A DNA stretch of 64,000 nucleotides from Draconibacterium orientale (lineage in GTDB: Bacteria > Bacteroidota > Bacteroidia > Bacteroidales > Prolixibacteraceae). The position numbers were made by a program, and so were the translations under genes. Under the pieces are notes generated by a model. The model was not told the origin of the DNA. It made no database searches and saw only the letters and a program-made list of their open reading frames with translations. Of this stretch, positions 1 through 64,000 are shown one piece after another. Location: NCBI RefSeq assembly GCF_000626635.1, contig NZ_CP007451.1:868001-932000 (forward strand). The letters run 5' to 3'. Each line of letters begins with the position of its first letter. The first letter of the stretch is position 1.

Positions 1-452
1 ATCTGTTTCTGCAGCTGAACAGATTTAATAAACCGAAGTACCGGATAATTCAGATTCAGTTTTCTGACGATATGATTGTGAAGCATGGAATAGGTTTCGA
101 GCAAAACGGTTTTGCCACATCCGTATTTTCCTTGTAACAATAATCCCTTTGTGAGATCGCCGGTGAAAGAAGAATTGCCGGTAACGTACCAGTAAAGTTG
201 TTTTATCACTGGCTTGTTGTATTTGTCGATAACAAAATTCCGGTCCTGATTTCGTTGAGCCAGGCACATGCTCCCAAATGCTTTTATCATGTTTTGAAAT
301 TCAGGATATTCAAAAGGAAAAATTAATCGTCGCCGGCGCATTTTTTCTTTTTCACCGGCAATTATCTTTTGGGCATCGTTGAGCAATACATCACAGAATT
401 TTTGCTTAGTCGAAATCACTTCCTGTGTGGACAAATCCTTTCCCTTTTCCAT
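1..452 (-). CDS. DnaC/IstB-like P-loop ATPase of a mobile element (partial)
   Basis: The reading frame starts at ATG 452 and runs off the left edge, leaving about 150 residues. A Walker A motif GKYGCGKT lies near residue 111, followed by a helix-like stretch, as in DnaC/IstB-type helicase loaders and the ATPases that accompany replication modules of Bacteroidota mobile elements. The start overlaps the end of the upstream DnaD-like gene by 47 bases, which suggests translational coupling. The inferred role is loading a replicative helicase or otherwise supporting element replication. The C-terminal half is outside the window, so the exact subfamily is open. Confidence 0.6.
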   Translation of the reverse strand, partial: MEKGKDLSTQEVISTKQKFCDVLLNDAQKIIAGEKEKMRRRRLIFPFEYPEFQNMIKAFGSMCLAQRNQDRNFVIDKYNKPVIKQLYWYVTGNSSFTGDLTKGLLLQGKYGCGKTVLLETYSMLHNHIVRKLNLNYPVLRFIKSVQLQKQ

Positions 453-810
453 TCGTTTTTGTATTTATGTTTTTGTCTTTAGTATTTATATTATAGGGTG
501 TGAGTCTAGGGTCAGACCTAAGTGCATACCTAGGTGTCAGAATCTGATACTTAGTTTTAACCCTAAATCCACCCCCGGGAACATAGTTTAACAATCCTGC
601 TTCCTTCAACTGTCCACGGGCCGATTTCAGTACCTGCAACGAAATATTGGCATTGGCCGCCAGTCGTTTGTCGGCATATTCGATCCATTCCGGCCATCGT
701 GATCGGTTGGCCACATGAAGCAGAAAGAAATACAACCGGGTCTCGTTTCCGGTAAAATTCAGCTGTTCATCCAATCGCCAGAAGTTGTTAATCAACTCAA
801 ACAGATTCAT
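406..810 (-). CDS. DnaD-like / winged-helix replication protein of a mobile element
   Basis: A 134-residue protein beginning MNLFELINNFW. The central part (about 25-90) reads as a winged-helix domain: a helix-rich start, then ANANISLQVLKSARGQLKEAGLL, which looks like a recognition helix, then a wing. The C-terminal tail is low-complexity and rich in N, T and K. Proteins of this layout (DnaD N-terminal-like) are common upstream of DnaC-like ATPases in Bacteroidota conjugative or mobilizable elements. It overlaps the excisionase-like gene upstream by 4 bases and the ATPase downstream by 47, so the three genes form one operon. The specific function is inferred from family and context only. Confidence 0.6.
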   Translation of the reverse strand: MNLFELINNFWRLDEQLNFTGNETRLYFFLLHVANRSRWPEWIEYADKRLAANANISLQVLKSARGQLKEAGLLNYVPGGGFRVKTKYQILTPRYALRSDPRLTPYNINTKDKNINTKTNGKGKGFVHTGSDFD

Positions 811-1160
811 TGCCTCACACGATTGGGCCGCTTACTGAATGTTGCTTTTGCTTCGTTTTCGATCTCCTGCAGTGTTTTCTTTTTTCCACTGGTGATCCAT
901 TCCAGTAATTCGTCTTCGAAAAAGTAGAGTTGTTTTCCGTTTTTGTAACAGGGAATCATACGCTTGCGCACAAGGGTGTAAACGGTTGGTTTGGCTTTTT
1001 TGATAATCTTACAGGCTTGGTCGATTCCGATCGGAACACGTTTTTGATTTTCAACCGGTGTTTGGCCCTTTTCAACCAAAACTTTTAATTCTGCAACTTC
1101 GGTAACCAGGTGGGCTACGGCCTTGGGTAGGTTTTCAAAAGAAATTTCATTGACATCCAT
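807..1160 (-). CDS. Excisionase-like helix-turn-helix protein (HTH_17 type)
   Basis: A 117-residue protein with an N-terminal coiled-coil-like stretch (VAHLVTEVAELKVLVEKG) and a MerR/excisionase-type helix-turn-helix (about 45-95: GIDQACKIIKKAKPTVYTLVRKRMIPCYKNG), then a basic tail. Such proteins lie at the head of replication or excision operons in Bacteroidota integrative elements, where they act as directionality factors or regulators. It is the first gene of the three-gene operon with the DnaD-like and DnaC-like genes. The assignment is to family, not to a proven role. Confidence 0.65.
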   Translation of the reverse strand: MDVNEISFENLPKAVAHLVTEVAELKVLVEKGQTPVENQKRVPIGIDQACKIIKKAKPTVYTLVRKRMIPCYKNGKQLYFFEDELLEWITSGKKKTLQEIENEAKATFSKRPNRVRQ

Positions 1161-1271
1161 AACTCTATTTTTTAATCGTTATGAAGCAAATAAAGCCAGT
1201 GTTTTTTCTGTGTCGTAAAAACACAGAAGAAACACTTCAAAAACACGGGGAATGATGATTTTTATTTGTGC

Positions 1272-1949
1272 TTATTCTTCGGAAAGATTTTTCCTGATTT
1301 GAATAATACCTCTCTGCTCGTCATCTTTTAAATGCCGTTTAATGGTTTCGGTTTCCACATTACCAAGAATTGAGGGAAAGACTCTTTTGAGAAAGGCTGC
1401 CATTTGCAGCTGATTACCGGTCCTGAAATGGTTCCAGATATTCCAACCGAAATGATAAAGATCGATGCTGTTTAATTCTGTGACTTCTACCGATTGAATT
1501 TCGCTGATCCGCTTCTTCTCGGCATAAGATGTTATGTTCCGGGAAAGCAGGACTAAATCTTTATCGGAGGTATAGGGTGCAAAAACGGTTTGTGTGTATT
1601 GAATTGCGATCGCTTTGTTATTATTTTCCTGATCTGCGATCAGCTGTTTTTGCTTGGTCCTGATTTTATCGATCCTGGCCGAATCATTTGATTTTTTGAT
1701 GGGCTCTGTTACTTGTTTCTCCTTTGGGAAAAACCGTTGCTTAATAAGAGTGAACAGGTCTTTAATGAAAATTGAAAGCAAACCATAAACCAAGACTCCA
1801 AACAAAGTAACAGCAACAAAAACAATGTTCGCAGTGAATTCATCTGCTCCAACACTTATGGCAAACATTCTTGCAAGAATGCCCAATATGATACACCCCA
1901 GTAAAACGGATAAATAAATTACGATATTTTCAAAATATTTGGAGTGCAT
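1272..1949 (-). CDS. Membrane protein of unknown function, mobile-element associated
   Basis: A 225-residue protein with two hydrophobic segments (about 8-30 and 42-62), a basic KQRFFPKEKQ stretch after the second, and a long charged cytoplasmic part. I do not recognise the family. It lies between the replication-type operon and a gene-free stretch and is probably part of the same integrated element. Its start codon is well placed, with an AT-rich upstream region and no Shine-Dalgarno, as usual in this phylum. No function is assigned. Confidence 0.55.
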   Translation of the reverse strand: MHSKYFENIVIYLSVLLGCIILGILARMFAISVGADEFTANIVFVAVTLFGVLVYGLLSIFIKDLFTLIKQRFFPKEKQVTEPIKKSNDSARIDKIRTKQKQLIADQENNNKAIAIQYTQTVFAPYTSDKDLVLLSRNITSYAEKKRISEIQSVEVTELNSIDLYHFGWNIWNHFRTGNQLQMAAFLKRVFPSILGNVETETIKRHLKDDEQRGIIQIRKNLSEE

Positions 1950-2693
1950 CTCTTTTTATCAGTTGATTATAATTGGAACTATTGACTTCTGTAATACCGT
2001 GATTTTTATTGAATCTAACTAATGATATGTGTTTCTAACTATTGCAAGGTAACAAATGTAAATTGAATGTAATAAAAAGTGTTTGCTTTTTGAGTGTTGT
2101 TACTCAAGCCAGTAATTAATACCTGGGAAGTAAATAATCTGAATTGATTCTATTTGAACAAATAAAACATTCCTCAAAAGAAACGAAAAAAGGAAAAAAA
2201 GAAAAGAAAGCCGGGGTGTTGACGGCCGTGGACAAAATGCAGGATTGCCACGGATACCTGTAAACAAACTAGGCCTACCTGCAATATTGCTAATCCGGGG
2301 CATTCATCTTGATCTTGCATTTTCCCAAGCGTGGGCTTTGTGGGGAGGCCGGCTATCTTAGGTTTCTTTTTTGTTTTTCCACCTGTAAAAGTTTTAAAAC
2401 CTGTAAAATCGTTATTTGTGGGCGGGCTAAGGAAAAGTGCAGGACTGTAGTGAAGCGGAAGGATGGCTCTTTTACGTGCGGTACCTGAAGGCGTTTTTCT
2501 CTGTAACGGCGGAAAAAGCGACTGTTCTCCGTGAGTGAGCGAACGGGATCAGGGAGCGTTGGAGCCGGTCAGGGGAAATGGCCGCGGCACGGGAATATGC
2601 TGCAAAAACAATAATATCAGAATTCTTTTACAGACAATATATTATCTATTTTCGTTTATTTTTTGTATTTTTAGCTAATATTTTATCCATAAT
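1950..2693. other. Gene-free stretch inside the mobile element
   Basis: About 740 bases separate the membrane protein from the HipB-like gene. The part from about 2210 to 2600 is clearly richer in G and C than its surroundings and has no convincing reading frame; a 67-codon minus-strand frame at 2100-2303 lacks plausible protein composition. A transfer origin or decayed mobilization genes would fit the position but cannot be shown by eye. The last 60 bases before 2694 are AT-rich and probably hold the hipB promoter. Confidence 0.4.
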
Positions 2694-2966
2694 ATGTATT
2701 CATTAGAACAAACACCTACCGAGGTTAGTAAAAAGTTAGCACAAAGATTTCGTACCCTGCGAAAGCAATCAAAACTATCTCAAAAAGAGATGGCAGAACG
2801 ATCAGGTGTTTCATTGGGTAGTTTAAAGCGGTTTGAAAGAACCGGGAGAATTTCTCTTGAATCACTATTAAAATTAATGCATCTTCTGGGACGATTAAAC
2901 GAAATCGATACTATTCTTTCAATAAATGAAAACCGGGAAGATATTGAAAAACTTTTTTCAAAATAA
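2694..2966 (+). CDS. HipB-like antitoxin, XRE-family repressor
   Basis: A 90-residue protein. Residues about 14-70 form a classical XRE helix-turn-helix (RTLRKQSKLSQKEMAERSGV, then SLGSLKRFERTG). It ends 11 bases before the HipA-like kinase gene, the usual antitoxin-first order of hipBA. HipB binds operators upstream of its own operon and neutralises HipA. No obvious symmetric operator is visible upstream, although the AT-rich 2640-2690 stretch is the likely promoter. The pair lies inside the integrated element and probably stabilises it. Confidence 0.8.
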   Translation: MYSLEQTPTEVSKKLAQRFRTLRKQSKLSQKEMAERSGVSLGSLKRFERTGRISLESLLKLMHLLGRLNEIDTILSINENREDIEKLFSK

Positions 2967-2977
2967 TCTGAAAGTCA

Positions 2978-4207
2978 ATGCCAGCAATAAAGAAAATAAC
3001 AGTATCGCTGTTGCTCGAAGGAGATATAGCAGAAGTGGGAGAACTAGTATTATCTGATAGCAAAATCTATTTTAGATATAATGCAGATTTCCTAAAAAAT
3101 GGCCTCAACCTCTCGCCTATCAAATTGCCATTTACCAATGATATTTTAAGTGCAGACAAAGAACCTTTTGACGGATTATTTGGATTATTTAACGACTCGT
3201 TACCAGATGGATGGGGACGTTTACTTCTTGATCGCTCACTAGCTTCAAAAGGAATCGACATAGCAAGAATTACACCTTTAGACCGGTTGGCATTTGTGGG
3301 CTCTACCGGTATGGGGGCTCTTACCTACAAGCCAGAAATGGAACCTGCTGAAGATACCGGTCTCATTCCTGAACTTGACATACTTGCTTACGAAATGAAT
3401 CAAATCCTACAGGGAACAAGTTCTGATATTATTGAGGAATTATTTATTCTTGGAGGATCATCAGGTGGTGCCCGCCCAAAGGTTTTTGTTGGTTACAATC
3501 CTCATTCCAATGAACTGACTCATGGTTTCGACCATCTGCCAGACGGTTTTGAGGACTGGATTATTAAATTTCCATCATCGTCAGACAATCCGGAAATTGC
3601 CAAAATCGAATTCGCCTATCACAAAATGGCCTTGCAGGCAGGAATAAGAATGAGCAAATGCAGGCTGTTTGAGGGAAAATCAGGAAAGGTATATTTCGGA
3701 ACAAAACGTTTTGATCGGGATTCAGGGAAACGTCTGCATACACATACGGCATCCGGAATTATGCATGACAATTTCAGAATGAGTACTATGGATTATGGCC
3801 ATTTAATGGACTGTGCATTCCGCCTTGAAAAGCATGTAAATGCCTATAAAAAAGTTCTCAGGTTAGCCGCATTCAATGTTTATTCTCACAATCGCGACGA
3901 TCATAGCAAAAATTTCTCTTTCCTGATGAACGCAAAAGGAGAATGGCAATTTGCCCCGGCTTACGACCTGACATTTTCGAATTCGGCCTACGGATTTCAC
4001 AGCACCATGATAGCTGGAGAAAGTCGGAATCCAGGACGAAAGGAACTTTTGAAGTTGGCCGATCATTTTGGATTAAAAAAAGGCAATGTAATTATCGAAG
4101 AAGTTCAAGATGCAATTAACCATTGGCCGTCCATTGCCAAAGAATGCGGAATTTCAAAAACCAACATCCAAAATATCCAGAATGTACTGAATAAAATAAT
4201 GGACTAA
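2978..4207 (+). CDS. HipA-family serine/threonine kinase toxin
   Basis: A 409-residue protein, about the length of E. coli HipA. The N-terminal HipA domain includes DGLFGLFNDSLPDGWGR (about 65-82). The kinase part has the ATP-binding GGSSGGARPKV motif (about 160), the catalytic NRDDHSKNFSF stretch (about 308; Asp and Asn of the HipA catalytic loop) and the metal-binding FAPAYDLTFS. HipA kinases phosphorylate glutamyl-tRNA synthetase or related targets and induce growth arrest. All visible key residues are present, so the toxin looks intact. It is co-transcribed with the HipB-like gene. Together they form a toxin-antitoxin cargo of the integrated element. Confidence 0.88.
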   Translation: MPAIKKITVSLLLEGDIAEVGELVLSDSKIYFRYNADFLKNGLNLSPIKLPFTNDILSADKEPFDGLFGLFNDSLPDGWGRLLLDRSLASKGIDIARITPLDRLAFVGSTGMGALTYKPEMEPAEDTGLIPELDILAYEMNQILQGTSSDIIEELFILGGSSGGARPKVFVGYNPHSNELTHGFDHLPDGFEDWIIKFPSSSDNPEIAKIEFAYHKMALQAGIRMSKCRLFEGKSGKVYFGTKRFDRDSGKRLHTHTASGIMHDNFRMSTMDYGHLMDCAFRLEKHVNAYKKVLRLAAFNVYSHNRDDHSKNFSFLMNAKGEWQFAPAYDLTFSNSAYGFHSTMIAGESRNPGRKELLKLADHFGLKKGNVIIEEVQDAINHWPSIAKECGISKTNIQNIQNVLNKIMD

Positions 4208-4390
4208 CTTATATATTCAATGGTAAAGCATCTACAAATTAATCACTATAATTCTTCCGGTATCAGTACATGTACCACTAGCAGTACCAGATCTGATACA
4301 GGTAACATATCAGACTTTGTTCAAGATGGAGCAGAAGCAACTTTATGAGCTCTAAAGAATGTATTAAACTCTTTAAATTTGTCATTTATT

Positions 4391-4413
4391 GAGTAGTCTT
4401 ACTACTCGTTTTT
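4391..4413 (+). terminator. Rho-independent terminator after hipBA
   Basis: GAGTAGT at 4391-4397 pairs with ACTACTC at 4401-4407 across a 3-base loop and is followed by GTTTTTG. It lies 180 bases after the HipA stop. The rest of 4208-4575 is AT-rich with no convincing gene; an attachment site could lie here, but no repeat marks one. Confidence 0.6.
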
Positions 4414-4575
4414 GTATTTAAAAAAAGCAATAGTGTGGTTATTCCTTTTCGCTTTTTTTTAGACTTTTCAAAATACAATCTCAAAAAAAAACATGAATTA
4501 AAAATTGAATATCTGAAAAGCGTTCTAAAACTTTAATTAAATGAATCTGCTGAGCTAAAATGAAATATTGAAAGA

Positions 4576-5835
4576 CTATTTCTTTAAGTTTTTGATGTCA
4601 TCTAATTTTATGGCTTGTGCTGCTTTGTTTTTCTTCTCGTCCACCACTTTTGCATAAATCTGAGTGGTTTTTACATTCGTATGTCCAAGCATTTTACTAA
4701 CCGTATAGATATCCGTTCCGCTTGATAATTGCAGGGTTGCAAATGTATGTCTGAAATTATGAAATGTGATCTTCTTTTTGATACCTGCAGCTTCAATCCA
4801 ATTTTTTAACGGCCGCGAAATCCATGCCGGTCCCGGCAAATCGTCAAAGACTAATTGCTCTGGCGTTCCTACTTCCCCACAAAGCTGCAAGGCTTGTTCT
4901 GAGATCGGAGTGTACTCAAATCCTTTGGTTTTCTGTTGTGTAAATTGTAATCGCGCCTGATCTCCATCAACAATTATTTCATTCCATTTTAATTGCTGAA
5001 TATCGATAAGCCTCAATCCTGTTAGAGCAGAGAAAAGCGCAGCTCTTTTAAGAATATCACGTTCACAGGGCGTGGCTACAAGTTTATTTAGTTCCTCTAC
5101 GGTTAGGTATTCCCTACGAGATTCCTGCCATTGAATTCCTTTTATCTTAGCAGATAAATCACTAGCCAGATATCCATCAACAAAGGCCTGTTTAAGCGCT
5201 GCCTTAAAAACAGAAAAGTAGGTAGATGCGGAATTATGGGATAGCTTACCACCTTTGTTACCTCCCCGCGGTGCTGACAAGAGAAAAAGTCTGAAATTTT
5301 CAGCCAGACTTAAATTTAATTCTGAAAATAAAAGTGTATCTCCTGCATATAGTTTTAGGAACTCAATGGAACGTTCCCAATTTATTAAAATAGATTTCGA
5401 GCTATTTGAATGACGTTTATAAGTTACTTTGGTAAAGTAATCGATAAAATTCTGCTGCAATCGTTCCTTTTGCTCAGCCTGAGCGCTTTCGGTATCATTG
5501 TATAGATCCGCATGATCATATTCGCGTTGTCGGAGCTTACGAACGCCATCAGCATATAACATGCTTTCTCTATCAACTTCACTCTTACAAATAATTATTC
5601 CATTATCATCGCGTTTGGGTTTGTAGGTTTTTATTCCCTTGGCGTTGATCCGAGCATTCCCCTTTTTATTCCATACCACTGTAGTTACACTTCTATTAAG
5701 GTATTCCCGAATACGCTGAGGCGTTTTCTTACCTGGGACAAACACAGGATAACTCTCTAAATAAATGTACCACTCATTTCTATTTTCAGCCTTGCGAAGC
5801 CTAACGGTTACTTTAGTTTTTGATAATTGTTTCAT
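4576..5835 (-). CDS. Tyrosine recombinase (integrase) of the left mobile element
   Basis: A 419-residue protein with the Bacteroidota integrase layout: an N-terminal arm-binding region, a SAM-like core-binding domain (about 130-220) and a C-terminal catalytic domain. The active-site residues can be read: Arg in [16 protein letters not shown], HxxR in [12 protein letters not shown], His in [11 protein letters not shown] and the nucleophile Tyr in QIYAKV. It integrates and excises the element at the left of the window. It lies directly downstream (11 bases) of the zinc-finger/HTH gene, so the two form an operon. The right end of the element should lie between 6411 and dnaK. Confidence 0.9.
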
Positions 5836-5846
5836 GGGGTATTAGT

Positions 5847-6410
5847 TTATTTCGATTCGTAGATACTATCAATTTCTGTTTTGGGAGCATATACGTATTT
5901 CCCAATCTGCCGAATAGGAATGGAGAATTTACGAATATGTTTATAAACAGAACTAGCCGATATACCGAATTTTTGAGTAATCTCCCCAATCGTGTAACAA
6001 TCTTCAGGCTCCAAGCGATATAGCTTTACCTTCGAATTCTTTTTAGTTGTAGATCTTTCTTTTTTAATCGGGAACATTTGCTCAACTGCCTTTCTTTCTA
6101 TTCGTACTAGACGAGTTCCAAGATTGATTGCAGGTATTCGACCTTGACGCACAAGTCTATACAATGTACTTTTCGCCACACCAAAAAGGATTATTGCTTC
6201 TGGTACCGATAAATACATTCGGTCCTTTGGAATTCTTTCTGCCAATGCCTTTCGTTGTTCCTCTTTTTTCTTTTCTGCTTTTCTTTTTCGATAGGCAGTA
6301 TCACTACAAGTTTTGGAACAGTAGACCGAGTTCACTGTTTTCGGAATAAAAGGCTCTTTACAAACCTCACAATTCTTCTGAATTTTGCTTATCACCATCT
6401 TTACCTGCAA
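5847..6410 (-). CDS. Zinc-finger plus double helix-turn-helix DNA-binding protein
   Basis: A 187-residue protein. Residues about 13-45 contain CEVCKEPF...YCSKTCS, a small zinc-binding knuckle. Two excisionase-type helix-turn-helix units follow: about 66-112 (YLSVPEAIILFGVAKSTLYRLVRQGRIP) and about 137-182 (CYTIGEITQKFGISASSVYKHIRKFSIP). Proteins of this kind precede integrase genes in many Bacteroidota elements and probably act as excision or regulatory factors. Three 10-bp repeats lie immediately upstream of its start and may be its own operator. Confidence 0.75.
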   Translation of the reverse strand: MQVKMVISKIQKNCEVCKEPFIPKTVNSVYCSKTCSDTAYRKRKAEKKKEEQRKALAERIPKDRMYLSVPEAIILFGVAKSTLYRLVRQGRIPAINLGTRLVRIERKAVEQMFPIKKERSTTKKNSKVKLYRLEPEDCYTIGEITQKFGISASSVYKHIRKFSIPIRQIGKYVYAPKTEIDSIYESK

Positions 6411-6416
6411 TTAAGT

Positions 6417-6446
6417 ACTCATAAGTAGTCATAAGAACTCATAAGT
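6417..6446 (-). promoter_or_regulatory. Three 10-bp direct repeats upstream of the zinc-finger/HTH gene
   Basis: ACTCATAAGT, AGTCATAAGA and ACTCATAAGT follow each other without gaps, so the TCATAAG core recurs once per helical turn. They lie 6-36 bases upstream of the start codon of the minus-strand DNA-binding gene. This is a likely operator or excisionase-binding array; function is inferred from position. Confidence 0.5.
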
Positions 6447-6543
6447 TCCACTTCAACGCTAATTAAGTTCCGGTACAAATATGGCACTAATATAAGCTAA
6501 AAATACATGAAAAACAATTTAACAAAATCAAGCAACCACAAAC

Positions 6544-6577
6544 AAAAAAACGCAGTAAGTCAGAAACTTACTGCGTT
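6544..6577 (-). terminator. dnaK: Rho-independent terminator of dnaK
   Basis: CGCAGTAAGT at 6551-6560 pairs perfectly with ACTTACTGCG at 6566-6575 around a 5-base loop. On the minus strand the stem is followed by a run of seven T. It lies 35 bases after the dnaK stop. Confidence 0.9.
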
Positions 6578-6611
6578 TTACTAATTATTGATTATCCTTA
6601 ATAATCGTACC

Positions 6612-8525
6612 CTATTTGACTTCTTCAAAGTCAACATCAGTTACTTCGCCGTCGTCTTTCGGTTGGTCTTGAGCACCACCTTGTTGGCCGGCATCAGGAC
6701 CTGGCTGTGCACCACCCTGCGCTTGCGAAGCATTGTACATTTCCTGCGAAGCGGCCTGGAAAACAGTGTTCAGCTCGTTCATTGCAGCATCAATTGCAGC
6801 CAAATCTTTTGAAGCATGAGCTTCTTTCAGCTTTTTCAATGCATCTTCAATCGGACCTTTTTTGTCGGCAGGCAATTTGTCACCGTATTCTTTCAACTGC
6901 TTCTCAGTCTGGAAGATCAAACTGTCAGCCTGGTTGATTTTGTCAGCAGTTTCTTTTGCTTTTTTATCGGCTTCAGCATTTGCTTCAGCTTCCGACTTCA
7001 TGCGGTTGATCTCCTCATCCGAAAGACCTGAAGAAGCCTCGATACGGATTGACTGTGATTTACCTGTTGCTTTATCTTTAGCGTGTACGTGCAAAATACC
7101 GTTTGCATCGATATCGAAAGTTACCTCAACTTGTGGTACGCCACGTGGTGCCGGCGGAATTCCGTCTAAGTGGAAACGACCGATAGTTTTGTTACCCGAT
7201 GCAATTGGACGCTCGCCTTGCAGAACATGAATTTCTACTGATGGCTGGTTGTCGGCAGCGGTAGTAAATGTTTCCGATTTTTTAGTTGGGATTGTTGTAT
7301 TCGACTCAATCAACTTGGTCATTACACCACCCATGGTTTCAATACCTAATGAAAGTGGAGTTACGTCAAGCAGAAGAACGTCTTTTACTTCGCCGGTTAA
7401 AACACCACCCTGAATAGCTGCACCAATTGCCACCACCTCATCAGGGTTCACACCTTTTGAAGCTTCTTTTCCAAAGAATTCTTTTACTTTATTCTGAATA
7501 GCAGGAATACGTGTTGATCCACCTACAAGGATTACTTCGTCGATATCGCCTGCTGTCATACCTGCATTTTTCAATGCCTTACGACATGGCTCAATTGTGG
7601 CGTTGATCAATGTATCGGCCAACTGCTCGAATTTTGCACGCGACAATGTTTTCACCAGGTGTTTTGGAATACCATTAACCGGCATAATGTATGGCAGGTT
7701 GATCTCGGTTTGAGAAGAGCTCGACAATTCAATTTTTGCCTTCTCAGCAGCTTCTTTCAAACGTTGCAATGCCATTGGATCTTTGCGCAGGTCGATGCCT
7801 TCTTCGCTGTTAAACTCATCGGCCAACCAGTCGATAATTACCTGGTCGAAATCGTCACCACCAAGGTGTGTATCACCGTCGGTTGATTTTACTTCGAAAA
7901 CGCCATCACCCAACTCCAAAATTGAAATATCGAAAGTACCACCACCAAGGTCGAATACCGCGATTTTCATGTCTCTGTCCATCTTATCCAAACCGTAAGC
8001 CAACGATGCAGCAGTAGGTTCGTTAATGATACGACGCACTTTTAAACCGGCAATTTCACCGGCCTCTTTTGTTGCCTGACGTTGCGAATCGCTAAAGTAA
8101 GCAGGAACAGTTACAACTGCTTCTGTTACTTCTTGTCCAAGATAATCTTCAGCTGTTTTCTTCATTTTCTGAAGTGTCATTGCCGAAATTTCCTGTGGCG
8201 AATATTTACGGTCGTCGATTTCAACACGTGGCGTGTTGTTGTCGCCTTTTACTACTTTATAAGGTACACGGGCAACTTCTTTTGATACCTGATCAAAAGT
8301 TTCTCCCATGAATCGTTTAATCGAGAAGATAGTTTTTGTAGGGTTAGTGATTGCCTGACGTTTTGCAGGATCGCCAACTTTGCGTTCTCCGTTTTCTACG
8401 AAAGCAACGATAGAAGGTGTTGTACGTTTTCCCTCGCTGTTAGGGATAACTACAGGCTCGTTACCTTCCATTACAGAAACGCACGAGTTTGTGGTTCCTA
8501 AGTCAATTCCGATAATTTTTCCCAT
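6612..8525 (-). CDS. dnaK: Chaperone DnaK (Hsp70)
   Basis: A 637-residue protein, the normal DnaK length. The N-terminal ATPase domain has the phosphate-1 motif [11 protein letters not shown] at residues 5-15, the [16 protein letters not shown] motif (about 190) and the adenosine motif [10 protein letters not shown] (about 337). The substrate-binding domain starts after the [19 protein letters not shown] linker (about 385), followed by the helical lid. The C-terminus is Gly/Gln-rich and ends [10 protein letters not shown], as in bacterial DnaK. It is an ATP-dependent cytosolic chaperone for nascent and misfolded proteins. It is transcribed alone, without grpE or dnaJ beside it, as is usual in Bacteroidota. 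Confidence 0.99.
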
Positions 8526-8682
8526 TGTTATATTTTTTAAGTTTTTATTGTTCTAAAAATTTACGTCAGGAAATAATCAATGACTGTGCCACGCAAAAAT
8601 CGGCGGAATGAATGTAAAATCTGACACACTATTGCCCCGCCGCAATAAAAATCCTGTCATATGTGGTGACAAAACGACAGAA

Positions 8683-8738
8683 ATGAAGGATGAAGGATGA
8701 AGGATGAAGGATTAATGATGAAAGAGTAGTGATGAAGG
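8683..8738. repeat. Low-complexity ATGAAGG tandem repeat in the dnaK upstream spacer
   Basis: Four head-to-tail copies of ATGAAGG (8683-8710) are followed by degenerate copies to 8738. The rest of the 8526-8835 spacer between divergent genes is AT-rich and must hold the promoters of dnaK and the membrane protein, but I see no clear match to the Bacteroidota promoter consensus. Similar GAAGGATT-type runs recur at 10430-10480 and 13700-13755. Confidence 0.7.
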
Positions 8739-8835
8739 ATTATTCGTTCAGCAGGTGGCTTTAAAACAAAACAGAAAATTACCTGCTGAATTGATTTTTA
8801 GCTTAACATAAGAATTAATATTCGACAACTAAACC

Positions 8836-9954
8836 ATGCCTGATATGACAACTAAATCATTACGAACTGAACCACAAAAAAGACTTCAATCGTTAGACGT
8901 ACTGCGCGGATTTGATATGTTTTGGATAACCGGCGGCGGTGCTTTGGCAACTGCTATTTCGCAAATAACCGGTACCGACTGGCTGGGCGAACAAATGCAC
9001 CATGCCGATTGGGCCGGCTTTCATTTCGAAGATCTGATTTTCCCGCTTTTTATGTTTATCGCCGGTGTTGCAATTCCATTTTCGATAAAAGCTAAAATTG
9101 AAAAAAACGTACCTAAGAAACGCCTGGCATTAAAAGCTTTGAAACGAATGGTCATTCTAATCCTCCTTGGAATTCTTTACAATGGTGTTTTCCAAAACGG
9201 ATTTGCCAACGGCCGCATTGCCAGTGTGCTGGGGCAAATTGGTATCGGTTACTTTTTTGCATCACTTATTGTTATTTATTTCCATTCGTTTAAAAGCCGT
9301 ATTTACTGGCTGGCCGGCATACTGGCAGGTTTCGGAATTATCCAGTTGCTTATTCCGGTGCCGGGAGTTGGCGCCGGAGTTCTTACACCCGAAGGATGCA
9401 TAAACGGCTACATCGACCAGCTGTTTTTACCCGGACGGTTATACGGCGGAACCTTCGACCCCGAAGGTATAATGTGCAGCCTTTCTGCAACCGGAATTAC
9501 CTTGATGGGCACCATTGCCGGCAACATTCTGCGAAACCGCAAAACTACCGACTGGCAAAAGATTGGCTACATGACTGCCACCGGAGTTGGGTTGATCGTT
9601 CTGGCGCTTGTCTTTTCTACCTTCTACCCCATCATAAAAAAATGCTGGACTTCAACTTTTAATATGCTTGCCGGTGGAATTAGTTTTCTGCTGATGGCCT
9701 TGTTTTTCCTTATTATCGACCACTGGAAAATACGCAGCTGGGCATTCTATTTCCGGGTAATTGGTATGAACTCCATATTCGTTTACCTTTTTGTGCGCAT
9801 CATTGATATGCAATACATAACCGAATTCTTTTTCGGTTGGATTACCAAACCAATGGGCAATGCAGGTTCATTCCTAATGCTAATACTCGGCCTCGCACTA
9901 ATTTGGGGATTACTTTATTATATGTACAAAAAGAAGATTTTCCTGCGGGTTTAA
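8836..9954 (+). CDS. DUF5009 / heparan-alpha-glucosaminide N-acetyltransferase-like membrane protein (NagX-like)
   Basis: A 372-residue polytopic membrane protein with about ten hydrophobic segments. The N-terminal motif RLQSLDVLRGFDMFWI (about 16-31) is the hallmark of the DUF5009/acyltransferase-3-like family related to lysosomal HGSNAT and bacterial NagX; HHADWAGFHFEDLIFPLFMF (about 55-75) carries the conserved His and Asp. Members are thought to transfer acetyl groups to glucosamine-type sugars across the membrane. Start ATG 8836 is followed by a second possible start three codons later. No sugar-utilisation genes flank it, so the substrate is open. Confidence 0.8.
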   Translation: MPDMTTKSLRTEPQKRLQSLDVLRGFDMFWITGGGALATAISQITGTDWLGEQMHHADWAGFHFEDLIFPLFMFIAGVAIPFSIKAKIEKNVPKKRLALKALKRMVILILLGILYNGVFQNGFANGRIASVLGQIGIGYFFASLIVIYFHSFKSRIYWLAGILAGFGIIQLLIPVPGVGAGVLTPEGCINGYIDQLFLPGRLYGGTFDPEGIMCSLSATGITLMGTIAGNILRNRKTTDWQKIGYMTATGVGLIVLALVFSTFYPIIKKCWTSTFNMLAGGISFLLMALFFLIIDHWKIRSWAFYFRVIGMNSIFVYLFVRIIDMQYITEFFFGWITKPMGNAGSFLMLILGLALIWGLLYYMYKKKIFLRV

Positions 9955-9990
9955 AAACTTCTATTTACATTTGTTACAAACAAACAAAGT

Positions 9991-10401
9991 TTGAGCACCT
10001 TACCGGAAAATATTATTATTGATTTTCTTCAGAAACATATAGCTGGAGTATACGCAGTGTATTTGTACGGAAGCTTTGCGAATGGAGTAACAACAGCTGA
10101 AAGCGACGTTGATTTGGCATTTCTTTCGGAAGCGCACATTACGAATGTAGCCAAATGGAAAATTCAGGAAAAGTTAGCTGCTGCCCTGAACAAAGATGTT
10201 GATCTGGTTAACCTGAAAGATGCAAGTGTTGTATTACGCAAAGAAATTGTAGAGAAAGGCCAACTCCTGTACTCTTCCGATCGATACAAAACCGAATCTT
10301 TCGAAATGACAACATTGTCGATGTATCTCGATCTGAATGAAACGCGGAAAGATATCTTAAACGATTACAAAGAAAAATATGGACGAGATCCTTCTAAATA
10401 A
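9991..10401 (+). CDS. MNT-type nucleotidyltransferase domain protein (orphan MntA-like)
   Basis: A 136-residue protein starting at TTG. The motif GSFANGVTTAESDVDLAFL (about 29-47) is the GSx(10)DxD signature of minimal nucleotidyltransferases. MntA proteins AMPylate HEPN toxins in type VII toxin-antitoxin pairs. A HEPN partner is normally encoded next to the gene, but the next gene here is an unrelated outer-membrane protein on the other strand. The gene is therefore an orphan, a remnant, or acts on a partner elsewhere. No in-frame ATG lies near the TTG start. Confidence 0.75.
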   Translation: MSTLPENIIIDFLQKHIAGVYAVYLYGSFANGVTTAESDVDLAFLSEAHITNVAKWKIQEKLAAALNKDVDLVNLKDASVVLRKEIVEKGQLLYSSDRYKTESFEMTTLSMYLDLNETRKDILNDYKEKYGRDPSK

Positions 10402-10482
10402 AAGCATCACCATCGACCAAACTACAGGAATTCGCCAAACTAATCCTTAATCATTTACATTAATCCTTTAAATTAATCCTTC

Positions 10483-11829
10483 CTAATATTTACTCCGGTA
10501 AATCGACAGTGAAAACTCCGGCCCGGGAACAACAAACTGTTCGCCATCGGCAATACGCCAGGCAGCGTTCAGTTTTACCCTCGACTTGCTATTCAGCTGC
10601 GTGAAATAAGCCACATAAGGAATAAAGTTATTGCTTAACGAACCCACCTCGTCAAAATTGTTTAGCTGAATACCGGGCACATAACGTATTCCAAAATCGA
10701 ACTGCGTTTTCAGGTTGGGAAAATAGCTCCATCCCAGGTTAATATCTGCCGTTGCCCAGTCGCGGCTCACATTCGAGTTAACAAGGTGCTCATCAATATA
10801 CTCCATGTCGGTTTTGGTGTAACGGTTATACACCAGTGCAGCCGAAAGATTACGGTTCCATTTTACATTTACATATTTTGCATTGTCGTACTGCATGTAC
10901 CCGCCAAACAGAAAATCGGGCTCCTGGTTGTAATATTTAAAATGCGGACCAATTTCAAAGCGGTTTCCCTGATAACGCGGATCAAATTCGCTAAACTGCC
11001 ACTCGGCACCCATCGATTCGGGCGAAGCCAGCACAAAAGTACTGCGGATAAAATCTACCACTTCCTCCATTTCTTTTTCAGGAACATGACCTCCCTTAAA
11101 ATCGCGGTTGTGTTTTATATTGGCAATCACCTGTGCAAACTGTGCAATTTCGTAATCGGAAAACAAACGCCCCGGGTAATATTTTTCCAACAGGTAATGT
11201 GCGGTCATTAAATGGTTCATCGGGCTTAAACGCCCCGATCCCCAACCAACTTTAGCATTTAAACCGTAGCGCAGGCGATCTTTCGTATCGCTTTCGTCAA
11301 CCGGCGTGGTTACACCCAGCGAGTCGGTGCTGGTTCCATCCAGATTTTGCTTAAACACCTCGTAACGCCCCCAGCCGCTAACATCAATTACGGTATAACT
11401 TTTTGCATCGTAATAGTAGCGGTAACTGTAATCGATATTCGCCGAAGTTCGTACACCGTAAAAATCCTGATCGGCAGTAATGTATTCTACTTTCGAGCTA
11501 TCGATCCAATCGCCATAACCGCCATACGGACCAACTTCGAATCGCATATTCAAACGTTCCTGCTTGTAATCCAGCAAATTCCAATAGGTATTTTCAATCC
11601 TGAATTTGCCATTCAGTAAAGTCCGATCTTCATCAAAACGGCTTTCGTCGCTTAACAATTCTTCCGATTCTTTACTCACGCCCAAAATCAATCCCCAATT
11701 CAGTTCTCGCTTTTTAAACGATACCACATCGTTATTGATCTCAGGCTCTTGTGCATGAACCATAAAAACCGTAAATACTAAAATTAGAGGTAAATAAACT
11801 TTGGGGAATACGCTATTTAGTTTTCTCAT
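10483..11829 (-). CDS. Secreted/outer-membrane beta-barrel protein, unknown function
   Basis: A 448-residue protein with a clear signal peptide (hydrophobic residues 12-25, cleavage after VHAQ). The mature part has many alternating aromatic/polar stretches such as NRFEIGPHFKYYNQEP and ATADINLGWSYFP, and ends in an aromatic residue (LSIYRSKY), as outer-membrane beta-barrels do. I do not recognise the family. It is a single gene flanked by low-complexity spacers. The likely location is the outer membrane; no substrate can be named. Confidence 0.65.
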   Translation of the reverse strand: MRKLNSVFPKVYLPLILVFTVFMVHAQEPEINNDVVSFKKRELNWGLILGVSKESEELLSDESRFDEDRTLLNGKFRIENTYWNLLDYKQERLNMRFEVGPYGGYGDWIDSSKVEYITADQDFYGVRTSANIDYSYRYYYDAKSYTVIDVSGWGRYEVFKQNLDGTSTDSLGVTTPVDESDTKDRLRYGLNAKVGWGSGRLSPMNHLMTAHYLLEKYYPGRLFSDYEIAQFAQVIANIKHNRDFKGGHVPEKEMEEVVDFIRSTFVLASPESMGAEWQFSEFDPRYQGNRFEIGPHFKYYNQEPDFLFGGYMQYDNAKYVNVKWNRNLSAALVYNRYTKTDMEYIDEHLVNSNVSRDWATADINLGWSYFPNLKTQFDFGIRYVPGIQLNNFDEVGSLSNNFIPYVAYFTQLNSKSRVKLNAAWRIADGEQFVVPGPEFSLSIYRSKY

Positions 11830-11998
11830 TTTCCGACTTTGAAATTAGCCACAAAGAAAATAAACCTTCTGAAAACTACCCGCATAAACCGGTTAATAAA
11901 AGTTAAGCACCTGTTGTTAGCGAGCGAAAAAATAGCTGCTTTTGGGTAAAAATGAAAGGATTGGTTAATTTTGCTGTCTAAATTGAATACAAACAGAC

Positions 11999-12814
11999 AT
12001 GTCAGTACATAGTGAAGTGAGAAAAGTTACCACGCACCGTTTATCGGAAATGAAATTGCGTGGAGAAAAAATATCGATGTTAACCGCCTACGATTACAGT
12101 ATGGCACAGCTGGTTGACGAAGCCGGAGTAGATGTAATTCTGGTAGGCGATTCGGCCTCTAACGTAATGGCGGGCCATGAAACAACGCTGCCCATTACCC
12201 TTAACGAAATGATCTTTCTGGGATCGTCGGTGGTACGTGCCGTAAACCGTGCGCTTGTGGTGGTCGATCTTCCTTTCGGAACTTACCAGGGGAACTCGCG
12301 CGAAGCCTTGCATTCAGCCATTCGCATTATGAAAGAAACTGCTGCCGACGCGGTAAAACTGGAAGGTGGTGAAGAAATAATTGAATCGGTAAAACGTATT
12401 CTTTCGGCCGGAATCCCGGTGATGGGACACCTGGGGCTAATGCCACAATCCATCCATAAATTTGGTACCTACACCGTACGTGCCAAACAAGATGCCGAAG
12501 CCGAAAAGTTGATTAGCGATGCCAAATTACTGGAAGAAGCGGGTTGTTTTGCCTTGGTATTGGAAAAAATTCCTGCCGCTCTGGGCGAAAAAGTTGCCAA
12601 AGAACTAAAAATTCCGGTAATTGGAATTGGCGCCGGTGGAGGTGTTGATGGCCAGGTATTGGTAATTCACGATATGCTGGGAATTACCCAACAGTTCTCG
12701 CCGCGCTTTTTACGCCGTTACCACAACCTGGCAGCCGAGATAAAAGGTGCGGTTGGCAATTATATTAACGATGTGAAATCGCAGGATTTCCCGAGCGAAA
12801 AGGAACAGTATTAG
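11999..12814 (+). CDS. panB: 3-methyl-2-oxobutanoate hydroxymethyltransferase
   Basis: A 271-residue protein of normal PanB length. It reads [33 protein letters not shown] (about 25-57) with the Mg-binding VGDS and catalytic region, [15 protein letters not shown], and [15 protein letters not shown]. PanB transfers a hydroxymethyl group from 5,10-methylene-tetrahydrofolate to 2-oxoisovalerate to give ketopantoate, the first step of pantothenate and CoA synthesis, in the cytosol. Neighbouring panC/panD/panE genes are absent, which is common in this phylum. Confidence 0.98.
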
Positions 12815-12837
12815 AATTTAAGTTGAACGCAGTGAAA

Positions 12838-12942
12838 TCCCGACCGTAGCGTCGGGAGCAAAAGTAAAAAAGCAAACTCACAGAAGCATCATCCCCCTTA
12901 ATCCCCCTTCGAAGGGGGAAGGGACGAAGGACCAGGGGGATG
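12838..12942. repeat. Palindromic intergenic repeats between panB and the pseudouridine synthase gene
   Basis: A first stem (TCCCGAC at 12838 with GTCGGGA ending at 12857) is followed by a compound palindrome at 12891-12942: ATCCCCCT pairs with AGGGGGAT around an inner CCCCCTTC/GAAGGGGG hairpin. This resembles dispersed intergenic palindromes seen in many Bacteroidota genomes. Confidence 0.7.
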
Positions 12943-12988
12943 ACAAAACTGAGATAAACTTTGAATAGGAAAAGCCAGTAGCTAACTG

Positions 12989-13696
12989 ATGGAAGTAATA
13001 TACGAAGACAACCACATTATTGCAATTAACAAGGCGTGCGGCGATGTTGTGCAGGGCGATAAAACCGGCGACGAAACCGTTTTGGACAAGGTGAAACATT
13101 ACCTGAAAGTGAAATACAACAAACCGGGCAATGTTTACCTTGGCTTGCCGCACCGCCTCGACCGCCCAACAAGCGGAATTCTCATTCTGGCAAAAACCAG
13201 TAAAGTACTGCCACGCTTAAACAAGCTTTTCCAAACCAAAGACGGCATGCGAAAAGTGTATTGGGCAGTGGTGGATAAACGTCCGCCAAAATACACCGAT
13301 ACGCTGGAGCACTACCTGCGCAAAGACCAGGAGAAAAACAGAAGTTACGCCTACACCGAACCGCGTTCTGATTGTAAACTTGCCAGCCTCACCTACCGAC
13401 ATGTAGCCAGTATCGATAACTACCATTTGCTGGAGGTAGAGATTCACACCGGCCGCCATCACCAGATAAGAGTGCAGTTACGCCAGTTAAATATGCACAT
13501 TAAAGGCGATTTAAAATACGGCGCTCCACGGTCGAACAAAAACAAAGGCATCCATCTGCATGCCCGCCAGGTTGAGTTAATACATCCCGTGAGGAAAGAA
13601 CCGCTTACCATTGTTGCCGATCCGCCAAAAGATCCGGTATGGGACGAGTTTATGAAACTTTTTAAAGCCGGCAAATTTAGCCCGGTGGAGGTGTGA
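12989..13696 (+). CDS. RluA-family pseudouridine synthase
   Basis: A 235-residue protein. The catalytic motif LPHRLDRPTSGILIL (about 52-66), with the essential Asp in HRLDRPTSG, identifies an RluA-type enzyme that isomerises uridine in rRNA or tRNA. HTGRHHQIRVQLRQLNMHIKGDLKYG (about 155-180) is the second conserved block. The N-terminus starts directly with the catalytic domain (VIYEDNHIIAINKACGDVV) and lacks an S4 domain, as in RluA/RluC-like short members. The exact RNA target cannot be told from sequence. Confidence 0.93.
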   Translation: MEVIYEDNHIIAINKACGDVVQGDKTGDETVLDKVKHYLKVKYNKPGNVYLGLPHRLDRPTSGILILAKTSKVLPRLNKLFQTKDGMRKVYWAVVDKRPPKYTDTLEHYLRKDQEKNRSYAYTEPRSDCKLASLTYRHVASIDNYHLLEVEIHTGRHHQIRVQLRQLNMHIKGDLKYGAPRSNKNKGIHLHARQVELIHPVRKEPLTIVADPPKDPVWDEFMKLFKAGKFSPVEV

Positions 13697-14113
13697 GTTG
13701 AAGGAATGAGGGAGTGAAGGATTGAGGGATTGAAGGATTGAAGGATTGATTTATTAATGAGTAAATGAGCCAATGCTTTATTGCAGAAATGATTCAATGC
13801 TTAAATATTTCCAAATGATTTTTTGATAAAATCGAAACATGTAAAGGAGAACTGAAACAGATCTCTTGATGGTTGTTTTTAACTTTTGCCTTTCTTCTCT
13901 GGGAAACTCCGTGTATCCTTTGTGTAACTCTGTGGTAAAGAATACGAAAATGCATCAATATGGTCGCATTGATTTTTCGTTAAAACCGAAATGTAAAAAG
14001 AACGACTGTAACAGCTCCCTCGCGTTGCCTCGGGATGACAGCTATTCTCAACTTTTTGCTTTTGCCTTTCCTCCTTTTTCCTTTCTACTTTCAACTTTTG
14101 CCTTGAAACTTTT
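13697..14113. repeat. Low-complexity spacer with GAAGGATTG repeats and CTCTGTGG-type dispersed repeat
   Basis: The first 60 bases are imperfect repeats of GAAGGATTG/GAGGGATTG. Around 13900-13940 is a stretch (AACTCTGTGGTAAA) that recurs three times near 18040-18150. About 14060-14113 is a pyrimidine-rich tract that is GAAAGG-like on the other strand. Frames here show no protein-like composition. I see no gene. Confidence 0.6.
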
Positions 14114-14596
14114 CTACTCCAAATCTCTCGGTTTAAACGCAAAGGGCAGTAAATTATCGGCGCCATCCAACACCTGTATGTAATTGCGCCCATCAAGAAT
14201 TATGCGAATGGGCTGACTGTAGCGAAACTCGGTTTCTACCAGCACCTGGCGGCACGAGCCACAGGGTTGCGCCGGAAGTTCCAAAAATCCGTGCGAGTTT
14301 TGTGCCGTAACAGCGATGGCTTTTACAGCCTGGTTGGGGTAAGCAGAGTTGGCATAAAACAGAGCCACCCGCTCGGCACACAAGCCATCGGTAAAGTCGG
14401 CATTCTCCTGGTTACTACCGGTAATCACCTCGCCGTTTTCGAGCAAAAGCGCAGCACCCACACAAAATTTCGAATAAGGTGCATAAGCATTTTTACTGGC
14501 CTCGCGGGCTGCCAGCAACAATTTCTGATCCATCTCGGGTAATTCCCCTACCGTATCGTATTCACAAACTTTTATTGTGAGTTCCTTCCTTCGCAT
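14114..14596 (-). CDS. cdd: Cytidine deaminase
   Basis: A 160-residue protein with the cytidine deaminase zinc site: CAER (about 73-76; proton-shuttle Glu) and PCGSCRQ (about 112-118; two zinc-ligand Cys). The substrate-binding YSKFCVGAALLLENG (about 41-55) is also present. It deaminates cytidine and deoxycytidine to uridine forms in pyrimidine salvage. The 160-residue length is slightly longer than the E. coli-independent short (tetrameric) class because of an N-terminal extension of about 20 residues. Single gene. Confidence 0.96.
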   Translation of the reverse strand: MRRKELTIKVCEYDTVGELPEMDQKLLLAAREASKNAYAPYSKFCVGAALLLENGEVITGSNQENADFTDGLCAERVALFYANSAYPNQAVKAIAVTAQNSHGFLELPAQPCGSCRQVLVETEFRYSQPIRIILDGRNYIQVLDGADNLLPFAFKPRDLE

Positions 14597-15045
14597 AAAC
14601 CGATATTTTGCTCAAATGTACAATTTTATATTAAATGGCAGTGTGTTTTTCACGATCGTACCTTTTTATACCTACAGGAAGAATGAGTGGCACCTGGTAC
14701 TACCTGAAACAAAAGGATTACTGACATGTACAGCCTTTTGTTTTTCTGCTTTTTCTGAATTAAAATCCACAATGCAATGAAAAATTGCTTACCCTACCTC
14801 CCTCAGAATAATCCATTTGGTTTTTGAAAGTTAAATCAGTGATTAAACCATTTCATAATTCGGAGTCAAAGCACATTACAATACCAGACCAGAACGAACC
14901 ACTACCTAATTAACAAAAGATTGAATGAAATTTCTAGTATTGTTTTAAATTTGATTTAAACCTAAATATTTTTTTTGAAACGAACATGAATTTTAATTCT
15001 TCGAGAGTTACATCGAATACAAATGAAATAAACAATTTTAATGAG
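14597..15045. other. Spacer between cdd and the carboxylesterase gene
   Basis: About 450 AT-rich bases between divergent genes. No credible gene or strong hairpin is seen. A frame from 14986 is continuous with the esterase but encodes a polar, signal-less extension, so the region is taken as the leader and promoter of the esterase. Confidence 0.4.
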
Positions 15046-16608
15046 ATGAAACGAGTAGTAAAGGTTATCTTCTTTTTTACAATTACAGCCGGATTCTGCT
15101 TTGCGGCTTGCAAACCAAAAACCAACAACAACCAGCAACCCGTTATAAAAACCACCTATGGCGAAATATCGGGCAGTATTAACAACAGTGTTTACGCCTT
15201 TAAGGGCATTCCCTACGCCAAGGCCGAACGGTTTATGCCTCCGCAGGAACCTGATGCCTGGGACGGAGTTCGGGAATGTACCGAGTTTGGGCCGGTAGCC
15301 CGACAAGTAGTACCCTGGTATCCCGATTCTGTTCAGAACGAAAAAGAACTGTTTAGTGCCAATGTTTGGACACAGGGAATCGGGGACGGCAAAAAGCGCC
15401 CGGTGATGCTTTGGTTACATGGCGGAGGATTTCATACCGGTGCCAGCAACGACCCGATGACTTATGGCGAAGCACTGGCGAAAAAAGGCGATGTGGTGTT
15501 TGTATCCATCAATCACCGGTTGAATATTCTTGGGTTTCTCGACCTGTCGGCATGTGGCGAAAAGTATGCAAAATCGGCCAACGTGGGTGTGCTCGACATC
15601 GTAAAAGCCCTGGAGTGGATTCAGAAAAATATTGAGCAGTTTGGTGGCAATCCGGCCGATGTAACCATTCTTGGCGAATCGGGAGGCGGCGGAAAAGTGG
15701 GAACCATAATGTGTATGCCGGCTGCAAAAGGATTATTTCACAAGGCCATTATCCAAAGTGGAACCTTGATAAACACAATGACCAAAGAGAAATCGCAGGC
15801 TTTGGGATTAGCCGTTCTCGAAAACCTGGGGCTTACACCCGACGAGGTTGAAAAACTGGAAACAATTCCTTACAAAGAGCTGGTAAAAGCAGGAAACGAG
15901 GCTATTGCCAAAACATCGGGACCAAGAAAACCGGGGTCGCCAACGATGTTTGGCTTTGCACCTTCGGCCGATGGCGATGTTTTACTTCAGCAACCTTTCA
16001 GCCCGGGATTTGCAACCATTTCAAAGAATATTCCGTTAATGATTGGCTCTACTCTGAACGAGCTGATGCCAACCGCTTATAGCGAAAAAGACCTGACTTT
16101 GGAAGCGGCAAAAGAACGTCTGGCAAAGGAATATGGCGACAAAACCGACGAATACATTTCGCTGTTTGCAGAGGCTTATCCCGATTTTACTCCGCAGGAT
16201 CTGCTTTCTGTTGACAAGACTTTCAGGCCATTTACCATTCGAACTGCCGATGCACGGGCACAAGAAACTGATGCACCGCTGTATGTTTACTTTTTAGCCT
16301 GGAAAAGTGGTGTTGACAATGCTTCGAAAGGTTCGTTTCATGGACTGGACATTCCGTTGGCATTCAATACGGTTGACCTGAGAGCTGACTGGACCGGCAA
16401 CACGGAAGAAGCCTGGAAGCTTGCCGACAAAATGAGCTCGGCATGGATAAACTTTGTAAAAACAGGCAACCCAAATGTTGAAGGTGTGCTGCCAATGTGG
16501 GAACAATACACTCCGGAAAATGGCGCTACCATGTATTTCGATAATGAATGCAGAATTGTAAATAACCACGACAGAGATTTGATGCATTTCATAAAACCAC
16601 TCGACTAA
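15046..16608 (+). CDS. Type B carboxylesterase lipoprotein
   Basis: A 520-residue protein from ATG 15046. An upstream in-frame ATG at 14986 would add 20 polar residues in front of a good lipoprotein signal, so it is not used. The signal VVKVIFFFTITAGFCFAAC has a lipobox ending in Cys. The alpha/beta hydrolase shows the oxyanion HGGGFHTG, the nucleophile in GESGGGGKVG and the likely catalytic His in SFHGLDIPLAF, all typical of the para-nitrobenzyl/cholinesterase family. It hydrolyses carboxylic esters at the cell envelope. The substrate is unknown. Confidence 0.9.
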   Translation: MKRVVKVIFFFTITAGFCFAACKPKTNNNQQPVIKTTYGEISGSINNSVYAFKGIPYAKAERFMPPQEPDAWDGVRECTEFGPVARQVVPWYPDSVQNEKELFSANVWTQGIGDGKKRPVMLWLHGGGFHTGASNDPMTYGEALAKKGDVVFVSINHRLNILGFLDLSACGEKYAKSANVGVLDIVKALEWIQKNIEQFGGNPADVTILGESGGGGKVGTIMCMPAAKGLFHKAIIQSGTLINTMTKEKSQALGLAVLENLGLTPDEVEKLETIPYKELVKAGNEAIAKTSGPRKPGSPTMFGFAPSADGDVLLQQPFSPGFATISKNIPLMIGSTLNELMPTAYSEKDLTLEAAKERLAKEYGDKTDEYISLFAEAYPDFTPQDLLSVDKTFRPFTIRTADARAQETDAPLYVYFLAWKSGVDNASKGSFHGLDIPLAFNTVDLRADWTGNTEEAWKLADKMSSAWINFVKTGNPNVEGVLPMWEQYTPENGATMYFDNECRIVNNHDRDLMHFIKPLD

Positions 16609-17022
16609 ATGCTTGTGTGATTTCATAACAGAATCGGCTTATCGCTTTTGCCGAGTAAAAAGCTGCATAAGGAAAAACCAGTGTTGCAAATTAACTGAAA
16701 GCAACACAAATGTGGTCATACAACATTTAAAGCCTGAAGGCATTATTCGGTTATCGGTTCTTCATCAAGGTGTAACGACCTTGATGAAGGACCGGCTCCG
16801 AAATCCCATACATTTTTTACAACGGCCTTTAGGGCAAGTTGCAAAACCGCCGCAACAAACACTTAACTGCATAATATTCCTCTTATTTAACCAATTTCTT
16901 TTCAGCAAAAGCCAATAAACACATCTTACTCACGTTCCATTGTTTATAAAATGCTTCGATTTATATGTTATAATGCTTTGAGGTATTTTATTTTTGGCAT
17001 CAGCAAACGTTGTAACAGAAAC
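16609..17022. other. Spacer with two hairpins after the carboxylesterase gene
   Basis: GTGTTGC at 16681-16687 pairs with GCAACAC at 16701-16707. A longer stem pairs CTTCATCAAGGT (from 16760) with ACCTTGATGAAG (to 16789), with flanking CGGT/ACCG, spanning 16755-16794. Neither has a strong T-tract, so termination is possible but not clear. A frame from 16951 adds 24 residues to the next gene without a signal peptide and is not taken. Confidence 0.5.
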
Positions 17023-17961
17023 ATGAGACATATAATTTCCTTTACCTTTTTTATTTTACTGGCCACAAGCGCATTTTCGCAAAACATAACACGCGACGAG
17101 TACATCAGGCAGTGGCAACTGCTGGCTATTGAAGAGATGAACCGCAGTGGAATTCCGGCCAGTATTACCATGGCACAGGGTTGTCTGGAATCGGGAAACG
17201 GCAACAGCGAACTGTCGCGAAAGTCAAACAACCACTTTGGCATTAAGTGCAAAAGTAGCTGGAAAGGGAAAAAAGTGTATTACGACGACGACCGCCGCAA
17301 CGAGTGTTTCAGAAGTTACCGCTCGGTGGAAGATTCGTACATCGACCACAGCAATTTTTTGATGGAGAATCCGCGTTACGCCTCCTTATTTCTGCTCGAT
17401 CCTACCGACTACAAGGGCTGGGCAAAAGGATTGAAAAAAGCGGGTTATGCCACGGCTCACGATTACGACAAACGCCTGATTCGAATAATTGAAGAGAACA
17501 AACTGCACCGCCTCGATAAGAAAATGACGTTTAGCCCCATGGGGGGACAAACGGCCCATAATGTACTGGATACCGATAAAACCGGAGCACTTACAATTAA
17601 GGCATTCAACAGCCACAAGGTAAGCAAAATTAACCGTGTAAAAGCCGTGGTTGCACAAAAAGGCGACACCTACGAAATACTGGCCCAGGAGCTTGGATTA
17701 AAAGACTGGGAGCTTTATAAATTTAACGATCAGCCACCCGGTCACCGCCCAATTCCCAACGAAGTGGTTTATATTCAGTACAAGAAGAACAAAACAAGTA
17801 AAAACCAACTTACACACCGTGCACAGGAGGGCGAAACAATGCATTACATTTCGCAACTGTATGGCGTAAAACTAAACCCGCTGTACCGCCGCAATAACAT
17901 GAAAAAAGGTGAACAGCCCCGGTTGGGCCAGGTGATTTATCTGCGGAAGAAAAAGAAGTGA
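17023..17961 (+). CDS. Glucosaminidase with two LysM repeats (peptidoglycan hydrolase)
   Basis: A 312-residue protein from ATG 17023, chosen because it places the signal peptide MRHIISFTFFILLATSAFSQ at the N-terminus; a frame from 16951 would bury it. Residues about 25-165 are a glucosaminidase/FlgJ-type domain (PASITMAQGCLESGNGNSELS with the catalytic Glu, and NNHFGIKCK). Two LysM-like modules follow: about 215-258 (AQKGDTYEILAQELGLKDWELYKFN) and about 268-308 (AQEGETMHYISQLYGVKLNPLYRRNN). It cleaves or remodels peptidoglycan in the periplasm. Confidence 0.92.
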   Translation: MRHIISFTFFILLATSAFSQNITRDEYIRQWQLLAIEEMNRSGIPASITMAQGCLESGNGNSELSRKSNNHFGIKCKSSWKGKKVYYDDDRRNECFRSYRSVEDSYIDHSNFLMENPRYASLFLLDPTDYKGWAKGLKKAGYATAHDYDKRLIRIIEENKLHRLDKKMTFSPMGGQTAHNVLDTDKTGALTIKAFNSHKVSKINRVKAVVAQKGDTYEILAQELGLKDWELYKFNDQPPGHRPIPNEVVYIQYKKNKTSKNQLTHRAQEGETMHYISQLYGVKLNPLYRRNNMKKGEQPRLGQVIYLRKKKK

Positions 17962-18218
17962 TTCTCCAATGCATAAATGCTTTAATGATTAAATGCTTCA
18001 ATACAACCTCCACTCTCTGCGAGACTCGGTAGATTCTCGGTGAAACTCTGTGGTAAAATGCGGAAATGCTTTAATGATTAAATGCTTTAATACAACCTCC
18101 ACTCTCGGTGAAACTCTGTGGATTCTTTGTGAAACTCTGTGGTAAAATACTAAAATGATTAAATGCTAAAATATTGCATTAAAAAGAATAGTCGCAATTT
18201 TTAATCCCGAATCGTTTA
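17962..18218. repeat. Low-complexity dispersed repeat spacer
   Basis: Repeats of AATGATTAAATGCTT and of AACTCTGTGG alternate three times between 17970 and 18170. The second motif also occurs near 13930. No gene is seen. Confidence 0.65.
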
Positions 18219-18584
18219 TTAAGCTGCATTCGATGCTGCCCGGTACATGAAATACCTTAACAGTACCCGGTCGGCAAACAAAACAAACACCCCCAAAAGG
18301 TTTATTCCAACTACCAGCGATGCATTTTGTGTAAAGAATGCCATCCAGCCCGAAACAGTAACATCGAACCAAACAAAAGCCAGTACCGCTGTAACAAGCA
18401 TAATCCCGAGTATAACGGCCAGGTAAATGGCAAATTCCCTGAGGTATTGTTGCCAGGCAAAATGCTGCTCCACCTTTTTAACAAGGTCATCGGTAAAATT
18501 CTCCGACAGCTTGAATTCCGGCTCCGAAGTAAATGCCTCTTTCAGTAGTTTGTCTGTATCAAAATTCCGGTTTTCGTTATACAT
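18219..18584 (-). CDS. Two-helix membrane protein coupled to an ECF sigma factor (candidate anti-sigma factor)
   Basis: A 121-residue protein from ATG 18584 (MYNENRNFDTDKLLKEAF). It has a soluble N-terminal part of about 55 residues (EFKLSENFTDDLVKKVEQHF) and two hydrophobic helices (about 60-82 and 90-112). Its start overlaps the sigma-factor stop by 8 bases (ATGTATAA), indicating translational coupling, so an anti-sigma or sigma-regulating role is inferred. It lacks the zinc motif of ZAS anti-sigma factors. A longer frame starting at 18629 is less likely because of this overlap. Confidence 0.65.
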   Translation of the reverse strand: MYNENRNFDTDKLLKEAFTSEPEFKLSENFTDDLVKKVEQHFAWQQYLREFAIYLAVILGIMLVTAVLAFVWFDVTVSGWMAFFTQNASLVVGINLLGVFVLFADRVLLRYFMYRAASNAA

Positions 18585-19159
18585 AGTCAACAAATATATT
18601 AGTTTGTTCCAAACGGGCAACTTTTTCAATTTTGCCTTTTAATACTATTCGTGCCCGGCTCAGGTAACTTTTTATGGTTCCCTCGGGCATTCCCGTTATT
18701 GCTTCTATCTCTTTGTACGAGAACTCCTCAAGATGAAACAGTGTAATCACCGTTCGGTAGTTCACCGGCAACGACTCAATAAGTTGCAGTAGATATTTTT
18801 TTCGCTTCCTCCTTTTCTATAATTTTTTGGTTCAGTCCGCTGTCTTGTTCATTAAGAAGCAGGTTCGGCTCCTCGTTATACGACAGCTCCCCTCTTCGTT
18901 TCTGCTTTCGGTAATGCGTAATTGCCGTGTTGCAGGCAATGCTTGCAATCCATGTCGATAATTTCGAATCGCCCCGAAAACGTTTCAGCTTCTTAAACAC
19001 TTTAATAAACACCTCCTGGCAAATGTCTTCCCGCTCATCTTCCTGCTGAATAATACGCCCAACCACATGCATGACAAGCCGTTGGTACTTTCCCGCCAAA
19101 AACCTGAATGCATGGTTGTTTCCGTTTAAAACCTGTTGAACCAATTGCGCATCATTCAT
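18577..19159 (-). pseudogene. ECF-type RNA polymerase sigma factor, split by a 1-base shift in an A7 run
   Basis: Residues 1-127 (from ATG 19159) carry sigma region 2 (ALAGKY-like start, DICQEVFIKVFKKLKRFRGDSKLSTWIASIACN). Region 4 (PVNYRTVITLFHLEEFSYKEIEAITGMPEGTIKSYLSRAR) lies in the next frame, ending at 18577. The frames join exactly if one A is removed from the seven-A run at 18796-18802 (minus strand): AKK then YLLQLIESLPVNYR, giving a normal 193-residue ECF sigma factor. As written, translation stops right after the run. It may be a sequencing error, a true mutation, or transcriptional slippage. The downstream membrane gene overlaps its end. Confidence 0.85.
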
Positions 19160-19395
19160 AACTATCCCATCAGACTAAGCAAGTTAGGCAAATGTTACAA
19201 TTATTTTTTAAAAGTTTGAAGACCGAAGCCCGGAGTCGAAAAAGGAAGAAGATCGTGGTTTACAAATCGTCAATTTTCCCTGTTGCTTTTCATTTTGAAT
19301 ACAAAGCCACTAAATAACACTCAGCATTTTATATATTTGCGCAGATTTTTTATAAACGATTGAATCGATCACGATCACAAATAAATTTTACACCG

Positions 19396-20688
19396 ATGAG
19401 TTTTGTACAAGAGCTGAAATGGAGAGGCATGTTGCACGATATAATGCCGGGAACTGAAGAACAACTGGAAAAAGAATTAACTGCGGCTTATGTGGGTATC
19501 GACCCAACTGCCGACTCGCTGCACATTGGTCACCTGGTTAGTGTAATGATGTTAAAACATCTTCAGATTGCAGGTCACCAGCCTATAGCTTTGGTTGGTG
19601 GAGCCACCGGAATGATCGGCGATCCATCAGGAAAATCGCAGGAGCGTAACCTGTTGGACGAACCAACACTGCGCCACAACCAGGAATGTATTAAAGCTCA
19701 GCTGGCAAAATTCCTCGATTTTGAAAGTAAAGAAGAGAACGTAGCACTTTTGGTAAACAACTACGACTGGATGAAGGAATTTTCGTTCCTCGATTTTATT
19801 CGCGATGTAGGTAAACGAATTACCGTAAACTACATGATGGCCAAAGATTCAGTAAAAAAACGGTTGGGCGAAGAGTCAAAGTCGGGCATGTCGTTTACTG
19901 AATTTACATACCAGCTGGTGCAGGGCTACGATTTTTACCACTTGTACAAAAACAACAACTGCCGCCTGCAAATGGGCGGATCCGATCAGTGGGGAAACAT
20001 TACCACTGGTACCGAATTAATCCGCAGAATGGACGGTGGCGAAGCTTTCGCGTTAACTTGCCCGCTGATTACAAAAGCCGATGGTACTAAATTCGGAAAA
20101 ACCGAATCGGGCAACGTTTGGCTCGACCCGGAACGTACTTCGCCTTATGCATTCTTCCAGTTCTGGCTGAACACTTCGGATGAAGATGCCGAGCGTTACA
20201 TAAAAATATTCACCCTTTTGTCGAAAGAAGAAATCGACACGCTGGTTGCCGAGCACAAAGAAGCACCTCATGCCCGTGCACTGCAGAAAAAGCTGGCTGA
20301 GGAAGTAACCACTATGGTTCACTCGCGCGAAGAGTACGACATGGCTGTTGAAGCCTCGCAAATCCTGTTTGGCAAAGGTACGGCCGAGCAGTTGCGCAAA
20401 CTCAACGAAAGCACTTTCCTTGCCGTTTTTGAAGGCGTTCCGCAGTTCAACATCTCAAAAAACGAGTTGGCTGCCGGTATTAACGTAATCGATTTACTGG
20501 CCGAAAAAACAGAAGTATTTCCATCGAAAGGCGAATTGCGACGTACGATAAAAGGTAACGGACTGAGCATTAACAAAGAGAAGATCAGCGATCCTGACCT
20601 GGTTGTAAACAACGACTTTTTAATTGGCGGAAAATACATTCTGGCACAAAAAGGAAAGAAAAACTACTTCCTTATTATTGCTGAATAA
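19396..20688 (+). CDS. tyrS: Tyrosyl-tRNA synthetase
   Basis: A 430-residue protein from ATG 19396; a TTG at 19360 would add 12 residues not found in the family. Class I signatures are present: HIGH-like [11 protein letters not shown] (about 42-52) and KFGKT (KMSKS-like; [13 protein letters not shown], about 228). The tyrosine-binding QGYDFYHLY and GGSDQWGNI follow the family. A C-terminal S4-like tRNA-binding region (about 365-430) ends the protein. It charges tRNA-Tyr in the cytosol. Confidence 0.98.
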
Positions 20689-20757
20689 TCAGGTGTTTAA
20701 ATACTAAAAACAGCTCGGGTGCGTTGAAATTACACGATCAAATTGAAACCACACCTT

Positions 20758-21705
20758 ATGGATAACTTTTTCGACAACCAACGTATCCTGCAACTCATCT
20801 GGAAACGAAAATTTCATTTTGTACTGGTTGGTGTAATCGCCGTTGTTTTATCGGCCATTTTTTCAGGCCCGACGTTTATTACGCCCAAATTTAAATCAAC
20901 GGCACGCCTTTACCCAACCAACATCTGGACAATGAGTGATGAATCGGAAACCGAACAGATGCTGGAGATTCTGAATTCGAACGACATTAAGTTCAGGATG
21001 TTCGATTCGTTTGACTTGGCGAAGGTTTATAAGGTAAACAAAGACGATCCGCAGTACATTACGTATATGCTTGCCGAGTACAACACCAATGTTAGTACCG
21101 GCAAGACTGAATTTGAAACCGCCGAAATAAAAGTGCTCGATGAAGATCCGCAACGTGCTTCAGCGATGTGCGATTCAATTATTTCGTTTTTCAACCAGAA
21201 GGTGCAGGAGTTGCACAAAGCCAAGGAAAAGGAAATGCTTGACATAACCGGCAGGCAGCTTGACAGAAAATATAACGAGCTGGAAGTTTATGAGCACAAA
21301 CTAGACAGTTTACGTGAAAAATACGGCATCATCAGTTATGGCCAGGTAGATGAAGTTACCCGTGGTTATATGAATGCACTTGCTTCCGGACGTGGCTCGG
21401 CAGGCGACACAAAAAAGATTGAACAGCTTTACGACAATTTTTCGAAAGAAGGTTCGCGGGCATTTAAACTGGAAAATAAATACAACAAAACCATTGAGGT
21501 TATTGATTCACTGTCGATCGTTTACGACAGCTACCTGACTGAATACGAAAAAGAAATTACCTACAGCCACGTGGTGGAACACCCGTTTCCGGCTGATAAA
21601 AAAGCTTACCCAGTCCGATGGCTGATTGTTGCTTTTACAACACTGTCGGCTCTATTTTTTGCACTGCTAGTATTCTTGGTTCTCGACTACGAAAAAAAAG
21701 ACTAA
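20758..21705 (+). CDS. Wzz-like polysaccharide chain-length determinant protein
   Basis: A 315-residue protein from ATG 20758. It has the polysaccharide co-polymerase layout: an N-terminal transmembrane helix (about 22-42, FHFVLVGVIAVVLSAIFSG), a large periplasmic coiled-coil part (about 150-240, with DITGRQLDRKYNELEVYEHKLDSLREKYG), and a C-terminal transmembrane helix (about 285-308) followed by a short basic tail. These proteins set the length of O-antigen or other surface polysaccharides. The next gene, an O-antigen ligase/polymerase-like protein, begins two bases later, so they form an operon. Confidence 0.82.
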   Translation: MDNFFDNQRILQLIWKRKFHFVLVGVIAVVLSAIFSGPTFITPKFKSTARLYPTNIWTMSDESETEQMLEILNSNDIKFRMFDSFDLAKVYKVNKDDPQYITYMLAEYNTNVSTGKTEFETAEIKVLDEDPQRASAMCDSIISFFNQKVQELHKAKEKEMLDITGRQLDRKYNELEVYEHKLDSLREKYGIISYGQVDEVTRGYMNALASGRGSAGDTKKIEQLYDNFSKEGSRAFKLENKYNKTIEVIDSLSIVYDSYLTEYEKEITYSHVVEHPFPADKKAYPVRWLIVAFTTLSALFFALLVFLVLDYEKKD

Positions 21706-21706
21706 A

Positions 21707-23194
21707 GTGCCACAAAAAACGATCATACGGATAGCACTTTTCTATCTCATTTCCATTGGATTTATTGCATTAAACCTGTGGGTTGTGGTAGAAAAACATA
21801 TGCTGTATGCCAATGTGCTTCCGCTTGTATTTGTGGTAATTCTACTGGCCGTTTTTTCGTTCGACAAGCTGGTTTTCCTGATTGCCTTTCTGGCGCCCTT
21901 GTCCATTCCGCTAAGGGAATATTTGCCCGGAATTGGTTTTGACATGTACATTCCCACCGAACCGCTGCTGTTTGGCCTGCTGCTACTATTTATCCTGAAA
22001 GTTATACAGGAACGCCAGTTTGATCGGAAAATATTACTTCACCCGGTATCGCTGGCCGTTTATCTCAACCTGTTTTGGATTTTGATTACCAGTGTAACCA
22101 GCACCATGCCGCTGGTTTCGTTTAAGTTTTTACTGATGCGCATTTGGTTTGTCGTGGGACTTTACTTGCTTACTGCCAAAATTTTTAAAGACGGCAAAAA
22201 CATGGAAAAATACGTGTGGCTTTACGTTATTCCGCTGATGCTGGTAATTTTCTATTCAACCTACCGGCACCTCGGTTATGGTTTATGGGACAAGCAAGCG
22301 GCACATTTTGTGGTTTCGCCGTTTTACCGCGACCACACGTCGTATGGCGCGGCCACCGCCATTTACATTCCGTTTTTGGTCATGTTCATTTTAAGCAAGT
22401 CTTATTCAAAAAATATCAGACTGCTCGCTGCCGGAGCGCTTGCCGCTGTTACGCTGGGTTTTTTGTTGTCGTACAGTCGCGCCGCATGGTTGAGTATAAT
22501 TGTTGCATTTGGTGTTTGGAGCATCATTAAACTGCGCATCCGTTTTAAGCCTCTTTTTATTACACTGATAACGATAATTGGTTTGTTCCTTGCCTTCCAG
22601 TCGCAGATATTAATGAAACTGGAACAAAACTCCGAAGAGTCGTCGGCCAATATGATGACACACATTTCGTCGATGTCGAACATCAGCTCCGATGCCTCGA
22701 ACCTGGAGCGCATAAACCGCTGGAGTTGCGCCGTGCGCATGTTTGCCGATAAGCCTGTTGTTGGTTACGGCCCCGGAACCTACATGTTTAAATATGCCCG
22801 ATACCAGTTGAGCAAAGACCGCACAATAATCAGCACCAACTCTGCCGACGGAGGAAATGCACACAGCGAATACCTTGGCCCAATGGCCGAATCGGGCGTG
22901 CTTGGCCTGGCAACTTATTTACTGATTATTATTTTGGTGATTTATACCGCGGTTAACACCTATACGCGCCTAACGGATTATCGTCTTCGGTCGATTGTTT
23001 TGGCAGCGCTGGTTGGGCTGGTTACCTACTACATCCACGGTTTTCTGAATAATTTTTTGGATACCGACAAAATTTCGGTGCCCTTTTGGGGATTTACTGC
23101 CATGATTGTTGCCATTGATATTCTTTCCAGAAAGCAGGAGAAGGATACTGAACCAAAACAATTAACGGAATCTGATATCAGCGATCAATCATAA
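21707..23194 (+). CDS. O-antigen ligase/polymerase-like membrane protein (Wzy_C family)
   Basis: A 495-residue protein starting at GTG 21707, one base after the upstream stop. About eleven hydrophobic helices surround a periplasmic loop. The motif VGYGPGTYMFKYA (about 345) and NAHSEYLGPMAESGVLGL (about 383), with the conserved His, mark the O-antigen ligase/Wzy_C family. It either ligates polysaccharide to its lipid carrier or polymerises it. It is paired with the Wzz-like gene, but no glycosyltransferases are nearby. Confidence 0.85.
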   Translation: MPQKTIIRIALFYLISIGFIALNLWVVVEKHMLYANVLPLVFVVILLAVFSFDKLVFLIAFLAPLSIPLREYLPGIGFDMYIPTEPLLFGLLLLFILKVIQERQFDRKILLHPVSLAVYLNLFWILITSVTSTMPLVSFKFLLMRIWFVVGLYLLTAKIFKDGKNMEKYVWLYVIPLMLVIFYSTYRHLGYGLWDKQAAHFVVSPFYRDHTSYGAATAIYIPFLVMFILSKSYSKNIRLLAAGALAAVTLGFLLSYSRAAWLSIIVAFGVWSIIKLRIRFKPLFITLITIIGLFLAFQSQILMKLEQNSEESSANMMTHISSMSNISSDASNLERINRWSCAVRMFADKPVVGYGPGTYMFKYARYQLSKDRTIISTNSADGGNAHSEYLGPMAESGVLGLATYLLIIILVIYTAVNTYTRLTDYRLRSIVLAALVGLVTYYIHGFLNNFLDTDKISVPFWGFTAMIVAIDILSRKQEKDTEPKQLTESDISDQS

Positions 23195-23229
23195 GCAATA
23201 CGTCAATGCTAAATTACCTGGTGCGATAG

Positions 23230-23254
23230 ATGCTGAAACAAGTTCAGCATGACG
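23230..23254. repeat. Short palindromic intergenic repeat
   Basis: ATGCTGAA pairs with TTCAGCAT across a 5-base loop, followed by GACG. It is a common dispersed intergenic hairpin type in Bacteroidota and may terminate transcription from the polysaccharide genes. Confidence 0.55.
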
Positions 23255-23303
23255 TACCAATTTAAAAGCTGTTAGAAAGCTGATATAGAAAACTGAATAA
23301 ATT

Positions 23304-23699
23304 CTAATTCAGATAAGCGCTCAGTTCTGCAATTTTCATTTGGCGGTCAATTGAAAAGGAAATGCTTTCGCGTTCCACCTTTTGTAAAATGAAATACGAT
23401 TTCCGGAAAAAGTCGAGTCGTTTATCATCCGAGTCGGCCAGTTCGCCTTGCTCCTTTAGCACAAAAGCCACCATTTCCAACTGTTCGTTTACCAGGTTTT
23501 TATCTTTCTCCAACAAATCGATTAAAGCTTCCACCGAAAGCTTCTCCACATCTTCATCAATTTTCAGGTACTCGTAAAAAAACTGAATTTGCTTTTCAGC
23601 CTCTTCGTCTTCACCTTTTCTGCGGTGGCGCAAAATCTTCTGGATCACTTCAAACAGCATCATCAGCTGACGCATTAAATAATCTTTCTCAACTCCCAT
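23304..23699 (-). CDS. Conserved helical protein of unknown function
   Basis: A 131-residue, strongly helical, charged protein with a run of MRQLMMLFEVIQKILRHRRKG at residues 9-29 and no membrane segments. I do not recognise the family with certainty; similar small helical proteins are conserved in Bacteroidota. It is divergent from the DUF5522 gene and shares a 66-base spacer with it. Codon use and composition are coding-like on this strand, while the opposite-strand frame is a serine-rich artefact. Confidence 0.6.
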   Translation of the reverse strand: MGVEKDYLMRQLMMLFEVIQKILRHRRKGEDEEAEKQIQFFYEYLKIDEDVEKLSVEALIDLLEKDKNLVNEQLEMVAFVLKEQGELADSDDKRLDFFRKSYFILQKVERESISFSIDRQMKIAELSAYLN

Positions 23700-23765
23700 G
23701 GCAAAAACTGCGATTCGTGTTCTGAAAGATAAGTCAATTTGGCTACTTTTGAAAAAAATTTGAGA

Positions 23766-23966
23766 ATGGGATATTTCGATGACCTTTTTCCTGACCGATA
23801 CGAGGATGAATTGCAGGAGGGGAAAGATTTTTACATGGAAAATGGCTACAGGGTAATGACCGAGTCATACCTGATAAACCGTGGTTACTGTTGTGCCAAC
23901 GGATGCCGCCACTGCCCTTATTGGCCAAAAGCACAAAAAGGAAATACCAACCTCAGAAAAAAATAG
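23766..23966 (+). CDS. DUF5522-family small cysteine-rich protein
   Basis: A 66-residue protein from ATG 23766 (MGYFDDLFPDRYEDEL); a TTG frame from 23739 is less likely. The C-terminal part YLINRGYCCANGCRHCPYWP has the clustered cysteines of the DUF5522 family. The function of the family is unknown; the cysteines suggest metal binding. It ends two bases before fmt and is co-transcribed with it, an arrangement that may be conserved. Confidence 0.8.
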   Translation: MGYFDDLFPDRYEDELQEGKDFYMENGYRVMTESYLINRGYCCANGCRHCPYWPKAQKGNTNLRKK

Positions 23967-23968
23967 TT

Positions 23969-24943
23969 ATGCAAGGAAAAGACCTGAGAATCGTTTTTAT
24001 GGGAACACCCGATTTTGCCGTGGCCAGTTTACAGGCTCTGGTTGAAGGCGGATACAATGTAGTTGGTGTAATTACAGCGCCCGACAAACCGGCAGGACGC
24101 GGAAAAAAACTCCACCAATCGGCGGTGAAAATCTATGCAAGCGAAAAAGGGCTAAATGTTCTGCAACCCGAAAAACTTAAAAATCCGGAATTTCTGGATG
24201 AACTAAGAGCACTGGAAACCGACTTGCAGGTGGTTGTGGCTTTCAGAATGTTACCCGAAGTTGTTTGGGACATGCCACGTTTGGGCACTTTTAATTTGCA
24301 CGGATCGTTGTTGCCACAATACCGTGGTGCTGCCCCGCTAAACTGGGCGGTTATAAACGGCGAAACAAAAACCGGGGTAACCACATTTTTGCTGGCTCAT
24401 GAAATTGATACCGGCAAAATATTGTTCCGCAAAGAAATTGACATTTGGGAAAACGACACCGTTGGCACCATTCACGATGCACTGATGGAAATTGGTGCCA
24501 AACTGGTTGTTCAAACTGTTGATGCACTGGCAACGGGAAATTACAAAGCCATTCCGCAGGAAGAGCTGGTTGCCGAAGGAGAAGAGATAAAACATGCTCC
24601 GAAAATTTTCAAGGAAAACTGTAAAATCGATTGGTCGGCCGATGCTGATGCGGTTCGTAACCTTATTCGCGGACTATCGCCCTACCCTGCTGCATGGAGT
24701 ACGCTAAAGCACAAAGAAACGGGGAAGGAAACTGCCACCAAAATTTTTATGGCCATGCGTGTTGAGGATAACAAAAACACGCCTGCGGGAACACTGGAAA
24801 GCGACGGCAAGAACTTTATAAAAGTGGCCTGCACCAATGGCTGGCTACAAATTACCGACTTGCAAATTGCCGGAAAAAAAAGAATGAAAGTTCAGGATTT
24901 TCTTCGGGGATTTCAGCAAATAGGAGATTATACATTTTTATAA
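23969..24943 (+). CDS. fmt: Methionyl-tRNA formyltransferase
   Basis: A 324-residue protein from ATG 23969; a longer frame from 23891 overlaps the DUF5522 gene and is not used. The N-terminal formyltransferase fold reads IVFMGTPDFAVASLQAL (about 8-24), the catalytic Asn-His-Asp set appears in FNLHGSLLPQYRGAAPLNWAV (about 108) and ILFRKEID/EIDTGKI, and the C-terminal OB-like domain (about 210-324) binds tRNA. It formylates Met-tRNAi for translation initiation. Confidence 0.98.
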   Translation: MQGKDLRIVFMGTPDFAVASLQALVEGGYNVVGVITAPDKPAGRGKKLHQSAVKIYASEKGLNVLQPEKLKNPEFLDELRALETDLQVVVAFRMLPEVVWDMPRLGTFNLHGSLLPQYRGAAPLNWAVINGETKTGVTTFLLAHEIDTGKILFRKEIDIWENDTVGTIHDALMEIGAKLVVQTVDALATGNYKAIPQEELVAEGEEIKHAPKIFKENCKIDWSADADAVRNLIRGLSPYPAAWSTLKHKETGKETATKIFMAMRVEDNKNTPAGTLESDGKNFIKVACTNGWLQITDLQIAGKKRMKVQDFLRGFQQIGDYTFL

Positions 24944-24952
24944 AAAAGAATA

Positions 24953-24985
24953 GTGATAGCCTCACTTTGAGTGAGACTATCACTA
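24953..24985 (-). terminator. Terminator hairpin between fmt and the DUF6249-like gene
   Basis: AGTGATAG-CTCACT pairs with AGTGAG-CTATCACT with a 3-base loop. On the minus strand the stem is followed by a T-rich run (complement of TATAAAAAAGAAT). It may also serve fmt on the plus strand, though the tail there is weak. Confidence 0.75.
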
Positions 24986-24994
24986 ACGAATAAG

Positions 24995-25357
24995 TTATTT
25001 CTTAACGGCTTTTCCGTTCATGATAAAGAAATAAATCAGGAACCCGAGCGAGATACAAACCATCAAAATTCCAAGTGGTAAAACGGCATCACGACCTCTA
25101 ACCATTTCCCGGTTAAATAAGCCCATCACTTCAATAATAATAAAACCCAAACCGGTCATTAAGGCAACCAAGCCCCATTTCAACGAAGGATAACGATTCG
25201 ATTCATCATTTTCAACTTTTGGTTCTTCCAAAATACCAACACGTTCGTACTGTTCGGCCTTAATCAGTTTCCGTTTTAATAGGTGGTTTGAAATAAGTCT
25301 AATAATGTGATAGGTCGCAAAAAATACAACCGCTGTGACAATAACTTCTGGCATCAT
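24995..25357 (-). CDS. Small membrane protein, DUF6249-like
   Basis: A 120-residue protein with three hydrophobic helices (about 4-22, 60-80 and 92-113) and a charged linker (KAEQYERVGILEEPKVENDE). The SLKWGLVALMTGLGFIIIE stretch resembles the DUF6249 family of Bacteroidota membrane proteins. Function unknown. It precedes the DUF3667 and CvpA genes on the same strand but is separated from them by about 80 bases. Confidence 0.6.
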   Translation of the reverse strand: MMPEVIVTAVVFFATYHIIRLISNHLLKRKLIKAEQYERVGILEEPKVENDESNRYPSLKWGLVALMTGLGFIIIEVMGLFNREMVRGRDAVLPLGILMVCISLGFLIYFFIMNGKAVKK

Positions 25358-25436
25358 AATTTCTCTTTTTTAATTTATTTTCTGACCGTTTGACTACCGG
25401 GAAGAATGAAATGTTGCAACTTTTTTAAACTAATTT

Positions 25437-26528
25437 TCAGAGCAAATTAATGGCATCCAGAGAAGCGAGCAGTATTACGGTAAAGAATACGATGTTATAA
25501 ATAAACGATAGGGCGAAGAATTTTAGCACGACCTTACCCAGCGACTGTCCGTAAAACTTTTTGATGGCAATTATAATGTAAATCGGAATCGAAAGTATAA
25601 GTACAGCACTGATTGCCCCGGGAATATTCTTAAATAAAAGGTTTAATCCAATTATAAATGTCATTACCATAAAAATAAACGAATGGATGTGAATGGAAAA
25701 AACCAGGTGGCGCATGAAATTATGGCGCCGGCGAATATAAATGAGCTTTAAAATGAGGGCAAAAAGTGGCAACAACAGGAAAAATGCGTACGAAATGTAT
25801 TTAAGAATTTTAGCCATGGTAGCTTCAGGAGAGCGCAACAGCCGGATATTTTCCTGCAATTCGGCGCGTTTCCCCGGATCTTTTTCCTCTTCCAGCTCCT
25901 TTTGCATTTTGTCGGCATAATCATTCAGCGCCAATCTTATATTTTGTGCGCCGCCCCAACTTCCCCAATCTATTTCACTGGCTGATTTAGCTACATCGAT
26001 ACTATCAATGTGAATATTTCCCTTACTCAAAACTTTATCCAATGCCTGCTTTTCTTCCGGCGAAATTTGATCGTTTACCTGGTTAAAAACAGAATCGGCG
26101 GTCGCTACCGAACTGGAATCGAGGCCTAACTTTGCATCGTTTAAATCCGAGTCGAGTACGGTTGACAAACCCCGGTTGGTAACAATTTGCAACAACAGAA
26201 AAAGCACAAAACTCACAAAAACGAAAATACGAAACGGCGGAGTGTAGCGAACTCTGCGACCGGCAAAATACTCTTTGGTAAGAAAACCGGGCCGCGCAAT
26301 TAAGCCAAATAATGTTTTAAAGAAACGGGGATCGAAAGCAAAAAAGTCGCCCAGAAAATTGTAAAAAATAAAACCAAAAGGTTTGTCGTACTCTTTAACC
26401 GCCTGGCCACAATTCGGACAGTAATGCCCCGAAAAATTTGTTCCACAGTTTAAACAATCAACATCGATGTGCCAGGTGGAATTGTCCTTCCCCTTAAAAC
26501 GCTCTGTTAATTTAGACCACATCTTCAT
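25437..26528 (-). CDS. DUF3667-type membrane protein with zinc-ribbon N-terminus
   Basis: A 363-residue protein. Residues about 25-45 form a zinc ribbon (CLNCGTNFSGHYCPNCGQ), followed by an amphipathic segment (FYNFLGDFFAFDPRFFKTLFGLIARPGFLTKEYF) and four C-terminal transmembrane helices (about 100-120 and 245-355). This layout matches the DUF3667 family. Its function is unknown. The start overlaps the end of cvpA by 17 bases, so the two are co-translated. Confidence 0.78.
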   Translation of the reverse strand: MKMWSKLTERFKGKDNSTWHIDVDCLNCGTNFSGHYCPNCGQAVKEYDKPFGFIFYNFLGDFFAFDPRFFKTLFGLIARPGFLTKEYFAGRRVRYTPPFRIFVFVSFVLFLLLQIVTNRGLSTVLDSDLNDAKLGLDSSSVATADSVFNQVNDQISPEEKQALDKVLSKGNIHIDSIDVAKSASEIDWGSWGGAQNIRLALNDYADKMQKELEEEKDPGKRAELQENIRLLRSPEATMAKILKYISYAFFLLLPLFALILKLIYIRRRHNFMRHLVFSIHIHSFIFMVMTFIIGLNLLFKNIPGAISAVLILSIPIYIIIAIKKFYGQSLGKVVLKFFALSFIYNIVFFTVILLASLDAINLL

Positions 26529-27036
26529 ATTCGCGATTCTCTTTCATATCAATTTCCCAACCTTCAATAAACGGGAAAATCGATGGTGCAAACGATCGGA
26601 TCGGTTCATACATCCGTGAATTTTCTTTGGCTTCGCGCGAAAGAATATGCACGTCCTCATCGACCTTGTCGAAGATAACCAATATTATACTCAATATCAA
26701 GGCCGATTTTAAAACGCCAAAAACCAGACCGGCCAGTTTATTGGCAAATCCCAGCAAAACGGTTTCGACCATTTTACTTACCGCGCTGCCAACAATGTGC
26801 ACTAAAATAACAATAACCACAAAGGTGATTACAAACGAAATGATATTCATATGTTTCGAATGCATGTTGAAATTCTCGATCAGAAAATCGGTGGTTACGT
26901 ATGAAAATTTAATGGCTCCCCAAATCCCCAAAATAAGCGCGGCAATTGATGCAACTTCCGAAATAAGGCCTTTACTAAAACCGTTTATTGCTGATAGTAG
27001 CAACAAAATGCCCAAAATAATATCAATGTAGTTCAT
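26512..27036 (-). CDS. cvpA: CvpA family membrane protein
   Basis: A 174-residue protein with four hydrophobic helices and the family N-terminus YIDIILGILLLLSAINGFSKGL (about 3-24). CvpA proteins are inner-membrane proteins linked to colicin V production and envelope homeostasis. The C-terminal tail is acidic. It is the first gene of an operon with the overlapping DUF3667 gene. Confidence 0.9.
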   Translation of the reverse strand: MNYIDIILGILLLLSAINGFSKGLISEVASIAALILGIWGAIKFSYVTTDFLIENFNMHSKHMNIISFVITFVVIVILVHIVGSAVSKMVETVLLGFANKLAGLVFGVLKSALILSIILVIFDKVDEDVHILSREAKENSRMYEPIRSFAPSIFPFIEGWEIDMKENREYEDVV

Positions 27037-27273
27037 ACTGTAGTTTCTAAAGATGTTAGGTTATAAAACACAATTTGAAGCAGTAAATATAAAAATTCGC
27101 AGTCAGTTAAAAAACCGGCCAGGCAGCCGGCGAACAAATTTTAGGATTAAACGAACTCTTTCCGTAATTTATTTCCCGGGCGGCGCAATTATTGCCGTTT
27201 TGAAGATGACTTTTGATTGCATATTTGATACATTTATTCATAAATTTGGACTTCATAAAAATAAACGTAACAG

Positions 27274-28794
27274 ATGCCTCTTATCAATTCAGTTATCAAG
27301 TGGGTGAATATTAAACGGAACTACCAGATACAGTATTACCGTGAGTATCCACATGAAATTCAGAACGAAACCTTATTTGAGCTGCTGCAACGCGCAAAAG
27401 ATACGCAATGGGGCAAAGCACACAATTTTGATGCTATAACATCGTACCGCGAATTTCAGAAAGCCATGCCTTTGCAAACCTACGAAGATGTAAAACCATA
27501 CATCGACCGTTTGCAGCAAGGCGAAAAAAACCTGCTTTGGCCGGGCGAGGTAAAGTGGTTTGCCAAATCGAGTGGAACCACCAGCGACAAAAGCAAGTTT
27601 ATTCCGGTTACCAACGAAGCGCTGGAAGACTGTCATTTGCGTGGCCCAAAAGATATTTTTGCACAATACATAACTTCCAATCCCGAATCGAAAGTTTTGA
27701 AAGGTAAAATACTTACGCTGGGAGGCAGCCACCGGGTAAGCAGCTTTAACAACAATTCGTTTCATGGCGATTTGTCGGCCATTATGATTGAGAACGAGCC
27801 GTTTTGGTCGGACCTGTTCCGTACACCGGCAGCCGAAATTGCCCTAATCGAAGAATTTGAAGAGAAAGTAGAAAAGATAATCGACACCACCCTCGACCAG
27901 AATGTTACTGCTTTTGCAGGCGTTCCGTCGTGGTACCTGGTATTGTTTAAACGTGTGCTGGAGAAAACCGGGAAATCGAACCTGCTGGAAGTGTGGCCTA
28001 ACCTGGAGGTTTTTGCCCACGGAGGTGTAAATTTTGAGCCCTACCGCGAGCAGTACCGAAAAATTATTCCATCGCCACAAATGCATTATGTGGAAACCTA
28101 CAACGCATCGGAAGGCTTTTTTGGCATCCAGGACAACGAGCACCAGGACGACATGCTTTTAATGCTCGACTATGGTATTTACTACGAGTTTATTCCCATG
28201 TCGGAATTTGGCAACGAAAACCCAACGGTTGTCAATCTTAAAGGTGTGGAACTGGAGCAAAATTATGCCATGGTAGTTTCTACCAACGCCGGGTTATGGC
28301 GTTATGTAATTGGCGACACCATAAAATTTACCTGCAAATACCCGTTTAAAATAAAAGTAACGGGGCGCACCAAACATTTTATTAATGCCTTTGGCGAAGA
28401 GCTGATTATCGACAATGCCGAACAAGCACTAAAAGTGGCCTGCCACCACACCGGGGCCATTGTAAACGAATACACTGCCGGACCGGTATTTATGAGCGAC
28501 AACAACAAAGGCGCCCACCAGTGGATTATTGAATTTGCTAAGGAACCAAAAGACATCGATCACTTTAAAACGATACTGGATAATTCGTTAAAAACGCTGA
28601 ACTCGGATTACGAAGCCAAGCGCCACAAAAACATGACCCTTGAAATGCTGCATCTTACGGTGGCACCAAAAGGCACTTTTTACAACTGGATGAAACAACG
28701 CGGTAAGGTTGGCGGACAGAATAAAATTCCGCGCCTGGCCAATAACCGAAAATATCTCGACGAACTTATGAACATTCTGGGGACCGACAGGTAA
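27274..28794 (+). CDS. GH3 auxin-responsive promoter family acyl-adenylating protein
   Basis: A 506-residue protein. The ATP-binding motif FAKSSGTTSDKSKFIPVT (about 92-109), the YNASEGFFGIQ motif (about 274) and the GYVIGDTIKF-like element (YVIGDTIKF, about 345) mark the GH3 branch of the ANL adenylation superfamily. Plant members conjugate hormones to amino acids; bacterial members are widespread in Bacteroidota and of unknown substrate. An unannotated Ser/Thr-rich loop is present. It precedes the deoxynucleoside kinase gene by 40 bases, but a functional link is not evident. Confidence 0.9.
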   Translation: MPLINSVIKWVNIKRNYQIQYYREYPHEIQNETLFELLQRAKDTQWGKAHNFDAITSYREFQKAMPLQTYEDVKPYIDRLQQGEKNLLWPGEVKWFAKSSGTTSDKSKFIPVTNEALEDCHLRGPKDIFAQYITSNPESKVLKGKILTLGGSHRVSSFNNNSFHGDLSAIMIENEPFWSDLFRTPAAEIALIEEFEEKVEKIIDTTLDQNVTAFAGVPSWYLVLFKRVLEKTGKSNLLEVWPNLEVFAHGGVNFEPYREQYRKIIPSPQMHYVETYNASEGFFGIQDNEHQDDMLLMLDYGIYYEFIPMSEFGNENPTVVNLKGVELEQNYAMVVSTNAGLWRYVIGDTIKFTCKYPFKIKVTGRTKHFINAFGEELIIDNAEQALKVACHHTGAIVNEYTAGPVFMSDNNKGAHQWIIEFAKEPKDIDHFKTILDNSLKTLNSDYEAKRHKNMTLEMLHLTVAPKGTFYNWMKQRGKVGGQNKIPRLANNRKYLDELMNILGTDR

Positions 28795-28834
28795 TTTTTT
28801 TATACTTTAGAATTTCAAAAAAAAATAATTGAAT

Positions 28835-29449
28835 ATGCACATTGCGATAGCGGGTAACATTGGTGCCGGTAAGACAACTCTGAGCGAGCTTCTGGCGAAA
28901 CACTATAAATGGACCCCACATTACGAAGACGTTGACGAAAATCCTTATCTGAATGACTTTTACAACGACATGCAACGCTGGTCGTTTAACCTGCAGATCT
29001 ACTTCCTGAATTCGCGTTTTAAACAGATCATCGATATCCGCAAATCGGGGAAAACGATTATACAAGACCGTACCATTTACGAGGATGCCGAAATTTTTGC
29101 TCCCAACCTGCACGCCATGGGACTAATGAGCACCCGCGATTTTGGAAACTACAAATCGTTGTTCGACCTGATGGCCAGCCTGATTCAGCCGCCTGATTTG
29201 CTGATTTATTTGCGCGCATCGATTCCAACACTGGTAAACCAAATTCAGAAACGGGGACGCGATTACGAAAACTCCATCCGTTTGGACTATTTGAAACAGC
29301 TAAACGAGCGTTATGAAAACTGGATAAGTGGTTATAAAATGGGGAAATTACTGGTAATTAATGTTGACGACCTTGATTTTACTGCCAATCCTGAAGACCT
29401 GAGTTTTGTAATCGACAGGATTGATGCACAGATTCACGGTTTATTTTAG
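28835..29449 (+). CDS. Deoxynucleoside kinase
   Basis: A 204-residue protein from ATG 28835, two codons after an in-frame TTG. P-loop GNIGAGKTTLSELL (about 7-20), the substrate motif YEDVDENPYLNDFYND, the catalytic IQDRTIYEDAEIFA (about 77, with the DR sensor) and the lid-region RGRDYENSIRL identify the dNK/dGK-dCK family. It phosphorylates deoxynucleosides in salvage. Deoxyadenosine/deoxyguanosine specificity is likely for Bacteroidota enzymes but not proven here. Confidence 0.92.
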   Translation: MHIAIAGNIGAGKTTLSELLAKHYKWTPHYEDVDENPYLNDFYNDMQRWSFNLQIYFLNSRFKQIIDIRKSGKTIIQDRTIYEDAEIFAPNLHAMGLMSTRDFGNYKSLFDLMASLIQPPDLLIYLRASIPTLVNQIQKRGRDYENSIRLDYLKQLNERYENWISGYKMGKLLVINVDDLDFTANPEDLSFVIDRIDAQIHGLF

Positions 29450-29472
29450 AAATCTCACAATAGAGCAGATTA

Positions 29473-29513
29473 AAAATGTCATTTCAAGTTTCATCTGAAA
29501 TGACATTTTTTTT
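29473..29513 (+). terminator. Rho-independent terminator of the deoxynucleoside kinase gene
   Basis: AAATGTCATTTCA pairs with TGAAATGACATTT around a 9-base loop and is followed by a T8 run. It lies about 25 bases after the stop. Confidence 0.9.
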
Positions 29514-29523
29514 ATGTAATAAC

Positions 29524-31147
29524 CTTTAGCCCTCATCCGTCAGCTGACGGAAGCCCACCTTACAAGGAGAGCGCGTTCAAAATAGATTTTATCTTTTACT
29601 TCAAAGTTGCATACTTAGCCTTGCCACTGTTTCCCCTCGCGAGGGGAAATGGCGACAGCCAAAGGGGTAAAGCATTTTTTTAATTCTTGACACTTTACCC
29701 CTCATCCGTCAGCTGACGGAAGCTCACCTTACAAAACTACGGTGTACACACAACTATTTTAGGGGTCCTGCTTTACAATCGACTTTCTAATATGCGGCGC
29801 TAGGTAGGGTTCTATTTCAAAAACCGGAAGCAGTTGCGCCTTTGTCATTTTTCTCTTCTATCCCCGGGGCTGCGCTCCCTGCGGGTGCTTCCCCCGGGCT
29901 ATTGATTACGCACCCTTGGTGCTTAAAGCCCCGAAGCGGGCGACAGGCAATAGCCCGGTGCGAGTGGCTGAGTTTACGAAGACACAAAGCGCCGGGTAAA
30001 AAATCGATAAAAAATCGTTCGGCGTTTAAAATTGATTAGAATTGGTCAGCTTGTTCCGAACGAAAAATCGTTGCAAAATCATTTAAAAATGGGAATATTT
30101 AAGTTGTGTGTACACCGTAGTGAAAAAAGGAGCCGTTTACCAGAAGCTTTTCAGTTAAAATTGCGGCATTACAGCAAAACCGTTTCCCTTTTTAAGGGAA
30201 CCTGCCTGCCCTAGGCAGGAATGTCCACAGTTGAGCTTGCGAATTGAAAATCGGCCACAGCCAAATCCCGTACTTTACGTCGGGGCCAAAGGGGTAAAGC
30301 ATTTTTTAATTCTTGACACTTTAGCCCTCATCCGTCAGCTGACGGAAGCTCACCTTACAAAACTACGATGTACAAACAACTATTTTAGGGGTCCTGCTTT
30401 ACAATCGACTTTTAATATGCGGCGCAAGGTAGGGTTCTATTTCAAAAACCGGAAGCAGTTGCGCCTTTGTCATTTTTCTCTTCTATCCCCGGAGCTGCGC
30501 TCCCTGCGGGTGCTTCCCCCGGGCTTTTGATTACGCACCCCTTGGTGCTTAAAGCCCCGAAGCGGGCGACAGGCAATAGCCCGGTGCGAGTGGCTGAGTT
30601 TACGAAGACACAAAGCGCCGGGTAAAAAATCGATAAAAAATCGTTCGGCGTCTAAATTTGATTAGAATTGGTCAGCTTGTTCCGAACGAAAAATCGTTGC
30701 AAAATGATTTGAAAATGGGAATATTTAAGTTGTGTTTACAGCGTAGTTACAAAAGGAGCCGTTTACCAGAAGCTTTTCAGTTAAAATTACGGCATTACAG
30801 CAAAACCGTTTCCCTTTTTAAGGGAACCTGCCTGCCCCTGGTAGGAATGTCCACAGTTGAGCTTGCGAATTGAAAATCGGCCACAGCCAGATCCCGTACT
30901 TTACGTCGGGGCCAAAGGGGTAAAGCATTTTTTAATACTCTATACTCTACCCCTCACCCGTCAACTGACGGGAGCTCCCCTCACAAGGGGAGCAAGTTTT
31001 TAAACCAGGCTAGAGCCAAATAAACAGACCACTATATTCCATTAAAACGGTTTCCCCTTATAAAGGGAAATGGCGACAGTTGAGCTTGCGAATTGAAAAT
31101 CGGCCACAGCCAAATCCCGTACTTTACGTCGGGGCCAAAGGGGTAAA
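29524..31147. repeat. Tandem, nested palindromic repeat block
   Basis: Four units start with a (C)TTTA(C/G)CCCTCA(T/C)CCGTCA motif and end with its partner AAAGGGGTAAAG: about 29524-29671 (short), 29691-30300, 30317-30921 (long, 626-base period) and 30947-31147 (intermediate). Each unit is a mosaic of smaller palindromes: CGTCAGCTGACG near the left end, CCCCTCGCGAGGGG or its variants near the right, and nested insertions such as CCTGCCTGCCCTAGGCAGG (about 30203-30221) and a TTGAGCTTGCGAATTG segment before CACAGCC. The long units contain a roughly 430-base core with GC-rich hairpins. No protein-like frame is maintained between copies. These look like non-autonomous palindromic elements inserted into one another. 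Confidence 0.75.
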
Positions 31148-31175
31148 GAAAGTAAACTTCGTTAAAGTACTTTAT

Positions 31176-32171
31176 TTACCCAACAATCTTTTCAATCGCA
31201 GCTTTTACTTCCGGCCATTGTTCGTCGGCGAGATTTGGCCCCATTACTTCCACGACTTTTCCTGAAACAAGCGCAGCAATTTTGCCACATTTCTCCAGAT
31301 CGTAGCCATTTGTTAGTCCATAAAAGAAACCGGCGGCATACGCATCGCCTGCCCCGGTGGTGTCGATCGCTTTGGCAGGAATTACTCCAACTCGGGCCAC
31401 AGCATCGCCCTGTTTAATCATCGAACCCTCTTTTCCTACTTTTACAATTACAATTTTGTCGCCTTGTGCAATTGCATGTAAAGCCGCTTCCGGATCGAGC
31501 CCAGTGTACGATTTGGCTTCCTCCTCGTTGGCAAAAACAATATCAACATAATCACGGATCAGTTCTTTCAGGAAATCGAGATTGGCTTCCACCACGTTAA
31601 AGCTCGACAGATCGACAGCGATTTTTACACCAGCTTTTTTGGCTGCCACTGCACAGGCTTTAATCAAGTCGTGATTAAAAACCAGGTAACCCTCGATGTA
31701 AACATATTCGTAGCCGGTAAACAAGTCTTCTGTCACTTCTTCGGGAAGCATATCGGCAGCAGCCCCCAGATAGGTTGCCATGGTACGCTCCGAATCGGGA
31801 CTCACCAACCCCATCACTCTTCCGGTAGCATTTTCGCTGTGGAACAAATGTGTTTTTACACCACGTTTTTCAAAGTCGTTGCGAAAAAGACCGCCCAGTT
31901 CATCGCGGCCAATCTTTCCCATATATCCGGCATTTCCGCCCAGGTTGGCTAAAGCACGAATCGAATTGGCGACCGATCCTCCGGTAGCCACCTCGCTCTT
32001 TTCCGAGTAAGTAGCATCGTAAATCGTTTTCGATTGATCGGCATCAACCAAGGTCATACTTCCACGTGGTAATCCAAACTGCTCCAACAAAGCATCGCTC
32101 TCCAAAACCGAGATTACATCAACCAAAGCGTTACCCATACCCAATACCGCAGGAATATTCTGTTTTGTCAT
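31176..32171 (-). CDS. PfkB-family sugar/nucleoside kinase (adenosine kinase-like)
   Basis: A 331-residue protein from ATG 32171; a start at 32195 adds eight charged residues and is not used. N-terminal LGMGNALVDVISVLESDALL (about 10-29), GGSVANSIRALANLGG (about 60), and the C-terminal signature DTTGAGDAYAAGFFYGL (about 258-274, with the catalytic Asp) define the PfkB/ribokinase fold. Spacing and the GNALVD start are like bacterial adenosine or nucleoside kinases. The substrate cannot be fixed from sequence. Confidence 0.9.
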   Translation of the reverse strand: MTKQNIPAVLGMGNALVDVISVLESDALLEQFGLPRGSMTLVDADQSKTIYDATYSEKSEVATGGSVANSIRALANLGGNAGYMGKIGRDELGGLFRNDFEKRGVKTHLFHSENATGRVMGLVSPDSERTMATYLGAAADMLPEEVTEDLFTGYEYVYIEGYLVFNHDLIKACAVAAKKAGVKIAVDLSSFNVVEANLDFLKELIRDYVDIVFANEEEAKSYTGLDPEAALHAIAQGDKIVIVKVGKEGSMIKQGDAVARVGVIPAKAIDTTGAGDAYAAGFFYGLTNGYDLEKCGKIAALVSGKVVEVMGPNLADEQWPEVKAAIEKIVG

Positions 32172-32411
32172 TTTATCTATTTTTTTGTGCCGCAAATATC
32201 AGCATTTTTATCCAATCGGTAAAACCAGCAATCCCGATAGCGAAGCACAATATTTTAACTTCAACAACACAACACGCACATTTATTTCACTTTATTCACA
32301 TCTTTTTGTTACTTTTACAATATGAAATAAGTTTGATAATCGTTTTCAACGAAAAGGGTGCTCATTTGCGCCCGCAACAACAACTAAAATAATTTTTAAC
32401 AAATAATCATT

Positions 32412-34694
32412 ATGAACTACAAAACCACAATTATTATGCTCATTGCAGCACTACTCGGGGCGTGCACACCGAAAGCCCCCCAAACAGAAACGTTCAAATC
32501 ATCATTGTTTCAATACGATGAACAAATCGATGGTATCATTTCGCAAATGACACTGGACGAAAAAGTAAACATGCTGCACGGAAAATACATGTTTGTATCG
32601 GCCGGAGTTGAGCGTCTGGGTATTGCCGACATGATTTATGCCGACGGGCCGTTTGGTATCCGCGAGGAAATGGAACCCAAAAGCTGGGCACCGCTTGGCT
32701 GGGAAAACGACAAGGCTACCTTCTTCCCCACCGGATCGGCACTGGCAGCCACCTGGAGTCCGGAGCTGGCATATGCCTACGGAACAGGAATGGCCCAAGA
32801 AGCCCGTTTGCGCGGAAAAGATGTTATCCTTGGGCCGGCCATCAACATTCAGCGAATTCCTACCGGCGGACGTACTTACGAGTACATGAGCGAAGACCCC
32901 TATCTGAGCTCGCAACTGGCAGTTGAATACACAAGAGGTGCGCAGGATAATGGTGTTGCGGCCTGTTTAAAACACTATGCGCTGAACAACCAGGAGAACA
33001 ACCGCGGAACGGTAAACGTAATTATTGGCGAACGTGCCATGCGCGAGATTTACCTGCCACCATTTAAAGCGGCCGTTCAGGAAGCCGATGCCTACAGTGT
33101 AATGGCGGCCTACAACAAAGTAAATGGCTGGTGGTGCGCCGAAAACGACGTGCTGCTGAACCAGATCCTTCGTGAGGAATGGGGATTTGGCGGTTTTGTG
33201 GTGTCGGACTGGAATGGCACACACTCTTCTGTTGAATCGGTAAAACACGGGCTGAATGTTGAAATGCCCGACAGCCGGTATTTGGGCGAGGCCTTGCTCG
33301 ACTCGGTGAAAGCCGGTGCTGTTTCGGAAGAAGTGATCGATCAGCGGGTGCGCGAAATTCTTCGTGTGCGTTTGGCAATCGAGCCCATTCCTGCCGAAGA
33401 GGCCAACCAGGTAGTTACCTCGCAACCCGAAAGCCAGAAAACTGCATACGACGTAGCTTCAAAATCCGTGGTATTGCTGAAAAACGAAGGTATCCTTCCG
33501 CTCGACCTCAGTAAAAAACCATTAATTGCTGTAATTGGTGAAAACGCTGTTCGCGAAATGGGTAACGGAGGTATTGGTGCAGGTGTAAAAACCTTGTACG
33601 AAGTTACGCCACTTGAAGGGCTGAAAAACAAAATTGGCGACAAAGCCGACATTCAGTATGCACAGGGTTATGTTCCGGTGGAGCTGGATTACGCACGTAT
33701 ATTCGGCGCCAAATCGCAGGAAGATATCGACCGCGAGGATAAAGAGAAAGCTGTTCTGAATAAAAAACTAAACAAAGAAGCTGTTGCATTGGCAGCCAAA
33801 GCCGATATTGTGTTGTTTATTGGTGGCGACAACCGTGCCGTGGAAACCGAAGCCAACGACCGCGAAAACATCTTCCTGCCATCGGAACAGGATGATTTAA
33901 TCCAGAAAATAAGTGCGGTAAACGAGAATATTGTTACCGTGCTGGTTAGTGGTGCACCCAACGATTTGAACACGGTAAAACCGCTGTCGAAAGCCTTGTT
34001 GCAATCGTGGTTTAACGGCACCGAAGGCGGAAATGCACTGGCCGACATTTTGGTTGGAAACATTTCGCCAAGCGGACGTTTGCCGTTTACCCTGCCCATA
34101 AAACTGGAAGATTCGCCGGCTTACGCGCTGGGCAACTATCCGCAGGGAGCCAAAAAAGGCGATATTTTTGTTGACCTTGTTGACGAAAAAGAATCGGAAG
34201 CACACGCTGCCGACGGCAAGCAGGAGAACGATCCGAACACGGCTTACTATTCGGAAGAATCGCTGGTGGGTTATCGCTGGTTCGATACGAAAAACAAACC
34301 GGTAATGTATCCGTTTGGTTACGGTTTATCGTACACCGAATTTGCTTATGCCGATTTAAATACCACACAGGAAAGTTATGGTGCCAACGAAACCATTTCC
34401 TTGTCGTTTAACTTAAGCAATACCGGCGAAATGGCTGCCGAAGAAGTTGTTCAGGTGTATGTTCACCGCATTAACCCGTCGGTTGAATGGCCGTTTAAAG
34501 AGTTAAAAGCTTTTACACGCGTGCCACTTGAGCCGGGTACAAGCCAAACGGTAACTTTGGAAATTCCGGTAGAAGAGCTGCAATACTGGAACGAAGAGAA
34601 GCAAGCCTGGGACAACGACCTTTGCGCTATTGAATTGCTGGTTGGCGCTTCATCGGCCGACATTCGTTTAAAGAAACAAATTGCGCTTAAATAA
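32412..34694 (+). CDS. Family 3 beta-glucosidase-type glycoside hydrolase (lipoprotein)
   Basis: A 760-residue protein with a lipobox signal (IIMLIAALLGACTPK; Cys 17). The GH3 N-terminal barrel (about 35-320) holds the nucleophile Asp in VVSDWNGTHS (about residue 265). The GH3 C-terminal domain (about 365-590) includes GGIGAGVKTLYEVTPLEGL and IGGDNRAVETEANDRENIFLP, and a fibronectin-like domain (about 655-755, PFGYGLSYTEFAYADL) ends the protein. It trims beta-glucosides or related glycosides at the cell surface or in the periplasm. It is BglX-like, but the exact substrate is unproven. Confidence 0.94.
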   Translation: MNYKTTIIMLIAALLGACTPKAPQTETFKSSLFQYDEQIDGIISQMTLDEKVNMLHGKYMFVSAGVERLGIADMIYADGPFGIREEMEPKSWAPLGWENDKATFFPTGSALAATWSPELAYAYGTGMAQEARLRGKDVILGPAINIQRIPTGGRTYEYMSEDPYLSSQLAVEYTRGAQDNGVAACLKHYALNNQENNRGTVNVIIGERAMREIYLPPFKAAVQEADAYSVMAAYNKVNGWWCAENDVLLNQILREEWGFGGFVVSDWNGTHSSVESVKHGLNVEMPDSRYLGEALLDSVKAGAVSEEVIDQRVREILRVRLAIEPIPAEEANQVVTSQPESQKTAYDVASKSVVLLKNEGILPLDLSKKPLIAVIGENAVREMGNGGIGAGVKTLYEVTPLEGLKNKIGDKADIQYAQGYVPVELDYARIFGAKSQEDIDREDKEKAVLNKKLNKEAVALAAKADIVLFIGGDNRAVETEANDRENIFLPSEQDDLIQKISAVNENIVTVLVSGAPNDLNTVKPLSKALLQSWFNGTEGGNALADILVGNISPSGRLPFTLPIKLEDSPAYALGNYPQGAKKGDIFVDLVDEKESEAHAADGKQENDPNTAYYSEESLVGYRWFDTKNKPVMYPFGYGLSYTEFAYADLNTTQESYGANETISLSFNLSNTGEMAAEEVVQVYVHRINPSVEWPFKELKAFTRVPLEPGTSQTVTLEIPVEELQYWNEEKQAWDNDLCAIELLVGASSADIRLKKQIALK

Positions 34695-34700
34695 ATAGCC

Positions 34701-34750
34701 AAAAGGATCCGGTCGGTTTTTACGAACTCTTATACCGATCGGATCCTTTG
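34701..34750 (+). terminator. Terminator after the GH3 glycosidase gene
   Basis: AAAGGATCCG-TCGGT pairs with ACCGA-CGGATCCTTT around a 16-base loop and is followed by GTTTACATT. It lies directly after the stop codon. Confidence 0.75.
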
Positions 34751-35310
34751 TTTACATTCCAGAAATCATCGCCCTGAAGGATGGTGCAAAAAATACACAG
34801 TGCCCTACCAATCCAGCTGTTATATCTCGCGATCCGGTTTCGCATTGTTCAATACAGAAATCATCGCCCTTACGGACGATGCTATAATGTGCCGGGGCTT
34901 TGCCCCTGGGGTATTAGCACACAGATAACGGTGATCTTGCACCGTACTTTACATGTTCAATTGATCTTTCCATTTCAGCCCTCGCTTAAACAAGCGGCAA
35001 AAAGGGAATTGCTTCGCTACGCTGCCAATTACAGATACTACATTAACAAAGCGCCGCGGACGGGAGTGAATCGTGCCGGTATGAAATAGTTCATAGTCCG
35101 CGGCTGGTCTTTTTTAACAACCAAGTCATTGCTAAGGAGTGAAACGACTGAAGCAATCTCTCTTTCACTCTTCAGTAAGGCTCAGGTTTTCAGCCCCTCA
35201 AATAAGCGGAAAAAGGGAAGTTGCTTGCGGCCGCAAATCCATTCAATCGTACCAATGTAGATTAATTACAATAAATGCTGATACAAATTGCTGCGAACAG
35301 GCGGTATGTT
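34751..35310. other. Gene-free stretch at the left border of the cassette array
   Basis: No credible gene. CAGAAATCATCGCCCT occurs twice, at 34760 and 34855. GCCGCGGAC at 35053-35061 pairs perfectly with GTCCGCGGC at 35096-35104, with a smaller ATGAA/TTCAT hairpin inside. A strong left boundary repeat of the array was not found. Confidence 0.5.
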
Positions 35311-35583
35311 GTTCGTGAAAGACCGTAAGTAATTCGGCATGCATGGCCAACCGTTCAAACGTGTTTGAAAGTGGTTCGGAACACTTAACAGATCATTCAG
35401 CGTAAAATAAAGGCGGTGCATTTAACTCACCACCTGCTAGATTGGCAGTCGCAACTCGTTCAGAGAAGTCAACAATTAATTCATAAAAGTCCACAATTGG
35501 TTCAGAGCACTACGAAGCTCGTTCAGAGGTATCGGCAAGAAGTTCAGAGCACTCACAAACGAATGCAAAAAACACCTCGTCAG
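35311..35583 (+). repeat. 21-bp periodic repeat tract upstream of the array recombinase
   Basis: Units of exactly 21 bases begin with GTTC or ATTC at 35311, 35332, 35353, 35374, 35395, 35458, 35479, 35500, 35521 and 35542; two degenerate units (35416, 35437) keep the phase. Four of them start GTTCAGAG. The tract ends about 120 bases before the recombinase start. A 21-bp period is two helical turns, suiting an array of protein-binding sites, but it is also seven codons: one frame from 35416 encodes heptads such as VQRSQQL and VQSTTKL. Stops in the same frame at the 35311 and 35374 units argue against a long protein. It is not a CRISPR, as there are no spacers. Confidence 0.8.
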
Positions 35584-35667
35584 CAAGTTACAAACTTCAG
35601 AAAAATACAACTAACAAGATACTGCTATCAACAAAAAATAAACAAAAACCACCAACATAATAAAATA

Positions 35668-35706
35668 ATGACTACATTTAATGCACTAAATATTAACACC
35701 TTTTGA
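35668..35706 (+). CDS. Possible 12-codon leader peptide overlapping the recombinase start
   Basis: ATG 35668 encodes MTTFNALNINTF and stops with TGA at 35704-35706. That stop overlaps the TTG start of the recombinase (TTGA), as in translationally coupled genes. It is in frame with the heptad-like frame from 35416. It may be a leader peptide; evidence is positional only. Confidence 0.3.
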   Translation: MTTFNALNINTF

Positions 35707-36824
35707 ATACCTACACGCAAATAAAGCTTGAATCGAGGGAACACCGTCAACAGGAAGTTATTCTGGCGAAGTTTACATACAACCCGGAAATCACCCACCG
35801 CCTGAAAGAATTATTCCCCATACGCTGGAGTCCTACACTACGGGGCTGGACAATCGCAAAGCAAGATTTTAACCTTAACCGTTTTTTTGAAGCCCTCAAA
35901 GATTTGGCTTATATCAATTATTCGGCATTGAAAATAAAAACCAGGCCTGAAGTTTCGGAGAAAACTAAGCGCGACTACTCTCACCGGTCGGGCATAAGGC
36001 TCCCCAAAGGCTATCTTGAACTTTTAAAACAGAAGCGATACAGCAAGAGCACAAGCAAGACTTACTCGGCCTATTTCAAAGATTTTATTCACTATTTCGA
36101 CGAGAGGGATTTAGCGGAACTCCAGGTGGAAGAAATAAATGCCTACTTGCTGGAACTAATTAACAAATGGAATATAACCACTAGCGAGCAAAACCAACGA
36201 ATAAATGCCATTAAGTTTTTTTACGAAAAAGTGCTTGGAAAAGGAAGACATGTTTACGAAATAGAACGCCCCAGAAAAGAAACACTTTTACCCGATGTAC
36301 TGAGCAAAGAAGAGGTAGGCAACATTTTAAAATCGACAAAAAACCTGAAACATAAAGCCATGCTTTCGGCTATCTACTCGTGTGGCTTACGAAGAAGCGA
36401 GGTTGTTAATTTGCAAATTACCAATATCGACTCGAAACGAATGATGATAAAAATAAAGGGGGCGAAGGGGAAGAAAGACCGTTATGTTCAACTTTCGCCC
36501 AGGCTTTTAGAACTGTTACGCCAGTATTATACCCAATACAAACCAAAAGTTTGGCTTTTTGAAGGACAAACAGGAGGCAGGTACGGAGCCGAAAGTATTT
36601 CGAAATTATTGAAAGCAGCAGCCTACCGGGCCGGCATTAAAAGACGCGTACACCTGCACATGCTGCGGCATAGTTTTGCCACACATCAGCTTGAACAAGG
36701 AGTTGACATCCGGTATATACAAGCCTGGTTAGGCCACGAAAGTGTTAAAACCACACAACGCTACACACATGTTACGGAACATAATTTTAAGAACTTTAAA
36801 AATCCATTAGATGAACTACTTTAG
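35703..36824 (+). CDS. XerC/D-like tyrosine recombinase, candidate integron-type integrase of the cassette array
   Basis: A 373-residue protein starting at TTG 35703. Residues 1-85 form an extra N-terminal domain (EVILAKFTYNPEITHRLKELFPIRWSPTLRGW). A SAM-like domain (about 100-190, YSKSTSKTYSAYFKDFIHYF) and catalytic domain follow, with Arg in SCGLRRSEVVNL (about 230), Lys in KGAKGKKDR, HMLRHSFATH, LGHESVKTTQ and the nucleophile in QRYTHV (about 355). The NPLDELL end resembles the SPLDxL end of IntI and XerC/D proteins, but the extra helix region that distinguishes IntI is not evident between the Lys and HxxR motifs. It reads toward the array, and the first cassette begins 87 bases after its stop. 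The inferred role is recombination of the attC/attI sites. Confidence 0.85.
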   Translation: MNTYTQIKLESREHRQQEVILAKFTYNPEITHRLKELFPIRWSPTLRGWTIAKQDFNLNRFFEALKDLAYINYSALKIKTRPEVSEKTKRDYSHRSGIRLPKGYLELLKQKRYSKSTSKTYSAYFKDFIHYFDERDLAELQVEEINAYLLELINKWNITTSEQNQRINAIKFFYEKVLGKGRHVYEIERPRKETLLPDVLSKEEVGNILKSTKNLKHKAMLSAIYSCGLRRSEVVNLQITNIDSKRMMIKIKGAKGKKDRYVQLSPRLLELLRQYYTQYKPKVWLFEGQTGGRYGAESISKLLKAAAYRAGIKRRVHLHMLRHSFATHQLEQGVDIRYIQAWLGHESVKTTQRYTHVTEHNFKNFKNPLDELL

Positions 36825-36830
36825 CAAAAA

Positions 36831-36919
36831 GGTTGGGTTACACACCCTAATCGGCAGTATAACCCAACCCAACAATATAGATATAACCCAACTTGTCGGG
36901 TTCCATGTACGTTAGCTGC
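36831..36919 (+). promoter_or_regulatory. attI-like primary insertion site with recombinase-binding repeats
   Basis: The junction G36911/T36912 (GTTAGCTGC) is matched by the reverse complement GCAGCTAAC in the attC of the first cassette. Upstream, TATAACCCAAC occurs twice as direct repeats at 36858-36868 and 36882-36892 (24 bp apart), with an inverted copy GGTTGGGTTA at 36831-36840. This is the layout expected of attI accessory sites. Confidence 0.65.
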
Positions 36920-36947
36920 AATATTAGGAAGCTGCCACATAATTTTA

Positions 36948-36955
36948 TATATTTG
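36948..36955 (+). promoter_or_regulatory. Candidate Bacteroidota -7 promoter element in the first cassette
   Basis: TATATTTG at 36948-36955 matches the TAnnTTTG consensus exactly. A -33 TTG is not clear at the expected spacing. It would drive the ABC-F gene 119 bases downstream. Confidence 0.35.
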
Positions 36956-37073
36956 CAAAATCTAAAACTAAACAGTCAGTAGGGATGAAAAAATAATTTC
37001 TTTCACATATAGATAAAAAAGTACAGTAGAATATTTTGCTGTGAGTGTTTCATTTTTTATAAAGAAAGAAATT

Positions 37074-38663
37074 ATGTTGACTTTACATAGTGTATCATAT
37101 ACACACCCTAATAAAGATTTGCTGTTTACTGACATCAACCTAACGATAAACAACCACGACAAAATAGCTTTGATTGGTAGCAACGGAGTTGGAAAATCAA
37201 CGTTGTTGAAAATTATTGCTAAAGAATTAGAACCGTCAGGCGGTAAAATAAATGTTGATGCGGAACCGTATTATATCCCACAAATTTGCGGACAGTTTAA
37301 CCATTTGAGCATTGCTCAGGCATTAAGGATTGAAAATAAGTTAAATGCCTTAAATGAAATTTTGAACGGAAACATAAGTGAAGAAAATTTCAACCTGCTT
37401 AATGATGACTGGACATTAGAAGACCGTTGTAAAGATGCTCTGAACTATTGGCATTTATCCAATTTAGACTTGTCTCAAAAAATGGACACCCTTAGTGGAG
37501 GACAGAAGACAAAAGTTTTTCTCGCAGGCATTTCTATCCATCAATATGAGTTGGTTTTGCTGGACGAACCAAGCAATCATTTGGATATTTTTGGCAGGCA
37601 ACTGTTGTATGATTATATTCAATCTACAGAAAGTACTTTGGTTATCGTAAGCCACGACAGAAAATTACTGAACCTCTTAGATACCGTTTGCGAATTAAAC
37701 TCAAATGGAATTAAAGTCTATGGTGGTGATTACGACTTTTATAAGGAACAAAAACAAATTGAAATAAATGCGCTTAACCAAGATATTCAAAGCAAGGAAA
37801 AGGACTTGAAAAAAGCCAAAGAGAAACAACGTGAAACTTTGGAACGTCAAAGAAAACTGGACACACGAGCAAAAAAAAGTAGTGGTAAAGCGGGGCTTCC
37901 TAAAATAGTTTCCAATGCTATGAAAAACAGTGCAGAGTTAAGTACTGCTAAAATAGCGGGTGTTCACACAGAAAAAATAGGAATTGTCAGAACTGAATTA
38001 CAAAAGTTGCGTTCTTCCCTTTCTGAAATTAACCAAATGAAGTTTGGATTTGACAATTCAAAACTTCATAGAGGCAAAAATCTTTTTATTGCAAATAGTA
38101 TTAATTTCGGGTACACAACCGAAAACTATTTATGGAGAGAAAATTTGAATTTTCAAATTGTTAGTGGGGAACGAATATCTGTAAAAGGAGCAAACGGTTC
38201 TGGTAAAACGACTTTAATAAAAATGATTTTGGGATATCTTGTACCGCAAATCGGCACAGTCTTTATTGCAGAAAACAAATCGGTTTATATTGACCAAGAT
38301 TATTCGTTAATAGATAACAACCGAAAAGTTTATGAGCAGTCACAGCAATTTAATACTTTTGCATTGCAGGAACACGAAATAAAAATAAGACTAAATAGGT
38401 TTTTGTTCCCAAAAGAAGATTGGGACAAGCCTTGCAATGCTTTAAGTGGTGGGGAAAGAATGCGTTTGATGTTATGTTGTTTAAGCATTTACAATCAATC
38501 GCCAGACATCATAATCTTGGACGAACCGACCAATAATTTGGATATTTATAACATAGAAATACTAACAAATGCCATCAATGATTATCAGGGTACATTGATT
38601 GTCATTTCGCACGATGAAACTTTTTTAGAGCAAATAAACATAGAAAGAACAATTAATTTATAA
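37074..38663 (+). CDS. ABC-F type ATPase (possible ribosome-protection antibiotic resistance protein), cassette C1
   Basis: A 529-residue protein from ATG 37074; a GTG frame from 37041 adds 11 residues. Two ABC domains in one chain and no transmembrane segment: Walker A GSNGVGKSTLL (about 36), signature LSGGQKTKVFLAG (about 140), Walker B LVLLDEPSNHLD; then a charged linker (about 215-300, rich in Lys and Glu), GANGSGKTTLIK (about 372), LSGGERMRLMLCC (about 456) and LDEPTNNLD (about 482). This is the ABC-F layout. Members dislodge antibiotics (macrolides, lincosamides, pleuromutilins, streptogramins) from the ribosome or regulate translation. Which role applies is unknown. It occupies the first, best-expressed cassette position. 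Confidence 0.88.
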   Translation: MLTLHSVSYTHPNKDLLFTDINLTINNHDKIALIGSNGVGKSTLLKIIAKELEPSGGKINVDAEPYYIPQICGQFNHLSIAQALRIENKLNALNEILNGNISEENFNLLNDDWTLEDRCKDALNYWHLSNLDLSQKMDTLSGGQKTKVFLAGISIHQYELVLLDEPSNHLDIFGRQLLYDYIQSTESTLVIVSHDRKLLNLLDTVCELNSNGIKVYGGDYDFYKEQKQIEINALNQDIQSKEKDLKKAKEKQRETLERQRKLDTRAKKSSGKAGLPKIVSNAMKNSAELSTAKIAGVHTEKIGIVRTELQKLRSSLSEINQMKFGFDNSKLHRGKNLFIANSINFGYTTENYLWRENLNFQIVSGERISVKGANGSGKTTLIKMILGYLVPQIGTVFIAENKSVYIDQDYSLIDNNRKVYEQSQQFNTFALQEHEIKIRLNRFLFPKEDWDKPCNALSGGERMRLMLCCLSIYNQSPDIIILDEPTNNLDIYNIEILTNAINDYQGTLIVISHDETFLEQINIERTINL

Positions 38664-38670
38664 AAATACA

Positions 38671-38804
38671 GCAGCTAACACTTTGTATAAGTAATGGCAG
38701 GCGATGTGGTAAATATCAAGGTTTGTAGCCCGCTCAAACTGCGTAGCGGTTTGACAGGAAAGTGCCACGCAATCTGCCACTACTCATACAATTTACCGTT
38801 ATGG
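38671..38804 (+). other. attC1 recombination site
   Basis: R'' GCAGCTAAC (38671-38679) is complementary to the start of cassette C1 (GTTAGCTGC at 36911). Inner arms TTGTATAAGTAATGGCAG and CTGCCACTACTCATACAA form an imperfect stem. R' is GTTATGG at 38798. It contains GACAGGAAAG, shared by most sites of the array. Confidence 0.88.
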
Positions 38805-39410
38805 TGCAGCGTTTGGGGGTTATCGTTAGTATGCGAACTTGTTCTTTAAAATATTGGTATGGTGGGTTTTCACGCCCCACACTTTTTAAGCGGGCTGACT
38901 GTGCTTTGTTGTTTGGTGGGGCTGCGTTAAGCTCATGAGAGCCCGTACAAAAGCCTGTTCGGGCGGTCACAATGTTTGCGGTTTGTCAACTCCTGCGCCA
39001 ATTTTAACCGTCAAGTAACGGCAGTTAACGTCAGAGAGTTTTACAAAAACAGTGAAAATTATGGCTGGAAAGAAGTTATTTACTGCTGAAGTTTTAGTCC
39101 GTGGTTACCTGGGCTGGATGTCAAAATTGGCACATCACTTGGGAGGGGCAAACATTCCGCCAGTCCTCCTTCGGTTCAGGAAAACCCAGGTAAGTTTGGG
39201 GCTGCCACGCAGGGGCTTTTGCCGACACCATAACAACGTGCATATGTAATGCTGGCAGGCTACGTATGCGAACAGAAAAGCTTTGTTTAACAACGCCAAT
39301 TCGTCATTGACGAATCGGCTGAAAAATATAAATACGAATAAACGAATTGGCTCGGTGGCTAAAATGGAAGTGTAGTTTTTCAAACGCCGCACTCCACATG
39401 CACGCGGCCG
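38799..39410 (+). mobile_element. Cassette C2, no confident protein gene
   Basis: A 612-base cassette with the same length as its second copy C11. An open frame of 45 codons starts at the ATG of the cassette boundary itself (38801-38938, MVQRLGVIVSMRTC) and is kept in C11 with one silent, one missense and one stop-to-stop change, but it has no leader and unusual composition. A second frame (39052-39249) runs into attC2. Between C2 and C11 the block at about 39016-39112 is roughly 40 percent different while both flanks are about 97-98 percent identical. The cassette may be non-coding or encode a small protein. Confidence 0.55.
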
Positions 39411-39416
39411 TTACCA
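39226..39416 (+). other. attC2 recombination site
   Basis: R'' CACCATAAC (39226-39234) matches the cassette C2 start GTTATGGTG. Inner arms CGTGCATATG...TGC and GCA...CACATGCACG pair. R' GTTACCA begins at 39410. This site is longer than most (about 190 bases) and includes an internal CGTCATTGACG palindrome. Confidence 0.85.
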
Positions 39417-39444
39417 ACCATAATAAAACCGAAAAACAACAAAA

Positions 39445-40311
39445 ATGGAAAGTGAAATTAAAATCGGAAAAAAGATATTTATCAGAAACGCTGGAAAAGA
39501 TGAATATTGGCTTCAAGACATTATTTACGAAAACCCAAAAGTTCTTGGACTTGGAGATTTAGTAGCAGTAAACAAAGAAAAGAAACAAGCAAATGGCGGT
39601 AGACTTGATATTCTGCTTAAAGAGCCGACTGAGAATTTAATGTACGAAGTTGAAGTAATGCTTGGAGAAACCGACCCTTCACACATAATTCGTTCAATCG
39701 AGTATTGGGACAATGAAAAACGTAAATATCCACAAAGACAACATTTTTGTGTATTAATAGCGGAATCTTTTGACAGAAGGTATTTTAATGTCATCCAATT
39801 AATGAGTTTAAATATTCCAATGATTGCAATTCAAGCAGACTTATTGGAGGTAAACGGAGAGAAAATTTTAAATTTTTCAAAAATCATTGACATTTATACA
39901 GAACCGGAGGAAGATGAAGAAGACACAAAACAAGTAAATGAATCGACTTGGAACGCGGACTCTCCCTGGACAAATCTAAATGCAAAAGAAATTTATGAAT
40001 CATTAAAAGGCAAACATGACAGAATTGACCTTCGATATACACAAAGTTATATTAGCATAAATATTGACGGACGAAATGCTTATTGGCTGTGCAAAAGAAT
40101 CAAACCGACTTCTGCACTTTTCTTTTCGGTTAAAGACGATGAAAAAGTTGAAGTAATTAAAAAGAAATTGGAAGAAAACGATATCGGTTATACTTACAAT
40201 AGATATAAAGAATTTATGCTAAATGTGGACATAAAATCCCTTAAAAAGAATATTGAATTATTGAATGAGGTTCATGCTATCAGAAACAATAAATTGACTG
40301 ATGATGAATAA
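39445..40311 (+). CDS. PD-(D/E)XK-like nuclease, cassette C3
   Basis: A 288-residue protein. Residues about 35-75 read GLGDLVAVNKEKKQANGGRLDILLKEPTENLMYEVEVML, where the Asp of GGRLDIL and the Glu residues of YEVEVM fit the D-(E)x(E/K) core of the PD-(D/E)XK fold found in restriction and repair nucleases; the catalytic Lys is replaced by Val-Glu, so activity is uncertain. The C-terminal half (about 175-285) is a charged domain with LRYTQSYISINIDGRNAYWLCKR. It is the only gene of the cassette, starts 34 bases after the boundary and stops 5 bases before attC3. A defence or restriction role is inferred from fold and context. Confidence 0.6.
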   Translation: MESEIKIGKKIFIRNAGKDEYWLQDIIYENPKVLGLGDLVAVNKEKKQANGGRLDILLKEPTENLMYEVEVMLGETDPSHIIRSIEYWDNEKRKYPQRQHFCVLIAESFDRRYFNVIQLMSLNIPMIAIQADLLEVNGEKILNFSKIIDIYTEPEEDEEDTKQVNESTWNADSPWTNLNAKEIYESLKGKHDRIDLRYTQSYISINIDGRNAYWLCKRIKPTSALFFSVKDDEKVEVIKKKLEENDIGYTYNRYKEFMLNVDIKSLKKNIELLNEVHAIRNNKLTDDE

Positions 40312-40316
40312 ATTAC

Positions 40317-40452
40317 GGTTGGTAACAAAGTACATATTGCAGGGCGGGGTTCGGTGGTACGCCAACTGCGGATTCTCGTTTCGCAGTTCCGTGTCCTTCG
40401 GACAGGAACGCTCTCCGAAATCCGCCCCGACAACATGTACCAACCGTTACCG
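40317..40452 (+). other. attC3 recombination site
   Basis: R'' GGTTGGTAAC (40317-40326) complements the C3 start GTTACCAACC over ten bases. Arms AAGTACATATTG and CAACATGTAC pair. R' GTTACCG begins at 40446. It contains GGACAGGAACG. Confidence 0.9.
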
Positions 40453-40511
40453 CCAAGTGAAAAAAGACACAGCGGTATAGACAAATAGCAACTTGAAAAT
40501 AGCCCACGCAC

Positions 40512-40573
40512 AAACAGCACATTTGCAATTCGCACAAGCCGACACACAACCAAAAATTGCAAAAGAGCTGTTT
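40512..40573 (+). other. Mismatched hairpin H1 upstream of the restriction-modification operon
   Basis: AAACAGC-ACA-TTTGCAATT pairs with AATTGCAAA-AGA-GCTGTTT. The ACA/AGA internal loop is a C-G pair between two A.A mismatches; the apical loop is about 24 bases. The same architecture, with different stem sequences, recurs at 44718, 50798, 53979 and 57530. Confidence 0.7.
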
Positions 40574-40630
40574 CTTTTCCTTCGCACGGTGCAAATGACT
40601 ATTTTTATTGCTTGATATTAAAATGGACAA

Positions 40631-43600
40631 ATGAGTATATTTCAAAAATCAGTTATAAACAATCATTTATCGCAGCTTGACAAAGACCAAGTTGAAAAAG
40701 CATTTGCAAAATTCAACGACAATTATTCTTTCTCAAAAATTGCTGAGATTCAAAAAATGAAAGAGGAAGAATATCAAGACGGATTTCTTCGGGATATATT
40801 TGTTGACGTTTTTGGTTACACTTTAAAACCTGCTGACAATTACGATTTAGCACGAGAATTTAAAAATCAGACTGATGGTAAAAAAGCTGACGGAGCAATT
40901 CTTAAAAATGATAATGCAATTGCAGTTATCGAGCTAAAATCCACAAAAACAAAAGACCTTACAAAAGTTACTCAACAAGCTTTCAATTATAAAAACAATC
41001 AACCCGAATGTAAATATGTAATTACCTCAAACTTTCAAAAACTTCGTTTTTATATTGACTATGCAAACGAATATGAGGAGTTTGACTTGTTTAACCTACA
41101 AAAGGATGATTTTCAGCTTTTGTATTTGCTCTTACAAAAAGATAGTATTTTATCGGACTTGCCGCTAAAATTGAAAACAGAAACCAAATTCCACGAGGAA
41201 AAAATTTCTGATAAACTATACAAAGACTATTCTTCGTTTAAATATAAAATTTACAACAACCTTGTAAAAAACAATCCGCAATTCGACAAAATAACCCTTT
41301 TTAAAAAGTCGCAGAAATTTCTCGACCGGTTATTGTTCGTGTTTTTTGCCGAAGATACCGGGCTGGTTCCGCCAAATGCAATCTCAAAAATTATTGAGCA
41401 ATGGCAATTATTTATTGACAACGATGAGTATTTCTCGCTTTACAGTCGATTTGTAAAGTTTTTTATACATCTCGACAAAGGGCATAAATACAAAACCTAT
41501 GATTTGCCAGCATACAACGGTGGGCTGTTTGCACCAGATGAAATTCTCGACAATATTACAATTGATGATGAAGTACTGAAAGACGATGCATTATTACTTT
41601 CGGCTTACGATTACAGCACCGAAGTTGATGTGAATATTCTGGGACATATCTTTGAGCATTCGCTGAACGAAATAGAAGAAATAACTGCCGAAATTGAGGG
41701 AACAGCTACCGACAAAAGCAAAACAAAACGCAAAAAAGACGGTGTTTTTTACACGCCCAAATACATTACTCAATACATTGTTGAAAATACCATTGGTAAA
41801 CTCTGCACCGAAAAACGACAAGAACTTGACATACTTGAAATTGAGTTTGACGAAACAATAATCAATAAAACGGGAAAGATTTCGGCAAAGGGTAAAAAGT
41901 TGTTTGAAACACTCCAATCATACAAAGACTGGTTGTTTAGTTTAAAAATTGTTGACCCAGCGTGTGGTTCGGGGGCATTTTTGAACCAGGCACTCAATTT
42001 TCTGATAAACGAACATCAACAAATTGATGATATTATTGCCGAGCTGACAGGAGAGAAACTCCGTTTGTTTGACACCGACAAAACCATTTTAGAGAAAAAT
42101 CTTTACGGTGTTGACATTAACGATGAAAGCGTTGAAATTGCCAAACTTTCTTTGTGGTTACGCACAGCACAAAAAGGTCGAAAACTCTCGAACCTGAACA
42201 ATAATATTAAATGTGGCAATTCGCTGATTGACGACCCCGAAGTGGCAGGAGAAAAAGCCTTTAATTGGAAAAACGAATTTCCTGAAATATTTGCAAATGG
42301 TGGTTTTGATGTGGTTATTGGCAATCCGCCGTATGGAGCTAAGATTTCAAAACCTGATTTTGAATTCTACAATAAAATATATGAAACAGCTCATTATAAG
42401 CTTGATACTTTTTCCTTGTTTATAGAAAAGTCAATGAATATAATAAAGGAAAAAAGAGTCTTAGGTTTAATTGTTCCTTATACTTGGCTAACAATACAAC
42501 AACATTCCAAACTTAGAAAATTTGTTTTAAAGTATAATCTTCAGCAAATAATCGACTTACCAACTAAAATATTTTCGGACGCAGACTTAGACACAGTAAT
42601 ATCAATTATACGGAAAGATAATTTTGGGAATGAAGTTCAAATTGGAAAAATATTTAAAGACGAGATAAAGTTATGTAATTCATTATCCTACAACAATATT
42701 AAATCCTCTGCTGATTTATTGATAAATGTAAACCTCACAAATATCGATTATGAAATACTGGACAAGATTAAAAAGGCAAATAAGCTAACTGACAATTTTG
42801 ATGTTTCTCAAGGATACATTCCATATAGAAGAAGTGACTTGATTATCGAATTTGGAGAAGAAGAAGGAAATAAAATTGTTGATGAAAGACTTTGGCATTC
42901 ATCTCAAAAAATAAGTGAAGATTTTAAACAAGAAATACAAGGTAAAGATTTAAGCAGATATTGTTATAGAGAGAGCTTTCAGTATATAAAATATGGGAAA
43001 CATTTAGCAGGTTATGTTGACCCAAAATATTTTAAGTCACCTCGAATTTTAATAATGGAGGTAACAAGAGGAGATAAATACGTTTTGAAATCTTGTCTTG
43101 TAGAAAAGGAATTTTATAATACTCCCTCAATAATAAATATCATATCGAGAGACAATAACATTGACAGCTTAAAATATTTATTATCAATAATTAACTCAAG
43201 CCTATTAACTTGGTATCACAAAAAAGTTCACCCGAAGGCAAATGCAATAACTTCAATTCCTAAAATCTTAGTAAATGACGTTAGAAACCTGCCTTTAAAA
43301 CCTTTAGAAAGCAATAGTCAACAACCATTTTCCGAAAAAGCCGACCAAATGCTTTCACTCAACAAAGAGTTACAAGAAAAAGCTAGTCGATTTCTAAACC
43401 GCATAACAAGCAATTTCGAAATAGAAAAAATAAGCACCAAACTTGAAAAGTTTTATGACTTTGATTTTAAAACCTTAGTTGCAGAACTCAAAAAACAAAA
43501 GATAAAACTCTCGTTGGTACAGCAAGATGAATGGGAAGAATATTTCAACGCTTACAAAGCAGAAATAAACACTCTGCAAAACCAAATATCGGCTACTGAT

Positions 43601-43681
43601 AAAGAAATCGACCAAATGGTTTATGAACTTTATGGTTTGACCGAGGAAGAAATAAAAATTGTGGAAAATTCAATACAATAA
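40631..43681 (+). CDS. Type IIG-like restriction-modification enzyme (Eco57I-type), cassette C4
   Basis: A 1016-residue single-chain enzyme. The N-terminal nuclease domain contains DGAILKNDNAIAVIELKST (about 90-108; D...ELK of the PD-(D/E)XK fold). The central methyltransferase has motif I DPACGSGAFLNQAL (about 441) and motif IV VIGNPPYGAK (about 560), as N6-adenine methylases do. The C-terminal part (about 650-960) is a target-recognition region followed by a helical tail. Such enzymes both methylate and cut DNA at an asymmetric site and act against phage. It stops one base before the RhuM gene. The two genes share a cassette flanked by hairpins H1 and H2. Confidence 0.88.
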   Translation: MSIFQKSVINNHLSQLDKDQVEKAFAKFNDNYSFSKIAEIQKMKEEEYQDGFLRDIFVDVFGYTLKPADNYDLAREFKNQTDGKKADGAILKNDNAIAVIELKSTKTKDLTKVTQQAFNYKNNQPECKYVITSNFQKLRFYIDYANEYEEFDLFNLQKDDFQLLYLLLQKDSILSDLPLKLKTETKFHEEKISDKLYKDYSSFKYKIYNNLVKNNPQFDKITLFKKSQKFLDRLLFVFFAEDTGLVPPNAISKIIEQWQLFIDNDEYFSLYSRFVKFFIHLDKGHKYKTYDLPAYNGGLFAPDEILDNITIDDEVLKDDALLLSAYDYSTEVDVNILGHIFEHSLNEIEEITAEIEGTATDKSKTKRKKDGVFYTPKYITQYIVENTIGKLCTEKRQELDILEIEFDETIINKTGKISAKGKKLFETLQSYKDWLFSLKIVDPACGSGAFLNQALNFLINEHQQIDDIIAELTGEKLRLFDTDKTILEKNLYGVDINDESVEIAKLSLWLRTAQKGRKLSNLNNNIKCGNSLIDDPEVAGEKAFNWKNEFPEIFANGGFDVVIGNPPYGAKISKPDFEFYNKIYETAHYKLDTFSLFIEKSMNIIKEKRVLGLIVPYTWLTIQQHSKLRKFVLKYNLQQIIDLPTKIFSDADLDTVISIIRKDNFGNEVQIGKIFKDEIKLCNSLSYNNIKSSADLLINVNLTNIDYEILDKIKKANKLTDNFDVSQGYIPYRRSDLIIEFGEEEGNKIVDERLWHSSQKISEDFKQEIQGKDLSRYCYRESFQYIKYGKHLAGYVDPKYFKSPRILIMEVTRGDKYVLKSCLVEKEFYNTPSIINIISRDNNIDSLKYLLSIINSSLLTWYHKKVHPKANAITSIPKILVNDVRNLPLKPLESNSQQPFSEKADQMLSLNKELQEKASRFLNRITSNFEIEKISTKLEKFYDFDFKTLVAELKKQKIKLSLVQQDEWEEYFNAYKAEINTLQNQISATDKEIDQMVYELYGLTEEEIKIVENSIQ

Positions 43682-43682
43682 A

Positions 43683-44699
43683 ATGGCAAATAATAACCAG
43701 CAAAATATAATTTTTTATAAAACTGCCGACGGCAAAGCATCGGTCGCGTTGTATGCCAAAGACGGCAATATTTGGATGAACCAAAATCAACTTGCAGAAC
43801 TTTTTGCCACCTCTGTTCCAAACATTAGTATGCACATATCAAACATACTGAAAGACGGAGAGTTAGAGCATAATTCAGTTATTAAGGATTACTTAACAAC
43901 TGCCGCCGACGGTAAAGAATACAATGTTACATTTTACTCGCTTGATATGATTTTGGCAATCGGTTTTCGGGTGCGTAGTAAACGAGGCACACAATTTAGG
44001 ATTTGGGCAAACAAAAACCTGAAAGAATATATGGTTAAGGGTTTTGTAATGGACGATGAACGTTTAAAAAATCCAGACGGCAGACCCGACTATTTCGATG
44101 AATTGCTGGAGCGGATACGCGATATTCGTGCATCGGAAAAACGTTTTTACCAGAAAATCAAAGACTTGTTTGCACTTAGTAGTGACTACGATGGAAGCGA
44201 TAAATCAACTCAAATGTTTTTTGCTGAAACACAAAATAAACTTCATTACGCTGTAACAGGACAAACGGCAGCCGAATTGATTGTTTCGAGAGCAAGTGCT
44301 GAAAAACCAAATATGAACTTAACCTCGTGGAAAGGTTCAATTGTACGGAAACAAGATATTTTCATTGCAAAAAATTACTTAACCCACGATGAGATTGATA
44401 CACTAAACAGATTAGTTGTTATCTTTCTTGAAAGTGCCGAGTTAAGAGCCAAAAACCGACTTGACATTACAATTGATTTTTGGAGAGAAAATGTTGATAG
44501 GATTCTTGATTTTCAAGACAAAAAAATATTGCCCAATGCAGGTTCGATAAGTAAAGCTCAAATGGAGAAGCTGGTAGCTGAGATTTACACAAACTTTGAT
44601 AAACGGAGAAAAGAATTTGAAGCATTACAAGCTGACAATGACGATTTGGAAGAATTAAAAAAATTAGAACAAAATATTAAAAGCAAAAAGAAAGAATAA
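43683..44699 (+). CDS. RhuM-family protein, cassette C4
   Basis: A 338-residue protein from ATG 43683; a start at 43659 would overlap the upstream gene. It matches the virulence RhuM family: an N-terminal winged-helix-like part (MNQNQLAELFATSVPNISMHISNILKDGEL, about 32-61), VRSKRGTQFRIWANKNLKEYMVKGF (about 100-124), and a C-terminal helical domain with HYAVTGQTAAELI. RhuM genes are often beside restriction-modification genes, as here, but the biochemical role is unknown. It lies in one operon with the type IIG-like enzyme. Confidence 0.85.
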   Translation: MANNNQQNIIFYKTADGKASVALYAKDGNIWMNQNQLAELFATSVPNISMHISNILKDGELEHNSVIKDYLTTAADGKEYNVTFYSLDMILAIGFRVRSKRGTQFRIWANKNLKEYMVKGFVMDDERLKNPDGRPDYFDELLERIRDIRASEKRFYQKIKDLFALSSDYDGSDKSTQMFFAETQNKLHYAVTGQTAAELIVSRASAEKPNMNLTSWKGSIVRKQDIFIAKNYLTHDEIDTLNRLVVIFLESAELRAKNRLDITIDFWRENVDRILDFQDKKILPNAGSISKAQMEKLVAEIYTNFDKRRKEFEALQADNDDLEELKKLEQNIKSKKKE

Positions 44700-44717
44700 T
44701 TGCCAACGCTTCGTAGT

Positions 44718-44779
44718 CAAGCACATTGGCTGGTCGCACAAAAAAGCCATCGCACGACCAAAACCAACCAAAGAGCTTG
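44718..44779 (+). other. Mismatched hairpin H2 downstream of the restriction-modification operon
   Basis: CAAGC-ACA-TTGG...TGGTCG pairs with CGACCA...CCAA-AGA-GCTTG, with the same ACA/AGA internal loop as H1 but an unrelated stem sequence. It lies between rhuM and attC4. Confidence 0.6.
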
Positions 44780-44852
44780 CCTACCCCAACGCACGGCAGA
44801 CAGAGAAACAGTTGCTAATTGACAAAAATAATGACAGAAAACATCAACACCA

Positions 44853-44985
44853 GGCGGTAACAATCTGTATATGTCATAGCCGTTTTAGTGGGTAATTGTA
44901 GGTTCATCACCCGCAACAACTTCATCTCGGTTTGACAGGAAAGTAGCCCGCAATCGGCTACGCCACATACAGTTCACCGTTAGCG
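44853..44985 (+). other. attC4 recombination site
   Basis: R'' GGCGGTAAC (44853-44861) complements the C4 start GTTACCGCC at 40446, 4.4 kb away. Arms CTGTATATG...TAGCCG and CGGCTA...CATACAG pair. R' GTTAGCG begins at 44979. It contains GACAGGAAAG. Confidence 0.9.
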
Positions 44986-45126
44986 CAAATATTGAAAAAT
45001 TGGGACAGATGATAAACACCAACGTTTTAGCACACCACGATGACAAAAAGCAGTTTCACGCACGTTGCTTAGTAGTCAGAGCATGGTGTTGACTATCAAT
45101 GTTCATTAATAAGAAAGGAGACAGTC

Positions 45127-45240
45127 ATGGCTAAAACAAAGTCAGGCAAGAAAAAGGTGTATGTGAAAGCCTACAAGTACAAAAATTCTGATGGAAAAAT
45201 TGTACAAGTAGACACACATTACCGTTCAACACCTAACTAA
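45127..45240 (+). CDS. 37-residue basic small protein, cassette C5
   Basis: MAKTKSGKKKVYVKAYKYKN followed by SDGKIVQVDTHYRSTPN. A strong Shine-Dalgarno AAGGAG lies 6 bases before the ATG, unusual in this phylum and supporting real translation. The YVKAYKYKNSDG...HYRS pattern recalls short basic repeats with VxxYxRxDGxxVxxHxRS found in phage and bacterial proteins. Function unknown. First gene of the cassette. Confidence 0.6.
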   Translation: MAKTKSGKKKVYVKAYKYKNSDGKIVQVDTHYRSTPN

Positions 45241-45314
45241 TGGTGTGGCGGGGAGTTACGGCTCTCCGCTTTTATGCTAAATTACAACACAAAATATTAA
45301 CCAATAAAAAAGCA

Positions 45315-45656
45315 ATGAAACACCAAAAACCAAAAAGACTTCCAATTCGGGTTACAAAGATTATAAGAAAAACATGTGGGTTTTTAATAATCATTGGTTA
45401 TGTAATGTTTTTGTTTTTTATTATTGACAATGCTGTTCAATTTGTTCCACGCGAAATAAAATTCAGGATTTTATTGAAAATTGCGGTAATGCTTATGGTT
45501 GGTGCAATTGGGATATTGTTGCCAGTGGTGCTAATTTATCCTTACGCAAAATTTGAAGAATTTATCGTAGAGAAAGTAATACCACAAAAGATTAAGATAT
45601 TCTTCAATATTGACAAAATAGAAGAATCATATACTCCAAAAGAAGAAACTAAATGA
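45315..45656 (+). CDS. Small two-helix membrane protein, cassette C5
   Basis: A 113-residue protein from ATG 45315; the frame extends to 45240 but those residues are not membrane-like. Two transmembrane helices (about 18-40 and 55-75) are followed by an amphipathic tail (EEFIVEKVIPQKIKIFFNIDKIEE). It stops one base before the next gene. No family recognised. Confidence 0.55.
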   Translation: MKHQKPKRLPIRVTKIIRKTCGFLIIIGYVMFLFFIIDNAVQFVPREIKFRILLKIAVMLMVGAIGILLPVVLIYPYAKFEEFIVEKVIPQKIKIFFNIDKIEESYTPKEETK

Positions 45657-45657
45657 T

Positions 45658-46191
45658 ATGGGAAATATGGTTACACAGGTATTAATACCAATAATTGCTG
45701 CTTTTATTGGAGCAATGTCGGCTTTTTGGTATCAGAAAAGACTAGAAAAAAGAAGAGACAAGAAATCTGTAATATATACACTAATGATGTATAGAAACGC
45801 AGGAGCAAATGAGATTGAATGGATAAACGCGCTGAACGTAATCGACGTAGTGTTTAATAAAGATAAAAAGGTGAGAGAATTATACAGAACGTTTATATCG
45901 CAATGCGAACCAGACCTTTTCAAAAACGGACAGTGGAGAGAAACTTTTTACGAACTCGTTGAAGAAATGGGTAAATGTAGTGGTTATAGAAAATTATCAA
46001 AAAGCGAGATACGTTCTTTCTACGCTCCTGAGTCTCTGAATATTCATTATCGACACATGATTGACGGTCGGGTACAAATCCCACCAACTCCTGAAAGTTT
46101 GGGGGTATATAAGGATGATGATTCATCATCTGCATCCCCGGATTCTCAACCACAACATCTCGACAAGAACCAGTCGGATGAGAAGAACTAA
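45658..46191 (+). CDS. DUF6680-like protein with one membrane anchor, cassette C5
   Basis: A 177-residue protein. An N-terminal hydrophobic helix (VLIPIIAAFIGAMSAFWYQKR, about 6-26) precedes a helical domain (LMMYRNAGANEIEWINALNVIDVVFNKDKKVRELYRTF, about 42-80) resembling DUF6680, and a hydrophilic tail. Only the helical core supports the family assignment, so it is tentative. Coupled to the two-helix membrane protein upstream. Function unknown; small membrane-anchored proteins of this sort occur in defence loci. Confidence 0.5.
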   Translation: MGNMVTQVLIPIIAAFIGAMSAFWYQKRLEKRRDKKSVIYTLMMYRNAGANEIEWINALNVIDVVFNKDKKVRELYRTFISQCEPDLFKNGQWRETFYELVEEMGKCSGYRKLSKSEIRSFYAPESLNIHYRHMIDGRVQIPPTPESLGVYKDDDSSSASPDSQPQHLDKNQSDEKN

Positions 46192-46253
46192 TCAATTCTC
46201 CGATATCCATTTGCATAAACGACTTTTTCATTAACCTTTAAATTTTATAAAAA

Positions 46254-46481
46254 ATGAAACTTGACTATACAAAAAACCTTGACGAATTGACCGAAAAAGA
46301 ATTAATGAAATTCATAATCGGTACTCAAACATTAATCCTTCGCAGGCTTGACGACATTGAATCAAAAATCAAAGGCAGTGATGAGCAAACACACCAACAG
46401 ACAGTCGATGAAATAATATTCAAAGCCAGTTCTAACATTGATAGGATTAATGAAACATTGGAAAGAAAATCTACAGATTGA
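46254..46481 (+). CDS. 75-residue coiled-coil-like protein, cassette C5
   Basis: MKLDYTKNLDELTEKELMKF opens a charged, helical protein with no membrane segment. Starts 62 bases after the upstream gene. Composition is protein-like, but no family is recognised. Confidence 0.45.
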   Translation: MKLDYTKNLDELTEKELMKFIIGTQTLILRRLDDIESKIKGSDEQTHQQTVDEIIFKASSNIDRINETLERKSTD

Positions 46482-46668
46482 TGCTGTATCGCATCTTGAC
46501 AATATAACAATCAGTAGTCGGATGGTCGTCTGCTTTTGGATAGGCAGTAATTAAATTAACTTTAGCATCTGCTATCTTCTTGTTTAATAACTCTACGGCA
46601 GATTCAATGTCTGACTTGATGTTGTCAATTTTTTCTTGTGTTAATTGGTCAATAACGTTAACTGACAT
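46471..46668 (-). CDS. 65-residue hypothetical protein on the opposite strand, cassette C5
   Basis: The only minus-strand gene candidate of the array (MSVNVIDQLTQEKIDNIKSD...). Its composition is protein-like, with a conserved-looking YPKADDHPTTD segment. It converges on the 75-residue gene with an 11-base overlap. It could be a chance frame, but the codon pattern favours coding. Confidence 0.4.
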   Translation of the reverse strand: MSVNVIDQLTQEKIDNIKSDIESAVELLNKKIADAKVNLITAYPKADDHPTTDCYIVKMRYSINL

Positions 46669-46716
46669 GTCTTATTAAATTAAAAACAAGCATCATGACG
46701 CAAAATCGAAATACTT

Positions 46717-46841
46717 GCGCTAACAAAGTGCAAATGAGCATTAGCCAAATATTGCTACGCGTGAAATACACAATGTTAACTTATTACGCGGCGTTAATTA
46801 TCTTATCGGCTGGCTAACGCCACTTGCACCAACCGTTACCT
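46717..46841 (+). other. attC5 recombination site
   Basis: R'' GCGCTAAC (46717-46724) complements the C5 start GTTAGCGC at 44979. Arms GTGCAA...GC.TTAGCC and GGCTAA.GC...TTGCAC pair. R' GTTACCT begins at 46835. It lacks the GACAGGAA element. Confidence 0.85.
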
Positions 46842-46861
46842 GCAAGTTAAAAAAACAGAAC

Positions 46862-47953
46862 ATGAAACTAATTAGAACATTTCATCCAATAGGACAAGGA
46901 GCATTTTATATTGAAAGATTTAACTTCGATAAAGACGATTTTACTATTGTTTATGATTGTGGCTCTTTAACATTTAAAACAACAAAAATGGAGAAGAGAA
47001 TTAAATCTACTTTTCCTAAAAACCATCCCATTGATATTCTTTTTATTTCTCACTTTCATGCGGACCATATTAATGGAATTGAAATTCTTGCTGAACATTG
47101 TAAAATAAAGAAGGTTGTCATGCCTTTAATTGATGACCAAACAAAAATATTGGTAAAGGTAGCAAACTTAATAGGTGCTAATTATTCTGACACAAGGTTA
47201 ATAGATAGCCCAGAAGACATATTTGGGAATATTCCAATTATTAGGATAGATTCAGCTGAAATAAATCCAAATTTTGACGGTGTTTCACTTGAAAACCCAA
47301 CAGATATTTCAAAAATTGGAAATTCAACGACTAATCATAGTGGTATTGTATTTACTCCAACTTTAGGTGTTGACTGGTTTTTTATTCCATTCAATTATAA
47401 ACATGATGAAAGGAAAAAACAGTTTGAAGATGCACTGAAAGAACAAGGCTTAAATTTTGACAAAATTGATACAATAACAAAAATAAATAATAACAAGAAA
47501 AATATTATTAAGGCATATAATAAAGTAGATGGAGACCTTAATGAAAACTCAATGATATTATATTCAGGTAAGAATTCTGATAACCATATCCATTGCTTTG
47601 ACCATAAGCATTACTCGTATTTACACCATCATTTTCATTTGGGTTTTCAGAGCGGTTGTTTATATGCAGGAGATATAGACTTAAATGCTCCAAATATTGT
47701 TTCTGATATTAAGGCTAAGTTAAGACCGCTTCTACCTTATATAGGGACATTACAAGTTCCCCATCACGGCTCTATTCATAATTTCAATATTTCTATCTTA
47801 ATGGAGTCAATTCATTGTGCAATATTTTCATATGGAACTACAAATTCATTTGGTCATCCATCCGATAGAGTAATTGGTGACATAATCCCAAATAATATTT
47901 ATCCGCATCATGTCACAGAGAAAAATGAATCTATTATTGTACAATGGAATTAA
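46862..47953 (+). CDS. ComEC-like metallo-beta-lactamase-fold hydrolase, cassette C6
   Basis: A 363-residue protein. The metal motif HFHADHINGIEIL (HxHxDH, about 61-73) and, near the end, VPHHGSIHNFN (about 299) and FGHPSDRVI identify the MBL fold of the ComEC/Rec2 C-terminal type. These enzymes hydrolyse phosphodiester bonds in nucleic acids or related substrates; free-standing versions occur in defence loci. The start is 26 bases after the cassette boundary, and the stop is 5 bases before attC6, so the whole cassette is this gene. Confidence 0.82.
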   Translation: MKLIRTFHPIGQGAFYIERFNFDKDDFTIVYDCGSLTFKTTKMEKRIKSTFPKNHPIDILFISHFHADHINGIEILAEHCKIKKVVMPLIDDQTKILVKVANLIGANYSDTRLIDSPEDIFGNIPIIRIDSAEINPNFDGVSLENPTDISKIGNSTTNHSGIVFTPTLGVDWFFIPFNYKHDERKKQFEDALKEQGLNFDKIDTITKINNNKKNIIKAYNKVDGDLNENSMILYSGKNSDNHIHCFDHKHYSYLHHHFHLGFQSGCLYAGDIDLNAPNIVSDIKAKLRPLLPYIGTLQVPHHGSIHNFNISILMESIHCAIFSYGTTNSFGHPSDRVIGDIIPNNIYPHHVTEKNESIIVQWN

Positions 47954-47958
47954 AACCA

Positions 47959-48090
47959 GCAGGTAACAATGTATAAAAATAATAGCCGAAATAGCGGTAA
48001 ATTCAAGCGGTTTAGCCCGCTTCAGCTTTCTTGTAATTTGACAGGAAAGTGCAACGCAATCGGCTACTATTCTTATACGAGCCGTTAGTA
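47959..48090 (+). other. attC6 recombination site
   Basis: R'' GCAGGTAAC (47959-47967) complements the C6 start GTTACCTGC. Arms TGTATAAAAATAATAGCCG and CGGCTACTATTCTTATACG pair. R' GTTAGTA begins at 48084. Confidence 0.9.
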
Positions 48091-48138
48091 GCAAGGTTAA
48101 AAAAAACCGTTTTACAATAAATATTCGTCAAATGATTT

Positions 48139-48783
48139 ATGACTAAGCGAATTCAAATATTATTAATTGGACTTTTAATCACATTGACAACGAATGCACA
48201 AGTCGCTGACACAATACTTGTCATCGGACAATTGACTTCAAAAGATAAAAATCCTTTGCCTGGAATATCAATTGGTATTCCCAAAGTAAAAAATGGAACT
48301 GTATCAGATGTTTGTGGAAGATTTGAAATAAAAGTACCAATTGAAGGAGTAATAAATTTTTCAATGATTTCTGAACCTTATTACATTAGCATGAACGATA
48401 TTGCTCCCGAAAGGGACACAATATATTTGAATTTTCAATTTGACTTAAAAGCTGAGAACTTCAATTGTGACGAGTCAATTTCAAAATTCAAAAGAATTAA
48501 ACTAAACGAGAAAAACAGAGATACATATTCTCAAAAACTGTTAGCCTGCTTCACAGACAATTTTGAAAAACACACATTGGACTATTATAATCATTTTAAG
48601 GTATTAAATCAGGACTTCCTATTTGTTATTAACGGACATGTTATGGATGACGATTTTTCACCTGAAAATTTAATGTTCAACGATTTTAAAAAAGTCTACG
48701 TCTATAACAATTATGCAAATAACCGAAATATTCTAATTATTATTTCAATGAATGATAATGGCAGAAAAGAGTGGAGAAAATAG
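48139..48783 (+). CDS. Secreted protein with carboxypeptidase-regulatory-like domain, cassette C7
   Basis: A 214-residue protein with a signal peptide (IQILLIGLLITLTTNAQ). Residues about 28-95 (VIGQLTSKDKNPLPGISIGIPKVKNGTVSDVCGRFEIKVP) look like a carboxypeptidase-regulatory-like beta domain common in Bacteroidota envelope proteins. The second half is an unrecognised domain with FVINGHVMDDDFSPENLMFNDFKKVYVYNN. A diverged copy (about six residue changes) is encoded in C12 at 56701. Likely periplasmic or surface-exposed; function unknown. Confidence 0.7.
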   Translation: MTKRIQILLIGLLITLTTNAQVADTILVIGQLTSKDKNPLPGISIGIPKVKNGTVSDVCGRFEIKVPIEGVINFSMISEPYYISMNDIAPERDTIYLNFQFDLKAENFNCDESISKFKRIKLNEKNRDTYSQKLLACFTDNFEKHTLDYYNHFKVLNQDFLFVINGHVMDDDFSPENLMFNDFKKVYVYNNYANNRNILIIISMNDNGRKEWRK

Positions 48784-48798
48784 AAAAGATAAAACCCA

Positions 48799-48933
48799 GC
48801 TACTAACAAATTGTAAATTGCATTGCGGGGTTCGTGCGGTGTCGTTCGCTGGATTCTCGCAACATCGTTCCGTCCTGCCGGACAGGAACGAGCTCCGAAA
48901 TCCGCAACGACAACTTACAAGTGACCGTTGTAC
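48799..48933 (+). other. attC7 recombination site
   Basis: R'' GCTACTAAC (48799-48807) complements the C7 start GTTAGTAGC. Arms TTGTAAATTGC and GACAACTTACAA pair. R' GTTGTAC begins at 48927. It contains GGACAGGAACG. Confidence 0.9.
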
Positions 48934-48968
48934 ACAATGCTAAACGCATAGCACAAATAGCTTAAGAT

Positions 48969-49184
48969 ATGATAGTAAATCTTGAATGCGAAATGTGCCA
49001 TTTTGAATTTGACACAGAACTTGGCAAGCTGGAAATGGATAAAACAGGCACCCTCATTTACGAGAAAAAACCTACTTGCCCCAGATGTAAAGCTTTTGAT
49101 AAGGTACTAATTACTGATAAAGGATTTAAACAGCTTAATAAATGGTTTCTAAAATACCTGGACCAAATTACAAAGAAGAAGTAA
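48969..49184 (+). CDS. Small zinc-ribbon protein upstream of the IS91-like transposase (copy 1)
   Basis: A 71-residue protein with two CxxC pairs (CEMC and CPRC, about 7 and 38), so a zinc ribbon, and a basic C-terminus. It overlaps the transposase start by 43 bases, which implies coupled translation. It may be the accessory protein of the transposase; function unknown. Confidence 0.6.
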   Translation: MIVNLECEMCHFEFDTELGKLEMDKTGTLIYEKKPTCPRCKAFDKVLITDKGFKQLNKWFLKYLDQITKKK

Positions 49185-50377
49185 AATATTCTCTGGCAAG
49201 CTTTTTTGAACGGTGGTGGAATACCTATGTCAAATCTCCAAACCATTATATCACCCCCGAACAATACAAAGCGGTTGCTGCAATGCGTGTTTGCCGTACC
49301 GAAGCTTTGGGAATCGACCATTATGTTTGCGAAGAATGTGGAGAAATAAGCCAGGTTTACCACAGTTGCAAAAACCGTTTTTGCCCCACCTGCAGCTGGA
49401 AAGACACCATGAAGTGGGCCGAGAAAATGAAAACCCAAATGCTGGACATTCCACACCGACATGTGGTGTTTACACTGCCACACAAACTCAACAACTTAAT
49501 CAGCGACAATAAGAGGGAACTTTTAAGTGCTTTGTTCAAAGCAGCAGCCGAAGCCATAAAAGACTGGATGATGCACAAATACAAGCTCACCCCCGGGATA
49601 ATCAGCGTGCTCCACACATTTGGAGAAACAAAACAATTGCACCCGCACATTCACATGATACTTTCATGGGGAGGGGTTAACAAAAACAATTGCCTCGAAG
49701 AAATTACAGGCGAGTATGTAAACTATAAATTCATCCAGACAAAATTCCGGTGTAAGTTCGAAGACAAGCTCTTCGAAATGTTTGATTCAAATACGCTGGA
49801 GCAAAATTTTTCAGACCGGATAGAATTTCTCCGGTTCATTAAAAGAGTAAACGGCAATAGTTGGAGGGTACATTTCGAACCCGCAATCCAAATCCCCGAA
49901 GAAGTGATTCGTTACATCGGAAGGTACTCAAAAAGGGCATGTATCAGCGAATATAAAATAACAAACATCGACGGGGAAAATATCTCGTTCAAATACAAAG
50001 ACTACAAAAACCTTGACTTTTACGGGAAACCCATCGAAAAAGAAATTACGCTGAACTACCGCGAGTTTTTCCCCAGGTTATTACAACACGTTCCGCTGCC
50101 TTATTTTAGGATTGTCAGGTACTACGGGGCTTATGCAGCAAGGACAAAAGCAGTACTTAACAAAACCCTTGTCAAAATAACAAATAAAACTTCTGAAGCT
50201 CCAGAAATTGAAGAGAACGCAGAAACCTATGAAATGGCTGAAAACCCGAGAATTTGCAAAAACTGCAATACCGAAAAAACATACTTGTTCTCAACATTTA
50301 AAAACAAAAAAAATGAGACCATTTATATGACCAGGTTTAGACCAGAAAAAAACAAAATCAAAAAAACAGCAGCATAA
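49142..50377 (+). CDS. IS91-family HUH/Y2 transposase (copy 1)
   Basis: A 411-residue protein. An N-terminal zinc-binding domain (CEECG...CKNRFCPTCS, about 62-84) precedes the HUH nuclease with HPHIHMIL (about 175) and the double-tyrosine motif YIGRYSKR (about 258). IS91-type transposases nick single-stranded DNA and move by rolling circle. All catalytic residues seem present. The gene sits inside a cassette rather than between typical IS91 ends, and is duplicated at 54410. Confidence 0.9.
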   Translation: MVSKIPGPNYKEEVKYSLASFFERWWNTYVKSPNHYITPEQYKAVAAMRVCRTEALGIDHYVCEECGEISQVYHSCKNRFCPTCSWKDTMKWAEKMKTQMLDIPHRHVVFTLPHKLNNLISDNKRELLSALFKAAAEAIKDWMMHKYKLTPGIISVLHTFGETKQLHPHIHMILSWGGVNKNNCLEEITGEYVNYKFIQTKFRCKFEDKLFEMFDSNTLEQNFSDRIEFLRFIKRVNGNSWRVHFEPAIQIPEEVIRYIGRYSKRACISEYKITNIDGENISFKYKDYKNLDFYGKPIEKEITLNYREFFPRLLQHVPLPYFRIVRYYGAYAARTKAVLNKTLVKITNKTSEAPEIEENAETYEMAENPRICKNCNTEKTYLFSTFKNKKNETIYMTRFRPEKNKIKKTAA

Positions 50378-50582
50378 AACCCATGGGAGTGGTATGCCCT
50401 GTTATGAAATATGGATTAAATTATGCAACTTTAAGAGCAACTTTTAATGAAAAAGGGACTTTATAACAAACCTAAAACAAGAAAACCAATTTTAAGCCCG
50501 TACAATCCGGACTCCCAAATGGTTATTCTCGAAATGGAATTATATAAACCCCTAATAAATAGTGAAATAAAAACAAAGCACA

Positions 50583-50773
50583 GTGTACAACAAAGTGTAA
50601 ATTTAATACGGGTGGGCGTGGTAGTTGAAACGGCCACTTTTCAATCCAACACCGCCAAATCTTTGATTTGACGGTTGTAAAATAAAAAAGGGAAAGTTAA
50701 AGATTTGGCTCGCTGCAAACTTGACAGGAAAGCTCTTCGAAGTCCCGTACTAAACTTACACCAACCGTTGTAT
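50583..50773 (+). other. attC8 recombination site
   Basis: R'' GTGTACAAC (50583-50591) complements the C8 start GTTGTACAC. Arms GTGTAAATTTAATACGGG and CCCGTACTAAACTTACAC pair with two mismatches. R' GTTGTAT begins at 50767. A long site (about 190 bases). Confidence 0.88.
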
Positions 50774-50797
50774 GCAAGCTGAAAATGCCAGCGCACA

Positions 50798-50856
50798 AAC
50801 AAGAGAGTGCCAAGTCGCCCACACACAATCCAAACAAGACTTGCCACACACTTGTT
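50798..50856 (+). other. Mismatched hairpin H3 upstream of the GIY-YIG/ATPase operon
   Basis: AACAAG-AGA-GTGCCAAGTC pairs with GACTTGCCAC-ACA-CTTGTT: a GC pair between two A.A mismatches, as in H1, with a different stem sequence. It ends in a T6 run, so it may also terminate transcription. Confidence 0.65.
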
Positions 50857-50876
50857 TTTTGCCGACACACTGAGAT

Positions 50877-51341
50877 ATGAAGAAAGAAACATCAGATATT
50901 AAAATATTTTTTGACCAGCCAAAGTCTTTTGAGTTGCAGAACATAAAAGCTTTGATGGGTTTAACAGGATTGTATTTCATCTTTACCGAAAAGACTAAAA
51001 TTCAATATCCATTTAAAAAGTCTAGACTTCTTTATATCGGCATGAGTGAAAAGAAAACGAATTCAATGGGCAATAGACTAAATGGACATTTTAGTGGCAA
51101 AAGTAAAAATTTGGGTCTTGTAAATTATCGAAAAGTTGAATCATTATTTTTTACTTATATAAACTTTGAAATGCTTCGAGATATTTGGGATTATAGAATA
51201 GAAGACCTAGAAAGTTATTTTATATTAGACTTTGTTGAGAAATTTGGAGTATATCCTATCTGTAATAATAAATCAGGATATGAGATATTAGATAAAGAGA
51301 TAAGTGCAAATTTTAAAATTGATTGGCAATATTTTGAATAA
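50877..51341 (+). CDS. GIY-YIG nuclease-like protein, cassette C9
   Basis: A 154-residue protein. GLYFIF (about 30) and LLYIGMSEKKTNSMGNRLNGHF (about 50-71) are the GIY and YIG strands with the downstream Arg and His; DLESYFILDFVEKFG contributes the metal-binding Glu. GIY-YIG domains cleave DNA in homing, repair and defence. It is the first gene of an operon with a 70-residue protein and an SMC-like ATPase, and 20 bases follow hairpin H3. Confidence 0.8.
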   Translation: MKKETSDIKIFFDQPKSFELQNIKALMGLTGLYFIFTEKTKIQYPFKKSRLLYIGMSEKKTNSMGNRLNGHFSGKSKNLGLVNYRKVESLFFTYINFEMLRDIWDYRIEDLESYFILDFVEKFGVYPICNNKSGYEILDKEISANFKIDWQYFE

Positions 51342-51352
51342 ACCCTAAGAAT

Positions 51353-51565
51353 ATGGAAAATAAAATCAGAAGTGGCAAAGAAGTCATCGATGACTTCTTC
51401 GCTGAAATTTTAAATATTGAAGGGACTGATGAAAAAACAGTCGAAAAATTAATTGAGTTATATAGTGATAATAAGCTTACCGATAGCAATATTCAGAATG
51501 CCTTAGAAGAATTAAAGCAAGATGCTATATCACCTAAAAAATCAGGAACAGATGGCAAAGATTAA
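51353..51565 (+). CDS. Small acidic protein, cassette C9
   Basis: A 70-residue, helical, acidic protein (VIDDFFAEILNIEGTDEKTVEKLIELYSDNKLTDSNIQNALEELKQ) with no recognised family. It starts 11 bases after the nuclease stop and overlaps the ATPase start by 14 bases. Likely a small partner of the ATPase. Confidence 0.55.
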   Translation: MENKIRSGKEVIDDFFAEILNIEGTDEKTVEKLIELYSDNKLTDSNIQNALEELKQDAISPKKSGTDGKD

Positions 51566-53962
51566 TTCAATAAAAATAAGTGGACTTAGAGGCGTTAAAG
51601 AGCCGTTAAGCCTTAATTTAAATAAAAAATCAATTTTAATTTACGGTGATAACGGAACTGGAAAAAGTTCTATCACCGATTCTTTTGAATGGTTCTTTTA
51701 TGACAGAATTGAACACTTATCAAATGAGGAAATTGGTAGAAGAAAAGGTAAGGATGCCGTTCGAAATATCTTTATACCAGATACTGAAGATGGATATATT
51801 GAACTAAAGTTTGATGACAACAACCTCGACTCAAAAAAATCAATTGACAATTCCCTTCGCAATTCTTTATCAAACACCTCTGATGAATTAAACAATTATT
51901 TAAGTGCATCCAGTTCTGAAAGACTTATCTTAAGGTATCGTGATTTAGTTCAGTTTATAATCGCTGGTAAAACGGATAAACTTACTGAATTACAAAAAAT
52001 TATTGGTTTTTCTGATGTTGCAAACTTAAGAGCATTATTAAAGAAAAGTGCTGGAAGAATTGCAAGGAATATTAAAGCCATAAACTATGATAATCTAAAA
52101 AACATTCAACAAAGAATAATTCTAGAAAATCTGGAACGGAATTCATATTCTGATGAACAACTTTTTGAAGGAGCAAATGAGCTGATTAAGCCTTTAAAAC
52201 TTGATTTTGAGATAAAATCACGCACTGATATAAATGCTGTATTAAAGAAAATTGAGAGTAAAGAAGATACAGCCTTAATAGAGCAGATAAATTATCACAT
52301 GAAAGTATGGGAAGTTTTTTCTGAATTACAAGGAAATATAGAGCCAATTGCTAATGCGTATAAAACATTTTATGATTCGTTTGTAGATTTACAGAAAGAC
52401 CCTGAAAAAATAAAGAAGCTTCAACTCCTTTCCCTGTTACAAGAAGGGCAAAGTGTATTAAGTAAAGATGTTGTAAAAGAAGACTATTGCCCTCTTTGTC
52501 TGCAAGAAAAAAGTAAAATAAGTTTACTTCAAGAATTAAATGAAAGAATCTTAGATTTAGAACAACTCTCTACTGAAAAAAAGAAACTAGACGAAAAAGC
52601 CAAAGACCTTGAATCATTAATTAAAACCAGCAGTAGTTCTATTGATACTTTAACAAGGGAGAAACTTTTCAGTAATGAGAAATTTATAAGCATTAAAGAA
52701 AAAATAGAATTAGTAAAATCCTCATTAAATGTTTATTCAGAAGAGTTAAAAAAGGATTTCACTGTAAATTTAATAGACCCTCAAGATTTAACTTTTGACA
52801 AGCTACACATTGAAGAATTTATTGAACATATTAATAAAACAAAAAAAGCTCTAACCGAAACTAAAGAATCAAATATTAAATTTAAGGTCTACACTAAACT
52901 CATGCAGGCATCAAAAGCATATGTTGAGTATCTTAGGATAGAAAAAGAGCAAAAGGTTTTAATAGGACAGCAAACTACATTTGAATTATTATACGAGGAT
53001 TTTATCATAAGGCAGGAAGAGGCACTTAATGTATTCTTATCAATGTTTTCAAAGGACATCAATGATTATTATACAACGATGAACCCTAAAGAAAAGATAA
53101 ATGACATCAAGTTAGTTCCAATAAAGAAAGACGATGAATTAGTTGGTATTACAATTGAGTATAGCTTCTTTAATGAAGTAAAAACTCCACCTATTGCCTA
53201 TTTAAGTGAAAGTCATATTAATTGTTTAGGATTATCATTTTTCCTGGCATCAGTCAAAGCATTTAACAAACAAAACAAGTTCTTTATTTTGGATGATGTA
53301 ATTTCAAGTTTTGACCGTTCTCACCGTTATAGATTTGCACAATTACTCGCAAATAAATTTAATGACTATCAAGTAGTCTTGCTGACACATGAAAAAGAAT
53401 TTTTTCAACTTGTATCAAGTGAGGTAAAAAGCAAAGGTTGGTTATTAAATAGTTTTAAATGGTCAATGGAAAACGGAACTGGTATAGAAAAAGGATTGGC
53501 TGATATTAAAGAGCGAATTGTGAAAAAATTTGAAGAAAAAATACTGATGGTCTAGGCAATGATATCAGAGTCTATACGGAAAAAGTGATGAAACATGTTG
53601 CTCTTGACATAGAAGCTAAAGTCGCTTACAGAAATAATGATGTAAATGAAAAACGAATGGCTCCTGAACTATTGGATTCTGTACAAGCAAAGTTGTCTAA
53701 AGCTAGCAAGCAGATTAAAGAAGTTGCAGACATACCTAAGATTAAAGGAATGCCTATGTTTATGAGTAATACAACATCACACGACAATGACTTTCAGGAA
53801 TCAATTGAGGATTTGGATGCAATATGGGAAGATATAAAGAATATGATTCATGTTTTTTATTGCCCTGATTGTGATAAGTTTATTTCAACTAGATATTATG
53901 ACAATGTGGAGAAAAAGATTAGATGTGGTTGTGGTAAATTAAAATACGAATGGAAAAATTAA
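51552..53962 (+). pseudogene. SMC/RecF-like AAA ATPase with zinc hook, split by a 1-base shift in an A6 run, cassette C9
   Basis: The main frame (from ATG 51552) has Walker A YGDNGTGKSSI (about 30), a long coiled coil, CPLC (about 313; like a Rad50 zinc hook), and Walker B FILDDVISSFD (about 580). As written it ends at 53555 with TAG. The frame from 53585 encodes the natural continuation (TDGLGNDIRVYTEKV...) and ends with CPDC...CGCGK, a zinc ribbon. Adding one A to the six-A run at 53536-53541 joins both into 803 residues. Whether this is a sequencing error, mutation or frameshifting is open. The ATPase pairs with the GIY-YIG nuclease in one operon. Confidence 0.78.
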
Positions 53963-53978
53963 TGCCACCGCATAAAGC

Positions 53979-54036
53979 CATACACATTTGCAATTCGCAC
54001 AGGCTGGCTCACAGCCCAAAATTGCAAAAGAGTATG
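53979..54036 (+). other. Mismatched hairpin H4 downstream of the ATPase operon
   Basis: CATAC-ACA-TTTGCAATT pairs with AATTGCAAA-AGA-GTATG, again with the C-G pair between A.A mismatches. The inner stem equals that of H1, the outer stem does not. Confidence 0.65.
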
Positions 54037-54068
54037 TCTTTGCCAACGCAGACAAAGAAAAACAGCCA

Positions 54069-54201
54069 GCATACAACACGCGGTATAAAAAATTGCCGAG
54101 ACAGTAGGTTATTCAACGATTGTAGCACGATTCAGCTTTTGTGCAATTGGACAGTGAATCGCCCGCAATCGGCAACATTTTCATACCGCCATCCGTTGTA
54201 C
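54069..54201 (+). other. attC9 recombination site
   Basis: R'' GCATACAAC (54069-54077) complements the C9 start GTTGTATGC at 50767. Arms CGGTATAAAAAATTGCCGA and TCGGCAACATTTTCATACCG pair. R' GTTGTAC begins at 54195. Confidence 0.9.
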
Positions 54202-54236
54202 ACAATGCTAAACGCATAGCACAAATAGCTTAAGAT

Positions 54237-54452
54237 ATGATAGTAAATCTTGAATGCGAAATGTGCCATTTTGAATTTGACACAGAACTTGGCAAGCTGG
54301 AAATGGATAAAACAGGCACCCTCATTTACGAGAAAAAACCTACTTGCCCCAGATGTAAAGCTTTTGATAAGGTACTAATTACTGATAAAGGATTTGAACA
54401 GCTTAATAAATGGTTTCTAAAATACCTGGACCAAATTACAAAGAAGAAGTAA
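54237..54452 (+). CDS. Small zinc-ribbon protein upstream of the IS91-like transposase (copy 2)
   Basis: A 71-residue protein identical to the copy at 48969 except for Lys-to-Glu near residue 53. Overlaps the transposase start by 43 bases. Confidence 0.6.
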   Translation: MIVNLECEMCHFEFDTELGKLEMDKTGTLIYEKKPTCPRCKAFDKVLITDKGFEQLNKWFLKYLDQITKKK

Positions 54453-55645
54453 AATATTCTCTGGCAAGCTTTTTTGAACGGTGGTGGAATACCTATGTCA
54501 AATCTCCAAACCATTATATCACCCCCGAACAATACAAAGCGGTTGCTGCAATGCGTGTTTGCCGTACCGAAGCTTTGGGAATCGACCATTATGTTTGCGA
54601 AGAATGTGGAGAAATAAGCCAGGTTTACCACAGTTGCAAAAACCGTTTTTGCCCCACCTGCAGCTGGAAAGACACCATGAAGTGGGCCGAGAAAATGAAA
54701 ACCCAAATGCTGGACATTCCACACCGACATGTGGTGTTTACACTGCCACACAAACTCAACAACTTAATCAGCGACAATAAGAGGGAACTTTTAAGTGCTT
54801 TGTTCAAAGCAGCAGCCGAAGCCATAAAAGACTGGATGATGCACAAATACAAGCTCACCCCCGGGATAATCAGCGTGCTCCACACATTTGGAGAAACAAA
54901 ACAATTGCACCCGCACATTCACATGATACTTTCATGGGGAGGGGTTAACAAAAACAATTGCCTCGAAGAAATTACAGGCGAGTATGTAAACTATAAATTC
55001 ATCCAGACAAAATTCCGGTGTAAGTTCGAAGACAAGCTCTTCGAAATGTTTGATTCAAATACGCTGGAGCAAAATTTTTCAGACCGGATAGAATTTCTCC
55101 GGTTCATTAAAAGAGTAAACGGCAATAGTTGGAGGGTACATTTCGAACCCGCAATCCAAATCCCCGAAGAAGTGATTCGTTACATCGGAAGGTACTCAAA
55201 AAGGGCATGTATCAGCGAATATAAAATAACAAACATCGACGGGGAAAATATCTCGTTCAAATACAAAGACTACAAAAACCTTGACTTTTACGGGAAACCC
55301 ATCGAAAAAGAAATTACGCTGAACTACCGCGAGTTTTTCCCCAGGTTATTACAACACGTTCCGCTGCCTTATTTTAGGATTGTCAGGTACTACGGGGCTT
55401 ATGCAGCAAGGACAAAAGCAGTACTTAACAAAACCCTTGTCAAAATAACAAATAAAACTTCTGAAGCTCCAGAAATTGAAGAGAACGCAGAAACCTATGA
55501 AATGGCTGAAAACCCGAGAATTTGCAAAAACTGCAATACCGAAAAAACATACTTGTTCTCAACATTTAAAAACAAAAAAAATGAGACCATTTATATGACC
55601 AGGTTTAGACCAGAAAAAAACAAAATCAAAAAAACAGCAGCATAA
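54410..55645 (+). CDS. IS91-family HUH/Y2 transposase (copy 2)
   Basis: A 411-residue protein with the same sequence as the copy at 49142: zinc-binding CEECG...FCPTC, HPHIHMIL and YIGRYSKR. Both copies appear intact, suggesting a recent duplication. Confidence 0.9.
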   Translation: MVSKIPGPNYKEEVKYSLASFFERWWNTYVKSPNHYITPEQYKAVAAMRVCRTEALGIDHYVCEECGEISQVYHSCKNRFCPTCSWKDTMKWAEKMKTQMLDIPHRHVVFTLPHKLNNLISDNKRELLSALFKAAAEAIKDWMMHKYKLTPGIISVLHTFGETKQLHPHIHMILSWGGVNKNNCLEEITGEYVNYKFIQTKFRCKFEDKLFEMFDSNTLEQNFSDRIEFLRFIKRVNGNSWRVHFEPAIQIPEEVIRYIGRYSKRACISEYKITNIDGENISFKYKDYKNLDFYGKPIEKEITLNYREFFPRLLQHVPLPYFRIVRYYGAYAARTKAVLNKTLVKITNKTSEAPEIEENAETYEMAENPRICKNCNTEKTYLFSTFKNKKNETIYMTRFRPEKNKIKKTAA

Positions 55646-55850
55646 AACCCATGGGAGTGGTATGCCCTGTTATGAAATATGGATTAAATTATGCAACTTT
55701 AAGAGCAACTTTTAATGAAAAAGGGACTTTATAACAAACCTAAAACAAGAAAACCAATTTTAAGCCCGTACAATCCGGACTCCCAAATGGTTATTCTCGA
55801 AATGGAATTATATAAACCCCTAATAAATAGTGAAATAAAAACAAAGCACA

Positions 55851-56041
55851 GTGTACAACAAAGTGTAAATTTAATACGGGTGGGCGTGGTAGTTGAAACG
55901 GCCACTTTTCAATCCAACACCGCCAAATCTTTGATTTGACGGTTGTAAAATAAAAAAGGGAAAGTTAAAGATTTGGCTCGCTGCAAACTTGACAGGAAAG
56001 CTCTTCGAAGTCCCGTACTAAACTTACACCAACCGTTATGG
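55851..56041 (+). other. attC10 recombination site
   Basis: Second copy of attC8, with R'' GTGTACAAC (55851-55859). The R' box here is GTTATGG, supplied by the next cassette (56035), showing how R' follows the neighbour and R'' the own cassette. Confidence 0.88.
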
Positions 56042-56647
56042 TGCAGCGTTTGGGGGTTATCGTTAGTATGCGAACTTGTTCTTTAAAATATTGGTATGGT
56101 GGGTTTTCACGCCCCACTCTTTTTAAGCGGGCTGACTATGCTTTGTTGTTTGGTGGGGCTGCGTTAAGCTCATAAGAGCCCGTACAAAAGCCTGTTCGGG
56201 CGGTCACAATGTTTGCGGTTTGTCAACTCCTGCGCCAATTTTAACCGTCAAGTTAAGCTAGCTGACGTCGGCGTGTTTAACAAAGCCGGTGAAAATTATG
56301 GCCACACAGTGGTTGTTCACTGCCGACAATTGGGCAGGTGGTTACCTGGGCTGGATGTCAAAATTGGCACATCACTTGGGAGGGGCAAACATTCCGCCAG
56401 CCCTCCTTCGGTTCAGGAAAACCCAGGTAAGCTTCGGGCTGCCACGCAGAGGCTTTTGCCGACACCATAACAACGTGCATATGTAATGCTGGCAGACTAC
56501 GTATGCGAACAGAAAAGCTTTGTTTAACAACGCCAATTCGTCATTGACGAATCGGCTAAAAAATATAAATACGAATAAACGAATTGGCTCAGTGGCTAAA
56601 ATGGAAGTGTAGTTTTTCAAATGCCGCACTCCACATGCACGCGGCCG
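56036..56647 (+). mobile_element. Cassette C11, second copy of cassette C2
   Basis: 612 bases, same length as C2. The left about 217 bases differ at three positions and the right about 300 at about eight, but the middle block (about 56253-56349) differs at roughly 40 percent of positions without length change. The 45-codon frame at 56038-56175 is kept. Confidence 0.6.
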
Positions 56648-56653
56648 TTAGTA
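56463..56653 (+). other. attC11 recombination site
   Basis: R'' CACCATAAC (56463-56471) complements the C11 start GTTATGGTG. R' GTTAGTA begins at 56647. Nearly identical to attC2 apart from R' and point changes. Confidence 0.85.
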
Positions 56654-56700
56654 GCAAGGTTAAAATAGCCGCTTTTCAATAAATATTTGTCAAATGATTT

Positions 56701-57345
56701 ATGACTAAACGAATTCAAATATTATTAATTGGATTTTTAATCACATTGACAACGAATGCACAAGTCGCTGACACAATACTTGTCATCGGACAATTGACTT
56801 CAAAAGATAAAAATCCTTTGCCTGGAGTATCAATTGGTATTCCCAAAGTAAAAAATGGAACTGTATCAGATGTTTGTGGAAGATTTGAAATAAAAGTACC
56901 AATTGAAGGAGTAATAAATTTTTCAATGATTTCGGAACCTTATTATATTAGCATGAACGATATTGCTCCAAATAAGGACACAATGTATTTGAATTTCCAA
57001 TTTGACTTAAAAGCTGAGAACTTCAATTGTGACGAGTCAATTTCAAAATTCAAAAGAATTAAACTAAACGAGAAAAACAGAGATACATATTCTCAAAAAC
57101 TGTTAGCCTGCTTCACAGACAATTTTGAAAAACACACATTGGACTATTATAATCATTTTAAGGTATTAAATCAGGACTTCCTATTTGTTATTAACGGACA
57201 TGTTATGGATGACGATTTTTCACCTGAAAATTTAATGTTCAACGATTTTAAAAAAGTCTACGTCTATAACAATTATGCAAATAACCGAAATATTCTAATT
57301 ATTATTTCAATGAATGATAATGGCAGAAAAGAGTGGAGAAAATAG
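56701..57345 (+). CDS. Secreted protein with carboxypeptidase-regulatory-like domain, cassette C12 (copy of C7)
   Basis: A 214-residue protein with the signal IQILLIGFLITLTTNAQ. It differs from the C7 copy mainly at PGVS, NKD and TMY. Both copies are open throughout, consistent with selection for function, or with recent duplication. Confidence 0.7.
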   Translation: MTKRIQILLIGFLITLTTNAQVADTILVIGQLTSKDKNPLPGVSIGIPKVKNGTVSDVCGRFEIKVPIEGVINFSMISEPYYISMNDIAPNKDTMYLNFQFDLKAENFNCDESISKFKRIKLNEKNRDTYSQKLLACFTDNFEKHTLDYYNHFKVLNQDFLFVINGHVMDDDFSPENLMFNDFKKVYVYNNYANNRNILIIISMNDNGRKEWRK

Positions 57346-57360
57346 AAAAGATAAAACCCA

Positions 57361-57495
57361 GCTACTAACAAATTGTAAATTGCATTGCGGGGTTCGTACG
57401 GTGTCGTACGCTGGATTCTCGCATCGCAGTTCAGTCCTGTCGGACAGGAACGAGCTCCGAAATCCGCAACGACAACTTACAAGTGACCGTTGTGC
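57361..57495 (+). other. attC12 recombination site
   Basis: R'' GCTACTAAC (57361-57369) complements the C12 start GTTAGTAGC. R' GTTGTGC begins at 57489. The stem interior differs from attC7 by paired changes. Confidence 0.9.
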
Positions 57496-57529
57496 CTCAT
57501 TGTGAAAAAAAAGACAGCCAACGCACATT

Positions 57530-57577
57530 AAAGCACATTTGGTTTTTTGCCGACACTCATAACCAAAGAAAAAACCA
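57530..57577 (+). other. Mismatched hairpin H5 upstream of the Wadjet operon
   Basis: AAAGC-ACA-TTTGGTTTTTT pairs with AAAAAACCAAA-AGA-GCTTT, with the same internal mismatch pattern as H1 to H4. It lies 43 bases before jetA. Confidence 0.65.
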
Positions 57578-57620
57578 AAAGAGCTTTAATCTTTGCCAAC
57601 GCTAAAAGAATTAAAAACGA

Positions 57621-59087
57621 ATGACAGAAAGTTCAAAAATATTAGAAATACTAAACACTTCACCAAGCGTTGAATTGCTACGTTTAAGAAACAGAGAAAT
57701 GATTATTGAGTTTTTGCTAAATACATTCTCAAACGAACAAAGCTCAATTTCTACTGAAAATATTCATAATCAATTAGCTGATTTCCTGGAATACAAGCAG
57801 ATTGAAAATGATGATGAAAGCGAAATCAATGCTTTTGACACCTACGAAGAGAAAGCAAAAAAGTACATTTTAAATTGGACAAACAAAGGCTTCTTGGCCA
57901 ATTATCCTGATGAACAAGGCGAAGTATTCTATGAATTATCTGCTAATTCAAGTAAAGCCATAGATTGGTTGGCAAGTTTGAAAAAAGAAGAGTTTATTGG
58001 CACTGAATCAAAGTTTAACAATATTTTTAATCAATTGAAAGAGTTGGTTGAATTTACCAATGAAGATGCTGAAAAACGAATTGAGTTATTAGAAGAAAAG
58101 AAATTGGAGATTGAACAACAAATTCAACGAATAAAAATTGGAGAAGATGTAAAAGTGTTCGAAGAATTTGAAATTGTTCCGCGCTTCAACCAACTTAATC
58201 AATCGGCCAAAGAACTGTTGTCAGACTTTAAGGAAGTCGAAGATAATTTCAAAGAAATAACCAAAGGTATTTATCAAAAACACGCAGACGGCAGTTTAAC
58301 AAAAAGCGACATATTGGAATTTACTTTCGATGCACTTGAAGCTTTAAAAGAAAGTCAACAAGGAAAAAGTTTTTATGCTTTTTGGTCTTTCATTTTAAAT
58401 CCAGAATTACAAAACAGATGGGAAAGTCTGACTAGAGAATTATACAAAACATTAGAGGAAAAATCAATTCCTGTTAACGACCCATTCCTAAAAGGGATGA
58501 AAAAACATCTTCACGGCTCTGGACAAAAAGTATATAAAGCGAATGATAAAATGGCAGAAAAATTGAGCCGTATAATTCGTGAAAGTGAGAGTTCAAAATC
58601 AGAAGCAACTAAAAAAATTATCCAAGAAATAAAAAAACAACTTGTAGAAATCAGCAAGACAAAGAAAAAGCTAAAACCAGACATTTCATTTGAGTTGGAA
58701 ACCGAAACTGAAATCAATATTTTATTCGAAAGAAAACTAACCTTAGAACAAAAAGAAGAAATTAGTTATACGGACAAACCGCAAGTTGCAAACGAAGACA
58801 TCACTTCTTCCAATCATTTAAACAAATTATTTTCTCAATCAAATATTGACAAAGAATTGCTGAGAAAAAGGATAAAAAGTATACTTAAAGAAAAATCTCA
58901 AACAACGCTTTTAGATGTGATTGAGAATTATGGTGGACTTGAAAAAGGTTTGCCTGAACTGTTTGGATACATTGGCATTGTAAAAGAATTTAAACATTCA
59001 ATCAATCTCGAAAAAACCCAGAATGTTGCATTTGATGTTGAAAACAAAAAACAGATTAAAATTCCAGAAATTATATTAACCAAATGA
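57621..59087 (+). CDS. jetA: Wadjet protein JetA (DUF3375, MksB-like), cassette C13
   Basis: A 488-residue, mostly helical protein. The N-terminus ILEILNTSPSVELLRLRNREMIIEFL (about 8-33) is the DUF3375 start, with winged-helix-like and coiled-coil parts following and a KHLHGSGQKVYKANDKMAEKLSRIIRE stretch (about 295-325). JetA is the kleisin-like/MksB-type subunit of the Wadjet SMC complex, which recognises small closed circular DNA and cleaves it with JetD. It stops 4 bases into the JetB start. All four Jet genes are present in order. Confidence 0.85.
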   Translation: MTESSKILEILNTSPSVELLRLRNREMIIEFLLNTFSNEQSSISTENIHNQLADFLEYKQIENDDESEINAFDTYEEKAKKYILNWTNKGFLANYPDEQGEVFYELSANSSKAIDWLASLKKEEFIGTESKFNNIFNQLKELVEFTNEDAEKRIELLEEKKLEIEQQIQRIKIGEDVKVFEEFEIVPRFNQLNQSAKELLSDFKEVEDNFKEITKGIYQKHADGSLTKSDILEFTFDALEALKESQQGKSFYAFWSFILNPELQNRWESLTRELYKTLEEKSIPVNDPFLKGMKKHLHGSGQKVYKANDKMAEKLSRIIRESESSKSEATKKIIQEIKKQLVEISKTKKKLKPDISFELETETEINILFERKLTLEQKEEISYTDKPQVANEDITSSNHLNKLFSQSNIDKELLRKRIKSILKEKSQTTLLDVIENYGGLEKGLPELFGYIGIVKEFKHSINLEKTQNVAFDVENKKQIKIPEIILTK

Positions 59088-59662
59088 ATAGTTTAGAACA
59101 AAATATAAAGCCATACAGCAAAGCAATAGTAAAATTGCTCAAAGGTGTTATTGACCGCAATTCAAATGAATGGGAAGATTTAATTCTTTATCAAAATGAA
59201 ATTCAGGAATACATTAGCCAAATTGGATTGGAACTTATTTTAAAAAAAGATGATGGATTTGCTTTTGTCAAACAATTTGAAGACAACGAAGGTAAAACTC
59301 TCGGTTTGGTAACACGACGACAAATCGGATTTGAAACCTCAATCGTACTTGTTGTTTTACGACAAAGTTTAGAGGAATTTGATAGTAATCCAACACAATT
59401 GGCAACGGAAAAATTCATAACAGATACAGAAATCAAGGATGAATTGGAACTGTTTCTACAGGAAGGCTATAATAAGTTGAAATTTCAGAAAGATTTGGAA
59501 AGTTACATTAAAAAGGCTGTAGAATTAGGCTATTTGAAGGAAATAGGCAAGAAAGACAACGAAACGAAATACCAAATTCATCGAATTATCAAAGAAAAGA
59601 TAACACTGGATATATTACAGGATTTTAAAATAAAACTACAGGAATATGTTGAGTCTGTTTAG
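59084..59662 (+). CDS. jetB: Wadjet protein JetB (DUF4194, MksE-like), cassette C13
   Basis: A 192-residue protein. KPYSKAIVKLLKGVIDRNSNEWEDLI (about 7-32) and TRRQIGFETSIVLVVLRQSLEEF (about 77-99) are typical of DUF4194/MksE proteins. JetB bridges JetA and JetC in the SMC-like complex. It overlaps jetA by 4 and jetC by 17 bases, so the genes are translationally coupled. Confidence 0.85.
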   Translation: MNSLEQNIKPYSKAIVKLLKGVIDRNSNEWEDLILYQNEIQEYISQIGLELILKKDDGFAFVKQFEDNEGKTLGLVTRRQIGFETSIVLVVLRQSLEEFDSNPTQLATEKFITDTEIKDELELFLQEGYNKLKFQKDLESYIKKAVELGYLKEIGKKDNETKYQIHRIIKEKITLDILQDFKIKLQEYVESV

Positions 59663-62600
59663 CACAAGTTCTGACACAGCGGGTTTCAGACTTCAATATA
59701 TGGAAGTGTTTAATTGGGGAACATTTGACAAGAAAGTTTTCAGGATAAACCCACAAGGGAATAATTCATTATTAACCGGTGCCAACGCATCGGGGAAAAG
59801 TACTTATATAGATGCTTTGCTTACTTTGATAGTTCCTGCAAAAAGAGACCGTTTCTATAATCAATCATCAGGTGTTGAAAAAAAAGGTGACCGAACAGAA
59901 GAAACATATGTGCTGGGACATTACGGAAATATTCAAGAAGAAGGGAAAAGCTCTACTTCTACACAAAAACTGCGTGATACGAATACCTACTCCGTAATTC
60001 TTGCTCATTTCAAAAACACAGACCAAAAACAAATTACAATATTTCAGGTTCGATGGTTTTCGAATAACGAGTTGAGAAGACAATTTGGGATTGCCCACAT
60101 TCCACTTGAAATTGAAAAAGATTTCAGTCAGTTTGACGCAAAAGGACTGTGGAAAAGACGATTAGATAAAACCTACAATGCAAACAGTTCAAAAAAGAAA
60201 ATTGAATTTATAGAAGGTCCAACGGCTTATGCCGAAAGAATATCAAAACTATTCGGGATGCGCACCGTGAAAGCCTTGAGTTTATTCAATCAGGTAGTGG
60301 GTGTAAAAGTTTTAGAAGACTTAGACGAGTTTATCAGAACAAATATGTTGGAGGAACAAGATGCTGAAACAGAATTCATCCAACTCAAAGAAAGTTTTTT
60401 GACTTTAATGGATGCAAAAACCAATATCGAAAAAGCCAAAGAGCAAATCGCACAACTCACTCCTATTAATGAAATTGCAACCCAACTAAATAGAATTAAA
60501 GAGAATTTACAACAATTAGAGAAATCAAAAGAAACAGCTGTCTATTGGTTTGCAAGAAAAGGTTTTGAATTAGGAGAAAAGGAACTTGAAAATTGTAAAA
60601 TTGAATTATTACAGCTAAATGATGAACTAACTGAGCTAAGGAGTCAAGAAACCGACTTAAAGAATCAGGAAACGGATTTAACTGTTCAAATAAAGTCAGA
60701 TGAAGTTGGCAATCAAATTGAAAAGCTCAAAACAGAAATTTCGAGATTAGAAAAAGCAAAAAATTAAGGAGTGATAAACTTGACGATTATAACAAAATTG
60801 CTCAAAGCATAGAATTGAGTGCTAATCCAAGGGAAGAAACATTTGCTGAAAACCGAGAAAAAGCAAAGCAATTAAAACAAGGCACACAGCAAAAAATTGA
60901 AGTTGAAAGTGAAAATCTTCGTTTGTTGAAGAACAAAGCCGACGATTTTGAAACATCGACTAATGATTTAGTAAAAACCATTCAAACGCTTCAAAAGAAT
61001 AAAAACAATATTGCAGGTCGGGTAGCTGAAATACGAGAAGAGCTAATTGAATACATTGGAGCGAAAAAAGAAGAAATCCCTTTTATTGGTGAGCTTATCA
61101 AAGTAAAAGATGATGAATTAGCTTGGGAACCTTCCATTGAAAAAGTGCTTCACAATTTTGCATTAAGATTGATTGTTCCTCCAAAGTATTATTCTGAAGT
61201 AAACAAGTATGTAAACAACAACAATTTGCGAGGACGAATTCGATACGATAAATACGAAGAACAGGATTATCTCAAGAATCTTAGGCACAAGAACATCAAT
61301 GAAAAATCCTTAATCAACAAAATTGAAATTAAGCCTAAAACACAATATGAGGAATGGATTGAGAACTACTTAGAGGCTCAGTTTGATTTTGTTTGTGTTG
61401 ATAACCTTATTGAGTTTGAACGCTACTCTGAAATGGCATTGACGCAAAACGGGTTAATAAAATTCAGGAAAGGTAAACACGAAAAAGATGACCGTCCACA
61501 AATTTCAAGAAAAGAAAACTATGTTCTGGGTTGGGATAACAAAGAAAAAATTGCAGTCTTGAAAAAGGAATTAATCACTTTACAAAATCAACAAACTGAA
61601 AATAAAACAGCGATTACAAATAAAAATGCCGAGATAAAAGATTTAGGACTCTACAAAGACGAATGTCATAATCTGTTTTCTGTATTTGTGAAATATGATG
61701 ATATTGATTGGCAAACCTATGCCAATCAAATACAGGAGAAAACAGAGCAAAAGGATGAATTAGAAAAAACTAATGACCGAGTAAAGAAGTTACAGGAGCA
61801 ATTAGAAAAAGTTCAGGCAGATTTAAAACAACTTTCAGAAATTAATATTGAGAATAAAGTTATTGAGAAAGGTAAAAAGCAAACAGAAATTGAGTCCGTC
61901 ACTAAAACTGTAAATAGCAACAAAGCTGTTTTTGAGCCATTGGGGAATATTGAAGTTTCCGATTTTGAAGCAAAATATTCAGACTTAATGGTTATTGATT
62001 ACAACAGCTTTGAAACAACTCGCGAAAAATTTCAGAAGAATAACACGGAAGAAATTTCAAAACTTGAAGGAGAAAAGCAGCAAAACGAAAGAGAAGTTGT
62101 AATTAAAATCAATGCTTTTAAACAACCGCCAGAAGAAATCACAAACAAGTTTAAAGATTGGCGGTCTGATGTAAGTTCTCTGCCTGATTCAACAAATTTA
62201 GACTTCATTAATGAGTATCAGAAGTTTTTGGTGAGATTGGAAAAAGATAATCTTCCGAAATTTGAAAAGAAATTCAACGATTATTTACAAGAAACCGTTA
62301 CCATCAAAGTGGGTGACTTTAGAATGTTTTTTGAAAACTGGTCAGATTCAATCAAAGAAAACATCAAACATTTAAACGATTCTTTGAAGGAAATAGATTT
62401 TAAAAATAATCCTAAAACATACATTCAACTTGTTGCACCTAATAAAATCAGTGATGAAGTAAAGGAATTTAGAAAACTTTTGGATGAAGCCGTTCCGAAT
62501 GTTTATCAAATGGAAAAAAATATTGACGGTAGAGAGTATCATTTCAATAATCACATTCACCCATTTATAAAAAAATTAGATAAAGAAGAATGGCGCAAAA

Positions 62601-63043
62601 AAGTTATGGATGTTCGTTCATGGTTCAATTACAAAGCCGAAGAATTTTACAAAGAAACCAATGCCAAATTCAAGACTTACGAAAATATGGGGCAGCTCTC
62701 TGGTGGTGAAAAAGCGCAACTTACTTACACGATTTTAGGTTCGGCCATTGCCTATCAATTTGGATTAACAAAAGAAGGCTTACAAAGTAATTCGTTTCGG
62801 TTTATTGCAATTGATGAAGCATTTAAGTCACAAGACGAAGACAGAGCCCGATATTTGGTCACATTGTGTAAACAACTTCATTTACAATTGTTGGTTGTGA
62901 CGCCAAGTGACAATATTCACATTGTAGAAGACGATATTTCATTCGTGCATTTTGTAGAACGTAAAGAAGAAAGACATTCCTGGTTATATGATATGCCTAT
63001 TGAACAATTCAAAGAAGAAAAAGCGAATTACATATACAAATGA
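59646..63043 (+). pseudogene. jetC: Wadjet ATPase JetC (MksF-like), split by a 1-base shift in an A6 run, cassette C13
   Basis: SMC-type ATPase. Walker A LLTGANASGKSTY (about 42-54) lies in the N-terminal frame (59646-60767). The signature MGQLSGGEKAQLTYTI and Walker B FIAIDEAFKSQDED lie in the second frame, which ends at 63043. The two join as KAKKLRSDKLDDYNKIAQSIELSANPREE if one A is added to the six-A run at 60758-60763, giving 1132 residues, the normal JetC length. A stop (TAA) follows the run directly, and an AAGGAG lies just after it. Sequencing error, mutation or programmed -1 frameshifting (heptamer A-AAA-AAT) are all possible. Confidence 0.82.
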
Positions 63044-64000
63044 TTACCCCACCAGAAATAAAGAAAAAAGCTGAAAGAAAATATGTTTCATTTCTTCAAT
63101 CATTAGTTCTCAACACGCCTTTTGAGAAACTCGTAATTCGAGGTGACAAAACATATACAAAATCGTCATTACCTGAATTTGAAAAAGAAATACAACTAAT
63201 TATCACCCAATCCAAAGAGAAAAAAGGATTTGGTTACACCTTAGAATTTCAACAAGTAAAGACAAAATATTTAGGTACACAAGATTTGCCGACTTCTATT
63301 TATTTTGATACTGAAATTGATTTTTTGAAGTTCTTAAAAAGGGAAAAAGAAGTCGAATTATTCCGTGAAAGCATTATCAAAATCATAAAAACATTTCCAG
63401 AACTTAAGGAATGGATAATTAAAAATCCAATAAGGATTATTCAAAACCAAACGGAATGGGAAAGCATTTTGAAAGTGTGTCAATATTTCACACAAAATCC
63501 AAATCCAAATTTGTTCATAAGGGAGCTACCAATAAATATTCATACAAAATTTATTGAACGAAATCAAAGTGTCATCAAAGATTTGCTTGACATTTTAATT
63601 TCTGAACATATTAATAAGGAAGAAAAGCAATTTGAAAAAAGATTTAATCTGAAATATGCAGAGCCGCAAGTACGGTTCAAGATACTTGACAGAGAAATTA
63701 GTCGAAAATTCTTTTTGGGAATTGATGATGTTGCTATACCAAAAAGTCAATTTGAAGCACTTGATTTACCAGTTGAAAAGGTAATTGTTTCTGAAAATAA
63801 AACAACTTTTTATACTACACTGACTCTTCCCAAATTAGAAAAAGCGATAGCCATATTTGGAAGTGGTTTTAGTGTTTCAAATCTTAAGAATGTTTCTTGG
63901 CTTGAGGATAAAGAATTGCTATACTGGGGAGATATAGATGTTCAAGGTTTTGAGATTTTATCGCAGTTTAGGGGCTACTTTCCACAGACTAAAAGTATTT
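63040..64000 (+). CDS. jetD: Wadjet nuclease JetD (DUF3322/DUF2220), partial, cassette C13
   Basis: The frame begins at ATG 63040, overlapping the jetC stop by 4 bases, and runs off the right edge (about 320 residues seen). The N-terminal DUF3322 part is followed by IFGSGFSV (about 270) and LLYWGDIDVQGFEILSQF (about 294), where the GDID pair fits the metal site of the Toprim-like DUF2220 nuclease domain. JetD cleaves circular plasmid DNA captured by the JetABC complex. The C-terminus and the attC of this cassette lie outside the window. Confidence 0.85.
   Translation, partial: MITPPEIKKKAERKYVSFLQSLVLNTPFEKLVIRGDKTYTKSSLPEFEKEIQLIITQSKEKKGFGYTLEFQQVKTKYLGTQDLPTSIYFDTEIDFLKFLKREKEVELFRESIIKIIKTFPELKEWIIKNPIRIIQNQTEWESILKVCQYFTQNPNPNLFIRELPINIHTKFIERNQSVIKDLLDILISEHINKEEKQFEKRFNLKYAEPQVRFKILDREISRKFFLGIDDVAIPKSQFEALDLPVEKVIVSENKTTFYTTLTLPKLEKAIAIFGSGFSVSNLKNVSWLEDKELLYWGDIDVQGFEILSQFRGYFPQTKSI

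What the first reader, a model, noticed from the sequence alone, without database searches (positions are those of the whole stretch)
36912..57495. Integron-type cassette array in a Bacteroidota genome: 12 of 12 attC sites obey the R''/own-cassette complementarity rule
Seen directly: twelve sites each have an R'' box that is the exact reverse complement, over 8-10 bases, of the first bases of the same cassette. Those bases lie up to 4.5 kb upstream (C4: 40446 versus 44853). This follows from circularisation and integration between G and TT and is very hard to explain otherwise. The sites share paired inner arms and, mostly, a GACAGGAA element. Cassettes are 0.6 to more than 6 kb long, longer than usual, and often multi-gene. 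Integron arrays with such long cassettes are, as far as I know, not well described in this phylum.
Basis: partly seen in the sequence, partly recalled or inferred. Interest (0 to 1): 0.92.

Follow-up and report, generated by a model that had tools for sequence, protein, structure and literature searches.

The report
Overlooked integrons of the Bacteroidota
A Bacteroidota chromosome carries a row of gene cassettes, each ending in a DNA site predicted to fold into a hairpin and matched to that cassette's own first bases, beside a recombinase that lacks the segment thought essential in integrons; such sites turn up in 270 of 390 sampled genomes of its class, so this is likely a large, overlooked kind of integron that would shuffle phage-defence and other genes.

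Summary
All 12 complete sites in the window obey the R''/own-start rule (9-10 nt; cross-pairs at most 6; none of 99,999 shuffles as good). The array runs from 36912 to about 7 kb past the window: 19 cassettes.

An 87-nt stretch (attI) separates it from a 373-aa tyrosine recombinase (35703-36824). That enzyme is not an IntI: it lacks the roughly 40-residue IntI insertion and lies outside the IntI clade (100/100).

A covariance model of the sites hits 270 of 390 Bacteroidia genomes and 0 of 37 genomes from other phyla. Canonical IntI is in 1 of 390. On loci not used for the model, 68 of 86 consecutive site pairs obey the rule (controls 19 of 511).

Cassettes have moved. Three are 100% identical, junction to junction, to copies in a second array 3.7 Mb along the contig; that array starts after a near-identical attI.

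Paired arms covary (11 of 11 pairs), and the bottom strand folds better in 115 of 122 sites.

Gut rAID-like arrays carry the same recombinase family, and one obeys the rule. Recombination itself, single-strand use and the enzyme's role are inferred. Verdict: an integron-type platform with a non-IntI recombinase; a new variant.

The parts
35703..36824 (+). Tyrosine recombinase, 373 aa: N-terminal b-b-a-b-b-a-b domain (about residues 1-75, predicted), core-binding domain, catalytic domain; no IntI-specific insertion. Predicted cassette integrase
36825..36911 (+). attI: 87 nt between recombinase stop and first junction, ending GTTCCATGTACG|TT; nearly identical in the second array of the genome
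36912..38798 (+). Cassette C1 (1,887 bp): 540-aa protein with two ABC ATPase domains (ABC-F-like)
38671..38798 (+). attC-like site of C1
38799..39410 (+). Cassette C2 (612 bp, no ORF longer than 85 aa); relatives C11 and C14 and two copies in array 2
39226..39410 (+). attC-like site of C2 (long class, 175 nt inside); not hit by the model
39411..40446 (+). Cassette C3 (1,036 bp): 288-aa protein, no Pfam family
40317..40446 (+). attC-like site of C3
40447..44979 (+). Cassette C4 (4,533 bp): Type IIG restriction-modification enzyme (1016 aa) and RhuM-family protein (346 aa)
44853..44979 (+). attC-like site of C4
44980..46835 (+). Cassette C5 (1,856 bp): 138-aa protein, DUF6680 protein
46715..46835 (+). 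attC-like site of C5
46836..48084 (+). Cassette C6 (1,249 bp): metallo-beta-lactamase-fold protein, weak LmuA and other defence-model matches
47959..48084 (+). attC-like site of C6
48085..48927 (+). Cassette C7 (843 bp): 214-aa protein; 100% identical copy in array 2 (4.64 Mb)
48799..48927 (+). attC-like site of C7
48928..50767 (+). Cassette C8 (1,840 bp): IS91-type transposase gene; 99.95% identical to C10
50583..50767 (+). attC-like site of C8 (long class)
50768..54195 (+). Cassette C9 (3,428 bp): 154-aa protein, SMC-like ATPase with LmuB matches, 125-aa protein
54069..54195 (+). attC-like site of C9
54196..56035 (+). Cassette C10 (1,840 bp): second copy of C8
55851..56035 (+). attC-like site of C10
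56036..56647 (+). Cassette C11 (612 bp): relative of C2; 100% identical copy is the first cassette of array 2
56463..56647 (+). attC-like site of C11; not hit by the model
56648..57489 (+). Cassette C12 (842 bp): 97% relative of C7
57361..57489 (+). attC-like site of C12
57490..64000 (+). Cassette C13 (6,936 bp, runs 425 bp past the window): Wadjet system JetA, JetB, JetC (two ORFs), JetD in one cassette; its site lies just outside

Best explanation
This is an integron-type cassette platform whose cassettes have been copied precisely from G|TT to G|TT into new places, most likely by the neighbouring recombinase, which lacks the IntI insertion and is predicted to act on folded bottom strands of the cassette-end sites. 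Shown by sequence: the attI, the array, the rule that each cassette's end pairs with its own start, exact cassette copies in two arrays with different neighbours, covarying arms, better computed folding of the bottom strand, and the tie between this recombinase family and such arrays across the Bacteroidia. Inferred: the recombinase is the enzyme that moves the cassettes. It would cut the folded bottom strand in the AAC box (opposite G|TT), excise cassettes as circles, and insert them at attI or at other sites. A conserved A opposite C in the arm (a T.G wobble on the bottom strand), rather than classical extrahelical bases alone, would tell the enzyme which strand to use. The effect would be to stockpile and reorder phage-defence, immunity and other genes, including a whole four-gene Wadjet operon in one cassette.
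For: Rule: 12 of 12 window sites. On loci not used for the site model, which does not see the variable R'' bases: 53 of 62 and 15 of 24 consecutive site pairs complementary at 6 or more of 7 bases, controls 17 of 392 and 2 of 119.

Precise movement: C7 (843 bp), C11 (612) and C14 (611) 100% identical to copies in array 2; C8=C10 99.95% over exactly 1,840 bp; in six comparisons identity runs on for at most 8 nt beyond a junction and the flanks differ. Array 2 begins after a near-identical attI, beside a recombinase remnant, and the two loci part exactly at G|TT.

Coupling to the recombinase: chains of 3 or more edges downstream of it in 10 of 18 loci, 0 of 40 control strands; 178 of 194 recombinase-positive genomes have model sites against 92 of 196 others, p=4e-23, kinship not corrected for.

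Structure: 11 of 11 predicted pairs show two-sided changes over 72 sites; L-arm score 13.8 own, 5.9 with arms swapped between genomes, 7.0 within an array, over 86 sites. Strand: bottom more stable in 115 of 122; mismatches that are G.T on the bottom outnumber those on the top 192 to 38.
Against: No recombination was observed. In 8 of 18 matched loci no chain of 3 edges follows the recombinase. Of the 41 loci given to, 19 have none; loci with long downstream DNA left out of that call (L043, L100, L102, L105, L107, L123) showed only 1-2 edges. The closest same-order relative, G139, has no model site. 92 of 196 genomes without a strong recombinase hit still have sites: arrays that lost the enzyme, other enzymes, or fragmented assemblies. 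Of the 86 held-out pairs, 18 fail the rule. The strand bias comes largely from two conserved positions (96 and 44 of the A/C mismatches), so those are not independent events. Chain and stem thresholds enriched for good stems. The second recombinase of the genome is a remnant, so which enzyme moved the copies is not shown. One paper notes that the insertion is 'not fully conserved' in its integron-like subgroup (PMC8138268), so IntI-like proteins without it were already on record.
Confidence: 0.86

Rival explanations
1. A classical integron: the array is worked by an ordinary IntI, here or elsewhere in the cell, and only the neighbouring recombinase looks odd.
For: Anatomy of attI, attC and cassettes is the same. 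The recombinase scores 198 bits with the IntI model TIGR02249 and its best Foldseek hit is IntI4. NCBI already names relatives 'site-specific tyrosine recombinase/integron integrase'.
Against: It falls below the IntI cut-off of 265 with the match split in two. The stretch of 24 residues here is 67 in IntI4. The motif distance is 64-72 residues in 88 of 93 Bacteroidota sequences and 106-107 in ten IntI. IntI forms a clade without it. The own genome has no IntI match at E<=1e-60, and only 1 of 390 class genomes has one. In the nine genomes of other phyla whose IntI is in the tree, the site model finds nothing.
Confidence: 0.04
2. Double-strand Xer-type recombination (as in pdif modules): the recombinase acts on duplex sites, and the inverted repeats are only two binding boxes.
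For: The enzyme is Xer/XerA-like. Several of the 20 attI sequences printed carry a short palindrome before the junction (by eye). The rule by itself fixes only the crossover point.
Against: Arms vary freely in sequence but keep pairing. Duplex recognition would instead conserve a sequence; apart from AACA and CGTT only six scattered columns are near-invariant. Bottom-strand folding is favoured consistently.
Confidence: 0.09
3. The inverted repeats are RNA elements (terminators or processing hairpins), and the repeats spread by homologous recombination or by the IS91-type transposase.
For: Sites lie between genes on the transcribed strand. C8 and C10 carry an IS91-type transposase.
Against: As RNA from the top strand, G.U should be tolerated, but A.C is (192 against 38). 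No Rfam match at E<=0.1. Terminators need no match between an end and a start kilobases away. C7, C11 and C14 have exact copies elsewhere without a transposase gene of their own.
Confidence: 0.01

Closest known systems
Integrons with IntI (mobile and sedentary chromosomal)
   Same: Recombinase gene beside attI; one-way array; cassette ends with R''/R' and L''/L' arms; own-start complementarity; crossover at G|TT; site clusters away from an integrase; strand asymmetry of the hairpin.
   Different: The recombinase lacks the IntI-specific insertion and carries a different N-terminal domain in many members; its gene points the same way as the cassettes; inner site length mostly 116-122 nt (82 of 123) with a conserved A/C mismatch; cassettes of several genes. 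[quoted passage not shown] a mark of IntI, and Bacteroidota named among phyla with integrons at widely varying prevalence (PMC9668308); in Bacteroidetes only integrases without cassettes before, then one complete integron in Salinibacter ruber (PMC9024848).
[quoted passage not shown]
   Same: Recombinases beside rAID-like immunity arrays on two Bacteroidales plasmids group with the window's enzyme (97/89, with one MAG sequence). A Parabacteroides plasmid array obeys the own-start rule in 5 steps (3 steps at the stricter setting).
   Different: rAID is described as arrays of short T6SS immunity genes with a predicted tyrosine recombinase and conserved intergenic motifs (PMC12247911, abstract and passages); the words integron and attC do not occur in its main text. 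There the sites are 36-38 nt inside, junction A|TT. Here the cargo is restriction-modification, Wadjet and others.
Homology-independent insertion of resistance genes in Riemerella anatipestifer
   Same: A Bacteroidota host, insertion together with a 140-bp attC-like 3' segment (PMC13148043, section 11 read).
   Different: No recombinase was named there; whether this family is responsible was not tested here.
Archaeal XerA and bacterial XerC/XerD
   Different: Tree separates it from the genome's own two Xer-like recombinases (100/100); cassette arrays and structured sites instead of a dif site.

Membership tests
Integron (IntI type) | Integrase with the IntI-specific insertion (I2 helix, around patch III) | tested here: not met
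   24 against 67 residues opposite IntI4; below TIGR02249 cut-off; motif distance 64-72 against 106
Integron (IntI type) | attI site beside the integrase where the first cassette joins | tested here: met
   Two copies in the genome, diverging exactly at G|TT
Integron (IntI type) | Array of attC sites whose R'' pairs with the cassette's own start | tested here: met
   12 of 12; 68 of 86 held-out pairs
Integron (IntI type) | Hairpin architecture: R stem, unpaired central spacer, L stem, variable terminal structure | tested here: met
   Computed folds of 14 sites, covariation over 72 sites
Integron (IntI type) | Extrahelical bases that the integrase reads | tested here: inconclusive
   Bulges 30 left and 27 right in 116 sites, their places not analysed; a conserved A/C mismatch in 96 of 116
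Integron (IntI type) | Recombination of the single-stranded bottom strand, excision as circles | not testable with these tools
   Only indirect: bottom strand more stable in 115 of 122
rAID cluster | rAID tyrosine recombinase upstream of a co-oriented array with intergenic motifs | tested here: inconclusive
   Groups with recombinases of two rAID-like plasmid loci; the published reference recombinase (B. fragilis NCTC 9343) was not compared
rAID cluster | Array of short (about 100-300 codons) T6SS immunity genes | tested here: not met
   Cargo is ABC ATPase, Type IIG R-M, SMC-like, Wadjet, transposase; genes up to 1016 aa
Xer/dif or pdif modules | Conserved short duplex core site bound by XerC and XerD | tested here: not met
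   Over 72 sites the near-invariant columns are AACA, T10, A18, G21, C101, C104, A112 and CGTT, with no contiguous core beyond these; enzyme outside the clade of the genome's Xer-like pair

The most novel reading that the evidence does not exclude
The Bacteroidota possess their own class of integrons, present in about half or more of Bacteroidia genomes and hidden because searches demand the IntI insertion. Their recombinases handle folded single strands without the I2 helix that is thought to have invented this reaction. Gut rAID clusters, plasmid-borne arrays, and the unexplained insertion of resistance genes in Riemerella would all be outlets of this one system, and IntI would be just one branch of an older, wider cassette-recombining family.
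Probability: 0.6. Interest if true: 0.95.

Novelty: new variant of a known kind. Interest (0 to 1): 0.9.

Why it matters
The I2 helix is given as the innovation that let integron integrases move from duplex to single-stranded substrates (PMC7790495, abstract and passages). A widespread recombinase family without it, tied to covarying attC-like hairpins, makes that question directly testable: either I2 is not needed, or another part (the N-terminal domain, a different strand mark) replaces it. It would also overturn the picture that Bacteroidota nearly lack integrons. It would give rAID clusters a mechanism, and explain how whole defence operons such as Wadjet move as units in one of the main phyla of gut, soil and sea. 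Finally, it supplies a covariance model that finds these sites genome-wide.

Tried and rejected
Rejected readings: classical IntI integron, duplex Xer modules, RNA elements or transposon-made repeats (see rivals).

Tried without result: Rfam on 35500-64000 at E<=0.1, no match. Site model on the tet(X3) plasmid locus L082 up to E=10, no match, so the link of tet(X) to this system stays a lead: its truncated neighbour TnpF is 53% identical to residues 145-372. Pfam on ten N-terminal domains: DUF5710-like only in two (E 3e-7 and 9e-4); the N-domain was not folded alone, so no claim on its fold. Some members near arrays, e.g. L053 (297 aa), show no such N-domain in the ORF used, so it is not proven necessary. 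Chain search in 50 loci of other phyla: only L163 (3 edges on both strands), a genome with an IntI of normal spacing; the Bacteroidota model finds no site in that genome. One Bacteroidota sequence gave a motif distance of 110 and four more odd or no values; not followed up. The B. ovatus rAID-like array L085 gave only a one-step chain at my thresholds. Foldseek and VIA: hits are general tyrosine recombinases, with IntI4 first by Foldseek and archaeal Xer proteins first by Z. The AlphaFold model has mean pLDDT 85 but pTM 0.57, residues 79-89 unreliable.

Host genus Draconibacterium is inferred from the nearest named recombinase (88%). Model searches over more than 40 genomes use stricter filters and scored at most 9 (class) or 23 (phylum) candidates per genome, so per-genome counts are lower bounds. 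The 37 other-phyla genomes are those I passed of 50 such loci. One search takes the 390 genomes to be handles G000-G389, which the handles fit but no output states. One search got 41 of the loci at hand; short ones and several long ones without chains were left out (see evidence against). The 167 hits include the training sites. One search used 77 of 79 hits (two partial ones dropped) and left out L076 and L079 (two hits each); some array-2 sites there are copies of main-array cassettes, so not fully independent. Ten paper searches listed no paper on Bacteroidota integrons with this recombinase; only listings and the passages named were seen. The founding rAID paper (Ross et al. 2019) and the Nivina 2016 attC paper are not held and are recalled only; the rAID paper may already liken these clusters to integrons.


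Full report
WHAT WAS CLAIMED AND WHETHER IT IS THERE. Recomputed, all 12 complete sites of the window fit over 9 or 10 nt including the G; a thirteenth cassette fits too, with its site just past the window. R'' boxes paired with the starts of other cassettes match over 3.8 nt on average and never over more than 6 (150 pairs). None of 99,999 shuffles comes near the true sum (119; best shuffle 93). The array continues beyond the window to about 939,037 on the contig, 19 cassettes in one chain (that lenient search also added three spurious upstream steps and reached 8 steps in shuffled DNA; the stricter search gives chains of 14 and 4).

THE RECOMBINASE. The gene at 35703-36824 ends 87 nt before the first junction and points the same way as the cassettes. 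It is a tyrosine recombinase (PF00589, PF13495). Its best family is archaeal XerA (217 bits, cut-off 220), which NCBI describes as 'site-specific tyrosine recombinase/integron integrase'; the integron integrase model proper gives 198 bits against a cut-off of 265, with the match split in two. Aligned to solved IntI4, residues 275-299 here face 180-247 there, so about 43 residues are missing. The distance between two conserved motifs is 64-72 residues in 88 of 93 Bacteroidota sequences that match the query at E<=1e-15 in the loci at hand, and 106-107 in ten IntI sequences. In a tree of 76 sequences IntI is one clade (100/100) without it; it groups with two plasmid recombinases from rAID-like clusters and one MAG sequence (97/89) and lies apart from the genome's own two Xer-like recombinases (100/100); the bootstrap had not fully settled. 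The predicted structure has an extra N-terminal domain of about 75 residues.

THE ATTI AND A SECOND ARRAY. The genome holds 32 model sites at E<=0.05: the main array, a second array on the minus strand between about 4.636 and 4.665 Mb, a group at 2.02 Mb, and singles. The second array begins after the same GTTCCATGTACG, beside a recombinase remnant. The two loci are nearly identical over the end of the gene and the attI up to G|TT and then part. This defines attI by comparison.

CASSETTES HAVE MOVED AS UNITS. C7 is 100% identical to an 843-bp copy in the second array, C11 to a 612-bp copy and C14 to a 611-bp copy; C8 and C10 in the main array are 99.95% identical over exactly 1,840 bp. In six comparisons the identity runs on for at most 8 nt beyond a junction and the flanks differ. 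Of these cassettes only C8/C10 carry a transposase gene. The second array is about 3.7 Mb away along the contig.

OTHER GENOMES. A homologue at E<=1e-40 is in 199 of 395 Bacteroidia genomes, the window's own included. Of 41 loci given to the stricter chain search, own included, 22 carry chains of three or more cassettes, together 123 sites; 82 are 116-122 nt inside, and G stands before TT in 119 and A in 4 (several long loci without chains were not given, see Tried and rejected). In a matched test 10 of 18 loci downstream of the recombinase had such chains and 0 of 40 strands of control DNA from elsewhere in those 18 genomes and two more. A covariance model from 72 sites (A2, R1) finds sites in 270 of 390 class genomes and 86 of 148 in a phylum sample that overlaps it. 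It finds them in 0 of 37 genomes of other phyla that carry related recombinases, and makes 1 hit in 400 kb of control DNA against 167, training sites included, in 1.10 Mb around recombinases. Genomes with the recombinase have sites in 178 of 194, those without in 92 of 196. Canonical IntI was found in 1 of 390.

AN INDEPENDENT TEST OF THE RULE. The model sees only AAC to GTT, not the variable R'' bases or the cassette start. On loci not used to build it, 53 of 62 and 15 of 24 consecutive site pairs are complementary at 6 or more of 7 variable bases; other starts in the same loci reach this in 17 of 392 and 2 of 119. There are 18 misses. Some may be undetected sites in between; this was not checked.

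HAIRPINS AND STRAND. All 11 predicted pairs of the site alignment show changes on both sides that keep the pair. Own arms pair with a mean score of 13.8, arms swapped between genomes with 5.9, and arms swapped within an array with 7.0 (86 sites; stems of at least 9 had been required for own arms). Among mismatches, A opposite C on the top strand (T.G on the bottom) occurs 192 times and G.T on the top 38 times; 22 of 22 loci lean the same way, 21 with one tie when the six bases next to the core are left out. Most of this is a conserved A/C pair at one position (96 of 116 sites) and another at a second (44), so it is a conserved mark more than many events. With DNA parameters the bottom strand is the more stable in 115 of 122 sites. 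In classical integrons the integrase strongly prefers the bottom strand of attC and contacts extrahelical bases (PMC11641012, passages). Here the mark looks different, but the preferred strand appears to be the same.

CARGO. An ABC ATPase of ABC-F type; Type IIG restriction-modification with a RhuM protein; metallo-beta-lactamase-fold and SMC-like proteins with Lamassu-model matches; Wadjet genes JetA-D in one 6.9-kb cassette (JetC in two ORFs); an IS91-type transposase. Over 123 cassettes the median length is 927 bp and the range 452-9,074, the longest possibly hiding missed sites.

HOW IT MOST LIKELY WORKS. Shown: the anatomy, the rule, the precise copies, the tie to the recombinase, the covarying arms and the strand asymmetry. 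Inferred: the recombinase binds the folded bottom strand, cuts in AAC opposite G|TT, releases circles, and inserts them at attI or another site.

WHAT IS KNOWN. Integron anatomy and IntI are well known. In the passages seen, the IntI insertion is called essential though not fully conserved in the integron-like subgroup (PMC8138268) and defining for IntI (PMC9668308); complete integrons in Bacteroidetes are reported as a rarity, one in Salinibacter (PMC9024848). rAID clusters of gut Bacteroidales are described with a predicted tyrosine recombinase and conserved intergenic motifs (PMC12247911). One plasmid array of this kind (Parabacteroides, L084; my assignment from its annotated immunity genes) obeys the rule in five steps with short sites and A|TT. 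A 2026 paper reports homology-free insertion of a resistance gene with an attC-like end in Riemerella and leaves the mechanism open (PMC13148043, section 11). Ten searches of the held papers listed no account that joins these. So: it works like an integron; it fails the IntI membership test; it is best called a new, widespread variant.

Noticed in passing
38799-39410, 56036-56647, own-contig equivalent 64426-65036, and two copies in array 2 (L189): A 611-612-bp cassette without an ORF longer than 85 aa occurs five times in the genome, 93-100% identical, once as the first cassette after an attI; it may be a promoter or RNA cassette, or a selfish one.
   Followed up: partly
48928-50767 and 54196-56035: Cassette with an IS91-type (Y2, zinc-finger) transposase gene and an intact long site, present twice almost unchanged.
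   Followed up: partly
59646-60767 and 60815-63043: JetC of the Wadjet cassette is split over two ORFs that match successive parts of the family; interruption or sequencing error.
   Followed up: no
L189, about 15101-15346 (minus): Remnant of a second recombinase beside the second attI; its array kept cassettes identical to the main one.
   Followed up: partly
L082 (plasmid pHH1107) 6028-6693: Truncated tyrosine recombinase TnpF next to tet(X3), 53% identical to the window's enzyme over residues 145-372; many Acinetobacter plasmids in the listing hold a match at the same identity. No model site was found at L082.
   Followed up: partly
L083 (Chryseobacterium plasmid), L084 and L085 (Bacteroidales plasmids): The recombinase is also on plasmids; five model sites follow it on the Chryseobacterium one, so such arrays can travel.
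   Followed up: partly
36825-36911 and loci: Several attI sequences carry a short near-perfect palindrome that ends a few bases before the junction (by eye), unlike the attC-like sites.
   Followed up: no
loci: Several draft contigs (e.g. G391:C3, G166:C7, G016:C4) end a few hundred bases or less downstream of the recombinase, as expected if the arrays break assemblies.
   Followed up: no
sites: Inner site length falls in classes: 36-38 (L084), about 48-57, 116-122 and about 150-185 nt.
   Followed up: partly
4576-5835 (minus): A second tyrosine recombinase with arm-binding domain (PF17293, PF13102), probably of an unrelated mobile element.
   Followed up: no
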